Part shown: positions 1 to 52,613 of the stretch, in pieces
Position numbering within the stretch: the stretch's first letter is position 1
Layout: each line of letters starts with the position of its first letter
From: an uncultured Actinomycetes bacterium
GTDB taxonomy: Bacteria > Actinomycetota > Actinomycetes > UBA12327
Assembly: GCA_903920865.1 (NCBI GenBank)
Contig: CAIXNN010000073.1
Span: forward strand, 1-52,613
DNA length: 52,613 nucleotides
Direction of reading: 5' to 3'
Program-made: the position numbers and the translations under genes
The notes under the pieces: generated by a model
What the model saw: the letters and a program-made list of their open reading frames with translations, nothing else
What the model was told of the DNA's origin: nothing
The model's database searches: none

Positions 1-523
1 CGAGTTCAAGGCCGAGTTCGACGCTGCTGGCCTCACCTACGAGCACCGCCTTATCGATGACATGGTGGCCGCTGCCATGAAGTGGGAGGGCGGCTACGTC
101 TGGGCCTGCAAGAACTACGACGGTGACGTTCAATCAGACACGGTCGCGCAAGGATTTGGTTCGCTGGGATTGATGACATCGGTGCTGATGACACCTGATG
201 GCAAGACCGTTGAAGCTGAAGCCGCGCACGGCACCGTGACGCGTCACTACCGTCAGCACCAGCAGGGCAAGCCCACCTCAACGAACCCGATCGCCTCAAT
301 CTTTGCGTGGACTCGTGGTTTGGATTACCGCGGTCGCATGGACGGCACTCCTGAGGTCAGCGAATTTGCGCAGACCCTCGAGCGCGTCTGCATTGAAACG
401 GTCGAGTCGGGCAAGATGACCAAGGACTTGGCGCTTCTGATCAGCGCGGATCAGCCTTACCAAACAACGCAGGAATTTCTGGCTTCGATTGACGAAAACT
501 TGCAAAAGGCAATGGCTAATTAG
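1..523 (+). CDS. icd: NADP-dependent isocitrate dehydrogenase, C-terminal part
   Basis: TCA-cycle enzyme that oxidatively decarboxylates isocitrate to 2-oxoglutarate with NADP. The 5' end is cut by the window edge; the first whole codon is at base 2 and 173 residues remain. Seen directly are YDGDVQSD (substrate and metal region), [12 protein letters not shown] (the NADP-binding loop typical of the eukaryote-like dimeric class) and [11 protein letters not shown]. These blocks in this order are specific to that class and argue against isopropylmalate dehydrogenase. The stop is TAG at 521-523. Nothing suggests damage in the visible part. The next gene follows after 41 bp on the same strand. Confidence 0.95.
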
Positions 524-564
524 TCGTTGCACGTTGGTGTTCGTCACTGTTTGAGGTGCATTAG

Positions 565-1383
565 TTGTTCAAGGTTCTAACGGTAAACGTAAATGGCATC
601 CGGGCGACCAAGAAGAACGGTGGCATTGCTTGGCTTGAGGAAGCCGATGTTGATGTGATCTGTCTTCAGGAAGTCCGCGCTACTCATGAACAACTTCATG
701 AAGCTCTTGCGGACAGTCAGTTTGCAAACTGGCACGTTTCACACAGTCCAGCTTCCGCCTTGGGACGAAGCGGCGTGGCCGTTTTGTCCCGGGAGCAGCC
801 CAGCGCTGTGCGTATTGGTTTCAACAGTGAAGAGTTTGACCATCAAGGTCGCTGGATTGAAGTCGATCTGACATCGCCTCTGGGCAGCCTCACCGTGCTC
901 TCGGTTTATGTTCCAACCGGTGACGCTGATAAGCCTGAAAAACAAGCTGAGAAGTATCGGTTTCTAGACGCGATGGATCTTCGTCTAGCTGGTCTTGCCA
1001 AGCGCGCTAAGCGCAACAAAAGCAATGTCGTGGTTACCGGTGACTTAAACGTGGGACATCGTGAACTGGATATCAAGAATTGGAAAGGCAATCGCAATAA
1101 GTCTGGCTTTCTTGAAGATGAGCGTGCGCATTTTGATGTGTGGTTTGCCAAGGATGTCTGGGTTGACCTTCATCGCCGCTTCGTCGGGGAGGTCGAAGGT
1201 CCTTACACGTGGTGGTCTTGGCGTGGGAAGGCCTTTGATAACGATGCAGGCTGGCGCATTGATTACATTCTCGCGACGGCAGGACTGTCCTCCAACTGTG
1301 TGAAGGTAGAAGTGGGCCGTGCGCCAAGTTATGACACTCGCTGGTCGGACCACGCGCCCGTAACTGCAACATTTGCGCCTTAG
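565..1383 (+). CDS. xth: Exodeoxyribonuclease III / AP endonuclease
   Basis: A 272-residue member of the exonuclease III (EEP) family, which cuts at abasic sites and trims 3' ends in base-excision repair. Catalytic blocks are in order: the NVNGIRA start motif, LQEVRA with the metal-binding Glu near residue 36, TGDLNVGH in the middle, and SDHAP near the end with the Asp262-His263 pair. The length is normal for the family. I chose the TTG at 565 because it gives the conserved N-terminus directly and has GAGGTG six bases upstream. An unusual TTG start is common in this window. It could be co-transcribed with icd. Confidence 0.92.
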   Translation: MFKVLTVNVNGIRATKKNGGIAWLEEADVDVICLQEVRATHEQLHEALADSQFANWHVSHSPASALGRSGVAVLSREQPSAVRIGFNSEEFDHQGRWIEVDLTSPLGSLTVLSVYVPTGDADKPEKQAEKYRFLDAMDLRLAGLAKRAKRNKSNVVVTGDLNVGHRELDIKNWKGNRNKSGFLEDERAHFDVWFAKDVWVDLHRRFVGEVEGPYTWWSWRGKAFDNDAGWRIDYILATAGLSSNCVKVEVGRAPSYDTRWSDHAPVTATFAP

Positions 1384-1427
1384 CCCCTAGAGTGAAAACG
1401 TTATTTCGTGCGGGGCTGGAGGTCTAG

Positions 1428-5036
<3,609 letters not shown>

Positions 5037-5042
5037 CTGCTC

Positions 5043-5048
5043 AGAGTA
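5043..5048 (-). promoter_or_regulatory. Putative -10 box for the D,D-carboxypeptidase gene
   Basis: TACTCT on the minus strand ends six bases before the GTG at 5036. Transcription starting about seven bases after the box would begin at the start codon itself, giving a leaderless message. No convincing -35 hexamer is seen. Confidence 0.5.
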
Positions 5049-5083
5049 GGCGACCCGTTCGCTTTCGGGTGCCTAGACCGCAA

Positions 5084-5089
5084 TACTCT
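5084..5089 (+). promoter_or_regulatory. Putative -10 box for mutA
   Basis: TACTCT, the same hexamer as on the opposite strand for the divergent carboxypeptidase gene, lies six bases before the mutA ATG at 5096. There is no Shine-Dalgarno, so a leaderless mutAB-meaB message is likely. The 59-bp divergent gap is too short for a cobalamin riboswitch. Confidence 0.5.
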
Positions 5090-5095
5090 GAAGCC

Positions 5096-6955
5096 ATGGA
5101 TTTGGCCGACGAGGTCTTAACGACTGACCTCAATCCCCCTGCCTTGGAGCAGTGGCGCGCCTTAGTAAATAAGGTCTTGGATCGAACCGGCTCCTTGGAT
5201 GCCAGTGCCCTTGATGTGGCCTTTGTGCGCAAACTCACCACGGTCACCGACAGCGGTATTTCGTTGCAACCTCTTTATACCCACGCTGATGAGTTGAGCC
5301 AAGCCCCGACTCCTGGCTCGGTGCCCTTTACACGCGGTGCAAGCGCGGCCGGAGCTGTTGTGGCCGGCTGGGATGTTCGTGCACTGCATGGTGATCCGGA
5401 CACTGATCTGACTGCTACTCAGATTCTGGCTGATCTTGAAGGTGGTGTTACATCACTGTGGATTAAGGCGGGCGCGTATGGCGTTGGTCTTGGGGACCTG
5501 AGCAAGGTGTTAGAACCTGTATTACTTGACCTTGCCGCAGTGGTTCTCGATGCCGCAGATGAGGGGATTGAGGCGGCCCGAATTCTTGAAGACATCTGGG
5601 CAACTCGTGGACTTGAGCCGGAGCAAGTAAGCGGAAACTTCGGACTGGACCCGATTGGCACCGCGGCCCGAACTGGCAATAATCCCGACCTGATTCCCTG
5701 CGTTGGGTTTGCCCTTGCCACCTCACAGAGATATCCCAATGTCCGTAATTTTGTTGTTGATGGTTTGGTTCTGCATGAAGCCGGTGCAACCGACGTGCAA
5801 GAACTTGCCGGAATTATTGCGATCGGCACGCAGTACGTACGCGCACTTGTTGACGCGGGGTTGCCGGTAGATCAAGCCTTTGACCAGGTGGAGTTTCGAA
5901 TTGCTGCCACCGCCGATCAGTTCGCCACCATTGCCAAATTGCGTGCTGCCCGACGGTTGTGGTCGCGGGTGGCGCAGGTAAGTGGGGCACATCAAGATCA
6001 AGTCTCCGGTGCGTGCGCCATGAAACAGCATGTGGTGACCTCATGGGCCATGTTGAGCCGCCGGGATCCGTGGGTCAACCTGCTCAGAGGAACCGTGGCT
6101 GGCTTTGCCGCAGGAGTTGGTGGCGCTCACAGTGTGACGGTCTTACCCTTTGATGCTGCTATTGGTTTGCCGGATGCAATGTCGCGACGGTTGGCTCGAA
6201 ACACATCTGCCTTGCTCATCGAAGAATCCCATGTTGGTCGGGTCGTTGATCCTGCCGGTGGGTCTTGGTTTGTCGAATCCCTGACCGACCAAACGGCGCA
6301 ATTGGCGTGGACGCTGTTTACTCAGATCGAAAGCCGCGGAGGTTTTTCGGCTGAGCTTGCTGCCGGGCGCATTGCAACTGATCTGGCCCATGCATCAACT
6401 CAGCGTCAGGTTCGCATTGCGCATAGAAAAGATGCACTCACTGGCGTGAGTGAATTTCCCAATGTGTATGAAGTCCCCGTTGTGCGTGAGCCTGCACCGG
6501 CTGTTGAGATTGCAGGTCTGCCGAGGATCCGCTATGCCCAAAGTTTTGAAGTCTTGAGAGATCGCGCCGATGCGGCGCCAAAGACCCCGGTGGTCTTACT
6601 GGCCGCACTCGGTGAGGTCTCCGATTACACCGCTCGAACCACATTCGCTAAGAATTTCTATGAATCTGGTGGCATCCGCGCCGAGGTCGTGGAATTAACC
6701 GCTCAGAATTTGTCACGATTTGAAAATGCAGATCTAGTGTGCCTGTGTTCAAGTGATGAGATCTATTCCCAAGAAGGTCTAACGGACGCGGCCTTGCTCA
6801 CTGACGCAGGTGTGGGACAAATCCACCTCGCCGGATCTGGTGGCGAACTTACATCAGAACTTAACCAGGCCGGGGTGAACACCTTCATCACGATGGGTAT
6901 TGATGTGGTCGCGACCTTGACTCAAACTCTCGATAGTTTGGGGGTGCAGGCATGA
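5096..6955 (+). CDS. mutA: Methylmalonyl-CoA mutase small (beta) subunit
   Basis: Non-catalytic partner of the heterodimeric adenosylcobalamin-dependent mutase that interconverts methylmalonyl-CoA and succinyl-CoA; 619 residues, close to the usual length. The TIM-barrel part carries mutase-family blocks such as [23 protein letters not shown] and [12 protein letters not shown]. The C-terminal domain, from about residue 490, has the cobalamin-domain fold region but no DxHxxG motif. This is normal for the small subunit, which does not bind B12. ATG 5096 gives [20 protein letters not shown]; the reading frame continues upstream, but only through the divergent promoter region. Its stop overlaps the mutB start by 4 bp (ATGA), which implies coupled translation. 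Confidence 0.95.
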
Positions 6956-9147
6956 GCGATTCCTCAATTCCAAACTTTGCCAATGTGGAACTCGATGATG
7001 ACGTACAAACCGTTGACCTTGAGCGCTGGAGTATCGATGTTGCTCAGGAAACCGGTGAACCGGTCGAAGAGCTCACTTGGTCCACGCCTGAGGGCATCGA
7101 TGTTCGCCCGCTCTACAGCCATGCTGATCGGGCAAACCTTGGCTTCGTTGATTCTCTGCCAGGCATCGCGCCGTTTGTTCGTGGTCCGTACCCGACGATG
7201 TATGTCAATCAGCCGTGGACTATTCGCCAATACGCAGGATTTTCTACTGCTGAAGCATCGAATGCCTTCTATCGCCGAAACCTCTTGGCTGGTCAAAAAG
7301 GTTTGAGTGTCGCATTCGACCTAGCTACTCACCGCGGATATGACTCGGACCATCCCCGAGTGGCCGGTGACGTGGGGATGGCTGGTGTTGCCATTGATTC
7401 GATCCTGGATATGCGTCAACTCTTTGAAGGTATTCCGTTAGACAAGATGTCGGTGTCCATGACGATGAACGGCGCCGTTTTGCCGATCCTTGCGCTATTC
7501 GTAGTCGCTGGTGAAGAACAGGGTGTTCCACCGGAGCAGTTGTCGGGCACCATTCAAAACGACATCCTCAAAGAATTCATGGTCCGCAATACCTATATCT
7601 ACCCGCCGGCCTCATCCATGCGCATCATTTCTGACATTTTTTCTTTCACCTCACAAAAGATGCCCAAGTTCAATTCGATTTCGATTAGTGGATACCACTT
7701 GCAGGAAGCAGGCGCGACTGCTGACTTGGAATTGGCCTACACCTTGGCCGATGGTGTCGAATATGTGCGCGCCGGCATTGAAGCAGGCCTTGACGTGGAC
7801 GCTTTCGCGCCACGGTTGTCCTTCTTCTGGGGAATTGGCATGAACTTCTTCATGGAAGTGGCCAAGATGCGAGCCGCGCGACTGGTGTGGACACGTTTGA
7901 TGGAGCAGTTTGAACCCAAGAACCCAAAATCGTTGTCATTGCGGGCGCACTGTCAAACATCTGGCTGGTCGCTGACAGCTCAAGACGTGTTCAACAACGT
8001 GGGCCGCACCTGCATTGAAGCCATGGCCGCAACCCAAGGCCACACGCAATCGCTACACACCAACGCACTCGACGAAGCTTTGGCGTTGCCTACTGATTTC
8101 AGCGCCCGCATCGCACGAAACACCCAGTTGTTCCTGCAGCAGGAATCTGGCACCACATCGGTGATTGATCCTTGGGGTGGCTCGTACTACGTGGAGGCAT
8201 TGACGGCTGACTTGGCACAGCGTGCGTGGGAACACATTCAAGAAGTGGAAAAAGCAGGTGGCATGACAAAGGCCATCGAAGCTGGCATTCCCAAGTTGCG
8301 TGTTGAAGAGGCAGCGGCTCGCACTCAAGCCCGGATTGATTCAGGCCGTCAACCGGTCATCGGTGTGAATAAGTATCGCCTGCTTGAGCGGGAAGACATT
8401 GATGTGCTCAAGGTCGAAAATGCTCAAGTGCGAGAGCAACAGGTGGCAAAACTGAAGCAACTTAAGAGCCAGCGAGACGAAGTCGCCTGCCAGGCCGCCT
8501 TGGCACGTCTTACTGATGCTGCCCGGGGGCAAAGCACCGATCTTGAGCACAATTTGTTGGCAGTTTCCATCGATGCGGCCCGAGCCGGGGCAACCGTGGG
8601 AGAAATGTCCGACGCGCTAGAGGTTGTTTTTGGTCGTCACACAGCTTCAATCCGTACGATCTCAGGTGTGTACAGCAATGAGGTGGGCGAGTCAGACTCG
8701 GTCAGTGCTCTGCGCGTTCGCACTGAAGCCTTCGCGCTCAATCAAGGCCGCCGTCCACGCATCTTGGTAGCCAAGATGGGTCAGGACGGGCATGACCGCG
8801 GACAAAAAGTTATCGCTACTGCCTTTGCCGATTTGGGGTTCGATGTCGACGTCGGCCCACTGTTCCAAACGCCTGCAGAGGTTGCGGCTCAAGCCGCTGA
8901 ATCCGATGTGCATGTGGTCGGAGTTTCCTCATTGGCGGCGGGACATTTAACTCTGGTGCCTCAGTTGCGCGATGAGTTGGCCAAGGTTGGGCGAGCAGAT
9001 ATTTTGATTGTGGTTGGCGGTGTTATTCCTCCTCAAGACTTTGATGAGCTTTATGCCGCTGGGGCTACCGCTATCTTCCCGCCAGGCACCGTCATCTCGG
9101 CCGCGGCTGATGATCTCTTAGACAAACTGGAACAGGCACGTTCGTGA
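6952..9147 (+). CDS. mutB: Methylmalonyl-CoA mutase large (alpha, catalytic) subunit
   Basis: Catalytic subunit of methylmalonyl-CoA mutase, 731 residues. The N-terminal barrel includes [28 protein letters not shown] and [12 protein letters not shown]. The C-terminal B12 domain has the intact cobalamin motif DGHDRG, Asp612-His614-Gly617, whose histidine ligates cobalt. With the neighbouring propionyl-CoA carboxylase genes this completes most of the route from propionyl-CoA to succinyl-CoA. It overlaps mutA by 4 bp upstream and meaB by 4 bp downstream (GTGA), so the three genes form one tightly coupled operon. Confidence 0.97.
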
Positions 9148-10139
9148 GCTCCCCGGCGGATACCTTCGGCCTTGACGCATATGTTGAGGGCGTTCTCGCC
9201 GGTGATCGCACCATGTTGGCTCGGGCTCTGACTCTGGTAGAGAGCACCCGTGCTGACCACCAGGTTTTGGCACAAGAAATGTTGGCTGCGTTGCTTCCGC
9301 GTGCGGGCAATAGTCAACGGGTAGGAATCACCGGTGTACCGGGAGCCGGAAAGTCGACCTTGATTGACACCTTGGGCATGCAACTGACCGGAGCAGGTCA
9401 CAAGGTTGCCGTCTTAGCCGTTGACCCCTCATCATCACGCAGTGGTGGATCAATCTTGGGTGATAAAACCCGGATGGAAAAGCTCTCGGTCAATGAATCA
9501 GCGTTCATTCGGCCATCGCCAACGTCTGGAACTTTAGGTGGTGTAACGCGTGCCACCCGCGAGGCGATGGTGGTTGTTGAAGCCGCTGGCTTTGATGTGG
9601 TCTTGGTGGAAACTGTTGGCGTCGGGCAGTCGGAGACGGCCGTTGCCAACATGGTGGATTGTTTTGTTGTTCTGATGCTGGCTCGAACGGGCGATCAATT
9701 ACAGGGAATCAAAAAGGGTGTCCTTGAATTAGCCGACATTATTGCGGTTAATAAGGCCGATGGTGACAATGCGAGCGAAGCTGGTCGTGCTGCGCGTGAA
9801 CTCACCGATGCGATGCACTTGATTCAGCCCCCCGATGCAATCTGGCAACCCATGGCCCTGACCTGCAGTGGGCTAACCGGTCAGGGAGTGTCGCAACTTT
9901 GGGATGAGATTGAACGTCACCGAACCTGTATGCATGATGCTGGTTTGATTGCTACTCGTCGCGCCACTCAGCGGGTTGATTGGATGTGGTCAATGGTCAA
10001 TGACCAATTGATTTCCCGGCTGAAGTCATCGGGTGCTGCCCAGTCAGTAGCAGCGCAGGTCACCACTGAAGTTATTTCTGGGTCTATGACAGCAAGTCGG
10101 GCAGCTGAAGCGATCCTGCAAGCATTCGATCAGGATTAG
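9144..10139 (+). CDS. meaB: Methylmalonyl-CoA mutase-associated GTPase MeaB
   Basis: G3E-family P-loop GTPase (ArgK/MeaB) that guards and reactivates methylmalonyl-CoA mutase by gating adenosylcobalamin loading; 331 residues. The Walker A motif is GVPGAGKST around residues 63-72. [16 protein letters not shown] is the family's Mg/switch block, the ETVGVGQSE segment is switch II, and NKADGDN is the guanine-specificity motif. It starts at GTG 9144 inside the last codon of mutB, so it is translationally coupled to it. The stop TAG interlocks with the stop of the convergent small gene over 10136-10139. Confidence 0.95.
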
Positions 10140-10549
10140 CGCGAACGAAACGGATCACTGGGCGGTGGCGAGGTTAAATCAGCCCGCGGGCAGGTGGCCA
10201 AAGTAATCCCAGCACTTGCCAAAGCTTCATCACAAATACCGTCAACAGTCCACCCGCTGGCAATGCCGAATTCAGTAGCCGTGACTTTGTAGATAGTGAT
10301 CTGACGTCGGGCCGGTGTGTCGTACATGACGGCAATAGATCCGATGAGTTCGGCTGAGCCACGGGTTCCATCAAGGCCATCCCATGGACGGTCGTAGCGT
10401 TGCCAAAGGGAAGTGGTGGCGTTCCAGACTCCGCCCAGAGTCACGTCAAGACGTTCCAATTCCTTGACCACGGTCAGGGCTAAGCGCTCGTCAAGGACAG
10501 CTGCGGGTCGGATAATCCGGATATCTTCGGACTCCACGTATGCCTCCAT
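10136..10549 (-). CDS. Hypothetical protein, 137 residues
   Basis: I do not recognise a named family. The product is soluble, acidic in its first half, and ends in a Pro/Ser-rich tail ([11 protein letters not shown]). The centre, with alternating hydrophobic residues (ELIGSIAVMYDTP, RQITIYKVTATEFG), looks like a small alpha/beta domain. It starts at ATG 10549; a GATGAT hexamer ends six bases before this ATG, one mismatch from a good -10, so leaderless expression is possible. It lies 38 bp after the GGCT-like gene on the same strand and may be co-transcribed. Its stop overlaps meaB's by 4 bp. The codon pattern and tight packing make it a real gene; its function is unknown. Confidence 0.75.
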   Translation of the reverse strand: MEAYVESEDIRIIRPAAVLDERLALTVVKELERLDVTLGGVWNATTSLWQRYDRPWDGLDGTRGSAELIGSIAVMYDTPARRQITIYKVTATEFGIASGWTVDGICDEALASAGITLATCPRADLTSPPPSDPFRSR

Positions 10550-10587
10550 GCCTTGATCATCGGCGGATTGGGCGGAAAACCTAAACT

Positions 10588-11040
10588 CTAGTCGCCAATG
10601 GAGCGGCAGGGCCTAGCCCGCAGGTCGGCCACGTAGTCAGCCGGTGCGCTAGCGGCCTCAGCAGCATCAGCCATGATCCCCAGATAACGAGCTGAAGGCA
10701 GGCCCCCTTCGTAGGCATCGAGTACGTAGAGCCAAGCCAAAACTTCCTCATTAATGGCCTGGACCCGAACCCTGAGCTTGCGGTAGAGGCCGGTTTCGGC
10801 CCCCTCCCACTGGTCTAGGGCTCGCTCATCTCCGGCGGGGACGTCGTAAAGCATGACAAAGACCTGATGGTCTGCATCTTCGACTACGGTGGCTAGCGCG
10901 CCTTCCCAGCCCAGATCCTCGCCTCCAAAGGTCAATCGCCAGCCTTGAAGCCAGCCTGAGCCTGAGGGTGGCGAGTGGGGTGCGCGCTCGTGCATTTGAC
11001 GGGGATCAAGGTTTGATCCGTACGCGGCGTAGAGGGTCAC
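10588..11040 (-). CDS. Gamma-glutamylcyclotransferase-like (AIG2/GGCT fold) protein
   Basis: A 150-residue protein of the GGCT-like family. It has the signature YGSN at residues 7-10 in the nucleotide- or substrate-binding loop and the conserved acid in LDQWEGAETGLY (Glu79), which is the catalytic Glu in cyclotransferases. Known members release 5-oxoproline from gamma-glutamyl peptides, but many bacterial homologues are uncharacterised, so the exact substrate is open. It starts at GTG 11040, six bases after TATCGT. It diverges from the LpdA-like gene, with 38 bp between the starts. Confidence 0.82.
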   Translation of the reverse strand: MTLYAAYGSNLDPRQMHERAPHSPPSGSGWLQGWRLTFGGEDLGWEGALATVVEDADHQVFVMLYDVPAGDERALDQWEGAETGLYRKLRVRVQAINEEVLAWLYVLDAYEGGLPSARYLGIMADAAEAASAPADYVADLRARPCRSIGD

Positions 11041-11046
11041 GTCCGC

Positions 11047-11052
11047 ACGATA
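11047..11052 (-). promoter_or_regulatory. Putative -10 box for the GGCT-like gene
   Basis: TATCGT on the minus strand is followed by exactly six bases and then the GTG at 11040. The arrangement fits a leaderless transcript and repeats what is seen before many other genes in the window. Confidence 0.45.
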
Positions 11053-11078
11053 GTGCCTTCAGGGCAGAATTTGGGCTT

Positions 11079-12455
11079 GTGACATCAGTAGTGATCATCG
11101 GTGGCGGTCCTGGCGGGTATGAAGCTGCCCTTGTCGCGGCTCAATTAGGTGCCCAAGTGAGCATTGTTGAAGCCCATGGTTGGGGTGGCTCTGCGGTCCT
11201 TTCCGACTGCGTACCCAGTAAGACCCTGATTGCCACCGCAGAGGTGGTCACCATGGCTTCGGAATCTGGCGCGCTGGGTGTTCGCATTCACGATCAAGCC
11301 CCGAGTCCTGGTGTGGTGCATGTGGACATGGTGGAAGTCAATTCGCGCATTAAGAATTTGGCCACAGCGCAGTCGCACGATGTACAAATGTCGCTGACCA
11401 ATGCTGGCATCGCCTTGATCCGCGGTTCAGCCCGTCTTAAGTCGGCACATGTAGTTGCGGTCAATGATGAAGAACTTGTAGCGGATGTGATCTTGATTGC
11501 AACTGGTGCGAGTCCTCGAATTGTGGCAGGCAGCGAACCCGACGGCGAGCGGATTTTGACCTGGGAGCAAATCTACGACCTGCCCACCTTGCCAGAAAAA
11601 CTCATTGTTGTTGGCTCCGGTGTTACCGGTGCGGAGTTTGCCTCGGCCTATAACGCACTGGGTTCAGAGGTTGTCTTGATCTCTTCTCGCACACGCGTCT
11701 TGCCCAATGAGGATCCTGATGCAGCGGCAGTTGTTGAAGAAGTATGCAGGCATCGCGGCATGGTGATCATGTCCAATGCCAGAGCTACGTCGGTGGAGCG
11801 CACTGAAAGTGGAGTGCGAGTGGTCCTTCAAAGTGGCGAAGTTGTTGAGGGCACTCATTGCCTCATGGCCGTTGGGTCGGTTCCCAATACCGCCGATTTG
11901 GGTCTAGATGGTCTAGGAGTGGCCTTAGATGACGCCGGCTTTATCGTCACTGACAAGGTTTCCCGAACCTCTGTTGCGGGGATTTACGCAGCAGGGGATT
12001 GCACGGGGATTTTGATGTTGGCCTCAACGGCTGCTATGCAGGGCCGGATTGCGATGCGCCATGCGATGGGCGATGCAGTTGTCCCGCTGGACTTAAAAGG
12101 CGTATGCGCCAATGTATTTACGGACCCAGAAATTGCAACGGTCGGCTGGTCGCAGGCCGATATTGACAATGGCTTGATTGAAGCCACTTCTGTGCACCTG
12201 CCGCTAGCCACTAATGCCCGTGCCAAAATGTCAGGTGTTACCCACGGATTTGTCAAACTTTTTTGTCGCCCAGGTACCGGCATTGTTGTTGGCGGAGTTG
12301 TCGTGGCTCCAAAGGCCAGCGAATTGATTTATCCCATTGCCATCGCCGTTGATCAACAACTCAGCGTTGATCAAATTGCCAACTCGTTCACGGTCTATCC
12401 GTCGATGACAGGCTCCATTGCAGAAGCGGCTCGACGACTCCATTTGCGCTCCTAA
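11079..12455 (+). CDS. lpdA: LpdA-like NAD(P)H-quinone dehydrogenase (flavoprotein disulfide reductase family)
   Basis: A 458-residue FAD/NAD(P)-binding flavoprotein: GGGPGGYEAA at the N-terminus binds FAD, VVGSGVTGAEFASAY binds NAD(P)H, and GIYAAGDCTG is the second FAD block. It is not a functional lipoamide dehydrogenase. Where such enzymes have two redox cysteines (CxxxxC), this one has Ala39 and Cys44 in GGSAVLSDCVPSK, and the C-terminal His-Glu pair is replaced (VYPSMTGS). That matches the mycobacterial LpdA (Rv3303c) type, described as a quinone reductase. GTG 11079 begins just before the FAD motif; the frame is open upstream but overlaps the divergent gene. Followed by a strong terminator. 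Confidence 0.87.
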   Translation: MTSVVIIGGGPGGYEAALVAAQLGAQVSIVEAHGWGGSAVLSDCVPSKTLIATAEVVTMASESGALGVRIHDQAPSPGVVHVDMVEVNSRIKNLATAQSHDVQMSLTNAGIALIRGSARLKSAHVVAVNDEELVADVILIATGASPRIVAGSEPDGERILTWEQIYDLPTLPEKLIVVGSGVTGAEFASAYNALGSEVVLISSRTRVLPNEDPDAAAVVEEVCRHRGMVIMSNARATSVERTESGVRVVLQSGEVVEGTHCLMAVGSVPNTADLGLDGLGVALDDAGFIVTDKVSRTSVAGIYAAGDCTGILMLASTAAMQGRIAMRHAMGDAVVPLDLKGVCANVFTDPEIATVGWSQADIDNGLIEATSVHLPLATNARAKMSGVTHGFVKLFCRPGTGIVVGGVVVAPKASELIYPIAIAVDQQLSVDQIANSFTVYPSMTGSIAEAARRLHLRS

Positions 12456-12458
12456 CTC

Positions 12459-12496
12459 ACAAAAGCCCGGCACCCACAAGGATGCCGGGCTTTTGT
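12459..12496. terminator. Bidirectional intrinsic terminator
   Basis: Perfect 14-bp inverted repeat (arms ACAAAAGCCCGGCA and TGCCGGGCTTTTGT) around a 10-base loop. The GC-rich core is flanked by an A tract on one side and a T tract on the other, so it can end transcripts from both the lpdA-like gene and the convergent membrane-protein gene. It is the only clear intrinsic terminator found in the window. Confidence 0.93.
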
Positions 12497-12504
12497 CTGA
12501 GCAG

Positions 12505-13341
12505 TTATGCCGCGATTTCCTCGCGGTTGAGCTGGCGATAGACGTGGGCGATAAAAAGTGCAGCGAAGGGCAGCGCTACCAACGTTAAAACGCCGAAGAG
12601 GAAAGACCCAACCAAACCGGTGATGGCGCTGATGATGGTCATAAGGAGCACCGGGACGAAGTTCTTGGTAGCAGCCTCGTATGAGGCCTTCAATGCATCG
12701 CCGACTGACAATCCCTTGTCCAATGCATAAAACGGTGCAAGTTGGAACAAGAACGCAGCCACAATTCCGGGAACTACACAAAGGACAAGACCGATCCCAA
12801 TGAGCAAGCCGTACACAATGGCCACGGCAATGTACTTGCCGAGGTTCTCGCCAGTGGTGAGGTTGTCAAAACCGGGAGTTTGTCCCTGAGTGGTCTTCAA
12901 TGCAGCCCGGTAGATCCCGATCGTGGCGATCCACGCCAAGACACCAAACACGATCGCTGTAATCAGCGAAGAGGTGATCGTCGTGGCAAAGGAGGCAACG
13001 CACGGTCCACTAGTGACAATGGATTGGCCATTGACCACGATGCTGGTGTCGCAGCTACCACTAGTGAGCGAATTGAGAATTCCTTTTTGGACAAGGCTTC
13101 CGATAAATCGGATGACGAACACTACGGCCGCCAGAGCTATCAAAATGACAGCGTTAGAGCCAAATTTGTTCATGGCCCACGAGAAGGCTGCGCCAATATC
13201 TACAGAACTTGCGCCACCAGCTGATCCGCTACCGGAACCGCCGTAGGCAGGTGGGGGCGGCGGAGGAGGTGGTGGAGTCCCACCGACTGGCGGCTGGGGC
13301 GGGGTAGGCGGAGTAAAGCCTTCATCCGGTTGATCGGTCAC
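12505..13341 (-). CDS. Pro/Gly-rich N-terminus membrane protein
   Basis: About 278 residues. The first 55 are almost entirely Pro, Gly, Thr and Ser, with a run of eight prolines, which looks like a flexible cytoplasmic or surface-exposed arm. The rest has about six hydrophobic segments (for example NAVILIALAAVVFVIRFIG and YIAVAIVYGLLIGIGLVL), typical of actinobacterial membrane proteins of the DUF975/GDPD-membrane-domain kind; no catalytic motif is visible. I prefer GTG 13341 (MTDQPDEGF) because GAAGGG lies eight bases upstream. The alternative GTG at 13350 is only one base from that sequence. The function is unknown. Confidence 0.8.
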   Translation of the reverse strand: MTDQPDEGFTPPTPPQPPVGGTPPPPPPPPPAYGGSGSGSAGGASSVDIGAAFSWAMNKFGSNAVILIALAAVVFVIRFIGSLVQKGILNSLTSGSCDTSIVVNGQSIVTSGPCVASFATTITSSLITAIVFGVLAWIATIGIYRAALKTTQGQTPGFDNLTTGENLGKYIAVAIVYGLLIGIGLVLCVVPGIVAAFLFQLAPFYALDKGLSVGDALKASYEAATKNFVPVLLMTIISAITGLVGSFLFGVLTLVALPFAALFIAHVYRQLNREEIAA

Positions 13342-13464
13342 GATCTGCACCCTTCATTGAAGTGGTGCTTCACATCATGGACCTCAAAAGCGCCGAAGTA
13401 CGTCAGGCCACAGTCATTAGGTTCCAAAGTCACATAGACCTAGGCGTAAGCCACTGCTAAGCAA

Positions 13465-15231
13465 CTAGTCCTTGATCTGACACAGCACGGCGCCAGCCGA
13501 GACAGTCGCGCCGACTTCGGCAGCAAGCCCAGTGATCGTTCCTGCCTTGTGTGCGTTCAGCGGCTGTTCCATTTTCATAGCTTCAAGGACAACAATCAGG
13601 TCGCCAACCTCAACCGTGGCACCTTCTTCAACAGCTAATTTGACGATGGTTCCCTGCATAGGTGAAGTCAACGAGTCACCGCTGGCTGCCGCACTGGCCT
13701 TCTTACTACCGGCTCGCTTGGTTGGCTTCTTCGAGGAACCACCAGAGTTGCCTGCACCCCCAAGACTTAAGCCGGCCGGAACCACAACCTCAACGCGCTT
13801 GCCGCCCACCTCAACAGTGAGCGCTTGACGCTGACCATCCTCAGGAGCCTGCGCAATAGTTCCGCTGTAGGCCGGGATTTCATTGTTGAACTCAGTTTCA
13901 ATCCAACGAGTGTGAACCTTGAATGAATCCTCAGGATTGTCAGGGGCAAAATCTGGCTCGCGAACCACGACGCTGTGGAAGGTCAGGGCAGTAGGAATTC
14001 CATCAATCACAAATTCATCTAATGCTCGACGTGAGCGCTCAAGTGCTTGTTGACGAGTTGTCCCAGTGACAATCAATTTGGCCAGAAGTGAGTCGAAGTT
14101 TCCGCCGATCACATCACCTTGGATAAACCCTGCATCCAGGCGAACTCCAGGGCCACTGGGTGGCTCCCAGGAAACCAGAACGCCAGGAGCGGGCAGGAAG
14201 TTACGGCCCGGATCTTCGCCGTTAATGCGGAACTCGAAGGAGTGGCCGGTAACTGCTGGATCCTGGTATCCCAACACTTCACCATCGGCGATGCGGAATT
14301 GCTCGCGCACAAGGTCCAGGCCAGTGACTTCTTCACTGACTGGGTGTTCAACCTGCAAACGCGTATTAACTTCAAGGAAGGAAATGGTGCCGTCTTGTCC
14401 GACGAGGAATTCGCAAGTGCCGGCTCCGAAGTAGCCCGCTTCAGCAATGATGGCTTTCGATGCGCGATACAGCTCAGCATTTTGCTCATCACTAAGGAAT
14501 GGGGCGGGAGCTTCTTCAACGAGTTTTTGGTGGCGACGTTGTAAGGAGCAGTCACGGGTTGAAACCACCACGACGTTTCCGTGCTGATCGGCAAGAACCT
14601 GAGTCTCAACATGCCGTGGTCGGTCAAGGTAACGCTCAACAAAGCATTCCCCGCGACCGAAAGCTGCAACGGCCTCACGCACAGCTGATTCAAAGAGTTC
14701 GGGAATTTCCTCAATGGTCCATGCGACTTTTAGACCACGACCGCCACCGCCGAAGGCAGCCTTGATCGCGATAGGTAAACCGTGTTCCTTCGCAAAGGCG
14801 ACAACTTCGTCCGCATTTTCAACCGGATCGGCAGTGCCAGCAACTAAGGGAGCACCAGCCCGCTGTGCAATGTGACGAGCTTTAACCTTGTCACCCAGCG
14901 AGTCGATAGCGCTAGGCGGAGGGCCAATCCAGGTCAGTCCGGCATCAATAACTGCTTGGGCAAAGGTCGCGTTTTCGCTCAAGAACCCATAGCCAGGGTG
15001 GACGGCATCGGCACCGCTTTGCTTGGCAACAGCAAGCAACTTGTCGATCACTAGGTACGTCTCAGCTGCAGTTGATCCGCCGAGCGAATATGCCTCATCG
15101 GCAGCCTTGACGTGTTGGGCATCGCGATCCGAATCCGCGTACACGGCCACACTGGTCAGGCCAGCGTCGCGACAGGCGCGCGCTACTCGAATCGCAATTT
15201 CACCGCGGTTGGCAATGAGGACCTTGCGCAC
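13465..15231 (-). CDS. accA3: Acetyl/propionyl-CoA carboxylase alpha subunit (biotin carboxylase + BCCP)
   Basis: A 588-residue fused subunit. The biotin carboxylase part (about 1-450) opens with [17 protein letters not shown] and has the ATP-grasp glycine loop [11 protein letters not shown] and the [14 protein letters not shown] block. A Lys/Ala/Gly linker around 480-520 leads to a biotinyl domain with EAMKMEQPL, in which Lys553 carries biotin. It carboxylates biotin with bicarbonate and ATP for the adjacent beta subunit. GTG 15231 is preferred: GAAGGG sits seven bases upstream and the conserved start follows at once. The nearby birA product would biotinylate it. The symbol follows the mycobacterial homologue; propionyl-CoA use is inferred from context. 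Confidence 0.95.
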
Positions 15232-15353
15232 GTTTAAACCCTTCAATTCAGTCGACTCGGACTTATGCGCCGTAGCGCCTGCTCAGTCTAGGCAACTGAT
15301 TGAGGCCTCAGGGGTAGACCCTCAGGTATTTCTCAGTGCCGTTCTTCAGGGGG

Positions 15354-15983
15354 TCAGACGCTGGCTTGGGTCCACAAATCAGTCCAGCGAACGCCCAATT
15401 CCCGCATTAGCCGTCGTAGCAGTGGCAACGACAGGCCGATCACATTTGACGGGTCTCCAACAATGCTGTCAATGAACGGGGCGCTGAGCGCATCAAGGGT
15501 GAACCCGCCAGCAACATTGAGCGATTCTCCGGTTGCAAGGTAGTTCAAAACCTCATCGTCGTCAGGGGTGCCAAAGTTAACCGCCGTTGAGGCGACATCA
15601 TGCACCCAGACTTGACCTTGAATATCTATGACGGTGTGCCCGGTATGCAAAGTGCCGGTACGTCCGCGCATGGCTTGCCAACGGCGGGCAGCTTCTTCAA
15701 GATCTGCTGGCTTGCCAAATATCTGCCCGTCAAGTTCAAGCAAACTATCGCAACCGACAACGTAGGTTCTTCGCTGATCGCTGGCATCCATCAGCTGTGC
15801 AACGGCTTGCGCCTTTGCCTGCGAAAGCGATAACGCGACCGTGGTGGGCAACGGACTTGGCCCAAGACTTGCCACATGTGCGGCCTCGTCCACTCCGCTG
15901 ACCAAGGTCGAGTGCGCAATGCCACTTGCACTCAGTAGCCGCGAACGTGCGCTTGATGCACTGGCCAAAATTATGCGCTTCAT
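15354..15983 (-). CDS. maf: Maf-family nucleoside triphosphate pyrophosphatase
   Basis: A 209-residue Maf/HAM1-like house-cleaning pyrophosphatase; family members hydrolyse dTTP, UTP and modified nucleotides. It shows the opening LASASSARSRLLSASG, the acidic GCDSLLELDG region that replaces the usual ADT-type motif, GKPADLEEA, and a C-terminal SNVIGLSLPLL. The ATG at 15983 follows AAGGG by six bases and gives the standard MKRIILAS start; in-frame codons further upstream are not needed. It lies eight bases after accE and 122 bp before the carboxylase alpha gene, an order also known from mycobacteria. That 122-bp gap contains no clear terminator. Confidence 0.92.
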   Translation of the reverse strand: MKRIILASASSARSRLLSASGIAHSTLVSGVDEAAHVASLGPSPLPTTVALSLSQAKAQAVAQLMDASDQRRTYVVGCDSLLELDGQIFGKPADLEEAARRWQAMRGRTGTLHTGHTVIDIQGQVWVHDVASTAVNFGTPDDDEVLNYLATGESLNVAGGFTLDALSAPFIDSIVGDPSNVIGLSLPLLRRLMRELGVRWTDLWTQASV

Positions 15984-15991
15984 GATTACCC

Positions 15992-16198
15992 TTAGAACCG
16001 CCCCGAAGTACGCCAAGCATTCGGGCCTGGACTAACAGGTGTGCGAACCCGGCTACTTGGGTGGTTCCACTTTGATTGGGTCGCGTGAGCACTTGTATCT
16101 GAGGTACTTGATGCACTCATCAACACAGCGATGACCGCAGCCAGTTCCTCTGGGCTGGGGTTTCCAGCGCACACAGCAATATCAAATGAGCTCGTCAT
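15992..16198 (-). CDS. accE: Acyl-CoA carboxylase epsilon subunit
   Basis: A small 68-residue protein with the features of the actinobacterial AccE/PccE subunit. These are a helix SPEELAAVIAVL near the N-terminus, a variable Ser/Thr-rich middle, and a C-terminal PGPNAWRTSG segment with the conserved Trp. The subunit stabilises the alpha-beta acyl-CoA carboxylase complex and raises its activity. The ATG at 16198 shares its first base with the stop of the beta-subunit gene (TAATG), so it is translationally coupled. The gene is easily missed because of its size, but position and motifs agree. Confidence 0.88.
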   Translation of the reverse strand: MTSSFDIAVCAGNPSPEELAAVIAVLMSASSTSDTSAHATQSKWNHPSSRVRTPVSPGPNAWRTSGRF

Positions 16199-17796
16199 TA
16201 CAGTGGAATGTTCCCGTGCTTGCGTGGTGGCATCGAGGCTCGCTTGGTACTTAACGCTCGCAGCGCAGTGGTAACTCGAGCACGGGTTTCAGAGGGCAAA
16301 ATGACTTCGTCAACGTAGCCGCGCTCGCAGGCCACATATGGGTTACACAGCATGTCTTCATAGTCATTTTGAAGTTCAGTTCGTCGCTGCGCTGGATCCT
16401 TCGCGTCGGCTAGCTCCTTGCGATACAAAATGTTCACCGCGCCTTGAGCTCCCATCACCGCAATTTGTGCTGTTGGCCAAGCCAAGTTGATGTCAGCGCC
16501 TAGGTGCTTGGATCCCATAACGTCGTAAGCGCCTCCGTAGGCCTTACGGGTAATGACGGTAACCAGTGGAACCGTTGCTTCCGCGTAGGCATAAATCAAT
16601 TTCGCGCCACGACGAATAATTCCGTTCCATTCTTGATCAGCACCGGGCAAGAATCCCGGTACGTCAACGAAGGTGACAACGGGAACATTAAATGCATCGC
16701 AGGTTCGAACAAATCGAGCCGCTTTTTCCGAGGCATCAATATCAAGGCAGCCAGCAAACTGCATAGGTTGGTTGGCGACAATTCCGACAACATTACCTTC
16801 AACGCGGCCAAATCCGATGACGATGTTAGGTGCAAACAGCGCCTGCACCTCGAGGAAGTCACCCTCATCAACTACGTGCTCAATGACAGTGCGAATGTCA
16901 TAGGGCTGGTTGGCTGAATCGGGAATCAACGTGTCAAGTTCGCGATCCTCATCACTAATTGCCAGGTCGGCCTGTTCGGGGTAGGCCGGTGGATCGGAGA
17001 GGTTGTTTGACGGAAGGTGAGCCAGCAGCGACTTGGCGTAGTCGATGGCGTCTTCTTCGTCGGCGGCGAAGTAGTGAGCATTACCTGACTTGGTGTTGTG
17101 GGTTCGTGCGCCACCAAGTTCTTCCATCTCAACGTCTTCCCCGGTGACAGTTTTGATGACCTCAGGTCCGGTGATAAACATGTGGGAGGTTTGGTCAACC
17201 ATGATGGTGAAGTCGGTGATGGCCGGGGAGTAAACGGCGCCACCTGCACACGGTCCAAGGATTAACGAGATTTGAGGAATGACTCCTGAGGCATGAACAT
17301 TGCGCTTGAAAATTTCGGCGTAAAGACCAAGAGCCACAACGCCTTCTTGAATGCGTGCGCCACCAGAGTCGTTGATTCCGATCATGGGGCAGCCGGTCTT
17401 GAGGGCAAAGTCCATGACTTTGACGATCTTTTCGCCGAAGACTTCGCCCAAAGATCCACCAAAGACTGTGAAGTCTTGTGAGAACACCGCAACCGGACGG
17501 CCATCTACAGTTCCGTATCCGGTGACTACACCATCGCCGTAGGGGCGATTGCTTTCTTGGCCGAAGTTGGTTGAGCGGTGCCGTGCCAACTCATCAAATT
17601 CGACAAAGGAGCCTTCATCGAGAAGTAGGTCAATGCGCTCTCGAGCGGTCTTCTTTCCGCGGGCATGTTGCTTCTCAACGGCGGCTTGAGAAGCGGCGTG
17701 GGTGGCTTGGTAGCGCCGGCCCTCAAGGTCGGCGATCTTGCCGGCCGTGGTGTGGATGTCGATCTCGGCAGGGTTGCCCGCCTGAGCCTTTGCCAT
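16198..17796 (-). CDS. accD5: Propionyl-CoA carboxylase beta subunit (carboxyltransferase)
   Basis: A 532-residue carboxyltransferase that moves the carboxyl group from biotin to propionyl-CoA (and possibly acetyl-CoA). Crotonase-like halves are visible: [20 protein letters not shown] and [17 protein letters not shown] in the first, and [20 protein letters not shown] followed by [16 protein letters not shown] in the second. The length is standard. ATG 17796 is preceded by GGAGGA with ideal spacing. It heads the minus-strand run accD5-accE-maf-accA3. Its product, methylmalonyl-CoA, feeds the mutase encoded upstream in the window after epimerisation. Confidence 0.95.
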
Positions 17797-17828
17797 GAGT
17801 CCTCCAAGCACGCGAAACAATTCATCCG

Positions 17829-17834
17829 TAGCCT
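17829..17834 (+). promoter_or_regulatory. Putative -10 box for birA, overlapping a minus-strand box
   Basis: TAGCCT lies six bases before the birA GTG at 17841, which fits leaderless expression. On the other strand TAGGCT occupies 17830-17835, so the same bases could serve as a -10 for the divergent carboxylase genes, whose message would then have a short leader containing GGAGGA. Confidence 0.45.
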
Positions 17835-17840
17835 AGCCAC

Positions 17841-18590
17841 GTGGACATCATCCTTCCTAAGCCGTGGCACAAGCTGGTCGAGGTTTCGCAAACTGGCTCA
17901 ACTCAAGCCGACCTGGTCGGCCACGCGCAGGCTGGAGCGCAGTCAGGTCTTGTTTTGCTGGCACACGAACAGGTGCAGGGCAGAGGTCGGCTCGAGCGTG
18001 CGTGGGAAAGCCCCGCCGGTCAAGGTCTGTGGTTTTCCCTCTTGTTGAGATCGCCGCGAGCAGTTGCAGATCTTGGCATTGTGCCACTGCTGACCGCTGT
18101 TGCCATTGCCCAGGCCCTAGCGGACGAGTTTGGTTTGTCGGCTTCGGTCAAATGGCCCAACGACATCTTGATCAACCAAAAAAAGCTCTCCGGCATATTG
18201 GTTAATCACTGCCCTCCCGATGCCTTAATCATCGGGGTAGGCATCAACACGATGATGTCGCAGCCGCCGATTGACATGGCAACCTCGCTCTTACTTGAAG
18301 ATGCCATTGGGTCAGACCAAGCCGTGCCACATTTCTTTACCACTGTGTTGGCGAGCATTGGGTCAATGCTGTCTGACTTAGCGGTTGATCAGCCATGGCC
18401 ATTGGATGTGTTGGATCCTTACCGAAGGTTGAGTTCAACTCTTGGCAGCACGGTTGATGTGACCTTGCCATCGGGGCAGGTACTCACAGGCCAAGCCGTA
18501 GATATCGAACCCACTGGGGCTCTTGTGGTCAGCACGAGTGCTGGGCAGCGGGTCTGCGTGACCGCTGGGGACGTTGTTCAGGTTCGCTAA
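17841..18590 (+). CDS. birA: Biotin--[acetyl-CoA-carboxylase] ligase
   Basis: A 249-residue biotin protein ligase without the N-terminal DNA-binding domain of E. coli BirA, so a ligase and not a repressor. The ATP/biotin loop GRGR is at 47-50 and KWPNDI starts at residue 104; GILVN and IIGVGIN follow in the usual order, and an SH3-like C-terminal domain ends the protein. It activates biotin as biotinyl-AMP and attaches it to the carboxylase alpha subunit (Lys553 in this window). The GTG start at 17841 diverges from the carboxylase beta gene with 44 bp between. Confidence 0.93.
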   Translation: MDIILPKPWHKLVEVSQTGSTQADLVGHAQAGAQSGLVLLAHEQVQGRGRLERAWESPAGQGLWFSLLLRSPRAVADLGIVPLLTAVAIAQALADEFGLSASVKWPNDILINQKKLSGILVNHCPPDALIIGVGINTMMSQPPIDMATSLLLEDAIGSDQAVPHFFTTVLASIGSMLSDLAVDQPWPLDVLDPYRRLSSTLGSTVDVTLPSGQVLTGQAVDIEPTGALVVSTSAGQRVCVTAGDVVQVR

Positions 18591-18655
18591 CGCGTCGTCA
18601 GGTTGGGGTAGGCGGGTCGGTAGGCGAGCCCATGGCCAGCATGGAACGATGAAGC

Positions 18656-19192
18656 ATGACCTATCCAGCCAAGTTGCTCGGTGATGGCGAGAGCATCGCG
18701 TTTGAGATGAGACCACATTGGCGCTCCTTGATCGTGCCTGCCGTGGTTTTAATCCTTACCGTCGCCGGAGCTTCGTTCTTGTTGTCCACCTTTAATGGCT
18801 CGGGGTTTGTAGCTCGCCTAGTTGGTGGTATCACGTGGGTCTCGGCCGTGGTGTTGATCCTCGGCTGGTGCCTCAGACCGTTCTTGAATTGGTTTACAAC
18901 AGATTATGTCTTCACCAATCGCCGAATCATTGTGCGCACTGGTTTGTTTCGTCGGATCGGTCGCGATATGCCGCTCTCCCGAGTTAACAACGTCACCTTC
19001 GATAAGACGGTAACTGAGCGGATTTTGAATTGCGGCACATTAAGCGTCCAATCGGCCGCCGAACAAGGGTCATTGATCATCGCCAGCGTTCCAGATGTTG
19101 AAAACATTCAACGCGAGGTGTATCGCTTGTACGAAGCAGATGATCTGCGCCGTCGCTCGGCTGGGCCCGGTGCGCCAAGTGATGGCTCCTAA
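18656..19192 (+). CDS. Membrane protein with bacterial PH domain
   Basis: A 178-residue protein with two hydrophobic segments (around 25-45 and 55-78) followed by a bacterial pleckstrin-like (bPH_2, YdbS-type) domain: WFTTDYVFTNRRIIVRTGLF, DMPLSRVNNVTF and a C-terminal DVENIQREVYRL helix. Such proteins sit in the cytoplasmic membrane; their role is poorly defined. Mycobacteria keep a homologue beside birA and the purK/purE pair, so position supports the call. ATG 18656 has AACGAT five bases upstream and no Shine-Dalgarno. Confidence 0.85.
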   Translation: MTYPAKLLGDGESIAFEMRPHWRSLIVPAVVLILTVAGASFLLSTFNGSGFVARLVGGITWVSAVVLILGWCLRPFLNWFTTDYVFTNRRIIVRTGLFRRIGRDMPLSRVNNVTFDKTVTERILNCGTLSVQSAAEQGSLIIASVPDVENIQREVYRLYEADDLRRRSAGPGAPSDGS

Positions 19193-19210
19193 GCCAGCGA
19201 AGGATTAGTC

Positions 19211-20746
19211 GTGGATTCCGATCTTGCTCGTTCGCGGTTGCGTAGCGTCGCACGATTGTCGCGAGTCCTCTCGGAACCACGAGAGATGTCAGAACTCTTA
19301 GAAACGGCTGCCAACGAAGTTCGGTTCGCCCTAGGTGCATCCTCAGTTGCCATAGGCCACCTTGAGCGGGACCGCGGAGTCATTGCGACGCTGATCAATG
19401 TGGGCGCGTTGGCTGATTGGGAGCAGGCCCAGCCCACTGAACTCACCTCGACGCTGCAGGAACTTCCTATGGTGGATCTGCTTGCCCACGATGCGGCTGG
19501 GTACGTCCTTAACATCAATGATCCGCAGGCCGATCCTGAAGCCATTCGCCACTTGACTGTTCGCGGGAAGGCCTGTGCTCTCGTCATCCCCATTTTGCTT
19601 GATGGCCGAATTTGGGGCCAAGTCTTTGCCACCCGCGCCGTAGGTGAAGCAGTTTTTGAAGATGCCGATATTGAACTTGGTGAGGCACTTTCAGCTGTGT
19701 TGGCATCGGGTTTAGCTCAGGCAGAGCGTTTTTCACGGGTTGAACATTTGGTCTATTCCGATCCGTTAACCGGCCTTGCCAATCGGCGAGCTATTGATCT
19801 GGCCCTTGAGCGAGCGTTGGTGGAATATCAAGTCACGAATATACCGGTGTCGGTGGTGATGGCAGATGTCAACGGTTTGAAATTTGCTAACGATAATGAA
19901 GGCCATCAAGCAGGGGACCGCCTCATTCGCGCATGCGCTGACGCAATTTCACAATCAGCAGGGCGAGTGCCGCGCTCACTGGCCGGTCGAATCGGTGGCG
20001 ATGAATTTGCCATCATCCTTCCGGGCTTAGCATTAGAAGAAGCAGAACCGTTTGCTAACTCAATTTTGAACGCGCTAGAAAAATCAATGTACCCAGGTGG
20101 TTTGGCGATTGGGGTGTCATCAACCTCGGCCCCCGGGGTTAGTGGTGAAGTAACCTCGCGTCGGCTTTTGGGATGGGCTGATGAGGCGCAGTATGCGGCA
20201 AAGCGGGAAGGGTCGAGTCGCGTCCTGCTGGCCGGCCGTGACACTCCCTTGACTGAACCCATTGAGCGGCGCAGGCGTAGGCGCTCTGGTCCTGTTTGGG
20301 CAACAAATGCTGAGCGGGCAAATAACGCACTCGAAGCTGGTCTTCGCGTCTTGGTCATGTCAGCACAACTGAGCCCTATTGATCGACTTGTTGCGGTCAT
20401 TGATGCGGCTGCCGATGTGATCGGCGCAGTGGGTTGGGTTGTATCAATCATTGATGGGGGCACCACTCGTGCCGTTGCATTTTCAACGGTGCGTGATGGA
20501 TTAGACGTCACCAGCGGTCAAGACCTCACCAACGACCCGACGTGGTGGGAGGCGGCCAGCGGCGTGGGTGTCTTGGTGCGCGCTGACGATGAGACCGCTG
20601 ACTTGGCTCGGGTGAGGGGCTGTTCGACAGTGGCCGCTGCCGTGAGTGGGTCTTGGCTAGTGGAGGTCCTTGGTGATACCGATGACCACCTTGTGGGAGT
20701 TTCAGCCACCTTGCGAGCCCTTTTGGGATCGGCTCTTGCCGGATAG
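19211..20746 (+). CDS. GAF-GGDEF diguanylate cyclase
   Basis: A 511-residue cytoplasmic protein: a GAF-like sensor at about 20-168, a GGDEF domain at about 178-342 and a second GAF-like region from about 360 to the end. The DPLTGLANRR opening (184-193), the metal-binding ADVNGLKFAND and an intact GGDEF (262-266) indicate an active cyclase that makes cyclic di-GMP from two GTP. The RxxD inhibitory site that should lie five residues before GGDEF is absent, so product inhibition through it is unlikely. A basic patch (RRRRRR) follows the cyclase domain. GTG 19211 has GAAGGA six bases upstream. It sits directly before a two-component system. Confidence 0.92.
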   Translation: MDSDLARSRLRSVARLSRVLSEPREMSELLETAANEVRFALGASSVAIGHLERDRGVIATLINVGALADWEQAQPTELTSTLQELPMVDLLAHDAAGYVLNINDPQADPEAIRHLTVRGKACALVIPILLDGRIWGQVFATRAVGEAVFEDADIELGEALSAVLASGLAQAERFSRVEHLVYSDPLTGLANRRAIDLALERALVEYQVTNIPVSVVMADVNGLKFANDNEGHQAGDRLIRACADAISQSAGRVPRSLAGRIGGDEFAIILPGLALEEAEPFANSILNALEKSMYPGGLAIGVSSTSAPGVSGEVTSRRLLGWADEAQYAAKREGSSRVLLAGRDTPLTEPIERRRRRRSGPVWATNAERANNALEAGLRVLVMSAQLSPIDRLVAVIDAAADVIGAVGWVVSIIDGGTTRAVAFSTVRDGLDVTSGQDLTNDPTWWEAASGVGVLVRADDETADLARVRGCSTVAAAVSGSWLVEVLGDTDDHLVGVSATLRALLGSALAG

Positions 20747-20749
20747 GTC

Positions 20750-20755
20750 TAAGTT
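20750..20755 (+). promoter_or_regulatory. Putative -10 box for the response-regulator/kinase pair
   Basis: TAAGTT lies in the 15-bp gap after the GGDEF gene and six bases before the ATG at 20762. This gives the two-component genes their own leaderless promoter in addition to any read-through. Confidence 0.5.
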
Positions 20756-20761
20756 GGACAT

Positions 20762-21448
20762 ATGGGACGTGTCCTGCTCGTTGAAGATGATGTAGCTATT
20801 GCTGCACCGCTTGCACGCGCGCTCGAACGTGAAGGTCATGAGGTCCAACTAGCGCAGCTCGGGCAAGAGGCCATTGACAGCATGCGCAAAGGAAAACAGG
20901 ACCTTCTAATTCTTGATCTTGGTCTTCCAGATATTGATGGGCTAGAGGTTTGCCGGACAATTCGAGCCAGCGATCCACGGTTGCCTATTTTGATTTTGAC
21001 AGCCCGTGGCTCTGAGATGGATGTGGTTGTGGGGCTTGAGATGGGTGCTGATGACTACGTGTCAAAGCCGTTCCGGGCCAAGGAATTGATGGCCCGAATT
21101 CGCTCCCTGCTTCGTCGGGGTCAAGTCGACCACGCCAATACCCTGCGCGTGCAAGATGTGATCCTTGATGCCGATGCACGTAAGGCATTTGTTGGGGATC
21201 GTGAACTTAATCTCAGCCGGATGGAATTTGATCTCCTGCACGCGCTCATGAAGGAACATGGCAACACCATTGCGCGGGAGAGATTGATGCGTGAGGTGTG
21301 GCACACGCACTGGTACGGGTCGAGTAAGACTTTAGATATGCATGTGTCGTGGTTGCGACGCAAGTTAGGCGACTCGGCATCGGATTCCCGCTACATCTCA
21401 ACGGTGCGCGGTGTTGGTCTGCGCTTCGAAACCCATCCTGGGAACTGA
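20762..21448 (+). CDS. OmpR-family response regulator
   Basis: A 228-residue response regulator with a receiver domain (1-118) and a winged-helix DNA-binding domain (about 130-226). The acidic pocket is in VEDDVAI, the phosphorylation site is Asp52 in LDLGLPD, and Lys102 is in SKPF. The effector domain contains LSRMEFDLLHALM and ends with DSRYISTVRGVGLRFE, the hallmark of the OmpR/PhoB type. It should be phosphorylated by the kinase that starts two bases after its stop. Target genes cannot be told from the window; the adjacent cyclase and polysaccharide genes are candidates only by position. Confidence 0.94.
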   Translation: MGRVLLVEDDVAIAAPLARALEREGHEVQLAQLGQEAIDSMRKGKQDLLILDLGLPDIDGLEVCRTIRASDPRLPILILTARGSEMDVVVGLEMGADDYVSKPFRAKELMARIRSLLRRGQVDHANTLRVQDVILDADARKAFVGDRELNLSRMEFDLLHALMKEHGNTIARERLMREVWHTHWYGSSKTLDMHVSWLRRKLGDSASDSRYISTVRGVGLRFETHPGN

Positions 21449-21449
21449 C

Positions 21450-22799
21450 GTGCGCCGTCGAATAATCGTTGCAATTGTGACAACTGTGTTTGCCACGGCT
21501 TTGATAATCGCTATTCCCTTGCTCTCGTTTTCAAGCCTTGGGATCAGGTCTAGGGCCAACACCATTGCCCAACAGGAAGCCCAAAACGCGCTGAGGGTCG
21601 TTCAATATCGTCAGTCTCAAGGCCTTAGTAACGATGCCGCCTCGTTGGCGCCGTATTTCCCGCAAAACCGGCTCACAGTGATCACTGAACCTGACGGCAC
21701 AACGGTGAGTTTTGGGGCACAACCATCGGGTCCGGTAGTTACTGGAGTAAGTGAACAGGCCGGCTTTCGATCGGTGATTACTCAACCAATCAATTCAGTG
21801 GTTTCACTGACAAAGGTGGCGCTGAACATCATCGTCATCATTGGTCTTGCTATGTTGGTGGCATTCTTGGTTGCACTTCGGCGCTCTCGCACATTGACCT
21901 CAGTGCTGGACACGCTTGCAGATGATGCGGCCCGCATTGGAAGTGGTGACTTGCGCCCGGCAAGGCGCTATGGGATGGCCGACCTTGATCAAATCGCCGA
22001 CAGTTTGGATGCTAGTTCTGAGCGAGTTGCATCAATGGCGCAAACCGATCGCCGGCTCGTTGCCGATGTGACCCATCAAATTCGCACGCCGCTGACCGCC
22101 ATCGAACTTCAACTCGATGAGGTGTTGCAGGCCATTGATCGGGTGGATCTGGATTCGGCGCGAGCTGGAATTTCCACCGCTCATGAGCAAGTCGATCGCC
22201 TTCGGTCTGTGGTCGTGGATTTGTTAGCCGTTAGTAAGAACCTTGATGTGTCGTCAACCGATGTGAACCTTCGCGAAGTTTTGATGCAACAAGAAGCCGA
22301 ATGGGCGCCAATTTTTTCCAAGCACGCAACCTCGGGGCGTCAGCTCTCAATCGTGCATTCAGACATTGTTGTCTCTGGACTACTTGGCCCACTCCAGCAG
22401 ATCTTGGCCACCCTGATTGATAACGCATTGGTTCATGGCGAGGGAACAGTGAAGGTAAGTGTTCGAGATTCGGCTGGCCTAGCCGTTGTTGACGTGCAAG
22501 ACGAAGGTAATTCGATTTCTGCCGACCTTCGAAGTTCCCTGTTCGAACGTCGGGTCACTGGGGGCGAAGGCACCGGCCTGGGATTGTCGGTAGCTCGAGC
22601 ACTGGCTGAACACCTTGGTGGGCGACTCGAGTTGGTCTCAACTGAGCCCACAAAGTTTGCTCTCTTCCTGGTGCAACGGGACAAAGATGGTCAAGAACTT
22701 GATTCTCTAACTCAGGCCGTGGTGGCCGAAGGCGATCCTGGCGAGCTTTCTTCACCAAGGGCAGCCTCGAGTGTCTCGGGGAAGACCCAACGTCGGTAG
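21450..22799 (+). CDS. Two-component sensor histidine kinase
   Basis: A 449-residue membrane kinase. Transmembrane segments are at about 5-28 and 122-143, leaving a small extracellular sensor of roughly 90 residues with no recognised ligand motif. A HAMP-like linker (145-200) leads to the dimerisation helix VTHQIRTPLTAIEL with His209, then the ATPase with the N box LIDNALVHGEG, the G1 block VQDEGNSIS and GEGTGLGLSVA. GTG 21450 is chosen because it lies right after the regulator's stop and begins the first membrane helix; an upstream in-frame start would sit inside the regulator. Its last 88 bp overlap gtrA on the opposite strand, and its C-terminal tail of about 40 residues is low in family similarity. 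Confidence 0.93.
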   Translation: MRRRIIVAIVTTVFATALIIAIPLLSFSSLGIRSRANTIAQQEAQNALRVVQYRQSQGLSNDAASLAPYFPQNRLTVITEPDGTTVSFGAQPSGPVVTGVSEQAGFRSVITQPINSVVSLTKVALNIIVIIGLAMLVAFLVALRRSRTLTSVLDTLADDAARIGSGDLRPARRYGMADLDQIADSLDASSERVASMAQTDRRLVADVTHQIRTPLTAIELQLDEVLQAIDRVDLDSARAGISTAHEQVDRLRSVVVDLLAVSKNLDVSSTDVNLREVLMQQEAEWAPIFSKHATSGRQLSIVHSDIVVSGLLGPLQQILATLIDNALVHGEGTVKVSVRDSAGLAVVDVQDEGNSISADLRSSLFERRVTGGEGTGLGLSVARALAEHLGGRLELVSTEPTKFALFLVQRDKDGQELDSLTQAVVAEGDPGELSSPRAASSVSGKTQRR

Positions 22800-23215
22800 G
22801 CGTAAAACCGGAAAGCAGTTCCCAGTAGCAGTCCAATGACGTTCGCGGAAATATTGTCGGCAAGAGCTGAGGTAAATCCAAGTTTGTAGTGACTGATCCA
22901 CAGCACACCTTCGGCAATGACCAGTGCAACTCCATTGAAGGCGAAGAATAAGACATATTCACGGCGAAAACTTGTTCGCTCCCGATCGCCCCATGTCCAG
23001 TGCCTGTTCGCAAAATAGGCAAACGTCATACCAAGTAGGGCGGCGATAGCTTTGGCAGTCAGAGGATGTGAAAAAAGCGGTCCTTGACCACCCGTCCCGG
23101 CGTAGCGCAAGAGATTGAAAGTTCCAACGTCGATAACAAATGCAAAAGCGCCGACAACGCCGAATTTTGCTAGTTCATGTATGAGGTGTGCGAAGCGTTG
23201 ATACAAAGCCCTCAT
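22712..23215 (-). CDS. GtrA-family membrane protein
   Basis: A 167-residue protein with four hydrophobic segments (about 17-37, 53-73, 86-106, 121-141) in the GtrA arrangement, including LAKFGVVGAFAFVIDVGTFNLL and FAYFANRHWTWG. GtrA proteins are thought to move or flip polyprenyl-linked sugars in envelope polysaccharide synthesis. I chose ATG 23215, which follows TAACCT by seven bases; the in-frame TTG at 23221 lies only one base after that box. Its C-terminal 29 residues are encoded opposite the end of the histidine kinase gene. Confidence 0.87.
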   Translation of the reverse strand: MRALYQRFAHLIHELAKFGVVGAFAFVIDVGTFNLLRYAGTGGQGPLFSHPLTAKAIAALLGMTFAYFANRHWTWGDRERTSFRREYVLFFAFNGVALVIAEGVLWISHYKLGFTSALADNISANVIGLLLGTAFRFYAYRRWVFPETLEAALGEESSPGSPSATTA

Positions 23216-23222
23216 GGACAAC

Positions 23223-23228
23223 AGGTTA
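23223..23228 (-). promoter_or_regulatory. Putative -10 box for gtrA-like gene
   Basis: TAACCT on the minus strand is seven bases before the ATG at 23215, consistent with a leaderless message; the same TAACCT with seven bases occurs before the UDP-glucose dehydrogenase gene. Confidence 0.5.
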
Positions 23229-23263
23229 CCTGCTCCACACGCAGAGTTGGCCTAGCCGACCGG

Positions 23264-23269
23264 TAGGAT
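23264..23269 (+). promoter_or_regulatory. Putative -10 box for purK
   Basis: TAGGAT is six bases before the purK GTG at 23276. No PurR-like operator or riboswitch is visible in the 60-bp divergent gap. Confidence 0.52.
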
Positions 23270-23275
23270 TAGCCA

Positions 23276-24409
23276 GTGAGTTTCCCAGTGGTTGGCATGG
23301 TCGGCGGCGGGCAATTAGCCCGCATGTGCGCGCAAGCAGCGATCGGGCTTGGCGTTGGTTTCGAAGTTCTAGCCTTAGATGCTGACGAATCGGCCGCCCA
23401 GGTGGTGCGGTCAGCCTTTATCGGGGATCACAACAAATATGAGGACTTGCTTGCCTTTGCGCGTGGGTGCGATGTCCTGACCTTTGATCATGAACATGTG
23501 CCAACGCACCATTTAGATGCCCTTGTGGCTGAGGGAATTCTGGTCCGACCAGGACCTGCTGCGCTGATCAATGCACAAGACAAGCTTGAAATGCGAAAAA
23601 CTTTGTCCGCTGCTGGTATCCCTTGCCCTGCTTGGCGCGAAGTGGCTAGCGCTAGCGATGTTGCTGAATTTGCGCAGACCTGCGGTTGGCCGGTTGTCCT
23701 GAAAACTGCACGTGGTGGATACGACGGCAAAGGTGTTCTCATCGTCCGTGATCAAGTCCAAGCCCAAGAGCTGATGGCCGGCTCAAACGGACAATGGCTG
23801 GCCGAACAATATGTCGATTTCAGTTGCGAGCTGGCTGTTCAAGTTGCTCGCTCTCCCCATGGACAAGCAGCGGTGTACCCAGTGGTGCAAACCACCCAGC
23901 GTGATGGCGTATGTCGTGAAGTTATCGCTCCCGCTCCCATTGATGAGGATCTAGCGCTGGCTGCTCAGGCCATCGCGTTGAGAATCGCACAGGTCATTGA
24001 AGTCACTGGGATGCTCGCCGTGGAAATGTTTTTAACCGACCAGGGAGTCTTAGTTAATGAATTGGCGATGCGCCCACACAACAGCGGTCACTGGAGCATT
24101 GATGGCGCGGTAACCAGCCAATTTGAACAGCACCTTCGGGCGGTCTTAGACCTGCCTCTTGGTTCGACAGCAGCTGTTGCTCCTTACGCGGTGATGGTCA
24201 ACGTTCTTGGTGGCGATCACCCAGACGTGTACAAGGCGTATTTGCACTGCATGGCCCATGACCCCGGCTTGAAGATCCATATGTACGGCAAAGCAGTTCG
24301 TCCTGGCCGTAAGGTCGGACATGTCACCGTTATTGGCGATGATCTTGACGATCTGCTTGAGCGTGGGCGGCATGCTGCCGCTTACTTAACTGGTGAAATT
24401 ACGCAGTAG
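23276..24409 (+). CDS. purK: N5-carboxyaminoimidazole ribonucleotide synthase
   Basis: ATP-grasp enzyme of purine synthesis that joins AIR and bicarbonate to N5-CAIR; 377 residues. The N-terminal VGGGQLARMCAQAA, the ATP-binding LKTARGGYDGKGV and the EMFLTDQGVLVNELAMRPHNSGH block are diagnostic. The GTG at 23276 gives the normal N-terminus directly and is preceded by a -10 box, not by a Shine-Dalgarno. The next step is catalysed by purE, which begins 21 bp after the stop. Confidence 0.96.
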   Translation: MSFPVVGMVGGGQLARMCAQAAIGLGVGFEVLALDADESAAQVVRSAFIGDHNKYEDLLAFARGCDVLTFDHEHVPTHHLDALVAEGILVRPGPAALINAQDKLEMRKTLSAAGIPCPAWREVASASDVAEFAQTCGWPVVLKTARGGYDGKGVLIVRDQVQAQELMAGSNGQWLAEQYVDFSCELAVQVARSPHGQAAVYPVVQTTQRDGVCREVIAPAPIDEDLALAAQAIALRIAQVIEVTGMLAVEMFLTDQGVLVNELAMRPHNSGHWSIDGAVTSQFEQHLRAVLDLPLGSTAAVAPYAVMVNVLGGDHPDVYKAYLHCMAHDPGLKIHMYGKAVRPGRKVGHVTVIGDDLDDLLERGRHAAAYLTGEITQ

Positions 24410-24430
24410 CGGTACTCGATGGGAGATGCA

Positions 24431-24925
24431 ATGAGCCAGCAGGCACCAATTGTTGGACTAGTAATGGGCAGCGATTCTGACTGGCCGGTGATGCAAGCTG
24501 CCGCTGATGCCCTCGATGAATTTTCCGTGCCGTATGAAGCAGATGTTGTCTCGGCTCATCGCATGCCAGCGGAGATGATTGAGTACGGCCGAACGGCAGC
24601 CGATCGCGGACTTGCGGTCATCATCGCTGGAGCCGGTGGTGCGGCTCATTTGCCTGGCATGTTGGCCGCCGTCACACCCATTCCAGTCATCGGTGTTCCA
24701 GTTTCGCTAAAAAATCTCGATGGACTTGATTCCTTACTCTCCATTGTGCAGATGCCGGCGGGTGTCCCTGTCGCAACAGTTGCCGTTGACAATGCCCGCA
24801 ATGCTGGCTTGCTGGCTGTTCGCATCCTTGGTGTTGCCGATGAATCGTTGCGCACAGCGATGGTGAAGTTTCAAGCCGAATTGAACGCGGTGGCCAAGTC
24901 TAAGGGTGAAAACCTGCGTCGCTAA
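24431..24925 (+). CDS. purE: N5-carboxyaminoimidazole ribonucleotide mutase
   Basis: Class I PurE converting N5-CAIR to CAIR, 164 residues. [13 protein letters not shown] is the phosphate-binding opening, SAHRMP contains the catalytic His, and [13 protein letters not shown] plus [18 protein letters not shown] complete the active site. ATG 24431 is preferred because GGGAG lies five bases upstream; an in-frame ATG at 24419 would add four residues and has no such signal. Its stop TAA interlocks with the stop of the convergent UDP-glucose dehydrogenase gene over 24922-24925. Confidence 0.96.
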
Positions 24926-26244
24926 GAAAGCGTTCCGCGGCCCAAGCTGTGGATGGTCCACCCAGAATCGGCCCAGAGTTGGCGATCAAGAACATTTCGC
25001 CCGTCTATCATGATGGGCTGTGCCACTAGATCCTTAAGCGTCAGCGGATCTAAAGACCGGAATTCGTTCCATTCAGTCAGAAGTAAAACCACCTCGGCTC
25101 CAGAAACTGCTTCTTGGGTTGAGTCAGCGTAAGTGGCACTGGGAAGTCGTTGTGCGGCCGTGCTGTTTGCCTGCGGATCGTAAATCGTGACGATAGCGCC
25201 AAGCTCTTGAAGTTCGCGGGCAACATCAAGGGCCGGTGAATCTCGTACATCATCGCTGTCAGGCTTAAATGCGGCACCAAGAACAGCGGCCTTCTTATCC
25301 TTCAGTGAGCCTGCACACAAAGTTAGTGCTGCGGCGACCGCGCGGGTTCGGCATCGTTGGTTGATGGCATCAACATCATCGAGGAAACTCAGCGCATCAC
25401 CGACTCCAAGCTCACTGGCACGGGCTCGGAAAGCGCGAATATCTTTCGGCAAGCAACCGCCGCCAAAACCCAATCCGGCGTTAAGAAAGCGCCGACCAAT
25501 GCGCTCGTCTTGTCCGATGGCATCAGCCAACACGCTCACGTCCGCACCGGTTGCCTCGCACAGTTCGGCCATCGCGTTGATGAAGGAAATCTTCGTGGCT
25601 AGGAAAGCATTGGCTGCTGTTTTCACCAATTCAGCCGTGGGTAGATCCGCGACGATCAGGGGAACGGAGGCACGCAGGAGTTTGTCGTACACCTCTCGCA
25701 GGATTGCCTCATCAGATCTTGCAGTAACTCCGATGACCAATCGATCGGGCTCAAGAGTGTCTGCGACGGCGTGACCTTCGCGTAGGAATTCGGGATTCCA
25801 CGCCAGGTGGACATCGCTCCCGGCAGGAGCGCTTGCTTGGAGTTCAGCGGTCAAACGTTGCGCGGTGCCTACCGGAACCGTCGACTTTCCCACCACCAGG
25901 GTTGGCCGATCAAGGTGTGGCGCGAGTGCGGCGATAGCGCCGTTGACTTGAGACAGATCGGCTGCTGGTGAGTTCGGCTGTTGCGGGGTTCCCACGCACA
26001 GGAAGTGAACGTCAGCACTTTGGGCTACTTGTGACCAAGACGTGGTGAAGGTCAGCCGTCCTGATGCCAAGGCGCGTTGAAGCACTTGAGGGAGCTCAGG
26101 TTCATGAAAGGGGAGGACCCCTTCGTTGAGGGCGGCCACCTTTTCAGCATCGATGTCAATTCCGATGACGTCATGGCCAAGATCGGCCATGCAAGCGGCA
26201 TGGGTGACACCGAGGTATCCAGTGCCGATCACGGAGATGCGCAT
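24922..26244 (-). CDS. ugd: UDP-glucose 6-dehydrogenase
   Basis: A 440-residue NAD-dependent dehydrogenase oxidising UDP-glucose to UDP-glucuronate, a precursor for surface polysaccharides. The Rossmann motif [20 protein letters not shown] is at the start, KSTVPVGTA and [11 protein letters not shown] follow, and GGGCLPKD holds the catalytic Cys264. The Ugd type is clear from these blocks, in contrast to the UDP-HexNAc dehydrogenase at 34609-35886. ATG 26244 is seven bases after TAACCT; the frame is open further upstream, but the conserved start is here. The location between purE and the acyltransferase gene links it to the polysaccharide genes further right. Confidence 0.93.
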
Positions 26245-26251
26245 AGGTGTG

Positions 26252-26257
26252 AGGTTA
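26252..26257 (-). promoter_or_regulatory. Putative -10 box for ugd
   Basis: TAACCT on the minus strand ends seven bases before the ATG at 26244. It falls just before the end of the upstream acyltransferase coding region (stop at 26255), so ugd probably has its own leaderless promoter there. Confidence 0.48.
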
Positions 26258-27463
26258 CCGACCTTCCGCACGCATCTGTTGCAGTGATCGGTTCAGTGCG
26301 TTTCGTACGGTCTTTGATAAAGGGGCCTCAATGAAGTGCGCCACAAGCCAGGCTAAGGCGATCATGCTGGCCACGGTGATCCCCAAGGTCTGCCATGGGG
26401 TGAAGTCGGCGTGCAATCGATCGATGATGACCCAACCTATCCACTCGTGGAGCAGATAGAGCGGATAGGTCAAGACGCCAAGGGTGGTCAGTCGACGCCA
26501 AGACATCCATCTCAGGCCTCCAACAGCCACAAGTGCCATCACCAAGTAAATAGCGGTGATTCCTGCGTACATTGTGACCGGATTAACGGGAACTCCCACG
26601 ATGCGCTCGGCTCCTGCAGCTTCCTTGGCCACGGTGGACAAAGTGATGATCCAGGTGACGAAGACCATGATCCAGAGCACCAGATTTGAACCGAACTTGT
26701 GGATCAAATAGAACGCCATTCCGGCGATGAAGTACGGACTCCAACGGGGGAAGAGGAAGAAGTCGAGAAACGCAATATTTTGTCCTTGGGTGGCGGCTGC
26801 TTGTAGGGCCACAGTGGCGATCAGCCACAGTCCCATAAACGAGACCACTCGACGGTAAGTGACACCAAATGCGACCAAGCACGCCATCAAGAAATAGAAC
26901 TTGAGTTCAACCAAAAGCGACCAATAGACACCATCAACACTTGCAATGCCCAGTGGTTCTTGAAGCAAGGTCATGTTCGTCAGGATCTGCAGTGGTCCTG
27001 GATCATTGCCGATGCGACTGAAGGCGGTCACGATAATGGTGGTGAAAATCACCGCGAATACATAGGCGGGGAAAAGTCGAGTGAATCGTGCGATGGTGAA
27101 TTCGCCGACCTTGCGACCCCAAGCAGTCATCAAGATGACAAAGCCTGAAATCAAGAAGAACAGTTCAACGCCGAGGAAGCCATAGCGAGTGAATTGGGAC
27201 AGTTGCGGGAAAACTGATGCGGGAGTTACATCGGCACCCCAAGCTGGGTTGAGGCGTGCTGTGTAGTGGAAGAGCATCACTGCTGCGGCTGCGATGAATC
27301 TCAGGAGGTCCACTTCACGTAGCCGAGTGATGGGCTGATTTTTGGGTAGGCGAGTCTCGCGAGCGGCTACGCGCCGCTGGGCCCGGGTCATCCCGTCCGC
27401 TGTGGCGCCTTCGGTTGATCCTGCTTGGCCGGCGCTAGGCGGGGGAAGTTCTGTCTTCGCCAT
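26255..27463 (-). CDS. Membrane acyltransferase (acyltransferase-3 / OafA type)
   Basis: A 402-residue multi-pass protein of the acyltransferase-3 family, which usually O-acetylates surface polysaccharides or peptidoglycan using cytoplasmic acyl-CoA. After a 50-residue Pro/Ala/Arg-rich cytoplasmic N-terminus come about ten hydrophobic segments. The family blocks are LRFIAAAAVMLFHYTAR with the essential His, GVELFFLISGFVI, and RFTRLFPAYVF. ATG 27463 follows TACCCT by seven bases. The frame stays open upstream for 52 codons, but that stretch is not conserved-looking and overlaps the divergent promoter. The polymer it modifies is not shown; the neighbouring surface-polysaccharide genes suggest one. 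Confidence 0.88.
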   Translation of the reverse strand: MAKTELPPPSAGQAGSTEGATADGMTRAQRRVAARETRLPKNQPITRLREVDLLRFIAAAAVMLFHYTARLNPAWGADVTPASVFPQLSQFTRYGFLGVELFFLISGFVILMTAWGRKVGEFTIARFTRLFPAYVFAVIFTTIIVTAFSRIGNDPGPLQILTNMTLLQEPLGIASVDGVYWSLLVELKFYFLMACLVAFGVTYRRVVSFMGLWLIATVALQAAATQGQNIAFLDFFLFPRWSPYFIAGMAFYLIHKFGSNLVLWIMVFVTWIITLSTVAKEAAGAERIVGVPVNPVTMYAGITAIYLVMALVAVGGLRWMSWRRLTTLGVLTYPLYLLHEWIGWVIIDRLHADFTPWQTLGITVASMIALAWLVAHFIEAPLSKTVRNALNRSLQQMRAEGR

Positions 27464-27470
27464 TACGGAC

Positions 27471-27476
27471 AGGGTA
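27471..27476 (-). promoter_or_regulatory. Putative -10 box for the acyltransferase gene
   Basis: TACCCT on the minus strand with a seven-base gap to the ATG at 27463, another instance of the leaderless layout. Confidence 0.48.
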
Positions 27477-27541
27477 TGCCAGCCATGGCCGAAAGTGCAG
27501 GACCGAGGGGCTGTCCTACCATTGGTTACTGGCCAGTCACT

Positions 27542-27547
27542 TACGCT
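27542..27547 (+). promoter_or_regulatory. Putative -10 box for the acyl-CoA dehydrogenase gene
   Basis: TACGCT would start transcription near 27555, giving a leader of about 23 bases that contains AAGGAG (27565-27570) seven bases before the TTG at 27578. This supports TTG and disfavours the ATG at 27551. Confidence 0.4.
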
Positions 27548-27577
27548 CACATGCCCCGCCTGACAAGGAGTCCCCTC

Positions 27578-28738
27578 TTGACCCCGGACTTTGATCTCTA
27601 TCGCCCAGCCCAGGAGCACGAAGACCTGCGGGAGGCGGTTCGTGACCTAGCCACCAAGCAGATCGCCCCCTTTGCGGCGGAGGTCGATGACCAGGCTCGT
27701 TTTCCGCAGGAGGCGCTGGAGGCACTGGTGGCTTCCGAGATGCACGCCTTGCATGTGCCAGCCGAATTTGGTGGCAACGGAGCTGATGCATTGGCGACCG
27801 CAATTGTCATTGAAGAAGTGGCTCGGGCTTGCGCCTCATCCTCGTTAATTCCTGCGGTCAACAAGTTGGGCTCGTTGCCCTTGATATTGGTGGGCACCAC
27901 CGAAATTAAAGAACAGTACTTACGCCCGCTTGCTGCCGGTGAAGCCTTGTTCTCCTACGCGTTATCCGAACCTGAAGCTGGCAGCGATGCGGCCAGCATG
28001 CGCACTCGGGCCGTTCGCGATGGTGATGAGTGGGTACTCAATGGCGTGAAGCGGTGGATTACCAATGCTGGTGTATCTCGTTTCTACACCGTCTTTGCAT
28101 CGACCAATCCTGATGAGCGATCCCGCGGTATCAGCGCATTCGTCGTTGAGGATTCAGATGTTGGCTTTAGCGTGGGCGAGTTGGAAAAAAAGCTCGGCAT
28201 CAAGGGGTCTCCGACTCGTGAGATCTATTTGGACAATGTCCGCATTCCAGCCGATCGACTTATCGGTCAAGAAGGCGCTGGTTTCAAACTGGCTCTGCAG
28301 ACTCTGGACCACACTCGAGTCACGATCGCTGCCCAAGCTGTAGGAATTGCCCAAGGCGCACTGGACTATGCAGCCGCGTATTTGAAGGAGCGCAAGCAAT
28401 TCGGAAAGGCCATCGCAGAGTTTCAGGGTTTGCAGTTCATGCTCGCCGATATGGGCATGAAGCTCGAGGCGGCCCGACAAATTACCTATGCCGCCGCAGC
28501 CAAGTCTGAGCGTGGAGATGCTGACTTGACCTACTTTGGGGCTGCCGCAAAGTGCTTTGCCTCAGATGTTGCCATGGAGATCACCACGGATGCTGTGCAG
28601 TTACTTGGGGGCTATGGCTATTCGCGCGAGTATCCGGTGGAGCGCATGATGCGCGATGCGAAGATCACACAAATTTATGAAGGAACCAATCAGATTCAGC
28701 GTGTGGTTATGGCGCGTCATCTGCTTGGCCGGGGTTAA
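27578..28738 (+). CDS. Acyl-CoA dehydrogenase (FadE25-like)
   Basis: A 386-residue flavoenzyme that introduces the first double bond into acyl-CoA during beta-oxidation or branched-chain amino-acid breakdown, passing electrons to ETF. ALSEPEAGSDAASM is the FAD/substrate block, KRWITNAGVS follows, and QIYEGTNQIQR near the C-terminus carries the catalytic Glu368. The TTG start has a strong AAGGAG seven bases upstream and gives the usual family length. Mycobacteria keep fadE25 beside purE/purK, which fits. Chain-length preference cannot be read from sequence. Confidence 0.93.
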   Translation: MTPDFDLYRPAQEHEDLREAVRDLATKQIAPFAAEVDDQARFPQEALEALVASEMHALHVPAEFGGNGADALATAIVIEEVARACASSSLIPAVNKLGSLPLILVGTTEIKEQYLRPLAAGEALFSYALSEPEAGSDAASMRTRAVRDGDEWVLNGVKRWITNAGVSRFYTVFASTNPDERSRGISAFVVEDSDVGFSVGELEKKLGIKGSPTREIYLDNVRIPADRLIGQEGAGFKLALQTLDHTRVTIAAQAVGIAQGALDYAAAYLKERKQFGKAIAEFQGLQFMLADMGMKLEAARQITYAAAAKSERGDADLTYFGAAAKCFASDVAMEITTDAVQLLGGYGYSREYPVERMMRDAKITQIYEGTNQIQRVVMARHLLGRG

Positions 28739-28756
28739 TTGACCCACCATTGAGTT

Positions 28757-29266
28757 ATGAACTCAGGACAGGGCACCCCGGTTTCGGCTTCTCGCGCACG
28801 TCTTGCGCATGTCATGCAAATAACTGACACGAACATTCATGGAAATATCCATGGTGGGGTGATCATGAAACTTGTTGATGAGGCCGCTGGGGCGTGCGCT
28901 CAGCGTCATTGTCGTGGCGGCCGAGCGGTGACGGTGGCGATGGACGAGATGGTCTTATCAGTGCCAGTGCATGTGGGTGACCTGGTTACCGCTTATGCAT
29001 CAGTTAATGGAACAGGCAAGACGTCAATGGAAATTGGCGTGCGCGTCACCGCTGAGCGCTTCGATGGCTCAGTTACTGCACCGGAGCACGTGGCCAGTGC
29101 CTATCTGGTCTTTGTTGGCATTGATGAGAACCAGCGCCCGATGGCCGTTCCTGCGGTCATTCCTGAAACTGATGAAGATCGTCGCCGCAATACCGAGGCC
29201 GATATTCGCCGTCAATCCAGACTTGACCACCGAGCAGCTATTGAGGCCTCGCGGCAACTGCGTTAG
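28757..29266 (+). CDS. Acyl-CoA thioesterase (hotdog fold, YciA/BACH type)
   Basis: A 169-residue hotdog protein that hydrolyses acyl-CoA to free acid and CoA. The family opening is ITDTNIHGNIHGGVIMKLVDEAAGACA, containing the acidic catalytic residue in the long helix, followed by VTVAMDEM and VHVGDLVTAYASV strands. The charged C-terminal tail is typical of the class. It starts at ATG 28757, 18 bp after the acyl-CoA dehydrogenase, so the two are probably one operon in acyl-CoA turnover. The stop TAG interlocks with the convergent LCP gene's stop at 29263-29266. Confidence 0.9.
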   Translation: MNSGQGTPVSASRARLAHVMQITDTNIHGNIHGGVIMKLVDEAAGACAQRHCRGGRAVTVAMDEMVLSVPVHVGDLVTAYASVNGTGKTSMEIGVRVTAERFDGSVTAPEHVASAYLVFVGIDENQRPMAVPAVIPETDEDRRRNTEADIRRQSRLDHRAAIEASRQLR

Positions 29267-30867
29267 GTGCAGGTTGTATCGGCTGCCGAGATTGATTTCA
29301 CGGCAGACTTTGGCGTGGCAGTGGAGATGACCACGCGCGTTGCTCCACTCCAGGTTGAACCAACGACCACCTGGAACGTGGTCCCTAGTCCGGTGACAGC
29401 CAGTGTGGTTGCATCGGGAAGTGCTGCTTGAAGTGTTTTGAGTTGGGCAGCATTTGATGGGTCGTATTTGATCACTGTGCCGGTTTGGCCGGTGACATCA
29501 GCATTCTTGGCTGGACCGGCCATCCCGAATCCGATACGTGCAAGATCATTAGCGGCTTTGGCACCTAAGCCTGCGACACCGGCCCCATTGAGGACCTGCA
29601 CCTTGATCAAGCCCGGCGGAATGGTGGCTTTAACGGCCGGTGGCTTGGGCACGACCGGTTCGTCATTGCGAAGTTTGGTAAATAGCTCGGTTGATTTCGG
29701 ACCGCTCCACAAAACAGAAGATCCAACACCTGGAACTCGGTAGTTGTCGTTAGAAAGTGGAACCGTCAAAAATTGAATTTGGTCGGCTTGAACATTTCGA
29801 AGGCGGTTAGCCAAATTCAGGATCGCTTTTTGGTCGAGCTGAGTATCTGTTGTCACTGAGGCCAACGCCGCATCAAGGAAAGCATTGAGCTTGAGTGGGT
29901 TTGTCAGGGTTTGTGCACTGAGCGCTTTGCGCGCCACGGAACCGATAAATGCTTGTTGAGCCCTGATCCGGCCGAGGTCTTGATCAGCGTAGATATGACG
30001 GGCTCGCACATAGGCCAAGGCTTGTGCTCCGTTGAGTAGGTGCTTTCCCTTAGACAGCTTCAGGCCACTGTCCTTGTCGTTGACAGCCGTTGCCACACAA
30101 ACCTGGGCACCCCCGATTGAATCAACAACTTTGACAAACCCGGCGATATTGACCTCAACGTAGTGGTCAATCTTCAGTCCGGTGTTGGCCTGAATAGTGC
30201 GAATGGTCAGCGTGGGACCGCCGTAGGAAAACGAAGCATTGATCTTGTTCTTTGATGCTGAATGCTTCTTTCCGTTCTTATCTGTGTAGGCCGGAATGCT
30301 CACGTAGGAGTCGCGGGGGAAGGAGACCAACGTGACCCGAGAGTTATCAGCTGAGATGTGCATCAAGATCATGGTGTCCGAGCGGGCACCTTGGTCCTTA
30401 CCCGTGGAAAGTTTGTTGCGCTGGCCGCGGGTGAGTCCTAACCGCGAATCAGACCCCACGAGCAAGATGTTCAGCGGAGCTCCGGGCTCGGGCGCTGCGG
30501 TGCGATCGCCAACGCCGGCGAAGACATCTTGTTTTGTGATTTTTCCTGTGTAGTTGTTCAGGGCGGTGTAACCAATCCCGCTCACACCCAAAATGATTAA
30601 GGCTGTGATTCCTGAGATCCAGCCGATGATCCGGCGGTAGTTGGGGCCTGTTTTTTTAGGCGCAGGAGCACGTGGGGATAGTTGCGGCGGAAGGCTCTCG
30701 CCAGTGTTGCCACCTGAGTCGGGGCGGAAGAAGTCGTCGTAGCCGCTCACTGGGGTATCCCATTCATGAGGGTTTGGACGAAGTTCAGGCCCGGCTGGTT
30801 CATATGGGTAATCGTAGAGATCTATTTCACGCAGTAACAGCGTGGGCGCGCCGGGCTGTAGGCACAC
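29263..30867 (-). CDS. LytR-CpsA-Psr (LCP) family protein
   Basis: About 534 residues. A Pro-rich cytoplasmic N-terminus, one membrane helix (IIGWISGITALIILGVSGIGY), then the extracellular LCP domain with the polyprenyl-phosphate-binding blocks LLVGSDSRLG, RSDTMILMHIS, LVSFPRDSYV and YVRARHIYADQDLGRI, and a C-terminal LytR_C domain (VQVLNGAGVAGLGAKAA). LCP enzymes transfer lipid-linked wall polymers onto peptidoglycan or other acceptors, which fits the polysaccharide locus beginning here. The start is uncertain: GTG 30867 is my choice; the frame is open to 30948 and a later GTG would remove the Pro-rich arm. It diverges from the GT2 gene, with 22 bp between the chosen starts. Confidence 0.9.
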   Translation of the reverse strand: MCLQPGAPTLLLREIDLYDYPYEPAGPELRPNPHEWDTPVSGYDDFFRPDSGGNTGESLPPQLSPRAPAPKKTGPNYRRIIGWISGITALIILGVSGIGYTALNNYTGKITKQDVFAGVGDRTAAPEPGAPLNILLVGSDSRLGLTRGQRNKLSTGKDQGARSDTMILMHISADNSRVTLVSFPRDSYVSIPAYTDKNGKKHSASKNKINASFSYGGPTLTIRTIQANTGLKIDHYVEVNIAGFVKVVDSIGGAQVCVATAVNDKDSGLKLSKGKHLLNGAQALAYVRARHIYADQDLGRIRAQQAFIGSVARKALSAQTLTNPLKLNAFLDAALASVTTDTQLDQKAILNLANRLRNVQADQIQFLTVPLSNDNYRVPGVGSSVLWSGPKSTELFTKLRNDEPVVPKPPAVKATIPPGLIKVQVLNGAGVAGLGAKAANDLARIGFGMAGPAKNADVTGQTGTVIKYDPSNAAQLKTLQAALPDATTLAVTGLGTTFQVVVGSTWSGATRVVISTATPKSAVKSISAADTTCT

Positions 30868-30889
30868 ATTGCCGGTACCGTCTGTGGAC

Positions 30890-31891
30890 GTGCAGAGTAG
30901 TAATTCAAGGCTGTGGCCGAGTGTGAGCATTGTCATGCCTGTGCTCAACGAGGAACTGCATCTGCAAGAGGCCGTTGAGCGGGTGCTGGCTCAGGATTAT
31001 CAAGGGCAATTAGATGTTGTTTTAGCCTTGGGACCTTCTACCGACGCCACTGATTCGATCGCTGCGCAATTAACCGCTACCGATCCGCGAGTGCGCACTG
31101 TGTCAAATCCAACCGGGCGCACAGCTGCTGGTTTGAACGCGGCAATTGCTGCTGCGAATGCGGAATCTGAGTTCATCATTCGCGTTGACGGTCACGCGAT
31201 GTTTCCGACGAACTACATTTCAACGGCAGTTAAGACTTTGCAGGAAACTGGTGCTGACAATGTCGGTGGTGTCATGGCTGCAGAAGGATCGACTGCCTTT
31301 GAGCGGGCTGTTGCGTGCGCTATGCGCTCCAGCCTGGGGGTTGGCGCAGCTGCTTTTCACGTGGGCGGCCAATCCGGCCCGGCTCCCACGGTGTATTTGG
31401 GAGCCTTTCGTCGCAGCGCATTAATTCGAGTCGGTGGTTATGACGAACGATTTGTGCGCTCACAGGATTGGGAAATGAATTTTCGGATCCGACAATCCGG
31501 CGGACAGGTGTGGTTCACCCCAGAGATGGAAGTCAGCTATCGGCCTAGGCCGAGCGTTGCCAAACTGGGTCGGCAATATTTTGAATACGGTCGTTGGCGA
31601 AGAGTAGTTATGCGCCGGCATCGCGGCACTGCGTCTTTTCGTTACTTGGCTCCGCCTGCCCTTGTGGTCGCACTTGTGCTCGGAGTTGTGGTGGGCATCG
31701 GCTGGTGGCCGGTGGGCTGGCTAGTCCCGGTTGGTTACGCGGCAGCTGTCGGCATCGGTGGTTTGTGGATTGGGCGCCGGCAAGGCCTTGCAGTTGCTTT
31801 GACTGTGCCGGTTGCACTTGCCACCATGCATTGTGCTTGGGGTGCAGGATTTCTCAGCTCACGCATTCGGGTGAGCCAGGATTCTTTCTAG
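30890..31891 (+). CDS. GT2 glycosyltransferase (ExoA-like) with C-terminal membrane region
   Basis: A GT-A fold family 2 transferase of about 333 residues, resembling succinoglycan ExoA. SVSIVMPVLNEE opens the nucleotide-binding domain, RVDGHAMF is the DxD-equivalent, SQDWEMNFRIRQSGG supplies the catalytic acid region, and FEYGRWRR matches the RxxRW-type motif. The last 85 residues hold two to three hydrophobic segments (PALVVALVLGVVVGIGWW and after), so it acts at the cytoplasmic face of the membrane on a lipid-linked acceptor. GTG 30890 is chosen (TACCGT eight bases upstream), but GTG 30923 is also possible. Its end overlaps the convergent GT4 gene by 33 bp. Confidence 0.88.
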   Translation: MQSSNSRLWPSVSIVMPVLNEELHLQEAVERVLAQDYQGQLDVVLALGPSTDATDSIAAQLTATDPRVRTVSNPTGRTAAGLNAAIAAANAESEFIIRVDGHAMFPTNYISTAVKTLQETGADNVGGVMAAEGSTAFERAVACAMRSSLGVGAAAFHVGGQSGPAPTVYLGAFRRSALIRVGGYDERFVRSQDWEMNFRIRQSGGQVWFTPEMEVSYRPRPSVAKLGRQYFEYGRWRRVVMRRHRGTASFRYLAPPALVVALVLGVVVGIGWWPVGWLVPVGYAAAVGIGGLWIGRRQGLAVALTVPVALATMHCAWGAGFLSSRIRVSQDSF

Positions 31892-32944
31892 AGCCTGTGC
31901 GAACAGGGGGCCTTGGCTTGTCCAGTCGTAGCTGCGTAGCGCTGCATCATGTCCAGCGCGTCCAAGTTCTTTGCGGCGTGTCTGATCATTTTTCAAACTT
32001 AGGATAGCCGCCGCCGCTGCTGCTGGATTTTCGAAGGGAACAATCAGCCCGCACTGTGCATCGTCAATGATGTCGATGGCTACCGGCAACGGCGTTGTGA
32101 TCACTGGAATGCCGTGCGCCATGTACTCGATGATCTTGGTGGGTTGTGAGTGGCGGTAATTGGGTTCATCGTGAAGTAGGCACACACCCGCGATCGCTCC
32201 ATCTAGCATCCCAAGCGCCTGATCATTGGGAACAAATCCGTGGGCGATCAGCTCACCTGCATCATGGGCCTGTCTGACTTGCTCAGCCACGCTGGGATGG
32301 ATGGGACCGATGAGTTCAACGCGAACTTGCCTGCCAAGTGTGCGGGCCATCTCAATCAGATCAAGAGCACCTCGCTGCTGTGTTACAGCTCCGAGGTAGA
32401 CCACGCGCTCAGCCGCAGATTCGCTAATCGTCTCGGGGACCCAGGTTGTGTTGGGGACAACGACCCCCAATTTTTTAAATCGGGCTTGGTAGGAGGCTTC
32501 AGCAAAGATCAAATGCACATGTGAACTAGCCCAACGCTCTGCCAGAGTGACCAAGCCAGCGGCGAGTGGACGAGCAAATGTGGGAATCCAAGCCTTCATG
32601 GACACAGCAGAGGCAGTATCTTCGTGTACGTCCCAAATGACCGGCGCCGTTTGTATCCCGCGTATTGCTAAGAGCAGTTCTGGATCATGGATCAGGATCA
32701 GATCGAAGTCATTGCCGCAGCTTTTGAGCAAATCGCGTGCCGCTCGTCTGGCTGCACCGCGAGAGCGAGCGCTGGCCCTTGGTAGATCTATTGCGGTTAC
32801 ACCGTCAGCGGGCTGGGCATCAAATGCGCTAAAGGGGGCAGCAAGGCTGACGTGGTGACCTGCGTTGATCAGAGCCGGGATTTGTCGGTGTGAAATCCGT
32901 GCATCACCTGGATGATGCACGATGGTGACAACCAGGACCTGCAC
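31859..32944 (-). CDS. GT4-type glycosyltransferase
   Basis: A 361-residue GT-B glycosyltransferase. The N-terminal half (MQVLVVTIVHHPGDARISHR) is the acceptor domain. The C-terminal half has the family 4 donor site: VVYLGAVTQQRG, then HSQPTKIIEYMAHGIPVITTPLP with the conserved Glu, and GLIVPFENPAAAAAAI. The opening HHPGDARI is typical of transferases adding amino or uronic sugars in exopolysaccharide clusters, but the sugar cannot be assigned. GTG 32944 lies five bases after the stop of the ABC ATPase gene, so it is the last gene of the minus-strand export operon. Confidence 0.88.
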   Translation of the reverse strand: MQVLVVTIVHHPGDARISHRQIPALINAGHHVSLAAPFSAFDAQPADGVTAIDLPRASARSRGAARRAARDLLKSCGNDFDLILIHDPELLLAIRGIQTAPVIWDVHEDTASAVSMKAWIPTFARPLAAGLVTLAERWASSHVHLIFAEASYQARFKKLGVVVPNTTWVPETISESAAERVVYLGAVTQQRGALDLIEMARTLGRQVRVELIGPIHPSVAEQVRQAHDAGELIAHGFVPNDQALGMLDGAIAGVCLLHDEPNYRHSQPTKIIEYMAHGIPVITTPLPVAIDIIDDAQCGLIVPFENPAAAAAAILSLKNDQTRRKELGRAGHDAALRSYDWTSQGPLFAQALERILAHPNA

Positions 32945-32949
32945 GTTAA

Positions 32950-33744
32950 TTACTTCTCAACGATGGCTTCGTAGGCGTCAAGTACCTCATTGACATCGCC
33001 ATCCATCTTCATCGCTCCTGCATCGAGCCAAATGGCCCGGTTGCACGTTTCTCGAATGACACCCAATGAGTGGCTAACCAGAAAGACCGTTCCAGCTTGG
33101 TCTCTCAAGGCCCGAATCCGCTCTTCGCTCTTGCGGCGGAACTCAGCATCACCGGTTGCAAGGGCCTCATCGATCAACAGCACATCGTGTGAAACCGAAG
33201 CCGCGATGGCAAATCGAAGTCGAGCACTCATACCTGAGGAGTAAGCATTCATCGGAAGCTCGACAAAGCTTCCAATACCAGCAAAGTCCACGATGGAGTC
33301 AAAGTTTTCGCGAACCTGTGTTGGAGTCATGCCCATGGCCAAGCCACCAAGCACAATGTTTTGTTCACCACTGAGGGAGTTGATCAGTGCGGCATTGACT
33401 CCAAGTAGCGATGGTTGGCAGTCGGTGAAAACGGTTCCCTTTTCCGGTGGAAGTAAGCCGGCGATGGCCCGCAGTAGCGTGCTCTTTCCGGATCCGTTGC
33501 GGCCGACAATCCCGATGGCATCGCCGTGATTGGCAACAAAGGTCACGCCTTGGATTGCTTTGATCTCACGTAAACCGGGAGCATTCTTGCGAGTCAAGAG
33601 GCGACTAAGGGCAGAGGCGCCATCGTTCTTGGCACCGGCAGGTTTTGGACCCATAACGCGATAGGTGACGTAGAGGTCGTCAACGATGACCGTGGGTTTT
33701 CCTACCGAGTCAGGATTAACCCGCTGAGTTTCAGCCGCGGCCAT
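32950..33744 (-). CDS. Polysaccharide/teichoic-acid export ABC transporter, ATP-binding subunit
   Basis: A 264-residue ATPase of the Wzt/TagH/KpsT group. GRNGSGKST is the Walker A, YSSGMSARLRFAIA is the signature, VLLIDEAL is the Walker B, and VSHSLG holds the switch His. It powers export of a lipid-linked polymer through the permease encoded just upstream. Its C-terminal end follows soon after the nucleotide-binding domain, so it lacks the carbohydrate-binding domain of Wzt from O9a-type systems. ATG 33744 is preferred because GGAG lies seven bases upstream; the upstream GTG/ATG in frame would lie well inside the permease. It overlaps the permease end by 14 bp. Confidence 0.93.
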   Translation of the reverse strand: MAAAETQRVNPDSVGKPTVIVDDLYVTYRVMGPKPAGAKNDGASALSRLLTRKNAPGLREIKAIQGVTFVANHGDAIGIVGRNGSGKSTLLRAIAGLLPPEKGTVFTDCQPSLLGVNAALINSLSGEQNIVLGGLAMGMTPTQVRENFDSIVDFAGIGSFVELPMNAYSSGMSARLRFAIAASVSHDVLLIDEALATGDAEFRRKSEERIRALRDQAGTVFLVSHSLGVIRETCNRAIWLDAGAMKMDGDVNEVLDAYEAIVEK

Positions 33745-34612
33745 AGCGTGACTCCGCTCGCCAGAAGAAGATGAATCCACCAATGAGCGGCACGATGGCC
33801 CAGGCGATGGCCAAGTACCAGTTCCATACAGGCGTATTGGTCTGTGCCGTATTCAATAGCGCATCTCGAGCAAGTTGGATGTACACAGCAGCCGGATTTG
33901 CTTCGAGCAAGATGGTGATAATCGGGTGGCCATCATGATGCTTAACAAAATCGCTGATCAGGTACATCACTCCGGATAGATACATCCAGATGCGCAACGC
34001 AAACGGCAAGAACTGTGCAACGTCTCGAATTTCAGCGGTAAGACGGGCAAACACCAAGGCAATCCCTGCGCTGAACATCAACTGGAGCAAGATCACCGGA
34101 ATGAGCAGAAGCCATTGAGCCGTTGGGGCTTCTCCGGTTAACACGACCAGTACTGCAAGAACGATCAAGGACGTTCCGGTCTTTACCAATTCCTCAATGA
34201 CATTGGCGAAGGGCAGGACGGCGCGCGGAAAGTGCAACGCGCGCACGAGGCCGAGGTTGCCACTGATCGATCGTGAGCCGGCCATGATCGTTCGACTCGA
34301 AAAAGCAAAAATGAAGACCCCGGTTAACAAGAAGGCGATGTAGTGCTCAATCTTCTTGCTCTGGCCCAAGATGACACCGAAGACGAGGTAGTACACCCCG
34401 GCGTTCAAGAGTGGATTGAGTACTTGCCACAGCTGCCCTAAGCGCGATTCAGCGTTCTCGGCTGCAATGCGACTGCGGGCAAAGGTCCAGATAAAAAATC
34501 GGCGTTCCCACAGGGCTTGCATGTACGCCTTGAGGGCTGGTTGGCGCCCGATTGGCGTGAGGCCAAACTCTGCTGCCATGGCAGCTGGTGCGCTGCGATC
34601 AATCGCGGTCAC
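33731..34612 (-). CDS. Polysaccharide/teichoic-acid export ABC transporter, permease subunit
   Basis: A 293-residue ABC-2 type permease (Wzm/TagG). After about 50 cytoplasmic residues with the typical amphipathic region RFFIWTFARSRIAAENAESRLGQLWQVLNPL, six hydrophobic segments follow, the last ending in FFWRAESRYGRG. It forms the membrane channel for export of an undecaprenyl-linked polymer. GTG 34612 overlaps the stop of the upstream dehydrogenase (GTGA), and its own end overlaps the ATPase gene, so all three are translationally coupled. Confidence 0.93.
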   Translation of the reverse strand: MTAIDRSAPAAMAAEFGLTPIGRQPALKAYMQALWERRFFIWTFARSRIAAENAESRLGQLWQVLNPLLNAGVYYLVFGVILGQSKKIEHYIAFLLTGVFIFAFSSRTIMAGSRSISGNLGLVRALHFPRAVLPFANVIEELVKTGTSLIVLAVLVVLTGEAPTAQWLLLIPVILLQLMFSAGIALVFARLTAEIRDVAQFLPFALRIWMYLSGVMYLISDFVKHHDGHPIITILLEANPAAVYIQLARDALLNTAQTNTPVWNWYLAIAWAIVPLIGGFIFFWRAESRYGRG

Positions 34613-35886
34613 AGGCGCTCCACTGTGGGTCCTTCAGCTTTTCCACGAGTATCAAGCAAGAGCGGTGCGTTCTTGGCCACCACATCAAGATCCATAGTGG
34701 AGTGATTTTGAACCAAAATCGCGATGTCGCAATTCTTAAGGCCGCTGACTAGGTCGTCAGCGCGGGTGGTGGCCACACCATCGACGTGCCAATTGGTCAC
34801 ATGGGGATCAAAATAAGAAACCTTCGCGCCAAGGGATGCAAGCTGTTGTGCAAGTGGTTCTGCTGGAGATTCGCGTTGGTCTGCAATATCGGGTTTGTAG
34901 GTGACACCAAGGATGAGCACTGTCGAGCCATTCATGGGCTTTGCTGCAGTGTTCAACATGTCTTGTGCCCGGTGCGTCACATAGGCCGGCATCGAATTAT
35001 TCGTGGCTTGGGCTAGTTCAATAAATTGCGACGGCGCACCGAGTCGAGCGCGCACCTGATAGGACAAGTACATCGGGTCGATGGGGATGCAGTGGCCACC
35101 CACGCCAGGACCTGGATAGAAGGCTTGAAAACCAAAGGGCTTGGACTTAGCGGCTTCAATTACGTCCCAAAGATCAATCCCGAGTTCATGGCAGAACTTG
35201 GCCATCTCGTTGACCAGACCAATGTTGACCTGGCGGTAGGTGTTTTCAAGCAGTTTGGCCATTTCGGCCTCGCGGGTACCTTTGGCCTCAACCACAGTGT
35301 CAACAAATTGGCGATAAAACGTAGCTGCTTTGGTCGTGCACTCTGGTGTGTGGCCGCCCACAACCTTGGGAGTGTTCTTCATGCCATAGACAGGGTTGCC
35401 TGGGTCAATGCGTTCGGGCGAAAAGGCCAGCGAGAAATCCTTACCGGCGATCAGTGAGGTTGCTTCTTCCAAGATGGGTCGCACTTGCTCATCAGTGGTG
35501 CCTGGGTAGGTCGTGGATTCAAGGACAACCAAAGTTCCCGGGGTGAGATGCTCAGCGATAGTGCGAATGGAGGTCAGAACTAATGTCAGGTCGGGGCCAC
35601 CATCGGCTCCCAACGGGGTCGGAACACACACGATCACCGCATCGGCCCGAGCGATGACAGATGCGTCACTGGTGGCACTAAAACCGGTGGCCAGCATTGC
35701 AGCGATATCCAGGTCAGTTAGGTCATCTACATGAGAGCGACCGGCGTTGAGTCCGTCAATGACACGCGGAACAACATCGAGCCCGGTAACGCGCAGTCCA
35801 GACCGGCAAGCCTCCTGAGCTAGCGGAAGGCCCACATACCCCAGGCCTATGACGACGAGATCAATGCGATCAGCACCGTTACTCAC
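34609..35886 (-). CDS. UDP-N-acetylhexosamine 6-dehydrogenase (WbpA/WecC type)
   Basis: A 425-residue NAD-dependent nucleotide-sugar dehydrogenase. GLGYVGLPLAQEA is the Rossmann motif, ESTTYPGTTDE and FSPERIDPGN follow, and PGPGVGGHCIPIDP contains catalytic Cys266. The FGFQAFYPGPG run before it resembles WbpA, which oxidises UDP-GlcNAc, more than Ugd; oxidation of UDP-ManNAc (WecC) is the alternative, favoured by the wecB homologue at 37721. Either way the product is an N-acetylated uronic acid. GTG 35886 follows the large GT4 gene after 21 bp in the same operon. Confidence 0.9.
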   Translation of the reverse strand: MSNGADRIDLVVIGLGYVGLPLAQEACRSGLRVTGLDVVPRVIDGLNAGRSHVDDLTDLDIAAMLATGFSATSDASVIARADAVIVCVPTPLGADGGPDLTLVLTSIRTIAEHLTPGTLVVLESTTYPGTTDEQVRPILEEATSLIAGKDFSLAFSPERIDPGNPVYGMKNTPKVVGGHTPECTTKAATFYRQFVDTVVEAKGTREAEMAKLLENTYRQVNIGLVNEMAKFCHELGIDLWDVIEAAKSKPFGFQAFYPGPGVGGHCIPIDPMYLSYQVRARLGAPSQFIELAQATNNSMPAYVTHRAQDMLNTAAKPMNGSTVLILGVTYKPDIADQRESPAEPLAQQLASLGAKVSYFDPHVTNWHVDGVATTRADDLVSGLKNCDIAILVQNHSTMDLDVVAKNAPLLLDTRGKAEGPTVERL

Positions 35887-35907
35887 TCAGGGTCTCCCTG
35901 GTCTCGA

Positions 35908-37650
35908 CTAGCTCGAACGCCCCAACGGAACGCCTAATTGCTCGTACGCATCGCGATAAAGGCGTGCAACTTGGTCCCATGTTCGATGTTCTAAGACCCA
36001 GGATCTGGCTGCATTTCCTAACCGACTCCGCAGTTCAGGATCGTACAGTAGTGGCGCGATGGCGTCGGCTAACGCAACCGCGTCATCGGGTGTGACCAGG
36101 ACCCCATTTTCGCCGTGGGAAATGACTTCCGCCAGGCCACCAACGTTGCTTGCCACCACTGCTCGGGCTGTTGCCATGGCTTCAATGGGTTTCAGTGGTG
36201 TCACAAGGTCACTAACTCTGGCCTTAATTCGGGGAACACAGAACACGTCAATGGCGCTGTAGTAGCGATGGATGTCGTTGAAGGGCACCCGACCGGTGAG
36301 AAGTGAGATCTGCTCAAGTCCGACCGCTTTGATCTGTCGCGCAATCGATTCGCGCTCGGGCCCATCTCCAACAATGAGGAGTCGAACAGGTGCACCTTGA
36401 TCTCGAAGGATTCGCACGGCGTCAATCAGCGTCGGGATTCCCTCGTGGGCATACAACGTGGAGATCACCCCAATGGTGATTTCGTTATCGGCTATGCCAA
36501 GTTCGTAGCGAAGTTCAACTGCGCTGGTTTGTGCTTCAAGGAATCGTGCATCAACGGCATTTGGCGCGACAACAATTTTCTCTGGCGCAATACCCCGCGA
36601 GATAATTTCATCGCGCATAACGGTGCCTAAGGTGGTCACCAGATCGGCACTGGCCATCACGGATGTTTCAAGTGCTCGTTCAAGTCGGTAGCGATCGGTT
36701 TCGCGTCCACTCGTGCCGTCAGTATCAACCCGTCGAGAAAGCCAGGATTCCTCAAGGAATCCACGAACTTCATAAACCACAGGCAGGCCAAAGCGCTCGC
36801 GCAGGGCTAGTGCGACCTGGCCATTGCGGTGATTAGAGGCCGGATGCAGGACCGCTGGCCGCAGTTGGGCGACTACCTGAGCGGCTGCATCAATTTCCTG
36901 CTCAATGGATGGCCTTAAGGCAACGGGCTTAAGTGGGAGTAACCGGTGATAGGAAATTCCATCAACGATGTCTAGGTGTTGTGCGCCAAGTACTCCTTGG
37001 GCAACCGGAAATCCCCACCGTGTGAGTGCATGCGGATCAAGTCCTACATCTTTTTGGGCTCTCAAAATTTGATGGGTGCGCGTGGTGTACCCCGCATGGG
37101 CATGTGGCAACGAATTAGTCACAAGGTGAAGTACTCGACCAGGAATTCGGACAAGTTCTTCAGCAGGTGATTTCCGCCAATTGTGTGGCGTCAGCGCGCC
37201 AAGATCAGCTTCGTAGGTTGACAGTAAGCCAGCATCAGATCTGTGTGCCGAACCCTTGAGCGTCGCGATAGCTTTTTCAAGTTCTCCTTGCTTCCACTGC
37301 AAACGTGCCGTGAGCTGTTGTTTATGCGGATCGCTGGCTGGTAAATCGCGGAGTAGGTCGGTGGCAAGGTCGGTGTTGTTTTGAGCAATCGCGATGGCGA
37401 TCAGCCGGCGGGCTATTCGCGCAGAAGTTTTTTTCTGTGAGGTGGCATCTTCGATGCTGGCTCCTTGAACAAGGGCCAGGTCCGGTCGCGATACGAACGG
37501 CTTGAGCAGACCCTCAGGGAGAGCCTCAATGAGCTTGACCGCTGTTGCGGCGGGGTCGGATCGCAGACGGCGGAGCGCTACCACTGTGGCAACGGGTGAA
37601 TTACGCACCATGTTGACGGCCACAGTTGCGGTGGTGCGCAGATTCGGCAC
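35908..37650 (-). CDS. Large GT4-type glycosyltransferase with N-terminal helical repeat region
   Basis: A 580-residue protein. Residues 1-165 are helical, with a basic opening and a TPR-like part (LATDLLRDLPASDPHKQQL, WKQGELEKAIATLKG). From about 168 it is a GT-B transferase: RVLHLVTNSLPHAHAGYTTR, YEVRGFLEESW, and a donor domain with VAPNAVDARFL, TIGVISTLYAHEGI, LIVGDGPERE and LTPLKPIEAMATARAVVASN. It probably builds a surface glycan; sugar specificity is unknown. GTG 37650 has GGAGAG six bases upstream. It is the first gene of the five-gene export operon. Confidence 0.88.
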   Translation of the reverse strand: MPNLRTTATVAVNMVRNSPVATVVALRRLRSDPAATAVKLIEALPEGLLKPFVSRPDLALVQGASIEDATSQKKTSARIARRLIAIAIAQNNTDLATDLLRDLPASDPHKQQLTARLQWKQGELEKAIATLKGSAHRSDAGLLSTYEADLGALTPHNWRKSPAEELVRIPGRVLHLVTNSLPHAHAGYTTRTHQILRAQKDVGLDPHALTRWGFPVAQGVLGAQHLDIVDGISYHRLLPLKPVALRPSIEQEIDAAAQVVAQLRPAVLHPASNHRNGQVALALRERFGLPVVYEVRGFLEESWLSRRVDTDGTSGRETDRYRLERALETSVMASADLVTTLGTVMRDEIISRGIAPEKIVVAPNAVDARFLEAQTSAVELRYELGIADNEITIGVISTLYAHEGIPTLIDAVRILRDQGAPVRLLIVGDGPERESIARQIKAVGLEQISLLTGRVPFNDIHRYYSAIDVFCVPRIKARVSDLVTPLKPIEAMATARAVVASNVGGLAEVISHGENGVLVTPDDAVALADAIAPLLYDPELRSRLGNAARSWVLEHRTWDQVARLYRDAYEQLGVPLGRSS

Positions 37651-37684
37651 GTTGCGCTCTCCAAGGGTTGAGACCTGTTCAGCC

Positions 37685-37692
37685 TAGGATAG
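37685..37692. promoter_or_regulatory. Overlapping divergent -10 boxes between the GT4 operon and wecB
   Basis: On the plus strand TAGGAT (37685-37690) can serve wecB, whose message would have a leader of about 24 bases containing GAAAGG. On the minus strand TATCCT (37692-37687) can serve the GT4-export operon, with a leader of about 30 bases containing GGAGAG. The two boxes share four bases, so only one polymerase can open this site at a time. Confidence 0.42.
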
Positions 37693-37720
37693 GCGTAACT
37701 TCCTGCTACGAAAGGTCTCC

Positions 37721-38806
37721 ATGAGCCCCGTTATCCATGTGACTGGTGCTCGGCCGAATTTTCCGAAGGCGGCGCCGGTCTTGGCTGCCCTCCAGGCTCG
37801 CGGGATTGAGCAAATGTTGGTTCACACTGGCCAACATTACGACGACAAGATGTCGGAGATTTTCTTTCGTGAATTGGGCCTTCCTCAACCCGATGTCAAT
37901 CTCGGTGTTGGCTCCGGAAGCCATGCCGTCCAAACGGCAGCCATCATGGTCGGCCTGGAAGAGCTGTTCATCAAGCATCAACCGCCGTTGGTCATTGTCT
38001 ATGGCGATGTGAACTCAACTGTTGCCGCAGCTTTAGTGGCATCGAAATTGCATATTCCCGTTGCCCATGTTGAAGCCGGTCTTCGCTCCTTTGACATGAC
38101 CATGCCAGAAGAGGTAAACCGGCGCCTGACTGATCAGTTATCTGATGTTTTGTTAGTTACCAGTGAAGATGCCATCGGCCACCTCACGAGCGAGGGAGTT
38201 GATGCGGACCGGATTCATTTCGTTGGTAACTCCATGATCGATACTTTGCTTGCACATCTTGATTCCTTTGATGTTGACAAGGCGCGGGCTGCCTATTTAC
38301 TCAACGGCCCTTATGTTGTTGCAACGTTGCATCGGCCAGCCAATGTTGACTCCATGGAATCTGCTCGAGAACTCGTGGAGGTCTTGCACCAGATCGCCGA
38401 TCGCCTGGACGTGGTTTTCCCGCTCCATCCCCGTGGCCGGGCCACGTTAGAGGCGGCTGGATTGCTCGATCATCAGCGTGTTCACGTGGTGGATCCGCTG
38501 GGCTATACCGAATTTATTTCCCTGGTGCGGGGATCATCAGCAGTCGTGACGGATTCGGGTGGTGTGCAAGAAGAAACCACAGTCTTAGGTGTTCCGTGTT
38601 TAACCCTTCGGCCAAATACCGAACGGCCAGTGACCATCACGAATGGAACAAATCAACTCGTTACCACGCAAAGCGTCATTGGCGCCCTTGATGCTGTTTT
38701 GGCTGCGCCCCAAACGGGTGAACACGCAGTTCCAGAACTGTGGGACGGCAAAGCAGGACCTCGCATTGCTGATGTGATTGAGAATTTCCTTAGGGGCCGG
38801 TCTTGA
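37721..38806 (+). CDS. wecB: UDP-N-acetylglucosamine 2-epimerase (non-hydrolysing)
   Basis: A 361-residue epimerase interconverting UDP-GlcNAc and UDP-ManNAc, or a WbpI-like relative acting on a modified sugar. VTGARPNFPKAAPV binds UDP, HTGQHYDDKMSE, YGDVNSTVAAA and HVEAGLRSFD with PEEVNRRLTDQ form the active site, and DSGGVQEETTVLGVPCLTLR is the donor-domain block. Together with the dehydrogenase at 34609-35886 it would supply UDP-ManNAcA. ATG 37721 has GAAAGG five bases upstream. Its stop overlaps the next gene's TTG start by 4 bp. Confidence 0.93.
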   Translation: MSPVIHVTGARPNFPKAAPVLAALQARGIEQMLVHTGQHYDDKMSEIFFRELGLPQPDVNLGVGSGSHAVQTAAIMVGLEELFIKHQPPLVIVYGDVNSTVAAALVASKLHIPVAHVEAGLRSFDMTMPEEVNRRLTDQLSDVLLVTSEDAIGHLTSEGVDADRIHFVGNSMIDTLLAHLDSFDVDKARAAYLLNGPYVVATLHRPANVDSMESARELVEVLHQIADRLDVVFPLHPRGRATLEAAGLLDHQRVHVVDPLGYTEFISLVRGSSAVVTDSGGVQEETTVLGVPCLTLRPNTERPVTITNGTNQLVTTQSVIGALDAVLAAPQTGEHAVPELWDGKAGPRIADVIENFLRGRS

Positions 38807-41124
38807 GTATTCGCATCAACGAGTTACTGACCCCATACGCGGCGTCTTGGTCAGGTGTCATCGACGCAGGATCTGGTGACATTGATGTAGATTCATTCGT
38901 TCGACTTCCCGGACTTCAGATCACCAAAGTTGGCCGCCAGGGTTTCGATGGTGATGCCATCAGCCCAGATGGATTGAGTTTGGATGATCGCGCGCTGGTC
39001 GTTGTCACTGCCGGACCTAAGCCGCACTATCACGGCACATCACGGTTGGCCTTTGCCATGTTGGAACAGGTGGCCCCGGGTGGTTATGTCTTACTTATGC
39101 TCGGCTGGACGGCGCCGCAACTTCGCGAAGCAGGTCTAGGCGCTCAACTTGCCGGGGCTGGGTTCGATCCTGAAGAAGTCGTCGGGACTCCCTACGTCTC
39201 GCTCCCGGTGGCGGTTTTGGCTCGTCGAACCCGATCAGGCTCTGGCGAAGTGGACGAAAATGCGATGGCCGCATTTGATCAGGCACTTGCCGAGGTGGCC
39301 GCTGTTCGGCTAGGCGAAGAGGTTGCTCAACTCAAAGAAGCCTTGTCAACAAGGGGGAGTCAGACTGACCCGACTCTGCGGTTGACCGAGTTGACGCGTG
39401 AGCGAGCAGAACTGACCACTGCGCTGCGTGAAGCGCAAGGGCAATTGCGAAGTGCTGAACGCAAAATCATTTCGCTGGAATCTTCTTCGTCTATGCGAGT
39501 AGGTCAGGCCCTGATCGGTGCGGCCAAGAACCCACGTAAGGCGTTGAAACTTCCGCGTGAAGCTGCTCGGATGTTGAAATTGCGTGGTGGTCGTGCCGGG
39601 ATTGCCAAAGCCCGCACCTTGCAAGGCGCGACTGAGGAGCCAACTCATTCGCCAGAGATTAAGCGACTGGTTGCTTGGCGAGGGGCTGGTTTGGACCCGC
39701 GCACCAAGCTCTCTATTGCCGGCGCGCTCCAACCATCAACGGTTGCAACCCTGAGCGGACATGCATTTGTATCGACGATCACCCCCGATGATGCGGTCGC
39801 TGTTATTGAACAAGGCGATCCCGATGTGGTTCTGATCGAAACCGCTACGGCTCGGCCGTCCTCACCGTGGGCCTACTTGGCAGACCCGGCAGCCACCGAG
39901 CGAGAAGCGCGCTTGCAGTCGGCCGTTGAAGCCGCACAAGTTGCTGGTCGCCCTGTTGTTTTTTGGCGCAATACGGCAGTTCATCTCACCGCCGCGTTGG
40001 ATGATTTTGCGGCTACCTGTGATCTGGTCCTTGACAGCGCACCGGCGCGCGCCGGTGGAACGTATTGGTCCCCAGGGGTGGATCTGGCAAGTGGTTTTGC
40101 CGCCACCGGAGGTGATCGCTCTGGCGTTTTGTATGTGGGCGAGCTTGATCCTCGGTTGAGTGCGCCTCGGCAACAACTGCTTTTGGATGTACTTGATGCT
40201 GCTGGATCAGATTTGCTCATTAGGCCCCGAGCAATGGCCAATGATGACCAGCCCTTCCCCGACAGGCTCACTGCCTACGTGGGGAGCAGTGTTCGCCCTG
40301 ACGAATTAGCCTCGGCATACAAGAGTGCGGCGGTGGTACTGGCCTCACCCTTAGTTGTCTCTTCCTCATTGATGGGACTTTCCGACGAGCACCTGCTCGC
40401 CCTAGCTTGTGGGGCGCGAGTTGTCAGTGGTCCCAATCAAGACCTTGCGGCCCTTGAGGGATTCGGTTCGGCTTTGGTTGTAGCCCAAGATGTGGTTGGC
40501 GCTGTCCAAAACGCTGTTGCCTTGGGTGCTCAAACTCGCCATGAATACCTCAACACCCTGCGCACGCTGTTCTTGCATCACAGTGTTCCCGCTCGACTCA
40601 AGCAACTAGCTGACGAATTGGCCCTGGCCATGCCAGCGAATCAATCTCGCGCCGTCAGTGTTGTTCTGGCGCCCGGCGATGACCTCAATGCGGCGGCCCT
40701 GATTGATGCCCTGGCCATACAAAGCTGGAAACCACATGAGGTGATCGTTAGTTCAGCAGATGTGCCAAGTCCGCGAGCACTGGATGAACTGACAGCGATG
40801 GGAGTCAAGGTGCTCACTATTGACGGGTCAACCTGGAGTGATTTGGCTCGGGCAACGGATGCGCATTGGGTCGCTGTTTGGTCCTCGGCTGCCGGTGAGA
40901 ACCACTGGCACGAGAACACTCTGCTTGATCGCCTGGTGGTGGGTGAGGCCACCGGGTCCGATGGTGTGGGCGCTGGTGGAGTTCTGTGTGTACTTGATTC
41001 ATCGCGACGCATCAGTGGTCCTGTGTTACTCAAGCGAACCAGCATTCTTGAAGTCTCGTCAGTGGATCTGGATCAATGGCATAACGCCGGACGCCGTTTC
41101 TTTGGTGTGGAGGATGCCCAATGA
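38803..41124 (+). CDS. Multi-domain protein: Rossmann/coiled coil/CgeB-like GT-B/GT2-like
   Basis: A 773-residue protein of unusual build. Residues 1-145 look like a Rossmann or methyltransferase-like fold (LLMLGWTAPQLREAGLGAQL) without a clear SAM loop. Residues 160-228 are a coiled coil. A basic segment follows (MRVGQALIGAAKNPRKALK, from 231). Residues 310-605 resemble the CgeB/GT-B group (ATCDLVLDSAP, GVLYVGELDPRL, LLALACGARVVSGPNQ), ending in YLNTLRTLFLHHSVPARL. The last part (615-760) begins like a GT2 domain (VSVVLAPGDDLNAAALIDAL) but I see no DxD, so it may be inactive. The start is TTG 38803, coupled to wecB by TTGA. Transferase function is likely; the sugar is unknown. Confidence 0.8.
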   Translation: MSIRINELLTPYAASWSGVIDAGSGDIDVDSFVRLPGLQITKVGRQGFDGDAISPDGLSLDDRALVVVTAGPKPHYHGTSRLAFAMLEQVAPGGYVLLMLGWTAPQLREAGLGAQLAGAGFDPEEVVGTPYVSLPVAVLARRTRSGSGEVDENAMAAFDQALAEVAAVRLGEEVAQLKEALSTRGSQTDPTLRLTELTRERAELTTALREAQGQLRSAERKIISLESSSSMRVGQALIGAAKNPRKALKLPREAARMLKLRGGRAGIAKARTLQGATEEPTHSPEIKRLVAWRGAGLDPRTKLSIAGALQPSTVATLSGHAFVSTITPDDAVAVIEQGDPDVVLIETATARPSSPWAYLADPAATEREARLQSAVEAAQVAGRPVVFWRNTAVHLTAALDDFAATCDLVLDSAPARAGGTYWSPGVDLASGFAATGGDRSGVLYVGELDPRLSAPRQQLLLDVLDAAGSDLLIRPRAMANDDQPFPDRLTAYVGSSVRPDELASAYKSAAVVLASPLVVSSSLMGLSDEHLLALACGARVVSGPNQDLAALEGFGSALVVAQDVVGAVQNAVALGAQTRHEYLNTLRTLFLHHSVPARLKQLADELALAMPANQSRAVSVVLAPGDDLNAAALIDALAIQSWKPHEVIVSSADVPSPRALDELTAMGVKVLTIDGSTWSDLARATDAHWVAVWSSAAGENHWHENTLLDRLVVGEATGSDGVGAGGVLCVLDSSRRISGPVLLKRTSILEVSSVDLDQWHNAGRRFFGVEDAQ

Positions 41125-43337
41125 CGCGCGCGCTGGTTTATGGAGATGTCAACTTAAACATCATTGATGGCTCGGCGATCTGGGCCCAATCAATGGTCGA
41201 AGCCCTTTCGCGAGCAGGCGTTGAGGTGACTCTGGTTTTGAAGGCGAAGATTAAGACGGGTCGCTTAGTCGATCCCATCGCTGCCATGGATGGGGTGCGA
41301 GTCATTCGCCCCTTTGAAGATGGTTTAGTCCGTGGTGGCGATTCAATGAATGCATCGCAGGCCGTCAAACTTATGAAAACGCTGGATGATCAAACGCCGT
41401 TTGATCTTGTGGTGATGCGGGGACTGCGTGCCGTAGATGCCGCCGTAGGGTCAGGACACTTTGATGGGCGACTTTGGACCTACCTGACCGATATTCCGCA
41501 AACGGTCACTGCTTTCGATCAAGCAGCCATTGAGCGGTTGGAACGCATCAGTGCGGCGAGTCGCTTCATGTTGTGCCAAACCGAAGAACTGCGATGCTTC
41601 TTAGAAAGTGCAGTTGATGCAGCCTGTGGTCGCAGTGTTATCTGGACTCCCTTAGTGCCTGAACTTGATTTCGCCTTGCCAGATCGTCCGAAGTTGGAAA
41701 ATCGAGCAGTCCGTTTGGTGTACACCGGCAAATTCGCGCCGCTGTGGAATACCTTGGAGATGACCTCATTGCCACAACGCTTAGCCGAGCGCTCGGTTGA
41801 GGCAGAGCTAAACATGGTCGGGGACAAGGTCCATGAAGTTCCAGCTGATCCGAGCTATTCATCACGCATGAAGTCAGCCCTTGAGTCCACTGAAGGTGTC
41901 ATCTGGCACGGCGGGATGCCACGTCAAGAGGCGATGAAGAAATCGGCGCAGATGGACCTGGGATTGTCCTGGCGTGATCCGGAAATGGATGCATCTCTTG
42001 AACTCTCGACCAAGGTTCTCGAATTTGGCGCCTTGGATGTTCCAGTGATCATGAATCGCACCCAAATGCATGAGGACCTGTATGGCATTGACTACCCACT
42101 GTTTGTACAAGGCGAAGATGATGTGGTCGATGCCATCGTGGGAGTAGTTCAAGATCCGCAGCTGTACGCACTTGCCCTTCAACGATGCCGGCAGGTGTCG
42201 GCGAAATTTTCAATGGCCGTTGCCGTGGAGCGAATGAAGCAATATCTCAATCGCGCACTGCCCCAGGGCAAAGATGTCGCCCCCGCCTTGGCCAATCGCA
42301 GTGAAAAGCTCAAGGTCGTCGTGGCCAGCCACGACTTGAAGTTCTTCTCCCGCATGTTGGATTACTTCCAAGCATTGCCTGAAATGGAAGTGCGCACTGA
42401 TCAGTGGTCGGCCCTATCGGTCCACGATCCTGCTCAATCGCAGGAAATGTTGGATTGGGCCGATGTGATCGTGGCTGAATGGTGTGGCCCGGTCGCGGTT
42501 TGGTATTCCCAGCGCAAGAAGCCTCATCAGCGACTGATTGTTCGCCTTCACCGCTTCGAGCTCGATGGCCCTTGGATCAAGGATGTTGACATCAACAACG
42601 TTGACCAATTGGTGTGCGTAAGTCCGTTCTATGCACAGCTCACCGCTGAAAAAAGTGGTTGGCCGAAGGAAAAGATTGTGGTTGTCCCGAACTGGGTGGA
42701 CTACGAGCAACTAGATCGACCGAAGTTGGCCGGGGCGCAGTTCCATCTAGGAATGATTGGTATCGCTCCGATGCGCAAACGCATGGACGTTGCACTCGAT
42801 GTGCTGGAAATTGTTCGCCGTCATGATGATCGTTTCATGTTGTTCGTTAAGACCAAGATGCCATGGGATTACTGGTGGATTTGGCGTCATGCAGAAGAGC
42901 AAAAGCATTACAACGAGATCTTCCAAAGGATCCAAACCAACCCATACCTACAAAATGCTGTGGTCTTTGATGACTTTGGTGGCGACGTGGCTGCCTGGCT
43001 GCGTCGGATCGGCTGGGTGTTGTCAACCTCGGACGATGAAAGCTTCCATCTAGCCCCGGCTGAGGGGATGGCCTCGCGCGCGGTACCTGCTCTGGTTCCT
43101 TGGCCCGGGTCGGACACGATTTATCACCCCCGTTGGATCGATGCAGATATTGAGGCCATGGCCGATCGGATTTTGACCACGGTGCGAGAAGGCCACTGGC
43201 TCGAAGAAGGGCAGAAAGCGCAGGATCACCTGTTGGCTTCGTTCCCTCTTGATGCTGTGTGTGGGACATGGACGTCGTTGTTACTGGAAAATATTTCGCC
43301 AGACACGGCTAACGGGACCCTAGCTCCGGCTCATTAA
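41121..43337 (+). CDS. Tandem GT-B glycosyltransferase (two GT4-like units)
   Basis: A 738-residue protein with two GT-B-like halves. The first, up to about residue 390, has RALVYGDVNLNIIDGSAIW, RLVYTGKFAPLWNTLEM and a donor region LELSTKVLEFGALDVPVIMNR with the expected Glu. The second, from about 395, begins afresh with KLKVVVASHDLKFFSRMLDY and contains IVRLHRFELDGPW, VVPNWVDYEQLD, HLGMIGIAPMRKRMDVAL and HLAPAEGMASRAVPALVPW. Each half looks complete enough to be active, so it may add two sugars in turn. ATG 41121 overlaps the upstream stop (ATGA). Its own stop interlocks with the convergent gene at 43334-43337. Confidence 0.83.
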   Translation: MTRALVYGDVNLNIIDGSAIWAQSMVEALSRAGVEVTLVLKAKIKTGRLVDPIAAMDGVRVIRPFEDGLVRGGDSMNASQAVKLMKTLDDQTPFDLVVMRGLRAVDAAVGSGHFDGRLWTYLTDIPQTVTAFDQAAIERLERISAASRFMLCQTEELRCFLESAVDAACGRSVIWTPLVPELDFALPDRPKLENRAVRLVYTGKFAPLWNTLEMTSLPQRLAERSVEAELNMVGDKVHEVPADPSYSSRMKSALESTEGVIWHGGMPRQEAMKKSAQMDLGLSWRDPEMDASLELSTKVLEFGALDVPVIMNRTQMHEDLYGIDYPLFVQGEDDVVDAIVGVVQDPQLYALALQRCRQVSAKFSMAVAVERMKQYLNRALPQGKDVAPALANRSEKLKVVVASHDLKFFSRMLDYFQALPEMEVRTDQWSALSVHDPAQSQEMLDWADVIVAEWCGPVAVWYSQRKKPHQRLIVRLHRFELDGPWIKDVDINNVDQLVCVSPFYAQLTAEKSGWPKEKIVVVPNWVDYEQLDRPKLAGAQFHLGMIGIAPMRKRMDVALDVLEIVRRHDDRFMLFVKTKMPWDYWWIWRHAEEQKHYNEIFQRIQTNPYLQNAVVFDDFGGDVAAWLRRIGWVLSTSDDESFHLAPAEGMASRAVPALVPWPGSDTIYHPRWIDADIEAMADRILTTVREGHWLEEGQKAQDHLLASFPLDAVCGTWTSLLLENISPDTANGTLAPAH

Positions 43338-44500
43338 GCCAAGCGGAGACGAAGCTCGCTGAAGAAGTGAGCACTGAGTGTGTTGGCATTGAATGCTTCG
43401 GCTCGCGCCCGAGCTGCAGCTCTGGCGGCCGGGTTGAGCAGGCGATCTGACGTTCGCATGGCGCGAAGCAGATCATCGCTATGTCCGGGATCAAAGGTGA
43501 CCGCAAAGTCTTCGGTAATGACTTCACGGGTGCTGCTCAGGGCTGGCACGATTGCCGGCAGACCAAAACTCATCGCTAACAACAGCACGCCAGAGTTTAA
43601 TGAGCGTCGATAGGGCAAAACAGCAATGTCAGCGGCATTTAAGTAGCGCTGCAGATCCACGTCGGAAACTCTCTCCGCGCGCAAATGCACGTATGGGTTC
43701 ATCTCGCATTGCACAAGCAGCTCATCGACCGAACCGTCAGCATCTGGCTTGCCTGCTACTACCAAAACCCGCTTACCAGGGTCTTCGGCTGACAAGACGT
43801 CAAAGGCTTGGAGTAGTTCGTCAAGTCCCTTGTAGGGCTTGATGGCACCAAGGAGTGTGTACACAATCTGATCTTCTTCAACTCCGATGTCAAAGCGCGC
43901 CTGTTGGCGAGAGACAAGATTTGGATAAGCATCGATGTAATTCGGGTGCGCGACATGAACAATTTTGCTCGCTGGGATTTCGAATTGGTCTGCAACAGCC
44001 TCACTGGTCGATCGAGTTAAGACGTGCACCACGATGGAGCGTTCAACAATCTCCTGTTGAAGGCGCGCCTCTAGTTCGGGAAACCGGCAGTCATGGGGCA
44101 AAACATTGTGGATGGTCCACACAATCTTTCCACCGGCTGCCACGAACTGGTCCAGTACATGAATGAATTGGGCCAGAGCAGCCCTTGCCTCAAGCTCGTT
44201 CTCAATTCCGCGTAGCACCTCCAGCGTCCAGTGAAGGTGCAAGATCGGGGTTGCTTGACCATCACATGCTGCGCGGAAAGTTTCAAAGTCTGCCGGGCTA
44301 CTGAGCGCCACGGGAGCAAACCCACTTTCCCATGCATCGGCGTACAGCAATGACTGATAGGGGTTTGATCGCGCGGCTGGCCAGTAGCCGAGTACTGTCG
44401 GGTTGTCAGCTTTACTTTGTTCAAGACTGCGCAATGCAGCTAACGTCTCAACGAGTACCCGACCGTCGTAGGGGGTGGCCCCTCTAATAGATCCGTACAT
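43334..44500 (-). CDS. GT4-type glycosyltransferase
   Basis: A 388-residue GT-B protein. The acceptor half contains HLHWTLEVLRGIENE and KIVWTIHNVLPHDCRFPELE, a block common in transferases of the GumK/mannosyltransferase sort. The donor half has YTLLGAIKPYKGLDELLQAF, LVVAGKPDADG, and NSGVLLLAMSFGLPAIVPALSSTREVI. The residue equivalent to the family Glu is less obvious here. The ATG at 44500 overlaps the preceding gene's stop by one base (TGATG), so it is coupled to the coiled-coil/TPR gene. The sugar substrate is unknown. Confidence 0.87.
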   Translation of the reverse strand: MYGSIRGATPYDGRVLVETLAALRSLEQSKADNPTVLGYWPAARSNPYQSLLYADAWESGFAPVALSSPADFETFRAACDGQATPILHLHWTLEVLRGIENELEARAALAQFIHVLDQFVAAGGKIVWTIHNVLPHDCRFPELEARLQQEIVERSIVVHVLTRSTSEAVADQFEIPASKIVHVAHPNYIDAYPNLVSRQQARFDIGVEEDQIVYTLLGAIKPYKGLDELLQAFDVLSAEDPGKRVLVVAGKPDADGSVDELLVQCEMNPYVHLRAERVSDVDLQRYLNAADIAVLPYRRSLNSGVLLLAMSFGLPAIVPALSSTREVITEDFAVTFDPGHSDDLLRAMRTSDRLLNPAARAAARARAEAFNANTLSAHFFSELRLRLA

Positions 44501-45516
44501 CAGTTGGCGCGCCCGTTAATTGCAGATTCAACGAGTTGAATGCACTCTTGAGCAGATTCCTGATCTGCTTCAAGTCCCCAGTTAGCCGAGTTCAAGTGCT
44601 GCACATTGCTGGTGGCGATGAGTCGGTCAACATCTGTAACTGGGGCCTGCTTTGTGGTTTGAATCTTTAGCACCACATGGTTGACCTGGGTTGAAGCAGC
44701 AAGTGCGCGGCCCAGACTTGCGGCTTCACAGGATGACTGCGTGATCACACTGACGATCACATTGGGGTTGAGCTCAGCGATTTTGCGGTTGATGCCGTTT
44801 GCTGAATCAGTTAAGACAAAGTCGCGAACCCCGCCGCCCGGATAATGGGGCGGCAACCCGTCCAGGACTTCAAAAACATCGCATTCCAAGCCCGCTATGA
44901 AGGCTTCTAGGAAGGGCGCAAGTTCTGTTGCGGATTCTGGTATGAGGACAACCGGATTTCCTTGCCGTGAGGAAATGTGGGCTGAACCAAGAACGGGAAG
45001 GAACTGGGGGTGCAGTGCTCGCAGCTGTCCGGCCAGGCGCGCGCGTCGAGCTCTAAACCGCGCTGATTGATCAAAGTGGGCCAGTTCAATGCAGTAACCC
45101 AACGCGTCCTTGAGGTGGCCCGACGATGCATTAAGGCCAATGAGAAGGTCAAGAACCTCCGGTTCGTCCGGACTTTGTTGATTGAGGTTTTGTGCTTCAA
45201 GAAGGGCATCAACAAGATTGCCTTCATCGCGCAATTGGCGAATCTTTCGTAGCCAGGGAGCAAGCAGGTTATTGGGCAGTTCGGGTTTGCTTGGTTTCTT
45301 TGCGGGGCGGACCAACTCCGTGGATGCTTTAACCAGGCCAACAAGGGCCTTCTTTTTTCCACCACGACGAAGTGTTTCGCCAAATCTGGTGGCCCGACGA
45401 CTGTGGAGAAGCTGTAATTCATAGCGGGTTCGCTCAAGGTCGACGCGCAGCTCTTCGGCTTCGGTTTCGAGCCGAGCCGCCTGCGTCGCGGTGGGGGTGC
45501 CTTTACTTGTAGCCAC
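44500..45516 (-). CDS. Coiled-coil/TPR-like protein of the polysaccharide locus
   Basis: A 338-residue protein I cannot assign to a named family. Residues 12-40 form a coiled coil, 44-70 a basic stretch (RFGETLRRGGKKKALVGL) like that in the 773-residue protein, 88-165 helices resembling TPR repeats, and 186-335 an alpha/beta domain that could be half of a GT-B fold or a pyruvyl/sulfotransferase-like Rossmann domain, without a catalytic signature I can name. It may be a scaffold for the GT4 coupled to it downstream. GTG 45516 is six bases after TACGGT with no Shine-Dalgarno. Confidence 0.78.
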   Translation of the reverse strand: MATSKGTPTATQAARLETEAEELRVDLERTRYELQLLHSRRATRFGETLRRGGKKKALVGLVKASTELVRPAKKPSKPELPNNLLAPWLRKIRQLRDEGNLVDALLEAQNLNQQSPDEPEVLDLLIGLNASSGHLKDALGYCIELAHFDQSARFRARRARLAGQLRALHPQFLPVLGSAHISSRQGNPVVLIPESATELAPFLEAFIAGLECDVFEVLDGLPPHYPGGGVRDFVLTDSANGINRKIAELNPNVIVSVITQSSCEAASLGRALAASTQVNHVVLKIQTTKQAPVTDVDRLIATSNVQHLNSANWGLEADQESAQECIQLVESAINGRAN

Positions 45517-45522
45517 CGGTTC

Positions 45523-45528
45523 ACCGTA
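45523..45528 (-). promoter_or_regulatory. Putative -10 box for the coiled-coil/TPR gene
   Basis: TACGGT on the minus strand is exactly six bases before the GTG at 45516, again suggesting a leaderless message. Confidence 0.45.
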
Positions 45529-45611
45529 TCGGCACCGCCGCCTGACAGCGGCTCACCACGACCTTAAGCAGGCACCTGAGGATGCCGATACCTGATCTAG
45601 AGGTGCCGTGA

Positions 45612-47483
45612 ATGAGCCGTAGTGAGCAACAGCCAAGGTCTGTCCGCCAACCGTGGATGGCCTTGATTTCGGCTGGACTCCTTACCTTGGTGATGGTGGC
45701 GCTGGCAGGCATTAGCGCTAGCCCAGCCCAAGCTGGAACCAGTTCCTTTGCCTGCTTGGGTGCCAACGGGGTGGGTTACACCCAAGGAAATACCCCGACC
45801 AATGTGATGGCGGGCAAGCTTTCAATTCCCGGTTTTGGCGTGACAACTATCGGCACCGGCGATATCAATTTTGTTGGACTCAATGCTGGCAAAGATCCCA
45901 CGTGGCAGTTGTGGTTTAACTCCCTTAAATGGCTAGAGCCGATGGTGGCCTCCTATGCAACGGGACAATCTGGCGGTGGTACCCATCTGAATCGGGCCAT
46001 GGCGATTGCCCAGGATTGGGTCACCACCTATCCGGAGTCAACGCCAGGTGCACAACCGGCGTGGAACGATCAGGCAACCTCACTTCGTGCACAAACGTTA
46101 GCGTGTATGGCGAAGTATCGAAGTGATGCATGGTTGCTCAGCGCCCTCGATGCGCACGGGCGCCATTTGGCAGATGCGCGGAATTATTCCGGCGACTGGA
46201 ACCATGGACTTGAGCAAAATATTGGGTTGTTAGCTGTTGCCTGCATTCGCGATAACTCACCTTGGCAATCCACCGCCCAGACTCGAGCGCACAACGCGTT
46301 GATTACCACCATTGATTCGCAGGGTGCATTCAACGAGCAAGCCCCCGGTTATGGTCCGTGGACGATCACGCGCTGGTGGACCATTGACGATGTCCTGACC
46401 ACTTGTGGGCTGCCTGCATTAACTGATTTGGCCCCGCGGCTTCAAAAGCTGGCAAGTTTTCTGGCCCAGGCCACTGCACCAGATGGCACGTTGACACAAA
46501 TCGGTGATACCTATGCCGAGCCAGTTCGAGCCGATGTTGCTGCTCAGTATCAGGATGTTCGCTATGCCGTCTCACAATCCACTGCCGGTGTGGCACCAAC
46601 CGATTCTGTTTCGATTTACAACGCAGGTTTTGTGTTTTCGCGGTCCGGATGGGGAACGCTGCGTCCATTTGCCAGCGAAAACTATTTCACTATGCGCTTT
46701 GGTCCGCGCCGTTATGCACATGGGCATTTTGATCACCTTTCGGTGACATGGTTTGCCCGCGGCCGCAAACTGCTTGTCGATGCAGGTCACTTTGGTTATA
46801 CAGCTTCGGCATACCGGACCTGGATTATCTCTGCTGCAGCACATAACACTTTGACAGTGCCCAGTGTGCCGCTTCGCACCTATGGGACCTCAAAACTTAC
46901 TCGCTCAAGTAATAATGCAACTGGACAGTTTTATGAAGTCAGTGATGATGCAGGCTCTGTTGGCGGTGCATATCAGGGGCTTGTTCGTACCCGTGGGGTA
47001 TTTGTATTACCCGATGCAAAGGCCATGGTGGTCCTGGATCGCACCAACTCTTCAAAGTTGCGATGGATGTACGCCGCTAAGGCAAAAGTGAAGACCAAGT
47101 GGTGGCACCTAGATCCAAGCTTTGCCTTAACGTCGGCTTCGGATTCGAAAGTCACGGCAGTATCAGGGTCAACCCAATTGAACGTTCTTCAAGTTCCATT
47201 GCCAGGCGAGCACCTGGCTAGGGGCTCGCAAAAGGTTGTCCGTGGTGCGAAAAGCCCTTACCAAGGGTGGGTCTCAACTGCTCAAAACCGAAAGGTCACC
47301 GCACTGGCTGTGGGTCAAACCACGACTGGTTCACGGAGTTTGTCGGTACTTGTGCCCGGCGCAGTGGGTCAGAGGGTTTGGGCCCAGGTCAAGCCCGTGG
47401 GTGGACATTTACGAGTAGATATCTACGTGGGTTCGACCAAATATTGTGTTTACATTTCTGCTGGTGGCGCCCTGTACCGGTAA
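45612..47483 (+). CDS. Secreted heparinase II/III-like protein 1
   Basis: A 623-residue exported protein. A signal peptide (about residues 10-41) ends at SPAQA. An alpha/alpha-barrel region follows, with SLKWLEP, WNHGLEQNIGLL and FNEQAPGYGPW (His and Tyr expected in the polysaccharide-lyase site). Then the beta-sandwich has HGHFDHLSVTWFARGRKLL and DAGHFGY, the metal- or substrate-binding His block of the heparinase II/III family. Members cleave uronic-acid polysaccharides by beta-elimination. ATG 45612 has AGAGGT about seven bases upstream. It is paralogous to the protein at 48433-50217: both also share a C-terminal YQGWV segment and end in a short beta-rich tail. The substrate is not known. 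Confidence 0.85.
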   Translation: MSRSEQQPRSVRQPWMALISAGLLTLVMVALAGISASPAQAGTSSFACLGANGVGYTQGNTPTNVMAGKLSIPGFGVTTIGTGDINFVGLNAGKDPTWQLWFNSLKWLEPMVASYATGQSGGGTHLNRAMAIAQDWVTTYPESTPGAQPAWNDQATSLRAQTLACMAKYRSDAWLLSALDAHGRHLADARNYSGDWNHGLEQNIGLLAVACIRDNSPWQSTAQTRAHNALITTIDSQGAFNEQAPGYGPWTITRWWTIDDVLTTCGLPALTDLAPRLQKLASFLAQATAPDGTLTQIGDTYAEPVRADVAAQYQDVRYAVSQSTAGVAPTDSVSIYNAGFVFSRSGWGTLRPFASENYFTMRFGPRRYAHGHFDHLSVTWFARGRKLLVDAGHFGYTASAYRTWIISAAAHNTLTVPSVPLRTYGTSKLTRSSNNATGQFYEVSDDAGSVGGAYQGLVRTRGVFVLPDAKAMVVLDRTNSSKLRWMYAAKAKVKTKWWHLDPSFALTSASDSKVTAVSGSTQLNVLQVPLPGEHLARGSQKVVRGAKSPYQGWVSTAQNRKVTALAVGQTTTGSRSLSVLVPGAVGQRVWAQVKPVGGHLRVDIYVGSTKYCVYISAGGALYR

Positions 47484-47582
47484 GGCATGTTCGCGCGATT
47501 GGGATCGCATCCTCTGGGCACCGACCGCGGGAGGATCAGTTTTGATTGCGCGTGGGATCTGCGGCCTTTCATCTTTTTCCAA

Positions 47583-47588
47583 TAGTGT
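47583..47588 (+). promoter_or_regulatory. Possible -10 box for the methyltransferase gene
   Basis: TAGTGT lies 26 bases before the GTG at 47615; transcription from it would give a leader of about 20 bases including AAAGGAGA. No convincing -35 is seen. The 131-bp gap before the gene contains nothing else I can name beyond a weak ATCCTC/GAGGAT inverted repeat. Confidence 0.35.
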
Positions 47589-47614
47589 GAAAGCACTTGG
47601 TCAAAGGAGAATTT

Positions 47615-48322
47615 GTGGCATCGCAGTGGGACTTGATTCAAGAGGTAATTCCAGCTGACCACGCGCGACAGGTTCAGTCCACGTACTACGTGGAAGAAGC
47701 GATGACCTCTGATAATCCCCCTGAGCTAGTGGTGGACCTTGGATGCGGTTTAGGTAAGACCGCCACACTTTTTCGACGCTTTGATCCAAAGGTTCGCTGG
47801 CTAGGAATTGACATCTCTGATTCACCTGAATCCCTGGCTCGGGAAAAAGTCACCGATGTGGTTCTGTATGACGGCGAGCATTTGCCACTGGCTAGCGATT
47901 CGATTCCCTTGATGTATTGCCATCAGGTGTTGGAGCATGTTCGTCGCCCGTGGATCACCATGGCTGAAGTGGCCCGCGCCCTGAAGCCCGGCGGTTTATT
48001 TATCGGAAGCACCTCACAATTTGAGCCCTACCACTCGTACAGCGTGTGGGGATACACCATGTTCGGCTTTAAGAATTTGATGGAAGATTGTGGTCTTGTG
48101 GTTGAGGAGTTACGGCCAGGAATTGATGGTGTCACCTTAATCAATCGAACCTATAACGGTCGCCGTCCGGAAGACAGTAAGTGGTTCGGACAAGAGTCCC
48201 CGCTGAATCAACAAATTGATGATTGGGGAAAATCAACGGGTCGGGGACCAAAATTGGTCAACAATCGCAAACTGGAATTCTGTGGTCAGTTTGCATTTCG
48301 AGTGAGTAAACCACTGAAGTAG
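47615..48322 (+). CDS. SAM-dependent methyltransferase (type 11)
   Basis: A 235-residue class I methyltransferase. VVDLGCGLGKTATLF (about 39-53) is the SAM-binding glycine loop, LGIDIS supplies the ribose-binding acid, DGEHLPLASDSI and YCHQVLEHVRRPW are the later family motifs, and LKPGGLFIGSTS completes the core. The acceptor cannot be told; sugar O-methylation or polymer capping would fit its place between two secreted lyase-like genes. GTG 47615 is chosen because AAAGGAGA lies four bases upstream; an in-frame GTG at 47597 would place the Shine-Dalgarno inside the gene. Confidence 0.88.
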   Translation: MASQWDLIQEVIPADHARQVQSTYYVEEAMTSDNPPELVVDLGCGLGKTATLFRRFDPKVRWLGIDISDSPESLAREKVTDVVLYDGEHLPLASDSIPLMYCHQVLEHVRRPWITMAEVARALKPGGLFIGSTSQFEPYHSYSVWGYTMFGFKNLMEDCGLVVEELRPGIDGVTLINRTYNGRRPEDSKWFGQESPLNQQIDDWGKSTGRGPKLVNNRKLEFCGQFAFRVSKPLK

Positions 48323-48420
48323 TTTGCCCGATGAGCTCAGATCGCCAATATCGGTTAAATCCGTTAAGTCTGTGAATTAGGTATGACCGATGACCCTTAC
48401 TTTCGGTGGACTGGCTTGGC

Positions 48421-48426
48421 TAATGT
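48421..48426 (+). promoter_or_regulatory. Putative -10 box for heparinase-like gene 2
   Basis: TAATGT is six bases before the ATG at 48433, in a 110-bp intergenic region with no Shine-Dalgarno. This is one of the clearest leaderless layouts in the window. Confidence 0.52.
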
Positions 48427-48432
48427 GAAAAA

Positions 48433-50217
48433 ATGGGACGCGGGGTGCGCATTGTGAGGTTTGGGGCAAAGTTCCTCGCCCTTTCGGTTGGGCTTATCTC
48501 AGTGGTTTCCGTCTTCGTGGTCGTACCTGCAGCTCAGGCTGCACAGACTCCACCACCGTGGACGTGCGGTTTCCTCAATGGTCTTGAACCAGCCAATCCG
48601 CCGGCGCAACTGCATGCTGGACACATCGACATTTTTGGCACTCAACTGGTGGCGGTGGGCGACCATATTGATTGGAATCAAAATTCAAATCTGACGATTC
48701 GCCTCTATCTGCAATCGCTTAAGTGGTTAGAGCCGCTGCTTACCAGCGGTACCCGGGATGATTTGGCTCTTGCGCAGAGTTTTATTCAGCAATGGGCGGC
48801 AGACAATCCTGCGGATGCTCCAGCTGATCCCTATGGCTGGACCGAACATGCGGTTGGACTGCGAGCTACGACGCTTGCATGTATGCGGGAGGTTGTTGGT
48901 TCACAAGTCTGGTTAGACACCATCATCGCGCAACATGTGAGCTGGCTTGCCAATGATCACCATTACGCGGGGGCTTGGAATCACGGTTTGACTGAAGATG
49001 CCGGCCTGGTGGGCGCGGCTTGCTCCATTGGCGATCTCACCGGCATTGCGCATGGCCAAGCTCGCGCGCAGGCATCGGTTGCTGTTGTAGTTGATGCTCA
49101 GGGGCTAGTCAATGAGCAAGCGGTCCGGTATCAAGATTACGTGTTTAGAATTCTCATTGGTCTTCGGTACGCCCTGCTCGCCTGCTCGCCGACGGAGCTT
49201 CCAACGGTGTTCAATCGAGTGGACTTAATGCCAGCAGTTACTGCTCAAATGGTGCAGCCTGATGGATCCTTTTGTGCACTTGGTGATACTGACGGGACCC
49301 CATCGGATTCTGATCGGTCCCCGATGGATTACGTGACCAGTTTTGGCACTGTGGGAACTCCACCGTTGACTCGCTATGGCGTGTATCCCGGTGGATTTGC
49401 TTTTGCTCATAGTGGCTGGGGTCTTACTCGTGATTTCGGCTCTGAGGATTTGTTGACTCTTCGATTCGGACCCGGCCGGATCATTCATGGTCACAATGAC
49501 CACACGTCCATTACAACCTTTGGTCGGGGGCAACCATTGCTGGTGGACTCCGGCTTTGGTGGATACGATTCTGGCGCGATGCGCGATTACTTGCGATCTG
49601 CGCAAGCCCACAATATGACCGTAGTTCCTGGTTTGACCTACCGATGGGCTCAGACAACCACACTTGTAGCACAGCGCATAACTTCAGTGGATGAGACGTT
49701 TGTTGTTTCGGATTCCCCCTATTCGGGGGTAAGCCGACGGCGAACTGTGTTCGCCTCCCATGACGTCCCTGTCACAGTTGTCGTGGACCACAGCTCCTCA
49801 ACAACCACGCGGACCTTTAATCAGTTGTGGCACATCAGCCCGAACTTTTCAGTCAAGGCAACAAGTGCCTACGGTGTTCGGTACCTGTCGAAGTCAGGTG
49901 GAACGAGTTTGTCTGTGTCAGCGATTCCATGGCCCGGTAGGACACGAGCCCGAATCAGCACCACCTCTGGTCAAACCAATCCATATCAGGGTTGGGTTGC
50001 CGCGCATTCAGTGATGGTGCCCGCGCCGGTAACTACCTTTGCATCGGTAGGTAGATCCCAGCAGCAAGTCATGCTGTCGGTTTCCTCTCGGCCGGGTGCG
50101 AAAATTTCCTGGACTATGAAGCCCTTTGGGCGAAGCGTGAATCAACTGCGTGTGCGAATAGATGGTCGAACTATCACTGTGAACATTTCGGCCTCGGGGT
50201 GGATTACCCGACTTTGA
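48433..50217 (+). CDS. Secreted heparinase II/III-like protein 2
   Basis: A 594-residue exported paralogue of the protein at 45612-47483. The signal peptide (about 1-36) ends at PAAQA. SLKWLEP, WNHGLTEDAGLVGAAC and VNEQAVRYQDYVF match the barrel motifs of the first copy, and IIHGHNDHTSITTFGRG with LLVDSGFGGYDSGAM matches its beta-sandwich His block. The AHNMTVVP and NPYQGWV segments are also shared. The order and spacing of the putative catalytic His and Tyr are kept, so both copies look functional. It probably acts outside the cell on an acidic polysaccharide. The stop lies one base from the stop of the convergent CoA-transferase gene. Confidence 0.85.
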   Translation: MGRGVRIVRFGAKFLALSVGLISVVSVFVVVPAAQAAQTPPPWTCGFLNGLEPANPPAQLHAGHIDIFGTQLVAVGDHIDWNQNSNLTIRLYLQSLKWLEPLLTSGTRDDLALAQSFIQQWAADNPADAPADPYGWTEHAVGLRATTLACMREVVGSQVWLDTIIAQHVSWLANDHHYAGAWNHGLTEDAGLVGAACSIGDLTGIAHGQARAQASVAVVVDAQGLVNEQAVRYQDYVFRILIGLRYALLACSPTELPTVFNRVDLMPAVTAQMVQPDGSFCALGDTDGTPSDSDRSPMDYVTSFGTVGTPPLTRYGVYPGGFAFAHSGWGLTRDFGSEDLLTLRFGPGRIIHGHNDHTSITTFGRGQPLLVDSGFGGYDSGAMRDYLRSAQAHNMTVVPGLTYRWAQTTTLVAQRITSVDETFVVSDSPYSGVSRRRTVFASHDVPVTVVVDHSSSTTTRTFNQLWHISPNFSVKATSAYGVRYLSKSGGTSLSVSAIPWPGRTRARISTTSGQTNPYQGWVAAHSVMVPAPVTTFASVGRSQQQVMLSVSSRPGAKISWTMKPFGRSVNQLRVRIDGRTITVNISASGWITRL

Positions 50218-50218
50218 C

Positions 50219-50881
50219 TTAGGCCGGCACCAGCATGATGGCCGGCTCAGCAGGAACGATGAGCTCAGGCCCAGTGGCAGTTCGTACGTCATCAACGCTG
50301 ACACCGGGGGCAAGTTCTCTGAGGACCAGTGACTCATCGGTGACGTCAATGACGGCTAAGTCAGTAATGATCTTGTGCACCACTTTGCGACCGGTGTAGG
50401 GCAGGGTGCATTCCTGCACAATCTTGTGCGAACCATCTTTGGCCACATGCTCCATCATGACAATGACAAGTTTGGCTCCGTGGACTAAGTCCATTGCGCC
50501 ACCCATGCCCTTAACCATTTTTCCGGGAATCATCCAGTTAGCTAGATCACCTGTCGCGGAGACTTGCATGGCACCCAAGATCGCAGCATCAATGTGACCG
50601 CCTCTAATCATTCCAAAGCTGAGGGCGGAGTCAAAATAGGATGCTCCGGGAAGCACTGAAACGGTTTCCTTGCCGGCATTAATCAGGTCCGGGTCTTCTT
50701 CGCCGTCAATGGGGTAGGGGCCAACACCCAAAATTCCGTTTTCACTTTGGAGAACAACTTCGACTCCAGCTGGAAGGTAATTTGGTACCAAGGTCGGAAG
50801 GCCGATACCAAGGTTGACGTATTGGCCGTCACGCAATTCCAATGCCACGCGGGCTGCAAGTTGTTCGCGCGTTAATGCCAT
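50219..50881 (-). CDS. scoB: 3-oxoacid CoA-transferase subunit B
   Basis: A 220-residue subunit of the class I (SCOT-type) CoA-transferase that exchanges CoA between succinyl-CoA and a 3-oxoacid such as acetoacetate. [16 protein letters not shown] opens the fold, and [10 protein letters not shown] carries Glu47, the residue that forms the glutamyl-CoA thioester. [21 protein letters not shown] and GMGGAMDLV are further family blocks. ATG 50881 begins one base after the subunit A stop; upstream in-frame codons would overlap subunit A by 40 bases. Both subunits are needed for activity. Confidence 0.94.
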
Positions 50882-50882
50882 T

Positions 50883-51653
50883 TCAGGCCACGTCCTCTCG
50901 GGGGCGAACGGTTCGCCGTTCAATGCGCTTGTTGGATACTTCTTCGGCGGTTAAGGCCACCACGCGCTGTACGAACACACCTGGCAGATGAATCTCATCG
51001 GGGTTTAGCTCGCCGGGTTCAACAAGTTCTTCTACTTCGGCGATGGTGATGCGCCCTGCCATCGCGGCAAGAGGGTTGAAGTTACGAGCGCTTTCGTGAA
51101 AGACCAAGTTGCCGTGACGATCACCCTTGAGGGCTCGAACCAGAGCAAAGTCAGTGGTGATGGCTTCTTCAAGAACGTAGGTGATCCCGTTATATTCGCG
51201 TGTTTCCTTCGGCGGCGAAGCCAACGCGATTGACCCGTCGGATGAATAGCGCCACGGAAGTCCACCGTCGGCGACCTGGGTGCCAACACCAGCTGCTGTA
51301 AAGAAGGCCGGGATGCCGCACCCGCCTGCTCGCAGTCTTTCAGCCAGCGTTCCCTGCGGAGCGAGTTCTACTTCAAGTTCCCCGCTGAGAAATTGCCGTT
51401 CGAATTCTTTGTTCTCGCCCACGTAGGACGAGGTGGTGCGAGCGATGCGCTTGGCCGTGAGCAAGATACCCAAGCCCCAGTCATCAACGCCGCAGTTGTT
51501 GCTGACTACGCGTAGTTCATCCACGCCGGTGGCGTGAACCGCATTTATGAGTTCGCTGGGAATGCCACAAAGCCCAAAACCACCGACGGCTAATGAAGAA
51601 CCACTTGCAATGTCGGTTACTGCTTGGGCAGTCGATGCCACGACCTTGTCCAT
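50883..51653 (-). CDS. scoA: 3-oxoacid CoA-transferase subunit A
   Basis: A 256-residue partner of sco[18 protein letters not shown] is the CoA-binding loop, [17 protein letters not shown] follows, and [24 protein letters not shown] is the diagnostic stretch of subunit A. A final Arg-rich tail extends past the family core. The ATG at 51653 has AAGGAG four bases upstream. The pair allows use or disposal of acetoacetyl-CoA, in keeping with the acyl-CoA genes elsewhere in the window, though no thiolase is nearby. Confidence 0.94.
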
Positions 51654-51678
51654 GACGCTCCTTCAGGTGGGTGAACGC

Positions 51679-51684
51679 AGAGTA
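51679..51684 (-). promoter_or_regulatory. Putative -10 box for scoA-scoB
   Basis: TACTCT on the minus strand is 25 bases before the scoA ATG; the resulting leader would contain AAGGAG. The hexamer is identical to those before the carboxypeptidase and mutA genes, but here the message would have a leader. Confidence 0.4.
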
Positions 51685-51772
51685 CCGAGCGTGGTGGCTT
51701 CGGGTTTGGCTCAGGCACACATTCAGTTGCTTCAGGTCCGTCAAATCTGAGAAAACTGGCCAATTTCGTGCC

Positions 51773-51857
51773 TGTGGCGGGAAAAACACCCAGTTGGGGG
51801 CTCAAGACCGATCTGCCACGTGCCGATGGATACCTGAGGCCGCCGCCCTGGGCGGCC
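51773..51857 (+). other. Possible structured 5' leader of the SpoIID-domain gene
   Basis: Bases 51773-51780 can pair with 51813-51820 (eight pairs including two G-U), enclosing a small CCC/GGG hairpin. A second hairpin, GGCCGCC with GGCGGCC around six bases, lies at 51838-51857, eleven bases before the Shine-Dalgarno. It could be a regulatory leader. I cannot match it to a known riboswitch class, and its existence as RNA is not shown. Confidence 0.25.
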
Positions 51858-51879
51858 CCGTGCATGTGGAGGACTCAGC

Positions 51880-52613
51880 GTGGATCGCACTTCTTGGATC
51901 AAGCAGGGGCTGTCGTTGCTGACAGTGCCAGCGCTGTTCCTAGCTGTGCTCACCCTTCCTGCCACTGCCCAGGCCGCCACCGTTCCTTCCAGCATTTCCT
52001 TCTCAGGAAGTGGTTGGGGACATGGAGTGGGTCTGAGTCAAGTCGGTGCCCGCGGTCAAGCAACTGAAGGTCGCACCGCTACTCAAATCTTGACGCACTA
52101 CTTCACTGGCACTGTGGTTCGCACCGTTGCCGACAACGTTGATCTTCGCGTCAACCTTGCGTTCAATGTTTCGTCCGTCAAGCTCCGCGGTGAGGCGCTA
52201 GGTGCCACGGGTGGAAATGTCGAAATCACCGTTGGTTCTAAAGTTGTTAAAGCAGCGTCCAAGTCTGTGGTCACGCTGCGTACTTCGGGGAACTCAGTCC
52301 AAGTACTCGTTGGCGGAGTTGCTAAGGCCACCGGTAATCCTGTGGTAGTTCGTTGGTCCGGGACGTCGAATCCTGGTTCAACTGGAACTCGCGCTTCGGT
52401 GCTCAACCTCGTTGACCCGACGAAGAACATAGATTCCAATGGACACCGCTATCGCTACGGACGAGTTGAAGTTCGCTCGCGCACGAACAGCGCCGGAGTG
52501 CGCACGCTGTCTGCAGTTAACGTTTTGAAGTTGCACGATGAGTACCTTCTCGGTCTTGGCGAAATGCCCTCTTCGTGGCCGATGGCTGCACTTCAGGCGC
52601 AAGTTATTGCGGC
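51880..52613 (+). CDS. Secreted SpoIID/LytB-domain protein, N-terminal part
   Basis: The coding region runs off the right edge after 244 codons. GTG 51880 has GGAGGA six bases upstream. Residues 1-33 form a signal peptide ending at ATAQA. A short stretch SGSGWGHGVGLSQVGARGQA follows at once, a block typical of SpoIID proteins that usually lies near the C-terminus. A beta-rich region leads to YLLGLGEMPSSWPMAALQAQ at the window end, the classical SpoIID core where the catalytic or binding residues begin. Family members cut or modify peptidoglycan glycan strands, or stimulate amidases. Having the GWGHGVGLSQ block first is a known actinobacterial layout. Confidence 0.9.
   Translation, partial: MDRTSWIKQGLSLLTVPALFLAVLTLPATAQAATVPSSISFSGSGWGHGVGLSQVGARGQATEGRTATQILTHYFTGTVVRTVADNVDLRVNLAFNVSSVKLRGEALGATGGNVEITVGSKVVKAASKSVVTLRTSGNSVQVLVGGVAKATGNPVVVRWSGTSNPGSTGTRASVLNLVDPTKNIDSNGHRYRYGRVEVRSRTNSAGVRTLSAVNVLKLHDEYLLGLGEMPSSWPMAALQAQVIA

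Follow-up and report, generated by a model that had tools for sequence, protein, structure and literature searches.

The teichuronic acid of Micrococcus luteus (ManNAcA-Glc) contains 4-linked ManNAcA and is linked to peptidoglycan (PMC3005890). In Streptomyces griseus, the utr genes are responsible for a teichuronic-acid-like polymer with ManNAc3NAcA that is carried on wall teichoic acid (PMC13274773). Two Gram-negative systems bear on the lyases described below. AlgL, encoded in the Pseudomonas alginate operon, clears stray alginate (PMC8829089), and VV0358 of Vibrio vulnificus, a heparinase-III-like gene of family PF07940, is implicated in capsule biosynthesis (PMC6037467). Little is understood of the genetics behind teichuronic acids in Actinobacteria, and no lyase that acts on ManNAcA polymers turned up in literature searches. 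We know of no enzyme that degrades actinobacterial teichuronic acids for their producer.

The stretch of DNA analyzed here (the window, 52,613 nucleotides), from a small actinobacterium, contains an 18.3-kb strain-variable wall-glycan cassette at positions 31,892–50,218. The gene content and borders of this cassette were read directly from the sequence, as were the secretion signals, fold, and catalytic residues of its lyases. The cassette encodes a wecB/wecC-type supply of UDP-ManNAcA, a Wzm/Wzt exporter, four clear glycosyltransferases together with a further one of unassigned type (P773), one methyltransferase, and two apparently secreted PL12-like lyases with complete Asn/Tyr/His sets. The genes named in the first-pass annotation were all located where it had placed them, with matches that exceed the curated cut-offs. 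The features are collected in Table 1.

Table 1. Features of the wall-glycan cassette and its fixed flanks, in window positions.
Feature	Position	Strand	Match or remark
LCP glycopolymer transferase with LytR_C; fixed flank	29263..30948	-	PF03816 2.2e-49, PF13399
Membrane GT2 glycosyltransferase; fixed flank, retained without cassette	30842..31891	+	PF00535
GT4a, GT4-family glycosyltransferase; left cassette end, core gene	31859..32944	-	PF13692 4.7e-15
Wzt/TagH-type exporter ATPase	32950..33783	-	PF00005; top NCBIfam models: teichoic-acid/galactan exporters
Wzm-type ABC-2 permease	33731..34612	-	PF01061 2.9e-12; galactan_ABC_perm 1.5e-16
UDP-sugar 6-dehydrogenase, WecC/Cap5O-like	34609..35886	-	TIGR03026 4.3e-128
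GT4b, GT4-family glycosyltransferase; core gene	35908..37650	-	PF00534 1.8e-34
wecB, non-hydrolysing UDP-GlcNAc 2-epimerase	37721..38806	+	TIGR00236 306 bits, cut-off 210
P773, 773-aa protein; core gene	38803..41124	+	no Pfam family over cut-off
GT738, two GT-B-type glycosyltransferase parts; core gene	41121..43337	+	PF13439 5.3e-10
GT4c, GT4-family glycosyltransferase; outside wider core	43334..44500	-	PF00534 3e-15
P338, no family; helical N-terminal region	44500..45516	-	homologue in L035
hepA, secreted PL12-like polysaccharide lyase	45612..47483	+	PF07940; signal sequence
SAM-dependent methyltransferase	47597..48322	+	PF08241 2.2e-16; L035
hepB, second secreted PL12-like lyase	48433..50217	+	PF07940 9.9e-14
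Two CoA-transferase subunits; right fixed flank	50219..51653 (50219-50923, 50883-51653)	-	PF01144

The cassette is bounded by fixed flanks, GT2-LCP on the left and the CoA-transferase on the right; the second of the two CoA-transferase subunits listed was found in 6/6 genomes of the order. In a genome of the same genus (G001), the cassette is missing and the flanks abut, with GT2 adjoining coaB, and in two other relatives the same flanks enclose a different glycan cluster. As a unit, the wall-glycan cassette is interchangeable: it is exchanged or missing among strains of the genus. An arrangement in which the attachment enzyme stays in place while the polymer genes next to it can be swapped is in keeping with a coat that varies under pressure from phages or toxins. 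The ugd and O-acyltransferase genes on the left, which had been grouped with this set in the first-pass annotation, were rejected as cassette members because both belong to the fixed flank and are kept by G001 without the cassette.

The supply of an activated (amino)uronic acid is covered by wecB, which scores above its cut-off, and by a dehydrogenase of the UDP-ManNAc type. The best PDB matches for the dehydrogenase are Cap5O (3ojl, 213 bits) and a UDP-ManNAcA dehydrogenase (4r16, 210 bits), and by sequence it is nearest to the UDP-ManNAc dehydrogenases (WecC/Cap5O). The solved epimerases nearest to wecB include UDP-GlcNAc3NAcA 2-epimerases, which makes the exact sugar proposed below less certain. 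None of the 3-amino pathway genes (aminotransferase, oxidase, N-acetyltransferase) was found in the window. An ABC-2 permease and an exporter-class ATPase together make up the Wzm/Wzt exporter; a family search of the ATPase did not detect a C-terminal carbohydrate-binding domain. The LCP protein next to the cassette is the only one of the genome. The enzyme that would start the chain on its lipid carrier (WecA/TagO type or another type) was not found, since the sole Glycos_transf_4 (PF00953) protein in the assembly is MraY; this counts against the pathway proposed below. The dehydrogenase type and the single LCP protein support the initial proposal of an N-acetyl-uronate wall polymer, one that the cell would synthesize, pass through an ABC transporter, and attach by LCP.

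The locus resembles the S. griseus cluster in combining a UDP-sugar dehydrogenase, a 2-epimerase, and several glycosyltransferases, and such clusters also vary between close species (PMC13274773). It differs from S. griseus, which has all three of the 3-amino pathway genes and for which no lyase is reported (PMC13274773), whereas the window has two lyases. With M. luteus it would share an actinobacterial wall polymer made from UDP-ManNAcA; no lyase is mentioned in PMC3005890, and that paper gives no genes, so that only the chemistry was compared. The first-pass annotation was wrong in stating that no actinobacterial polymer of this type had been described, because M. luteus and Streptomyces make teichuronic acids of ManNAcA or ManNAc3NAcA (PMC3005890, PMC13274773).

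The genes wecB, P773, and GT738 form an overlapping unit in which the last two had gone unnamed in the earlier reading. In two other genomes (G005 and G104), the homologues of wecB and P773 are 80–81% and 44–46% identical, respectively. Homologues of GT738 with 54–76% identity occur in G005 and in families f12, f16, f18, f34, and f38. GT4b carries an N-terminal extension of ~180 residues, and its match to TIGR04063 (329 bits) is below the cut-off. The predicted layout of P773 is a Rossmann-like N-terminal domain, a coiled segment, and a GT-B-like region. The pTM of the P773 model is 0.38, and Foldseek leans to GT-B folds with exostosin/GT-B matches of low confidence. A function assigned from this structure was rejected because the model is too uncertain, and the matches were taken as a hint. 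A dN/dS of 0.06 was obtained for wecB; dS was saturated for hepA, P773, and the methyltransferase, and therefore no ratio is given for these genes.

The comparison revealed a conserved core, GT4a-wzt-wzm-wecC-GT4b / wecB-P773-GT738, that recurs in many Actinomycetia families, with wecB-P773-GT738 accompanied by GT4b-wecC-GT4a in several of them. Copies of the core mostly have no lyase nearby. The coat-building part is widespread and the lyases are an uncommon add-on; the lyases were therefore rejected as a defining feature of the cluster.

The two lyases score 59 and 52 bits against PF07940, for which the curated cut-off is 24. The profile of hepA matches PDB 4mmi over its full length (7.6e-29). 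The AF2 model of HepA (pLDDT 87) is predicted to adopt an alpha/alpha toroid with an antiparallel beta-sheet, nearest to PL12, and Foldseek ranks 1–5 are all PL12 (TM 0.60–0.69). The catalytic residues Asn240, Tyr294, and His424, the set responsible for beta-elimination in PL12, align with Asn197, Tyr247, and His370 of hepA and with Asn183, Tyr233, and His352 of hepB. These proteins agree with PL12 heparinase III (Pedobacter HepC, BT4657) in sequence profile over the full length, in fold, and in the catalytic Asn/Tyr/His, whereas identity to the PL12 structures is just 15–17% and the window lyases lie in a synthesis locus. The curated HepC model (NF045572) gave 20.3 bits versus a cut-off of 600, and the lyases are therefore called PL12-like rather than heparinase III. 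Because they sit inside a synthesis locus, their substrate probably differs from that of heparinase III. In both proteins, a hydrophobic stretch at the N terminus precedes an AQA site, and so they look Sec-secreted. The two secreted heparinase II/III-like proteins first noted at this locus are thus, as judged from sequence, full-length PL12-like proteins with intact catalytic sets and signal sequences. They are the only PF07940 proteins in the genome, and their presence in one cassette argues against chance pairing.

Human dermatan sulfate epimerase 1 (6hzn), which has the same fold, is also among the HepA fold matches, and alginate loci encode an epimerase as well as a lyase. HepA, HepB, or both might accordingly be uronyl C5-epimerases that alter ManNAcA in the finished polymer without cutting it. 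The sequence profile and the five top fold matches, all to PL12 lyases, make this improbable.

From these genes we infer the polymer chemistry and attachment, and the substrate and purpose of the lyases, as follows. WecB and the WecC-type dehydrogenase would produce UDP-ManNAcA. GT4a, GT4b, GT738, and probably P773 would assemble a teichuronic-acid-like chain on a lipid carrier in the cytoplasm, the finished chain would be exported by Wzm/Wzt, and the LCP protein would join it to peptidoglycan. HepA and HepB, outside the membrane, would act by beta-elimination at the 4-linked uronate of the same polymer, either removing unattached or over-long chains or releasing or remodeling the coat. The cassette very probably builds a teichuronic-acid-like wall coat. 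By analogy with AlgL, the reading in which the lyases are accessories that cut the polymer of their own cell is given a probability of about one half. As with AlgL, a uronate lyase gene sits among the synthesis genes for its presumed substrate; AlgL differs in belonging to another lyase family, in its Gram-negative periplasm, and in serving alginate, a polymer with separate machinery for synthesis and export. VV0358 differs as a rare, strain-specific gene of a Gram-negative capsule. If the cell's own polymer is cut, the lyases would provide a tool for coat analysis and a Gram-positive counterpart of AlgL. More tentatively, HepA and HepB may be the first lyases of teichuronic acids; as a PL12-like branch they would cut ManNAcA-containing wall polymers for control of the producer's coat (length, shedding, exchange), and they may overlie a widespread, uncharacterized actinobacterial wall-polymer pathway.

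Of 76 genomes with a lyase homologue, 12 (from 6 families) have one at a distance of 20 kb or less from wecB, where ~1 is expected. The linked lyases, including those of the window, do not form one clade, so the linkage arose repeatedly or is easily lost. The wecB gene occurs somewhere in the genome in 33/35 strong-lyase genomes, a count that ignores phylogeny. Most homologues in the class stand apart from wecB/wecC clusters, many as single genes among housekeeping genes. In Bacteroidota, the PL12 enzymes that have been characterized cleave heparan and serve nutrition. The lyases could likewise break down foreign uronate polysaccharides, their position in the cassette being incidental. This is unlikely: no GH88/105-type enzyme for the lyase products was found in the genome, no importer or sulfatase lies beside the lyases in the window, the linkage to wecB exceeds chance, and the hepA-methyltransferase-P338 block is conserved in two genera. 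The first-pass annotation had held that lyases occurring mostly without synthesis genes would speak against trimming of the cell's own polymer. For physical linkage this is partly what was found, because most lyase homologues lie away from such genes, though nearly all strong-lyase genomes do have wecB at some position (the 33/35 above, a count that ignores phylogeny). Trimming remains plausible, with the wecB linkage and the missing GH88/105 enzyme in its favor and the many unlinked lyases and lyase-free cores against it.

The P338-hepA-methyltransferase-coaB order is kept in another genus of the family, where hepA is 67% identical; a hepA search of genome contigs returned one relative only, from UBA12327. 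In the G005 locus, hepA again adjoins P338 and the methyltransferase, and hepB is missing. This absence, together with the many cores that have no lyases, would suit passive passengers of a horizontally gained segment with no role in the polymer. This reading is quite unlikely, since the catalytic residues of hepA are invariant in an alignment of 30 homologues and its amino-acid sequence is constrained between genera (dN 0.30, dS saturated).

The exchange or absence of the cassette within the genus would also suit lyases that target the coats of other strains, stripping competitors or removing shed receptor polymer, and the teichuronic acids of Streptomyces are species-variable toxin receptors (PMC13274773). 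We consider this quite unlikely, since the genes beside the lyases in the window include none for a toxin, for immunity, or for a dedicated export partner, and the lyases accompany a single cassette and not the fixed flank.

The LCP protein of that flank is 76–77% identical to its homologues in G001 and G004. Its open reading frame and that of GT2 lie head to head and share 107 bp, and the principal alignment with the G004 protein starts only at residue 49; the annotated LCP start therefore probably lies too far upstream.

Pfam and NCBIfam bore out the gene calls made at 29,263-50,217 in the first-pass annotation. Its claim that the encoded polymer is without precedent is incorrect because teichuronic acids with ManNAcA or ManNAc3NAcA are known from actinobacterial walls, namely those of M. 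luteus and S. griseus (PMC3005890; PMC13274773). Precedents also exist for lyases in synthesis loci: AlgL (PMC8829089) and, in V. vulnificus, a capsule gene resembling heparinase (PMC6037467). The new element is the combination of lyases with an actinobacterial wall cassette. If the lyases take the cell's own polymer, a step that we infer and give about even odds, the arrangement would be of the AlgL type.

In the own genome (1.68 Mb on 92 contigs), HepA and HepB are the only PF07940 proteins. The N-terminus of each is hydrophobic and is followed by an AQA site, which is consistent with secretion. A profile built from 30 homologues gave full-length matches to PL12 heparinase III structures (4mmi, E 7.6e-29). 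For HepA, an AlphaFold model was obtained (pLDDT 87), and ranks 1-5 of its structure matches are PL12 entries. Asn240, Tyr294, and His424, listed as catalytic in PL12 (table in PMC12088678), align with N197, Y247, and H370 of HepA, which are invariant across the homologue alignment; the counterparts in HepB are N183, Y233, and H352. HepA and HepB should therefore both be competent for beta-elimination. They are labeled "PL12-like" because identity to PL12 structures is only 15-17% and the score for the curated HepC model is far under its cut-off. The own genome yielded no GH88/105 protein; this argues against growth on the lyase products, but there are other routes.

WecB belongs to the non-hydrolysing 2-epimerases, and its nearest solved relatives score almost alike: the UDP-GlcNAc3NAcA 2-epimerases (290 bits) and the UDP-GlcNAc 2-epimerase 4neq (285 bits). 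The nearest relatives of the dehydrogenase are Cap5O and an archaeal UDP-ManNAcA dehydrogenase. The window contains none of the ManNAc3NAcA-pathway enzymes (aminotransferase, oxidase, acetyltransferase), and a partial search of the own genome for this pathway gave weak DegT matches only. UDP-ManNAcA is the likeliest predicted product. A lyase can cut at a 4-linked uronate, and ManNAcA has this linkage in the polymer of M. luteus (PMC3005890). A WecA/TagO-type initiator was not found; the sole PF00953 (Glycos_transf_4) protein in the own genome is MraY (G000:C89, L169).

The wecB, P773, and GT738 genes overlap stop to start, as in an operon. P773 gave a weak glycosyltransferase match and a low-confidence structure model. 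Together with GT4b-wecC-GT4a, the wecB-P773-GT738 core is found again in families f1, f12, f16, f18, f34, and f38. Parts of it occur in f26, in f27, and in those f16 genomes that carry a lyase elsewhere. The lyase is missing from most core loci in these families. The P773-GT738 pair looks like the true signature of the pathway.

Location of features in the window and in G104, a genome of another family
Feature	Position	Observation
Cassette	31892-50218	With L133, L134, L136, L137, and L139: site of exchangeable glycan genes, bounded by GT2-LCP and CoA-transferase genes
wecB/P773 overlap	38803/38806	Stop to start
P773/GT738 overlap	41121/41124	Stop to start
P773 + GT738	38803-43337	Large putative glycosyltransferase pair, recurs beside wecB in many Actinomycetia
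Secreted protein	51880-52611 (truncated by window end)	Weak SpoIID match; adjoins right flank of cassette
L070	G104 C10:90001-102177	Two lyase homologues near LCP-like gene and apparent sugar-nucleotidyltransferase
L151	G104 C13, ~6.8-11.2 kb	Weaker lyase homologue ~2 kb from CoA-transferase genes matching right flank of window

In the same-genus relative G001, the CoA-transferase genes directly abut GT2, and the start of the LCP gene comes next, at the contig end. The remainder of LCP opens another contig, with further genes collinear with the left flank of the window down to purK. The 18.3-kb cassette is absent from that site; since G001 is 60% complete, it may lie elsewhere in that genome. 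The same flanks in G002 and G004 border another set, consisting of wecC, GT4a, different wzm/wzt genes, and a wecB of another type, and in G004 a GT28-like protein also adjoins coaB. G005, which belongs to another genus, shares the gene order P338-hepA-MT-coaB but lacks hepB there; its wecB-P773-GT738 genes are on a different contig. Since the own genome encodes only this one LCP, the fixed enzyme probably attaches the exchangeable polymer.

Homologues of hepA are present in 78 of the 346 class genomes. In a hand-transcribed tally of 76 lyase genomes, the lyase lies within 20 kb of wecB in 12, from six families, compared with ~1 expected at random for a 4-Mb genome. These wecB-linked lyases are scattered on the tree. 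Where the lyase is strong (150 bits or more), wecB is present anywhere in the genome in 33/35, versus 127/311 of the others (Fisher 3e-10). Related genomes were counted at full weight, and the lyase and GT738 are rarely in the same f16 genome, so the co-occurrence supports, and does not prove, a shared substrate. The f12, f13, and f16 loci examined with Pfam (L036-L049) contain single secreted PL12-like lyases amid housekeeping genes; their neighbors are gltX, dprA, or genes for pyruvate dehydrogenase or biotin carboxylase. In G104, the same synthesis core is present on a contig other than C10, which carries L070.

Follow-up and report, generated by a model that had tools for sequence, protein, structure and literature searches.

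A predicted pseudo-glycosyltransferase flanked by WecB and a dual GT-B enzyme in an uncultured actinobacterium, probably a membrane scaffold rather than an enzyme

The window analyzed here, the whole 52,613-nucleotide stretch of contig CAIXNN010000073.1 from an uncultured Actinomycetes bacterium, contains a gene for a 773-aa protein that sits between wecB and the gene of a dual GT-B glycosyltransferase. The genes of the locus are as follows.

29263-30948, reverse strand: LytR-CpsA-Psr (LCP) protein, wall attachment
31859-34612, reverse strand: GT4 glycosyltransferase and TagGH-like ABC exporter (permease 33731-34612, ATPase 32950-33783)
34609-35886, reverse strand: nucleotide-sugar dehydrogenase, closest to UDP-ManNAc dehydrogenases (WecC-like), below equivalog cut-offs
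35908-37650, reverse strand: GT4 glycosyltransferase of the conserved cluster
37721-38806, forward strand: WecB, UDP-GlcNAc 2-epimerase (TIGR00236, 306 bits against a cut-off of 210)
38803-38806, forward strand: TTGA overlap of the wecB stop and the 773-aa gene start, with AGGGG just upstream
38803-41124, forward strand: predicted multi-domain pseudo-glycosyltransferase of 773 aa, frame open, homologs present
41121-41124, forward strand: ATGA overlap of the 773-aa gene stop and the dual GT-B start, with GGAGG upstream
41121-43337, forward strand: dual GT-B glycosyltransferase of 738 aa, Glu motifs conserved in each half, proposed catalytic partner

Judging by its residues, the dual GT-B protein is likely the catalytic actor of the locus, with Glu301, Glu640, and Glu648 kept in 30/30 rows. 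The two genes travel together. Among the 393 genomes of the class, 43 gave matches to the 773-aa family (in G274 and G374 the match is the intact relative discussed below), which makes the gene more than a chance occurrence, and the family is present in 37 of the 39 sampled genomes with a full-length dual GT match. All 40 genomes matching both carry them on the same contig and strand, with the family gene upstream of the dual GT and within 1.5 kb of the match ends in 39; the order is reversed in G011. One genome, G076, matches the dual GT weakly (32%) and the family not at all, and three have a family match without the dual GT, namely G274, G374 (both intact enzymes), and G156. The stretches examined with a family match are polysaccharide loci. 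The genomes are related, hence counts across them are not independent. Gene content of 16 stretches was determined by tblastn, as simple gene calling erred on some genes of high-GC loci, and start codons and lengths in relatives' genomes are estimates. Family alignments comprise the window protein, relatives from 30 of the 43 matched genomes and three from Actinomadura; relatives in G011, G049, G093, and G173 were inspected by eye only, outside the alignments. Control sets are the 30 best loci per family search, one per genome, rather than random draws. A single-protein scan of named genomes found no relatives and a close-alignment scan five, and the locus genes are absent from four genomes of the same genus.

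The open reading frame and multi-domain layout of the 773-aa protein are confirmed. A preliminary description, made from the letters alone, had proposed a Rossmann-like domain, a coiled coil, a basic segment, a CgeB-like unit, and a GT2-like domain; an AlphaFold model and sequence profiles bear out the last four and their order, with limits revised to those below.

38803-39237, forward strand: residues 1-145, predicted class I methyltransferase fold with degenerate SAM motif I (model, motif counts)
39256-39483, forward strand: residues 152-227, coiled-coil helices (predicted model)
39484-39588, forward strand: residues 228-262, basic amphipathic segment, net +8, proposed membrane docking
39706-40092, forward strand: residues 302-430, CgeB-like GT-B N-terminal Rossmann half, R1 (hhalign)
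40111-40638, forward strand: residues 437-612, GT-B C-terminal half, R2, degenerate (profile comparison to PF13524 controls)
40396-40398, forward strand: Leu532 codon at the place of the conserved GT-B Glu/Asp (alignment)
40639-41121, forward strand: residues 613-773, GT-A (GT2-like) domain without DxD (fold match and profile)
40876-40902, forward strand: residues 692-700 (VWSSAAGEN) at the place of the DxD motif (alignment)

The coiled-coil zone is modeled as two helices, 152-183 and 190-227, and the CgeB/GT-B-like region spans residues 302-612. The model is poor at residues 412-577 (pLDDT mostly below 50), therefore this GT-B half is assigned from sequence profiles. On their own, Pfam and NCBIfam yielded one sub-threshold glycosyltransferase match in the window protein, in which PF13524 scored below its curated cut-off (17.9 bits against 25). 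PF13524 was matched by 1/17 family members at E up to 0.05, and a profile of 30 PF13524 controls detected 3/33 family rows singly, including the window protein. HMMs of the GT2 and methyltransferase controls detected neither domain in single sequences, thus profile-profile comparison was needed. Against PDB sequences, the window protein had no match at E up to 1 and an intact relative none at E up to 0.001, and the family profile gave weak rows only.

By profile-profile comparison, residues 190-773 are homologous to CgeB-GT2 glycosyltransferases (E 2.2e-27, 504 columns). R1 matches the CgeB-GT2 family (hhalign P 3e-11), R2 matches the PF13524 controls (95%, P 2.5e-8), and residues 613-773 match GT2 controls (PF00535; P 4e-5). 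The last region has a GT-A fold (Z 11.6, rmsd 3.4, 149 aligned residues against 6yv7), with nearly equal scores for nucleotidyltransferases of similar fold. An origin of the GT-B unit from a duplicated half of the adjoining dual GT was unsupported (hhalign P 0.008 and 0.57).

The catalytic residues of both transferase units are gone. The conserved GT-B Glu/Asp before the A-x-A-C/S-G stretch occurs in 0/25 family rows vs. 30/30 controls (26 E, 4 D). At the aligned place of the GT2 DxD the window protein has none, as the preliminary description had noted, and no intact GT2 site was found; the motif stands there in 1/28 family rows (D-G-D in L009) vs. 29/30 controls, a control figure that holds both for the aligned column and for a wider zone. 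Within that 50-residue zone some D-x-D occurs in 9/28 family rows; in eight of these it lies beyond the aligned place, in the stretch corresponding to ADAV. On these alignments, we regard the 773-aa protein as a pseudo-glycosyltransferase that has lost the catalytic residues of its GT-B and GT-A domains. It could still be an active transferase that works with unusual residues, as a GT-A that needs no DxD or a GT-B that does without its usual Glu, and adds one sugar of the repeat. The fold and domain order are kept, with all domains present in the window protein, the GT-A fold is recognizable in the model, and R2 is constrained in one pair (L003/L004, dN/dS 0.19). We nevertheless consider this unlikely, given the residue counts and the relatives that lack the whole donor-side GT-B half (8/33 rows) or the GT2 domain (5/33), as a result of which neither activity can be the conserved function. 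The loss of the GT-B Glu and the absence of R2 from those 8/33 family rows also make it unlikely that the protein holds its acceptor with one domain and acts with another, as had been suggested.

The N-terminal region was first read as a generic Rossmann-like domain; it stands as one domain (residues 1-145, pLDDT 82, pTM 0.81), now assigned by fold searches to a degenerate methyltransferase fold. In a fold search (VIA), Z was 8.0-9.4 for 31 of the 50 entries among the matches listed, mostly methyltransferases, and the best Foldseek E was 3e-4. Even profile-profile comparison to methyltransferase controls gave a weak match (P 0.0016), hence the assignment rests on the predicted fold. Motif I, [D/E]xGxGxG, is absent from the family rows that have the domain (0/10 vs. 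25/30 controls), and the shorter [D/E]xGxG occurs in two of the ten, including the window protein. The model and motif counts thus describe a class I methyltransferase fold whose SAM motif is lost. The domain is absent or nearly so in 23 of the 33 family rows, and its profile has no match to the CgeB-GT2 family (P 0.14). The possibility that the terminal parts belong to unrelated families was borne out for this domain only.

A methyltransferase fold on a coiled coil recalls the WbdD/WbdA-type ABC-dependent O antigen systems, in which a coiled-coil scaffold with a distal methyltransferase works with a dual-GT polymerase (PMC11231755). Such systems and the window locus share an ABC exporter, a dual-GT enzyme, and, encoded with it, a separate coiled-coil protein with a distal methyltransferase fold and a membrane-near segment. 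The 773-aa protein might accordingly be a ruler or terminator, with the methyltransferase-fold domain detecting or capping the end of the chain and the coiled coil setting chain length. In G070 an intact methyltransferase ends in the same coiled-coil/basic module and adjoins the dual GT, which favors such a role. However, no active terminator domain was found, with the SAM motif missing and no kinase among the Pfam matches of the window protein; the N-domain is present in only 10/33 rows, and the coiled-coil zone 190-227 is short and near-constant (34-42 residues across family rows). The window protein also differs from WbdD in its two GT remnants and in belonging to other bacteria, and the likeness is one of parts lists. 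We think a ruler improbable here.

Three parts form the constant core of the family: the coiled coil (zone 190-227), the basic segment, and R1, a single Rossmann half, all of which are found in 33/33 family rows. The basic segment is amphipathic with a net charge of +8 in the window protein and of +5 to +10 in 33/33 rows. Among 17 aligned sequences there are invariant residues in the coiled coil, basic segment, and R1, with 6 of the 12 invariant columns in the basic segment. Substitution ratios indicate that the gene is under purifying selection. For the whole gene dN/dS is 0.15-0.34 in four pairs, and for the coiled coil and basic segment it is 0.06-0.14 in three of the four, the exception being L003/L004, where the coiled-coil segment stands at 0.38 and strong constraint is not seen; one N-domain value is 0.68. 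That the gene is merely decaying toward loss, kept only through its operon position (polarity), would fit the domain erosion, the lower identity of relatives to the window protein (26-45% vs. 59-81% for WecB and 54-75% for the dual GT), and the five BLAST matches among the 43 genomes that run over stop codons, but is very unlikely when each of the 33 rows is readable as one open frame after end trimming, dN/dS lies well below 1, invariant residues persist in the core, and all but two of the 39 sampled genomes with the full dual GT keep the gene.

The layout was unfamiliar at first but is not unique, as intact CgeB-GT2 enzymes with coiled coil and basic segment fill the same slot. In seven stretches (G020, G160, G214, G130, G057, G145, and G274) wecB is followed by such an enzyme, and the same seven carry the wecB/wecC/GT4 cluster; the dual GT-B was not found in any of them, unlike in the window locus. 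The 692-aa protein of G020 (PF13524 and PF00535) has the window protein's order of coiled coil, basic segment, GT-B, and GT-A, and does not have the methyltransferase-fold N-terminus. The two intact relatives that were scanned each score above the Pfam cut-offs of both PF13524 and PF00535. These relatives are mostly intact (E/D missing in 2/25, DDD in 5/27), keeping the catalytic Glu and DxD that the window protein lacks, and a tree with the 21 of 27 longer than 500 aa splits cleanly into dead and CgeB-GT2 forms (support 1.0).

The N-terminal half is the acceptor side in active GT-B enzymes. Taken together, we favor, with moderate confidence, a reading in which an older bifunctional transferase gave way to the dual GT-B, and its dead descendant lives on as a membrane-docking scaffold or activator for a ManNAcA-type wall glycopolymer. 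The 773-aa protein is probably a membrane scaffold rather than an enzyme, and the scaffold idea of the preliminary description is judged right. The order of events is inferred, as are the binding to the dual GT-B and the polymer chemistry. The ancestor would have been a coiled-coil/CgeB-GT-B/GT2 bifunctional glycosyltransferase, encoded right after wecB as in the other loci of this kind. In the window lineage catalysis would have been taken over by the dual GT-B encoded directly downstream, and the old active sites lost, with a dead methyltransferase-fold N-terminus carried in some lineages. We propose that what preserved the old enzyme is its role in positioning and supporting the dual GT-B. 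ATGA translational coupling would have the two proteins made in matched amounts. The coiled coil may oligomerize, and the basic segment may dock on the inner membrane face, its +8 amphipathic character being the only pointer to membrane contact. The remaining R1 half could hold the dual GT-B, the lipid-linked acceptor, or both. Two sugars would then be added in turn by the dual GT-B, one of them probably ManNAcA, with export of the chain by the ABC exporter and its attachment to the wall by the LCP protein to follow. More tentatively, this may hold across the class: in a wall-polymer locus of the wecB type, the dual GT-B would have displaced the older coiled-coil CgeB-GT2 polymerase but still need its body as an obligate dead partner. 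That partner would be a three-fold pseudoenzyme, reduced in some lineages to the coiled coil, the membrane segment, and one Rossmann half.

EryCII is inactive as a P450. It offers a parallel to the proposed scaffold, this P450 homolog being required as activator of its partner glycosyltransferase EryCIII (PMC3391682), although the folds differ and the process is antibiotic glycosylation rather than wall polymer synthesis. The WbdD and EryCII comparisons are analogies only. The teichuronic acid synthetase of Micrococcus luteus is a membrane-bound complex of several subunits that makes a wall polymer containing ManNAcA (PMC3005890), as the proposed pair would be, but its subunits of ~52.5 and 54 kDa do not match proteins of 773 and 738 aa. 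The Streptomyces Utr teichuronic locus is reported to have another gene set (PMC13274773). Among the matches listed in open-access literature, no title or abstract opening concerned the pseudo-glycosyltransferase family, which does not show the family to be unpublished.

The family would be one of the rare instances in which the change from enzyme to support part can be seen. Pseudoenzyme partners of glycosyltransferases are known singly. In this gene slot the living enzyme can be set beside its dead descendant and the graded stages of erosion, which makes it testable which part of a displaced enzyme a polymerase needs in order to work. The locus also suggests a scaffold protein and a dual GT for making ManNAcA-type wall polymers of actinobacteria, the genes for which are poorly known.

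The gene for the 773-residue window protein and further genes of its locus lie as follows.

Features of the surface-polymer locus
38803-41124, forward strand: window protein ORF, 773 residues, TTG start
44500-45516, reverse strand: 338-residue ORF in the locus, without a Pfam match (E up to 0.01) or an NCBIfam match (E up to 0.001)
45612-47483 and 48433-50217: two heparinase II/III-like proteins, flanking a methyltransferase gene

The window gene is present as one copy in its genome (1.68-Mb assembly, 92 contigs), overlapping the wecB stop at its start (TTGA) and the start of the next gene at its stop (ATGA); a Shine-Dalgarno-like purine run precedes each overlap. The adjoining WecB scores above the NCBIfam cut-off, the nucleotide-sugar dehydrogenase of the locus is closest to UDP-ManNAc dehydrogenases, and the other genes encode GT4 enzymes, a GT2, a TagGH-like ABC exporter, an LCP protein, the heparinase-like proteins and a methyltransferase. 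This gene content predicts a wall-attached, exported glycopolymer containing ManNAcA, and the heparinase II/III-like proteins may be polymer lyases or enzymes that handle uronic acids. The order GT4-(ABC)-WecC-GT4 / WecB-window protein-dual GT-B recurs in the class. Among 393 genomes drawn evenly from the class, one per species, 43 have a window protein match, two of these being intact relatives. A relative in another genus of the same family shares 44% identity over residues 2-749, and further relatives occur in one Candidatus Nanopelagicales genome and three Actinomadura species. Neither the window protein nor the dual GT-B is matched in four same-genus genomes (G001-G004, completeness 60-93%), which makes the surface-polymer locus patchy.

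A 692-residue protein of genome G020, located through a search with the coiled-coil/basic segment, is a living relative of the window protein: behind a similar segment it carries a CgeB GT-B (RRVFELSAC) and a GT2 (MDDDN), both intact, and it scores above the Pfam cut-offs for the two families. The window-family profile, built from 29 rows and covering residues 190-773, was compared with that of 27 relatives of this protein; the two align over 504 columns (E 2.2e-27) that run from the coiled coil to within the GT-A domain, and the N-domain profile found no match in the same 27 (P 0.14). The window family is thus homologous to CgeB-GT2 proteins, and the layout given in the preliminary description (Rossmann-like domain, coiled coil, basic segment, CgeB-like GT-B and a GT2-like domain lacking a DxD), which is indeed present in the window protein, is an old one, shared by these relatives except for the N-domain and the missing DxD. 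In control comparisons against the best-scoring loci from genomes of the class (30 methyltransferases, 30 PF13524 proteins and 30 GT2 proteins), the GT-B C-half matched the PF13524 profile at P 2.5e-8, the GT-A domain the GT2 profile at P 4.4e-5 and the N-domain the methyltransferase profile at P 0.0016, vs P 0.06-0.5 for unmatched domain pairs. Kinship with the two halves of the dual GT-B is not convincing at profile level (lowest P 0.0028 for R1, the N-terminal half of the GT-B unit, and 0.0085 for the whole GT-B).

The catalytic sites differ between the two groups. At the GT-B position, E or D is present in 23 of the 25 CgeB-GT2 rows having a letter there (among 27) and in 0/25 window-family rows; at the GT-A position, 22/27 CgeB-GT2 rows have DDD, and 1/28 window-family rows have a DxD at the aligned place. 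Some D-x-D occurs in a wider zone in nine of these 28, eight of them further on, within an ADAV-like stretch. A tree separates all 33 window-family rows from 21 CgeB-GT2 rows by a long branch with support 1.0 (root not fixed).

Residues 1-145, modelled apart from three sequences (pLDDT 82, pTM 0.81), resemble mostly class I methyltransferases, with VIA Z 8.0-9.4 for 31 of the 50 entries listed and a best Foldseek E of 3e-4; human fatty acid synthase is among the matches, through its pseudo-methyltransferase region. In class I methyltransferases a helix comes after the SAM loop; the model gives this helix a length of three residues, and [D/E]xGxGxG is found in 0/10 window-family rows vs 25/30 methyltransferase controls. 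Two long helices are predicted for residues 152-227. Residues 228-262 carry a charge of +8, and some 18-residue windows in this stretch rank among the most amphipathic of the whole protein (99.6th percentile); S228, G234, A241, P244, L250 and P251 do not vary across 17 aligned sequences. The CgeB-like GT-B (302-612) and GT-A domain (613-773) complete the protein.

The coiled-coil zone, basic segment and R1 are kept in 33/33 window-family rows, the GT-B C-half (at least 60 residues) in 25, the GT-A domain (at least 70 residues) in 28 and the N-domain in 10; the dead domains are therefore optional and the core is not. The Actinomadura macrotermitis ORF has 271 residues only. Judging from dN/dS, the gene is maintained: values are 0.15-0.34 for the whole gene (four pairs); for the coiled coil together with the basic segment, three pairs have 0.06, 0.07 and 0.14 and the remaining pair has 0.38; one value for the N-domain is 0.68. 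A weak window-family match with three in-frame stops (G156:C154:2449-2994) occurs without a dual GT-B match, and true decay is possible there.

The next gene encodes the 738-residue dual GT-B, in which Glu301, Glu640 and Glu648 are kept in 30/30 rows and which is matched (E up to 1e-60) in 47/393 genomes. Both proteins are matched in 40 genomes, always on the same contig and strand and in 39 with the window gene upstream and at most 1.5 kb between match ends, genome relatedness inflating any significance value for this co-occurrence. A full-length dual GT-B match occurs in 39 genomes, 37 of which have a window-family match; the G173 member was found by the segment profile only, which leaves G076 without one. 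In seven genomes (G020, G160, G214, G130, G057, G145 and G274) a CgeB-GT2 enzyme directly follows a WecB 59-70% identical to that of the window, in the same cluster; no dual GT-B was found in their examined stretches, and all seven fall outside the 47-genome match set. None of the eight genomes whose enzyme shares at least 70% identity with the G020 one is among the dual GT-B match genomes, and three of the 20 with relatives of this enzyme are (G011, G173 and G191). One stretch of G173 (L237, G173:C1:476001-495000) combines the dead form and the dual GT-B with two CgeB-GT2 genes, and is a possible intermediate state. In our reading of these loci, the catalytic role was displaced and the body of the old enzyme retained, a direction that we infer.

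Adjoining the dual GT-B of G070 is an intact methyltransferase (L037:8097-9260) that ends C-terminally in the same coiled-coil/basic segment; in its catalytic part it shares 58% identity with the window methyltransferase (47597-48322), which is without this tail. The segment thus behaves like a docking tag of more than one locus protein, and may be a shared one. The best precedent for the arrangement is the ABC-dependent O-antigen machinery, in which a dual-GT polymerase is recruited by a membrane-associated coiled-coil scaffold that bears a methyltransferase-kinase at the distal end (PMC11231755). EryCII is a helper protein activating a GT (PMC3391682), and M. luteus uses a membrane-bound complex to make teichuronic acid (PMC3005890). 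By likeness to these systems the window protein may act as a scaffold or helper.
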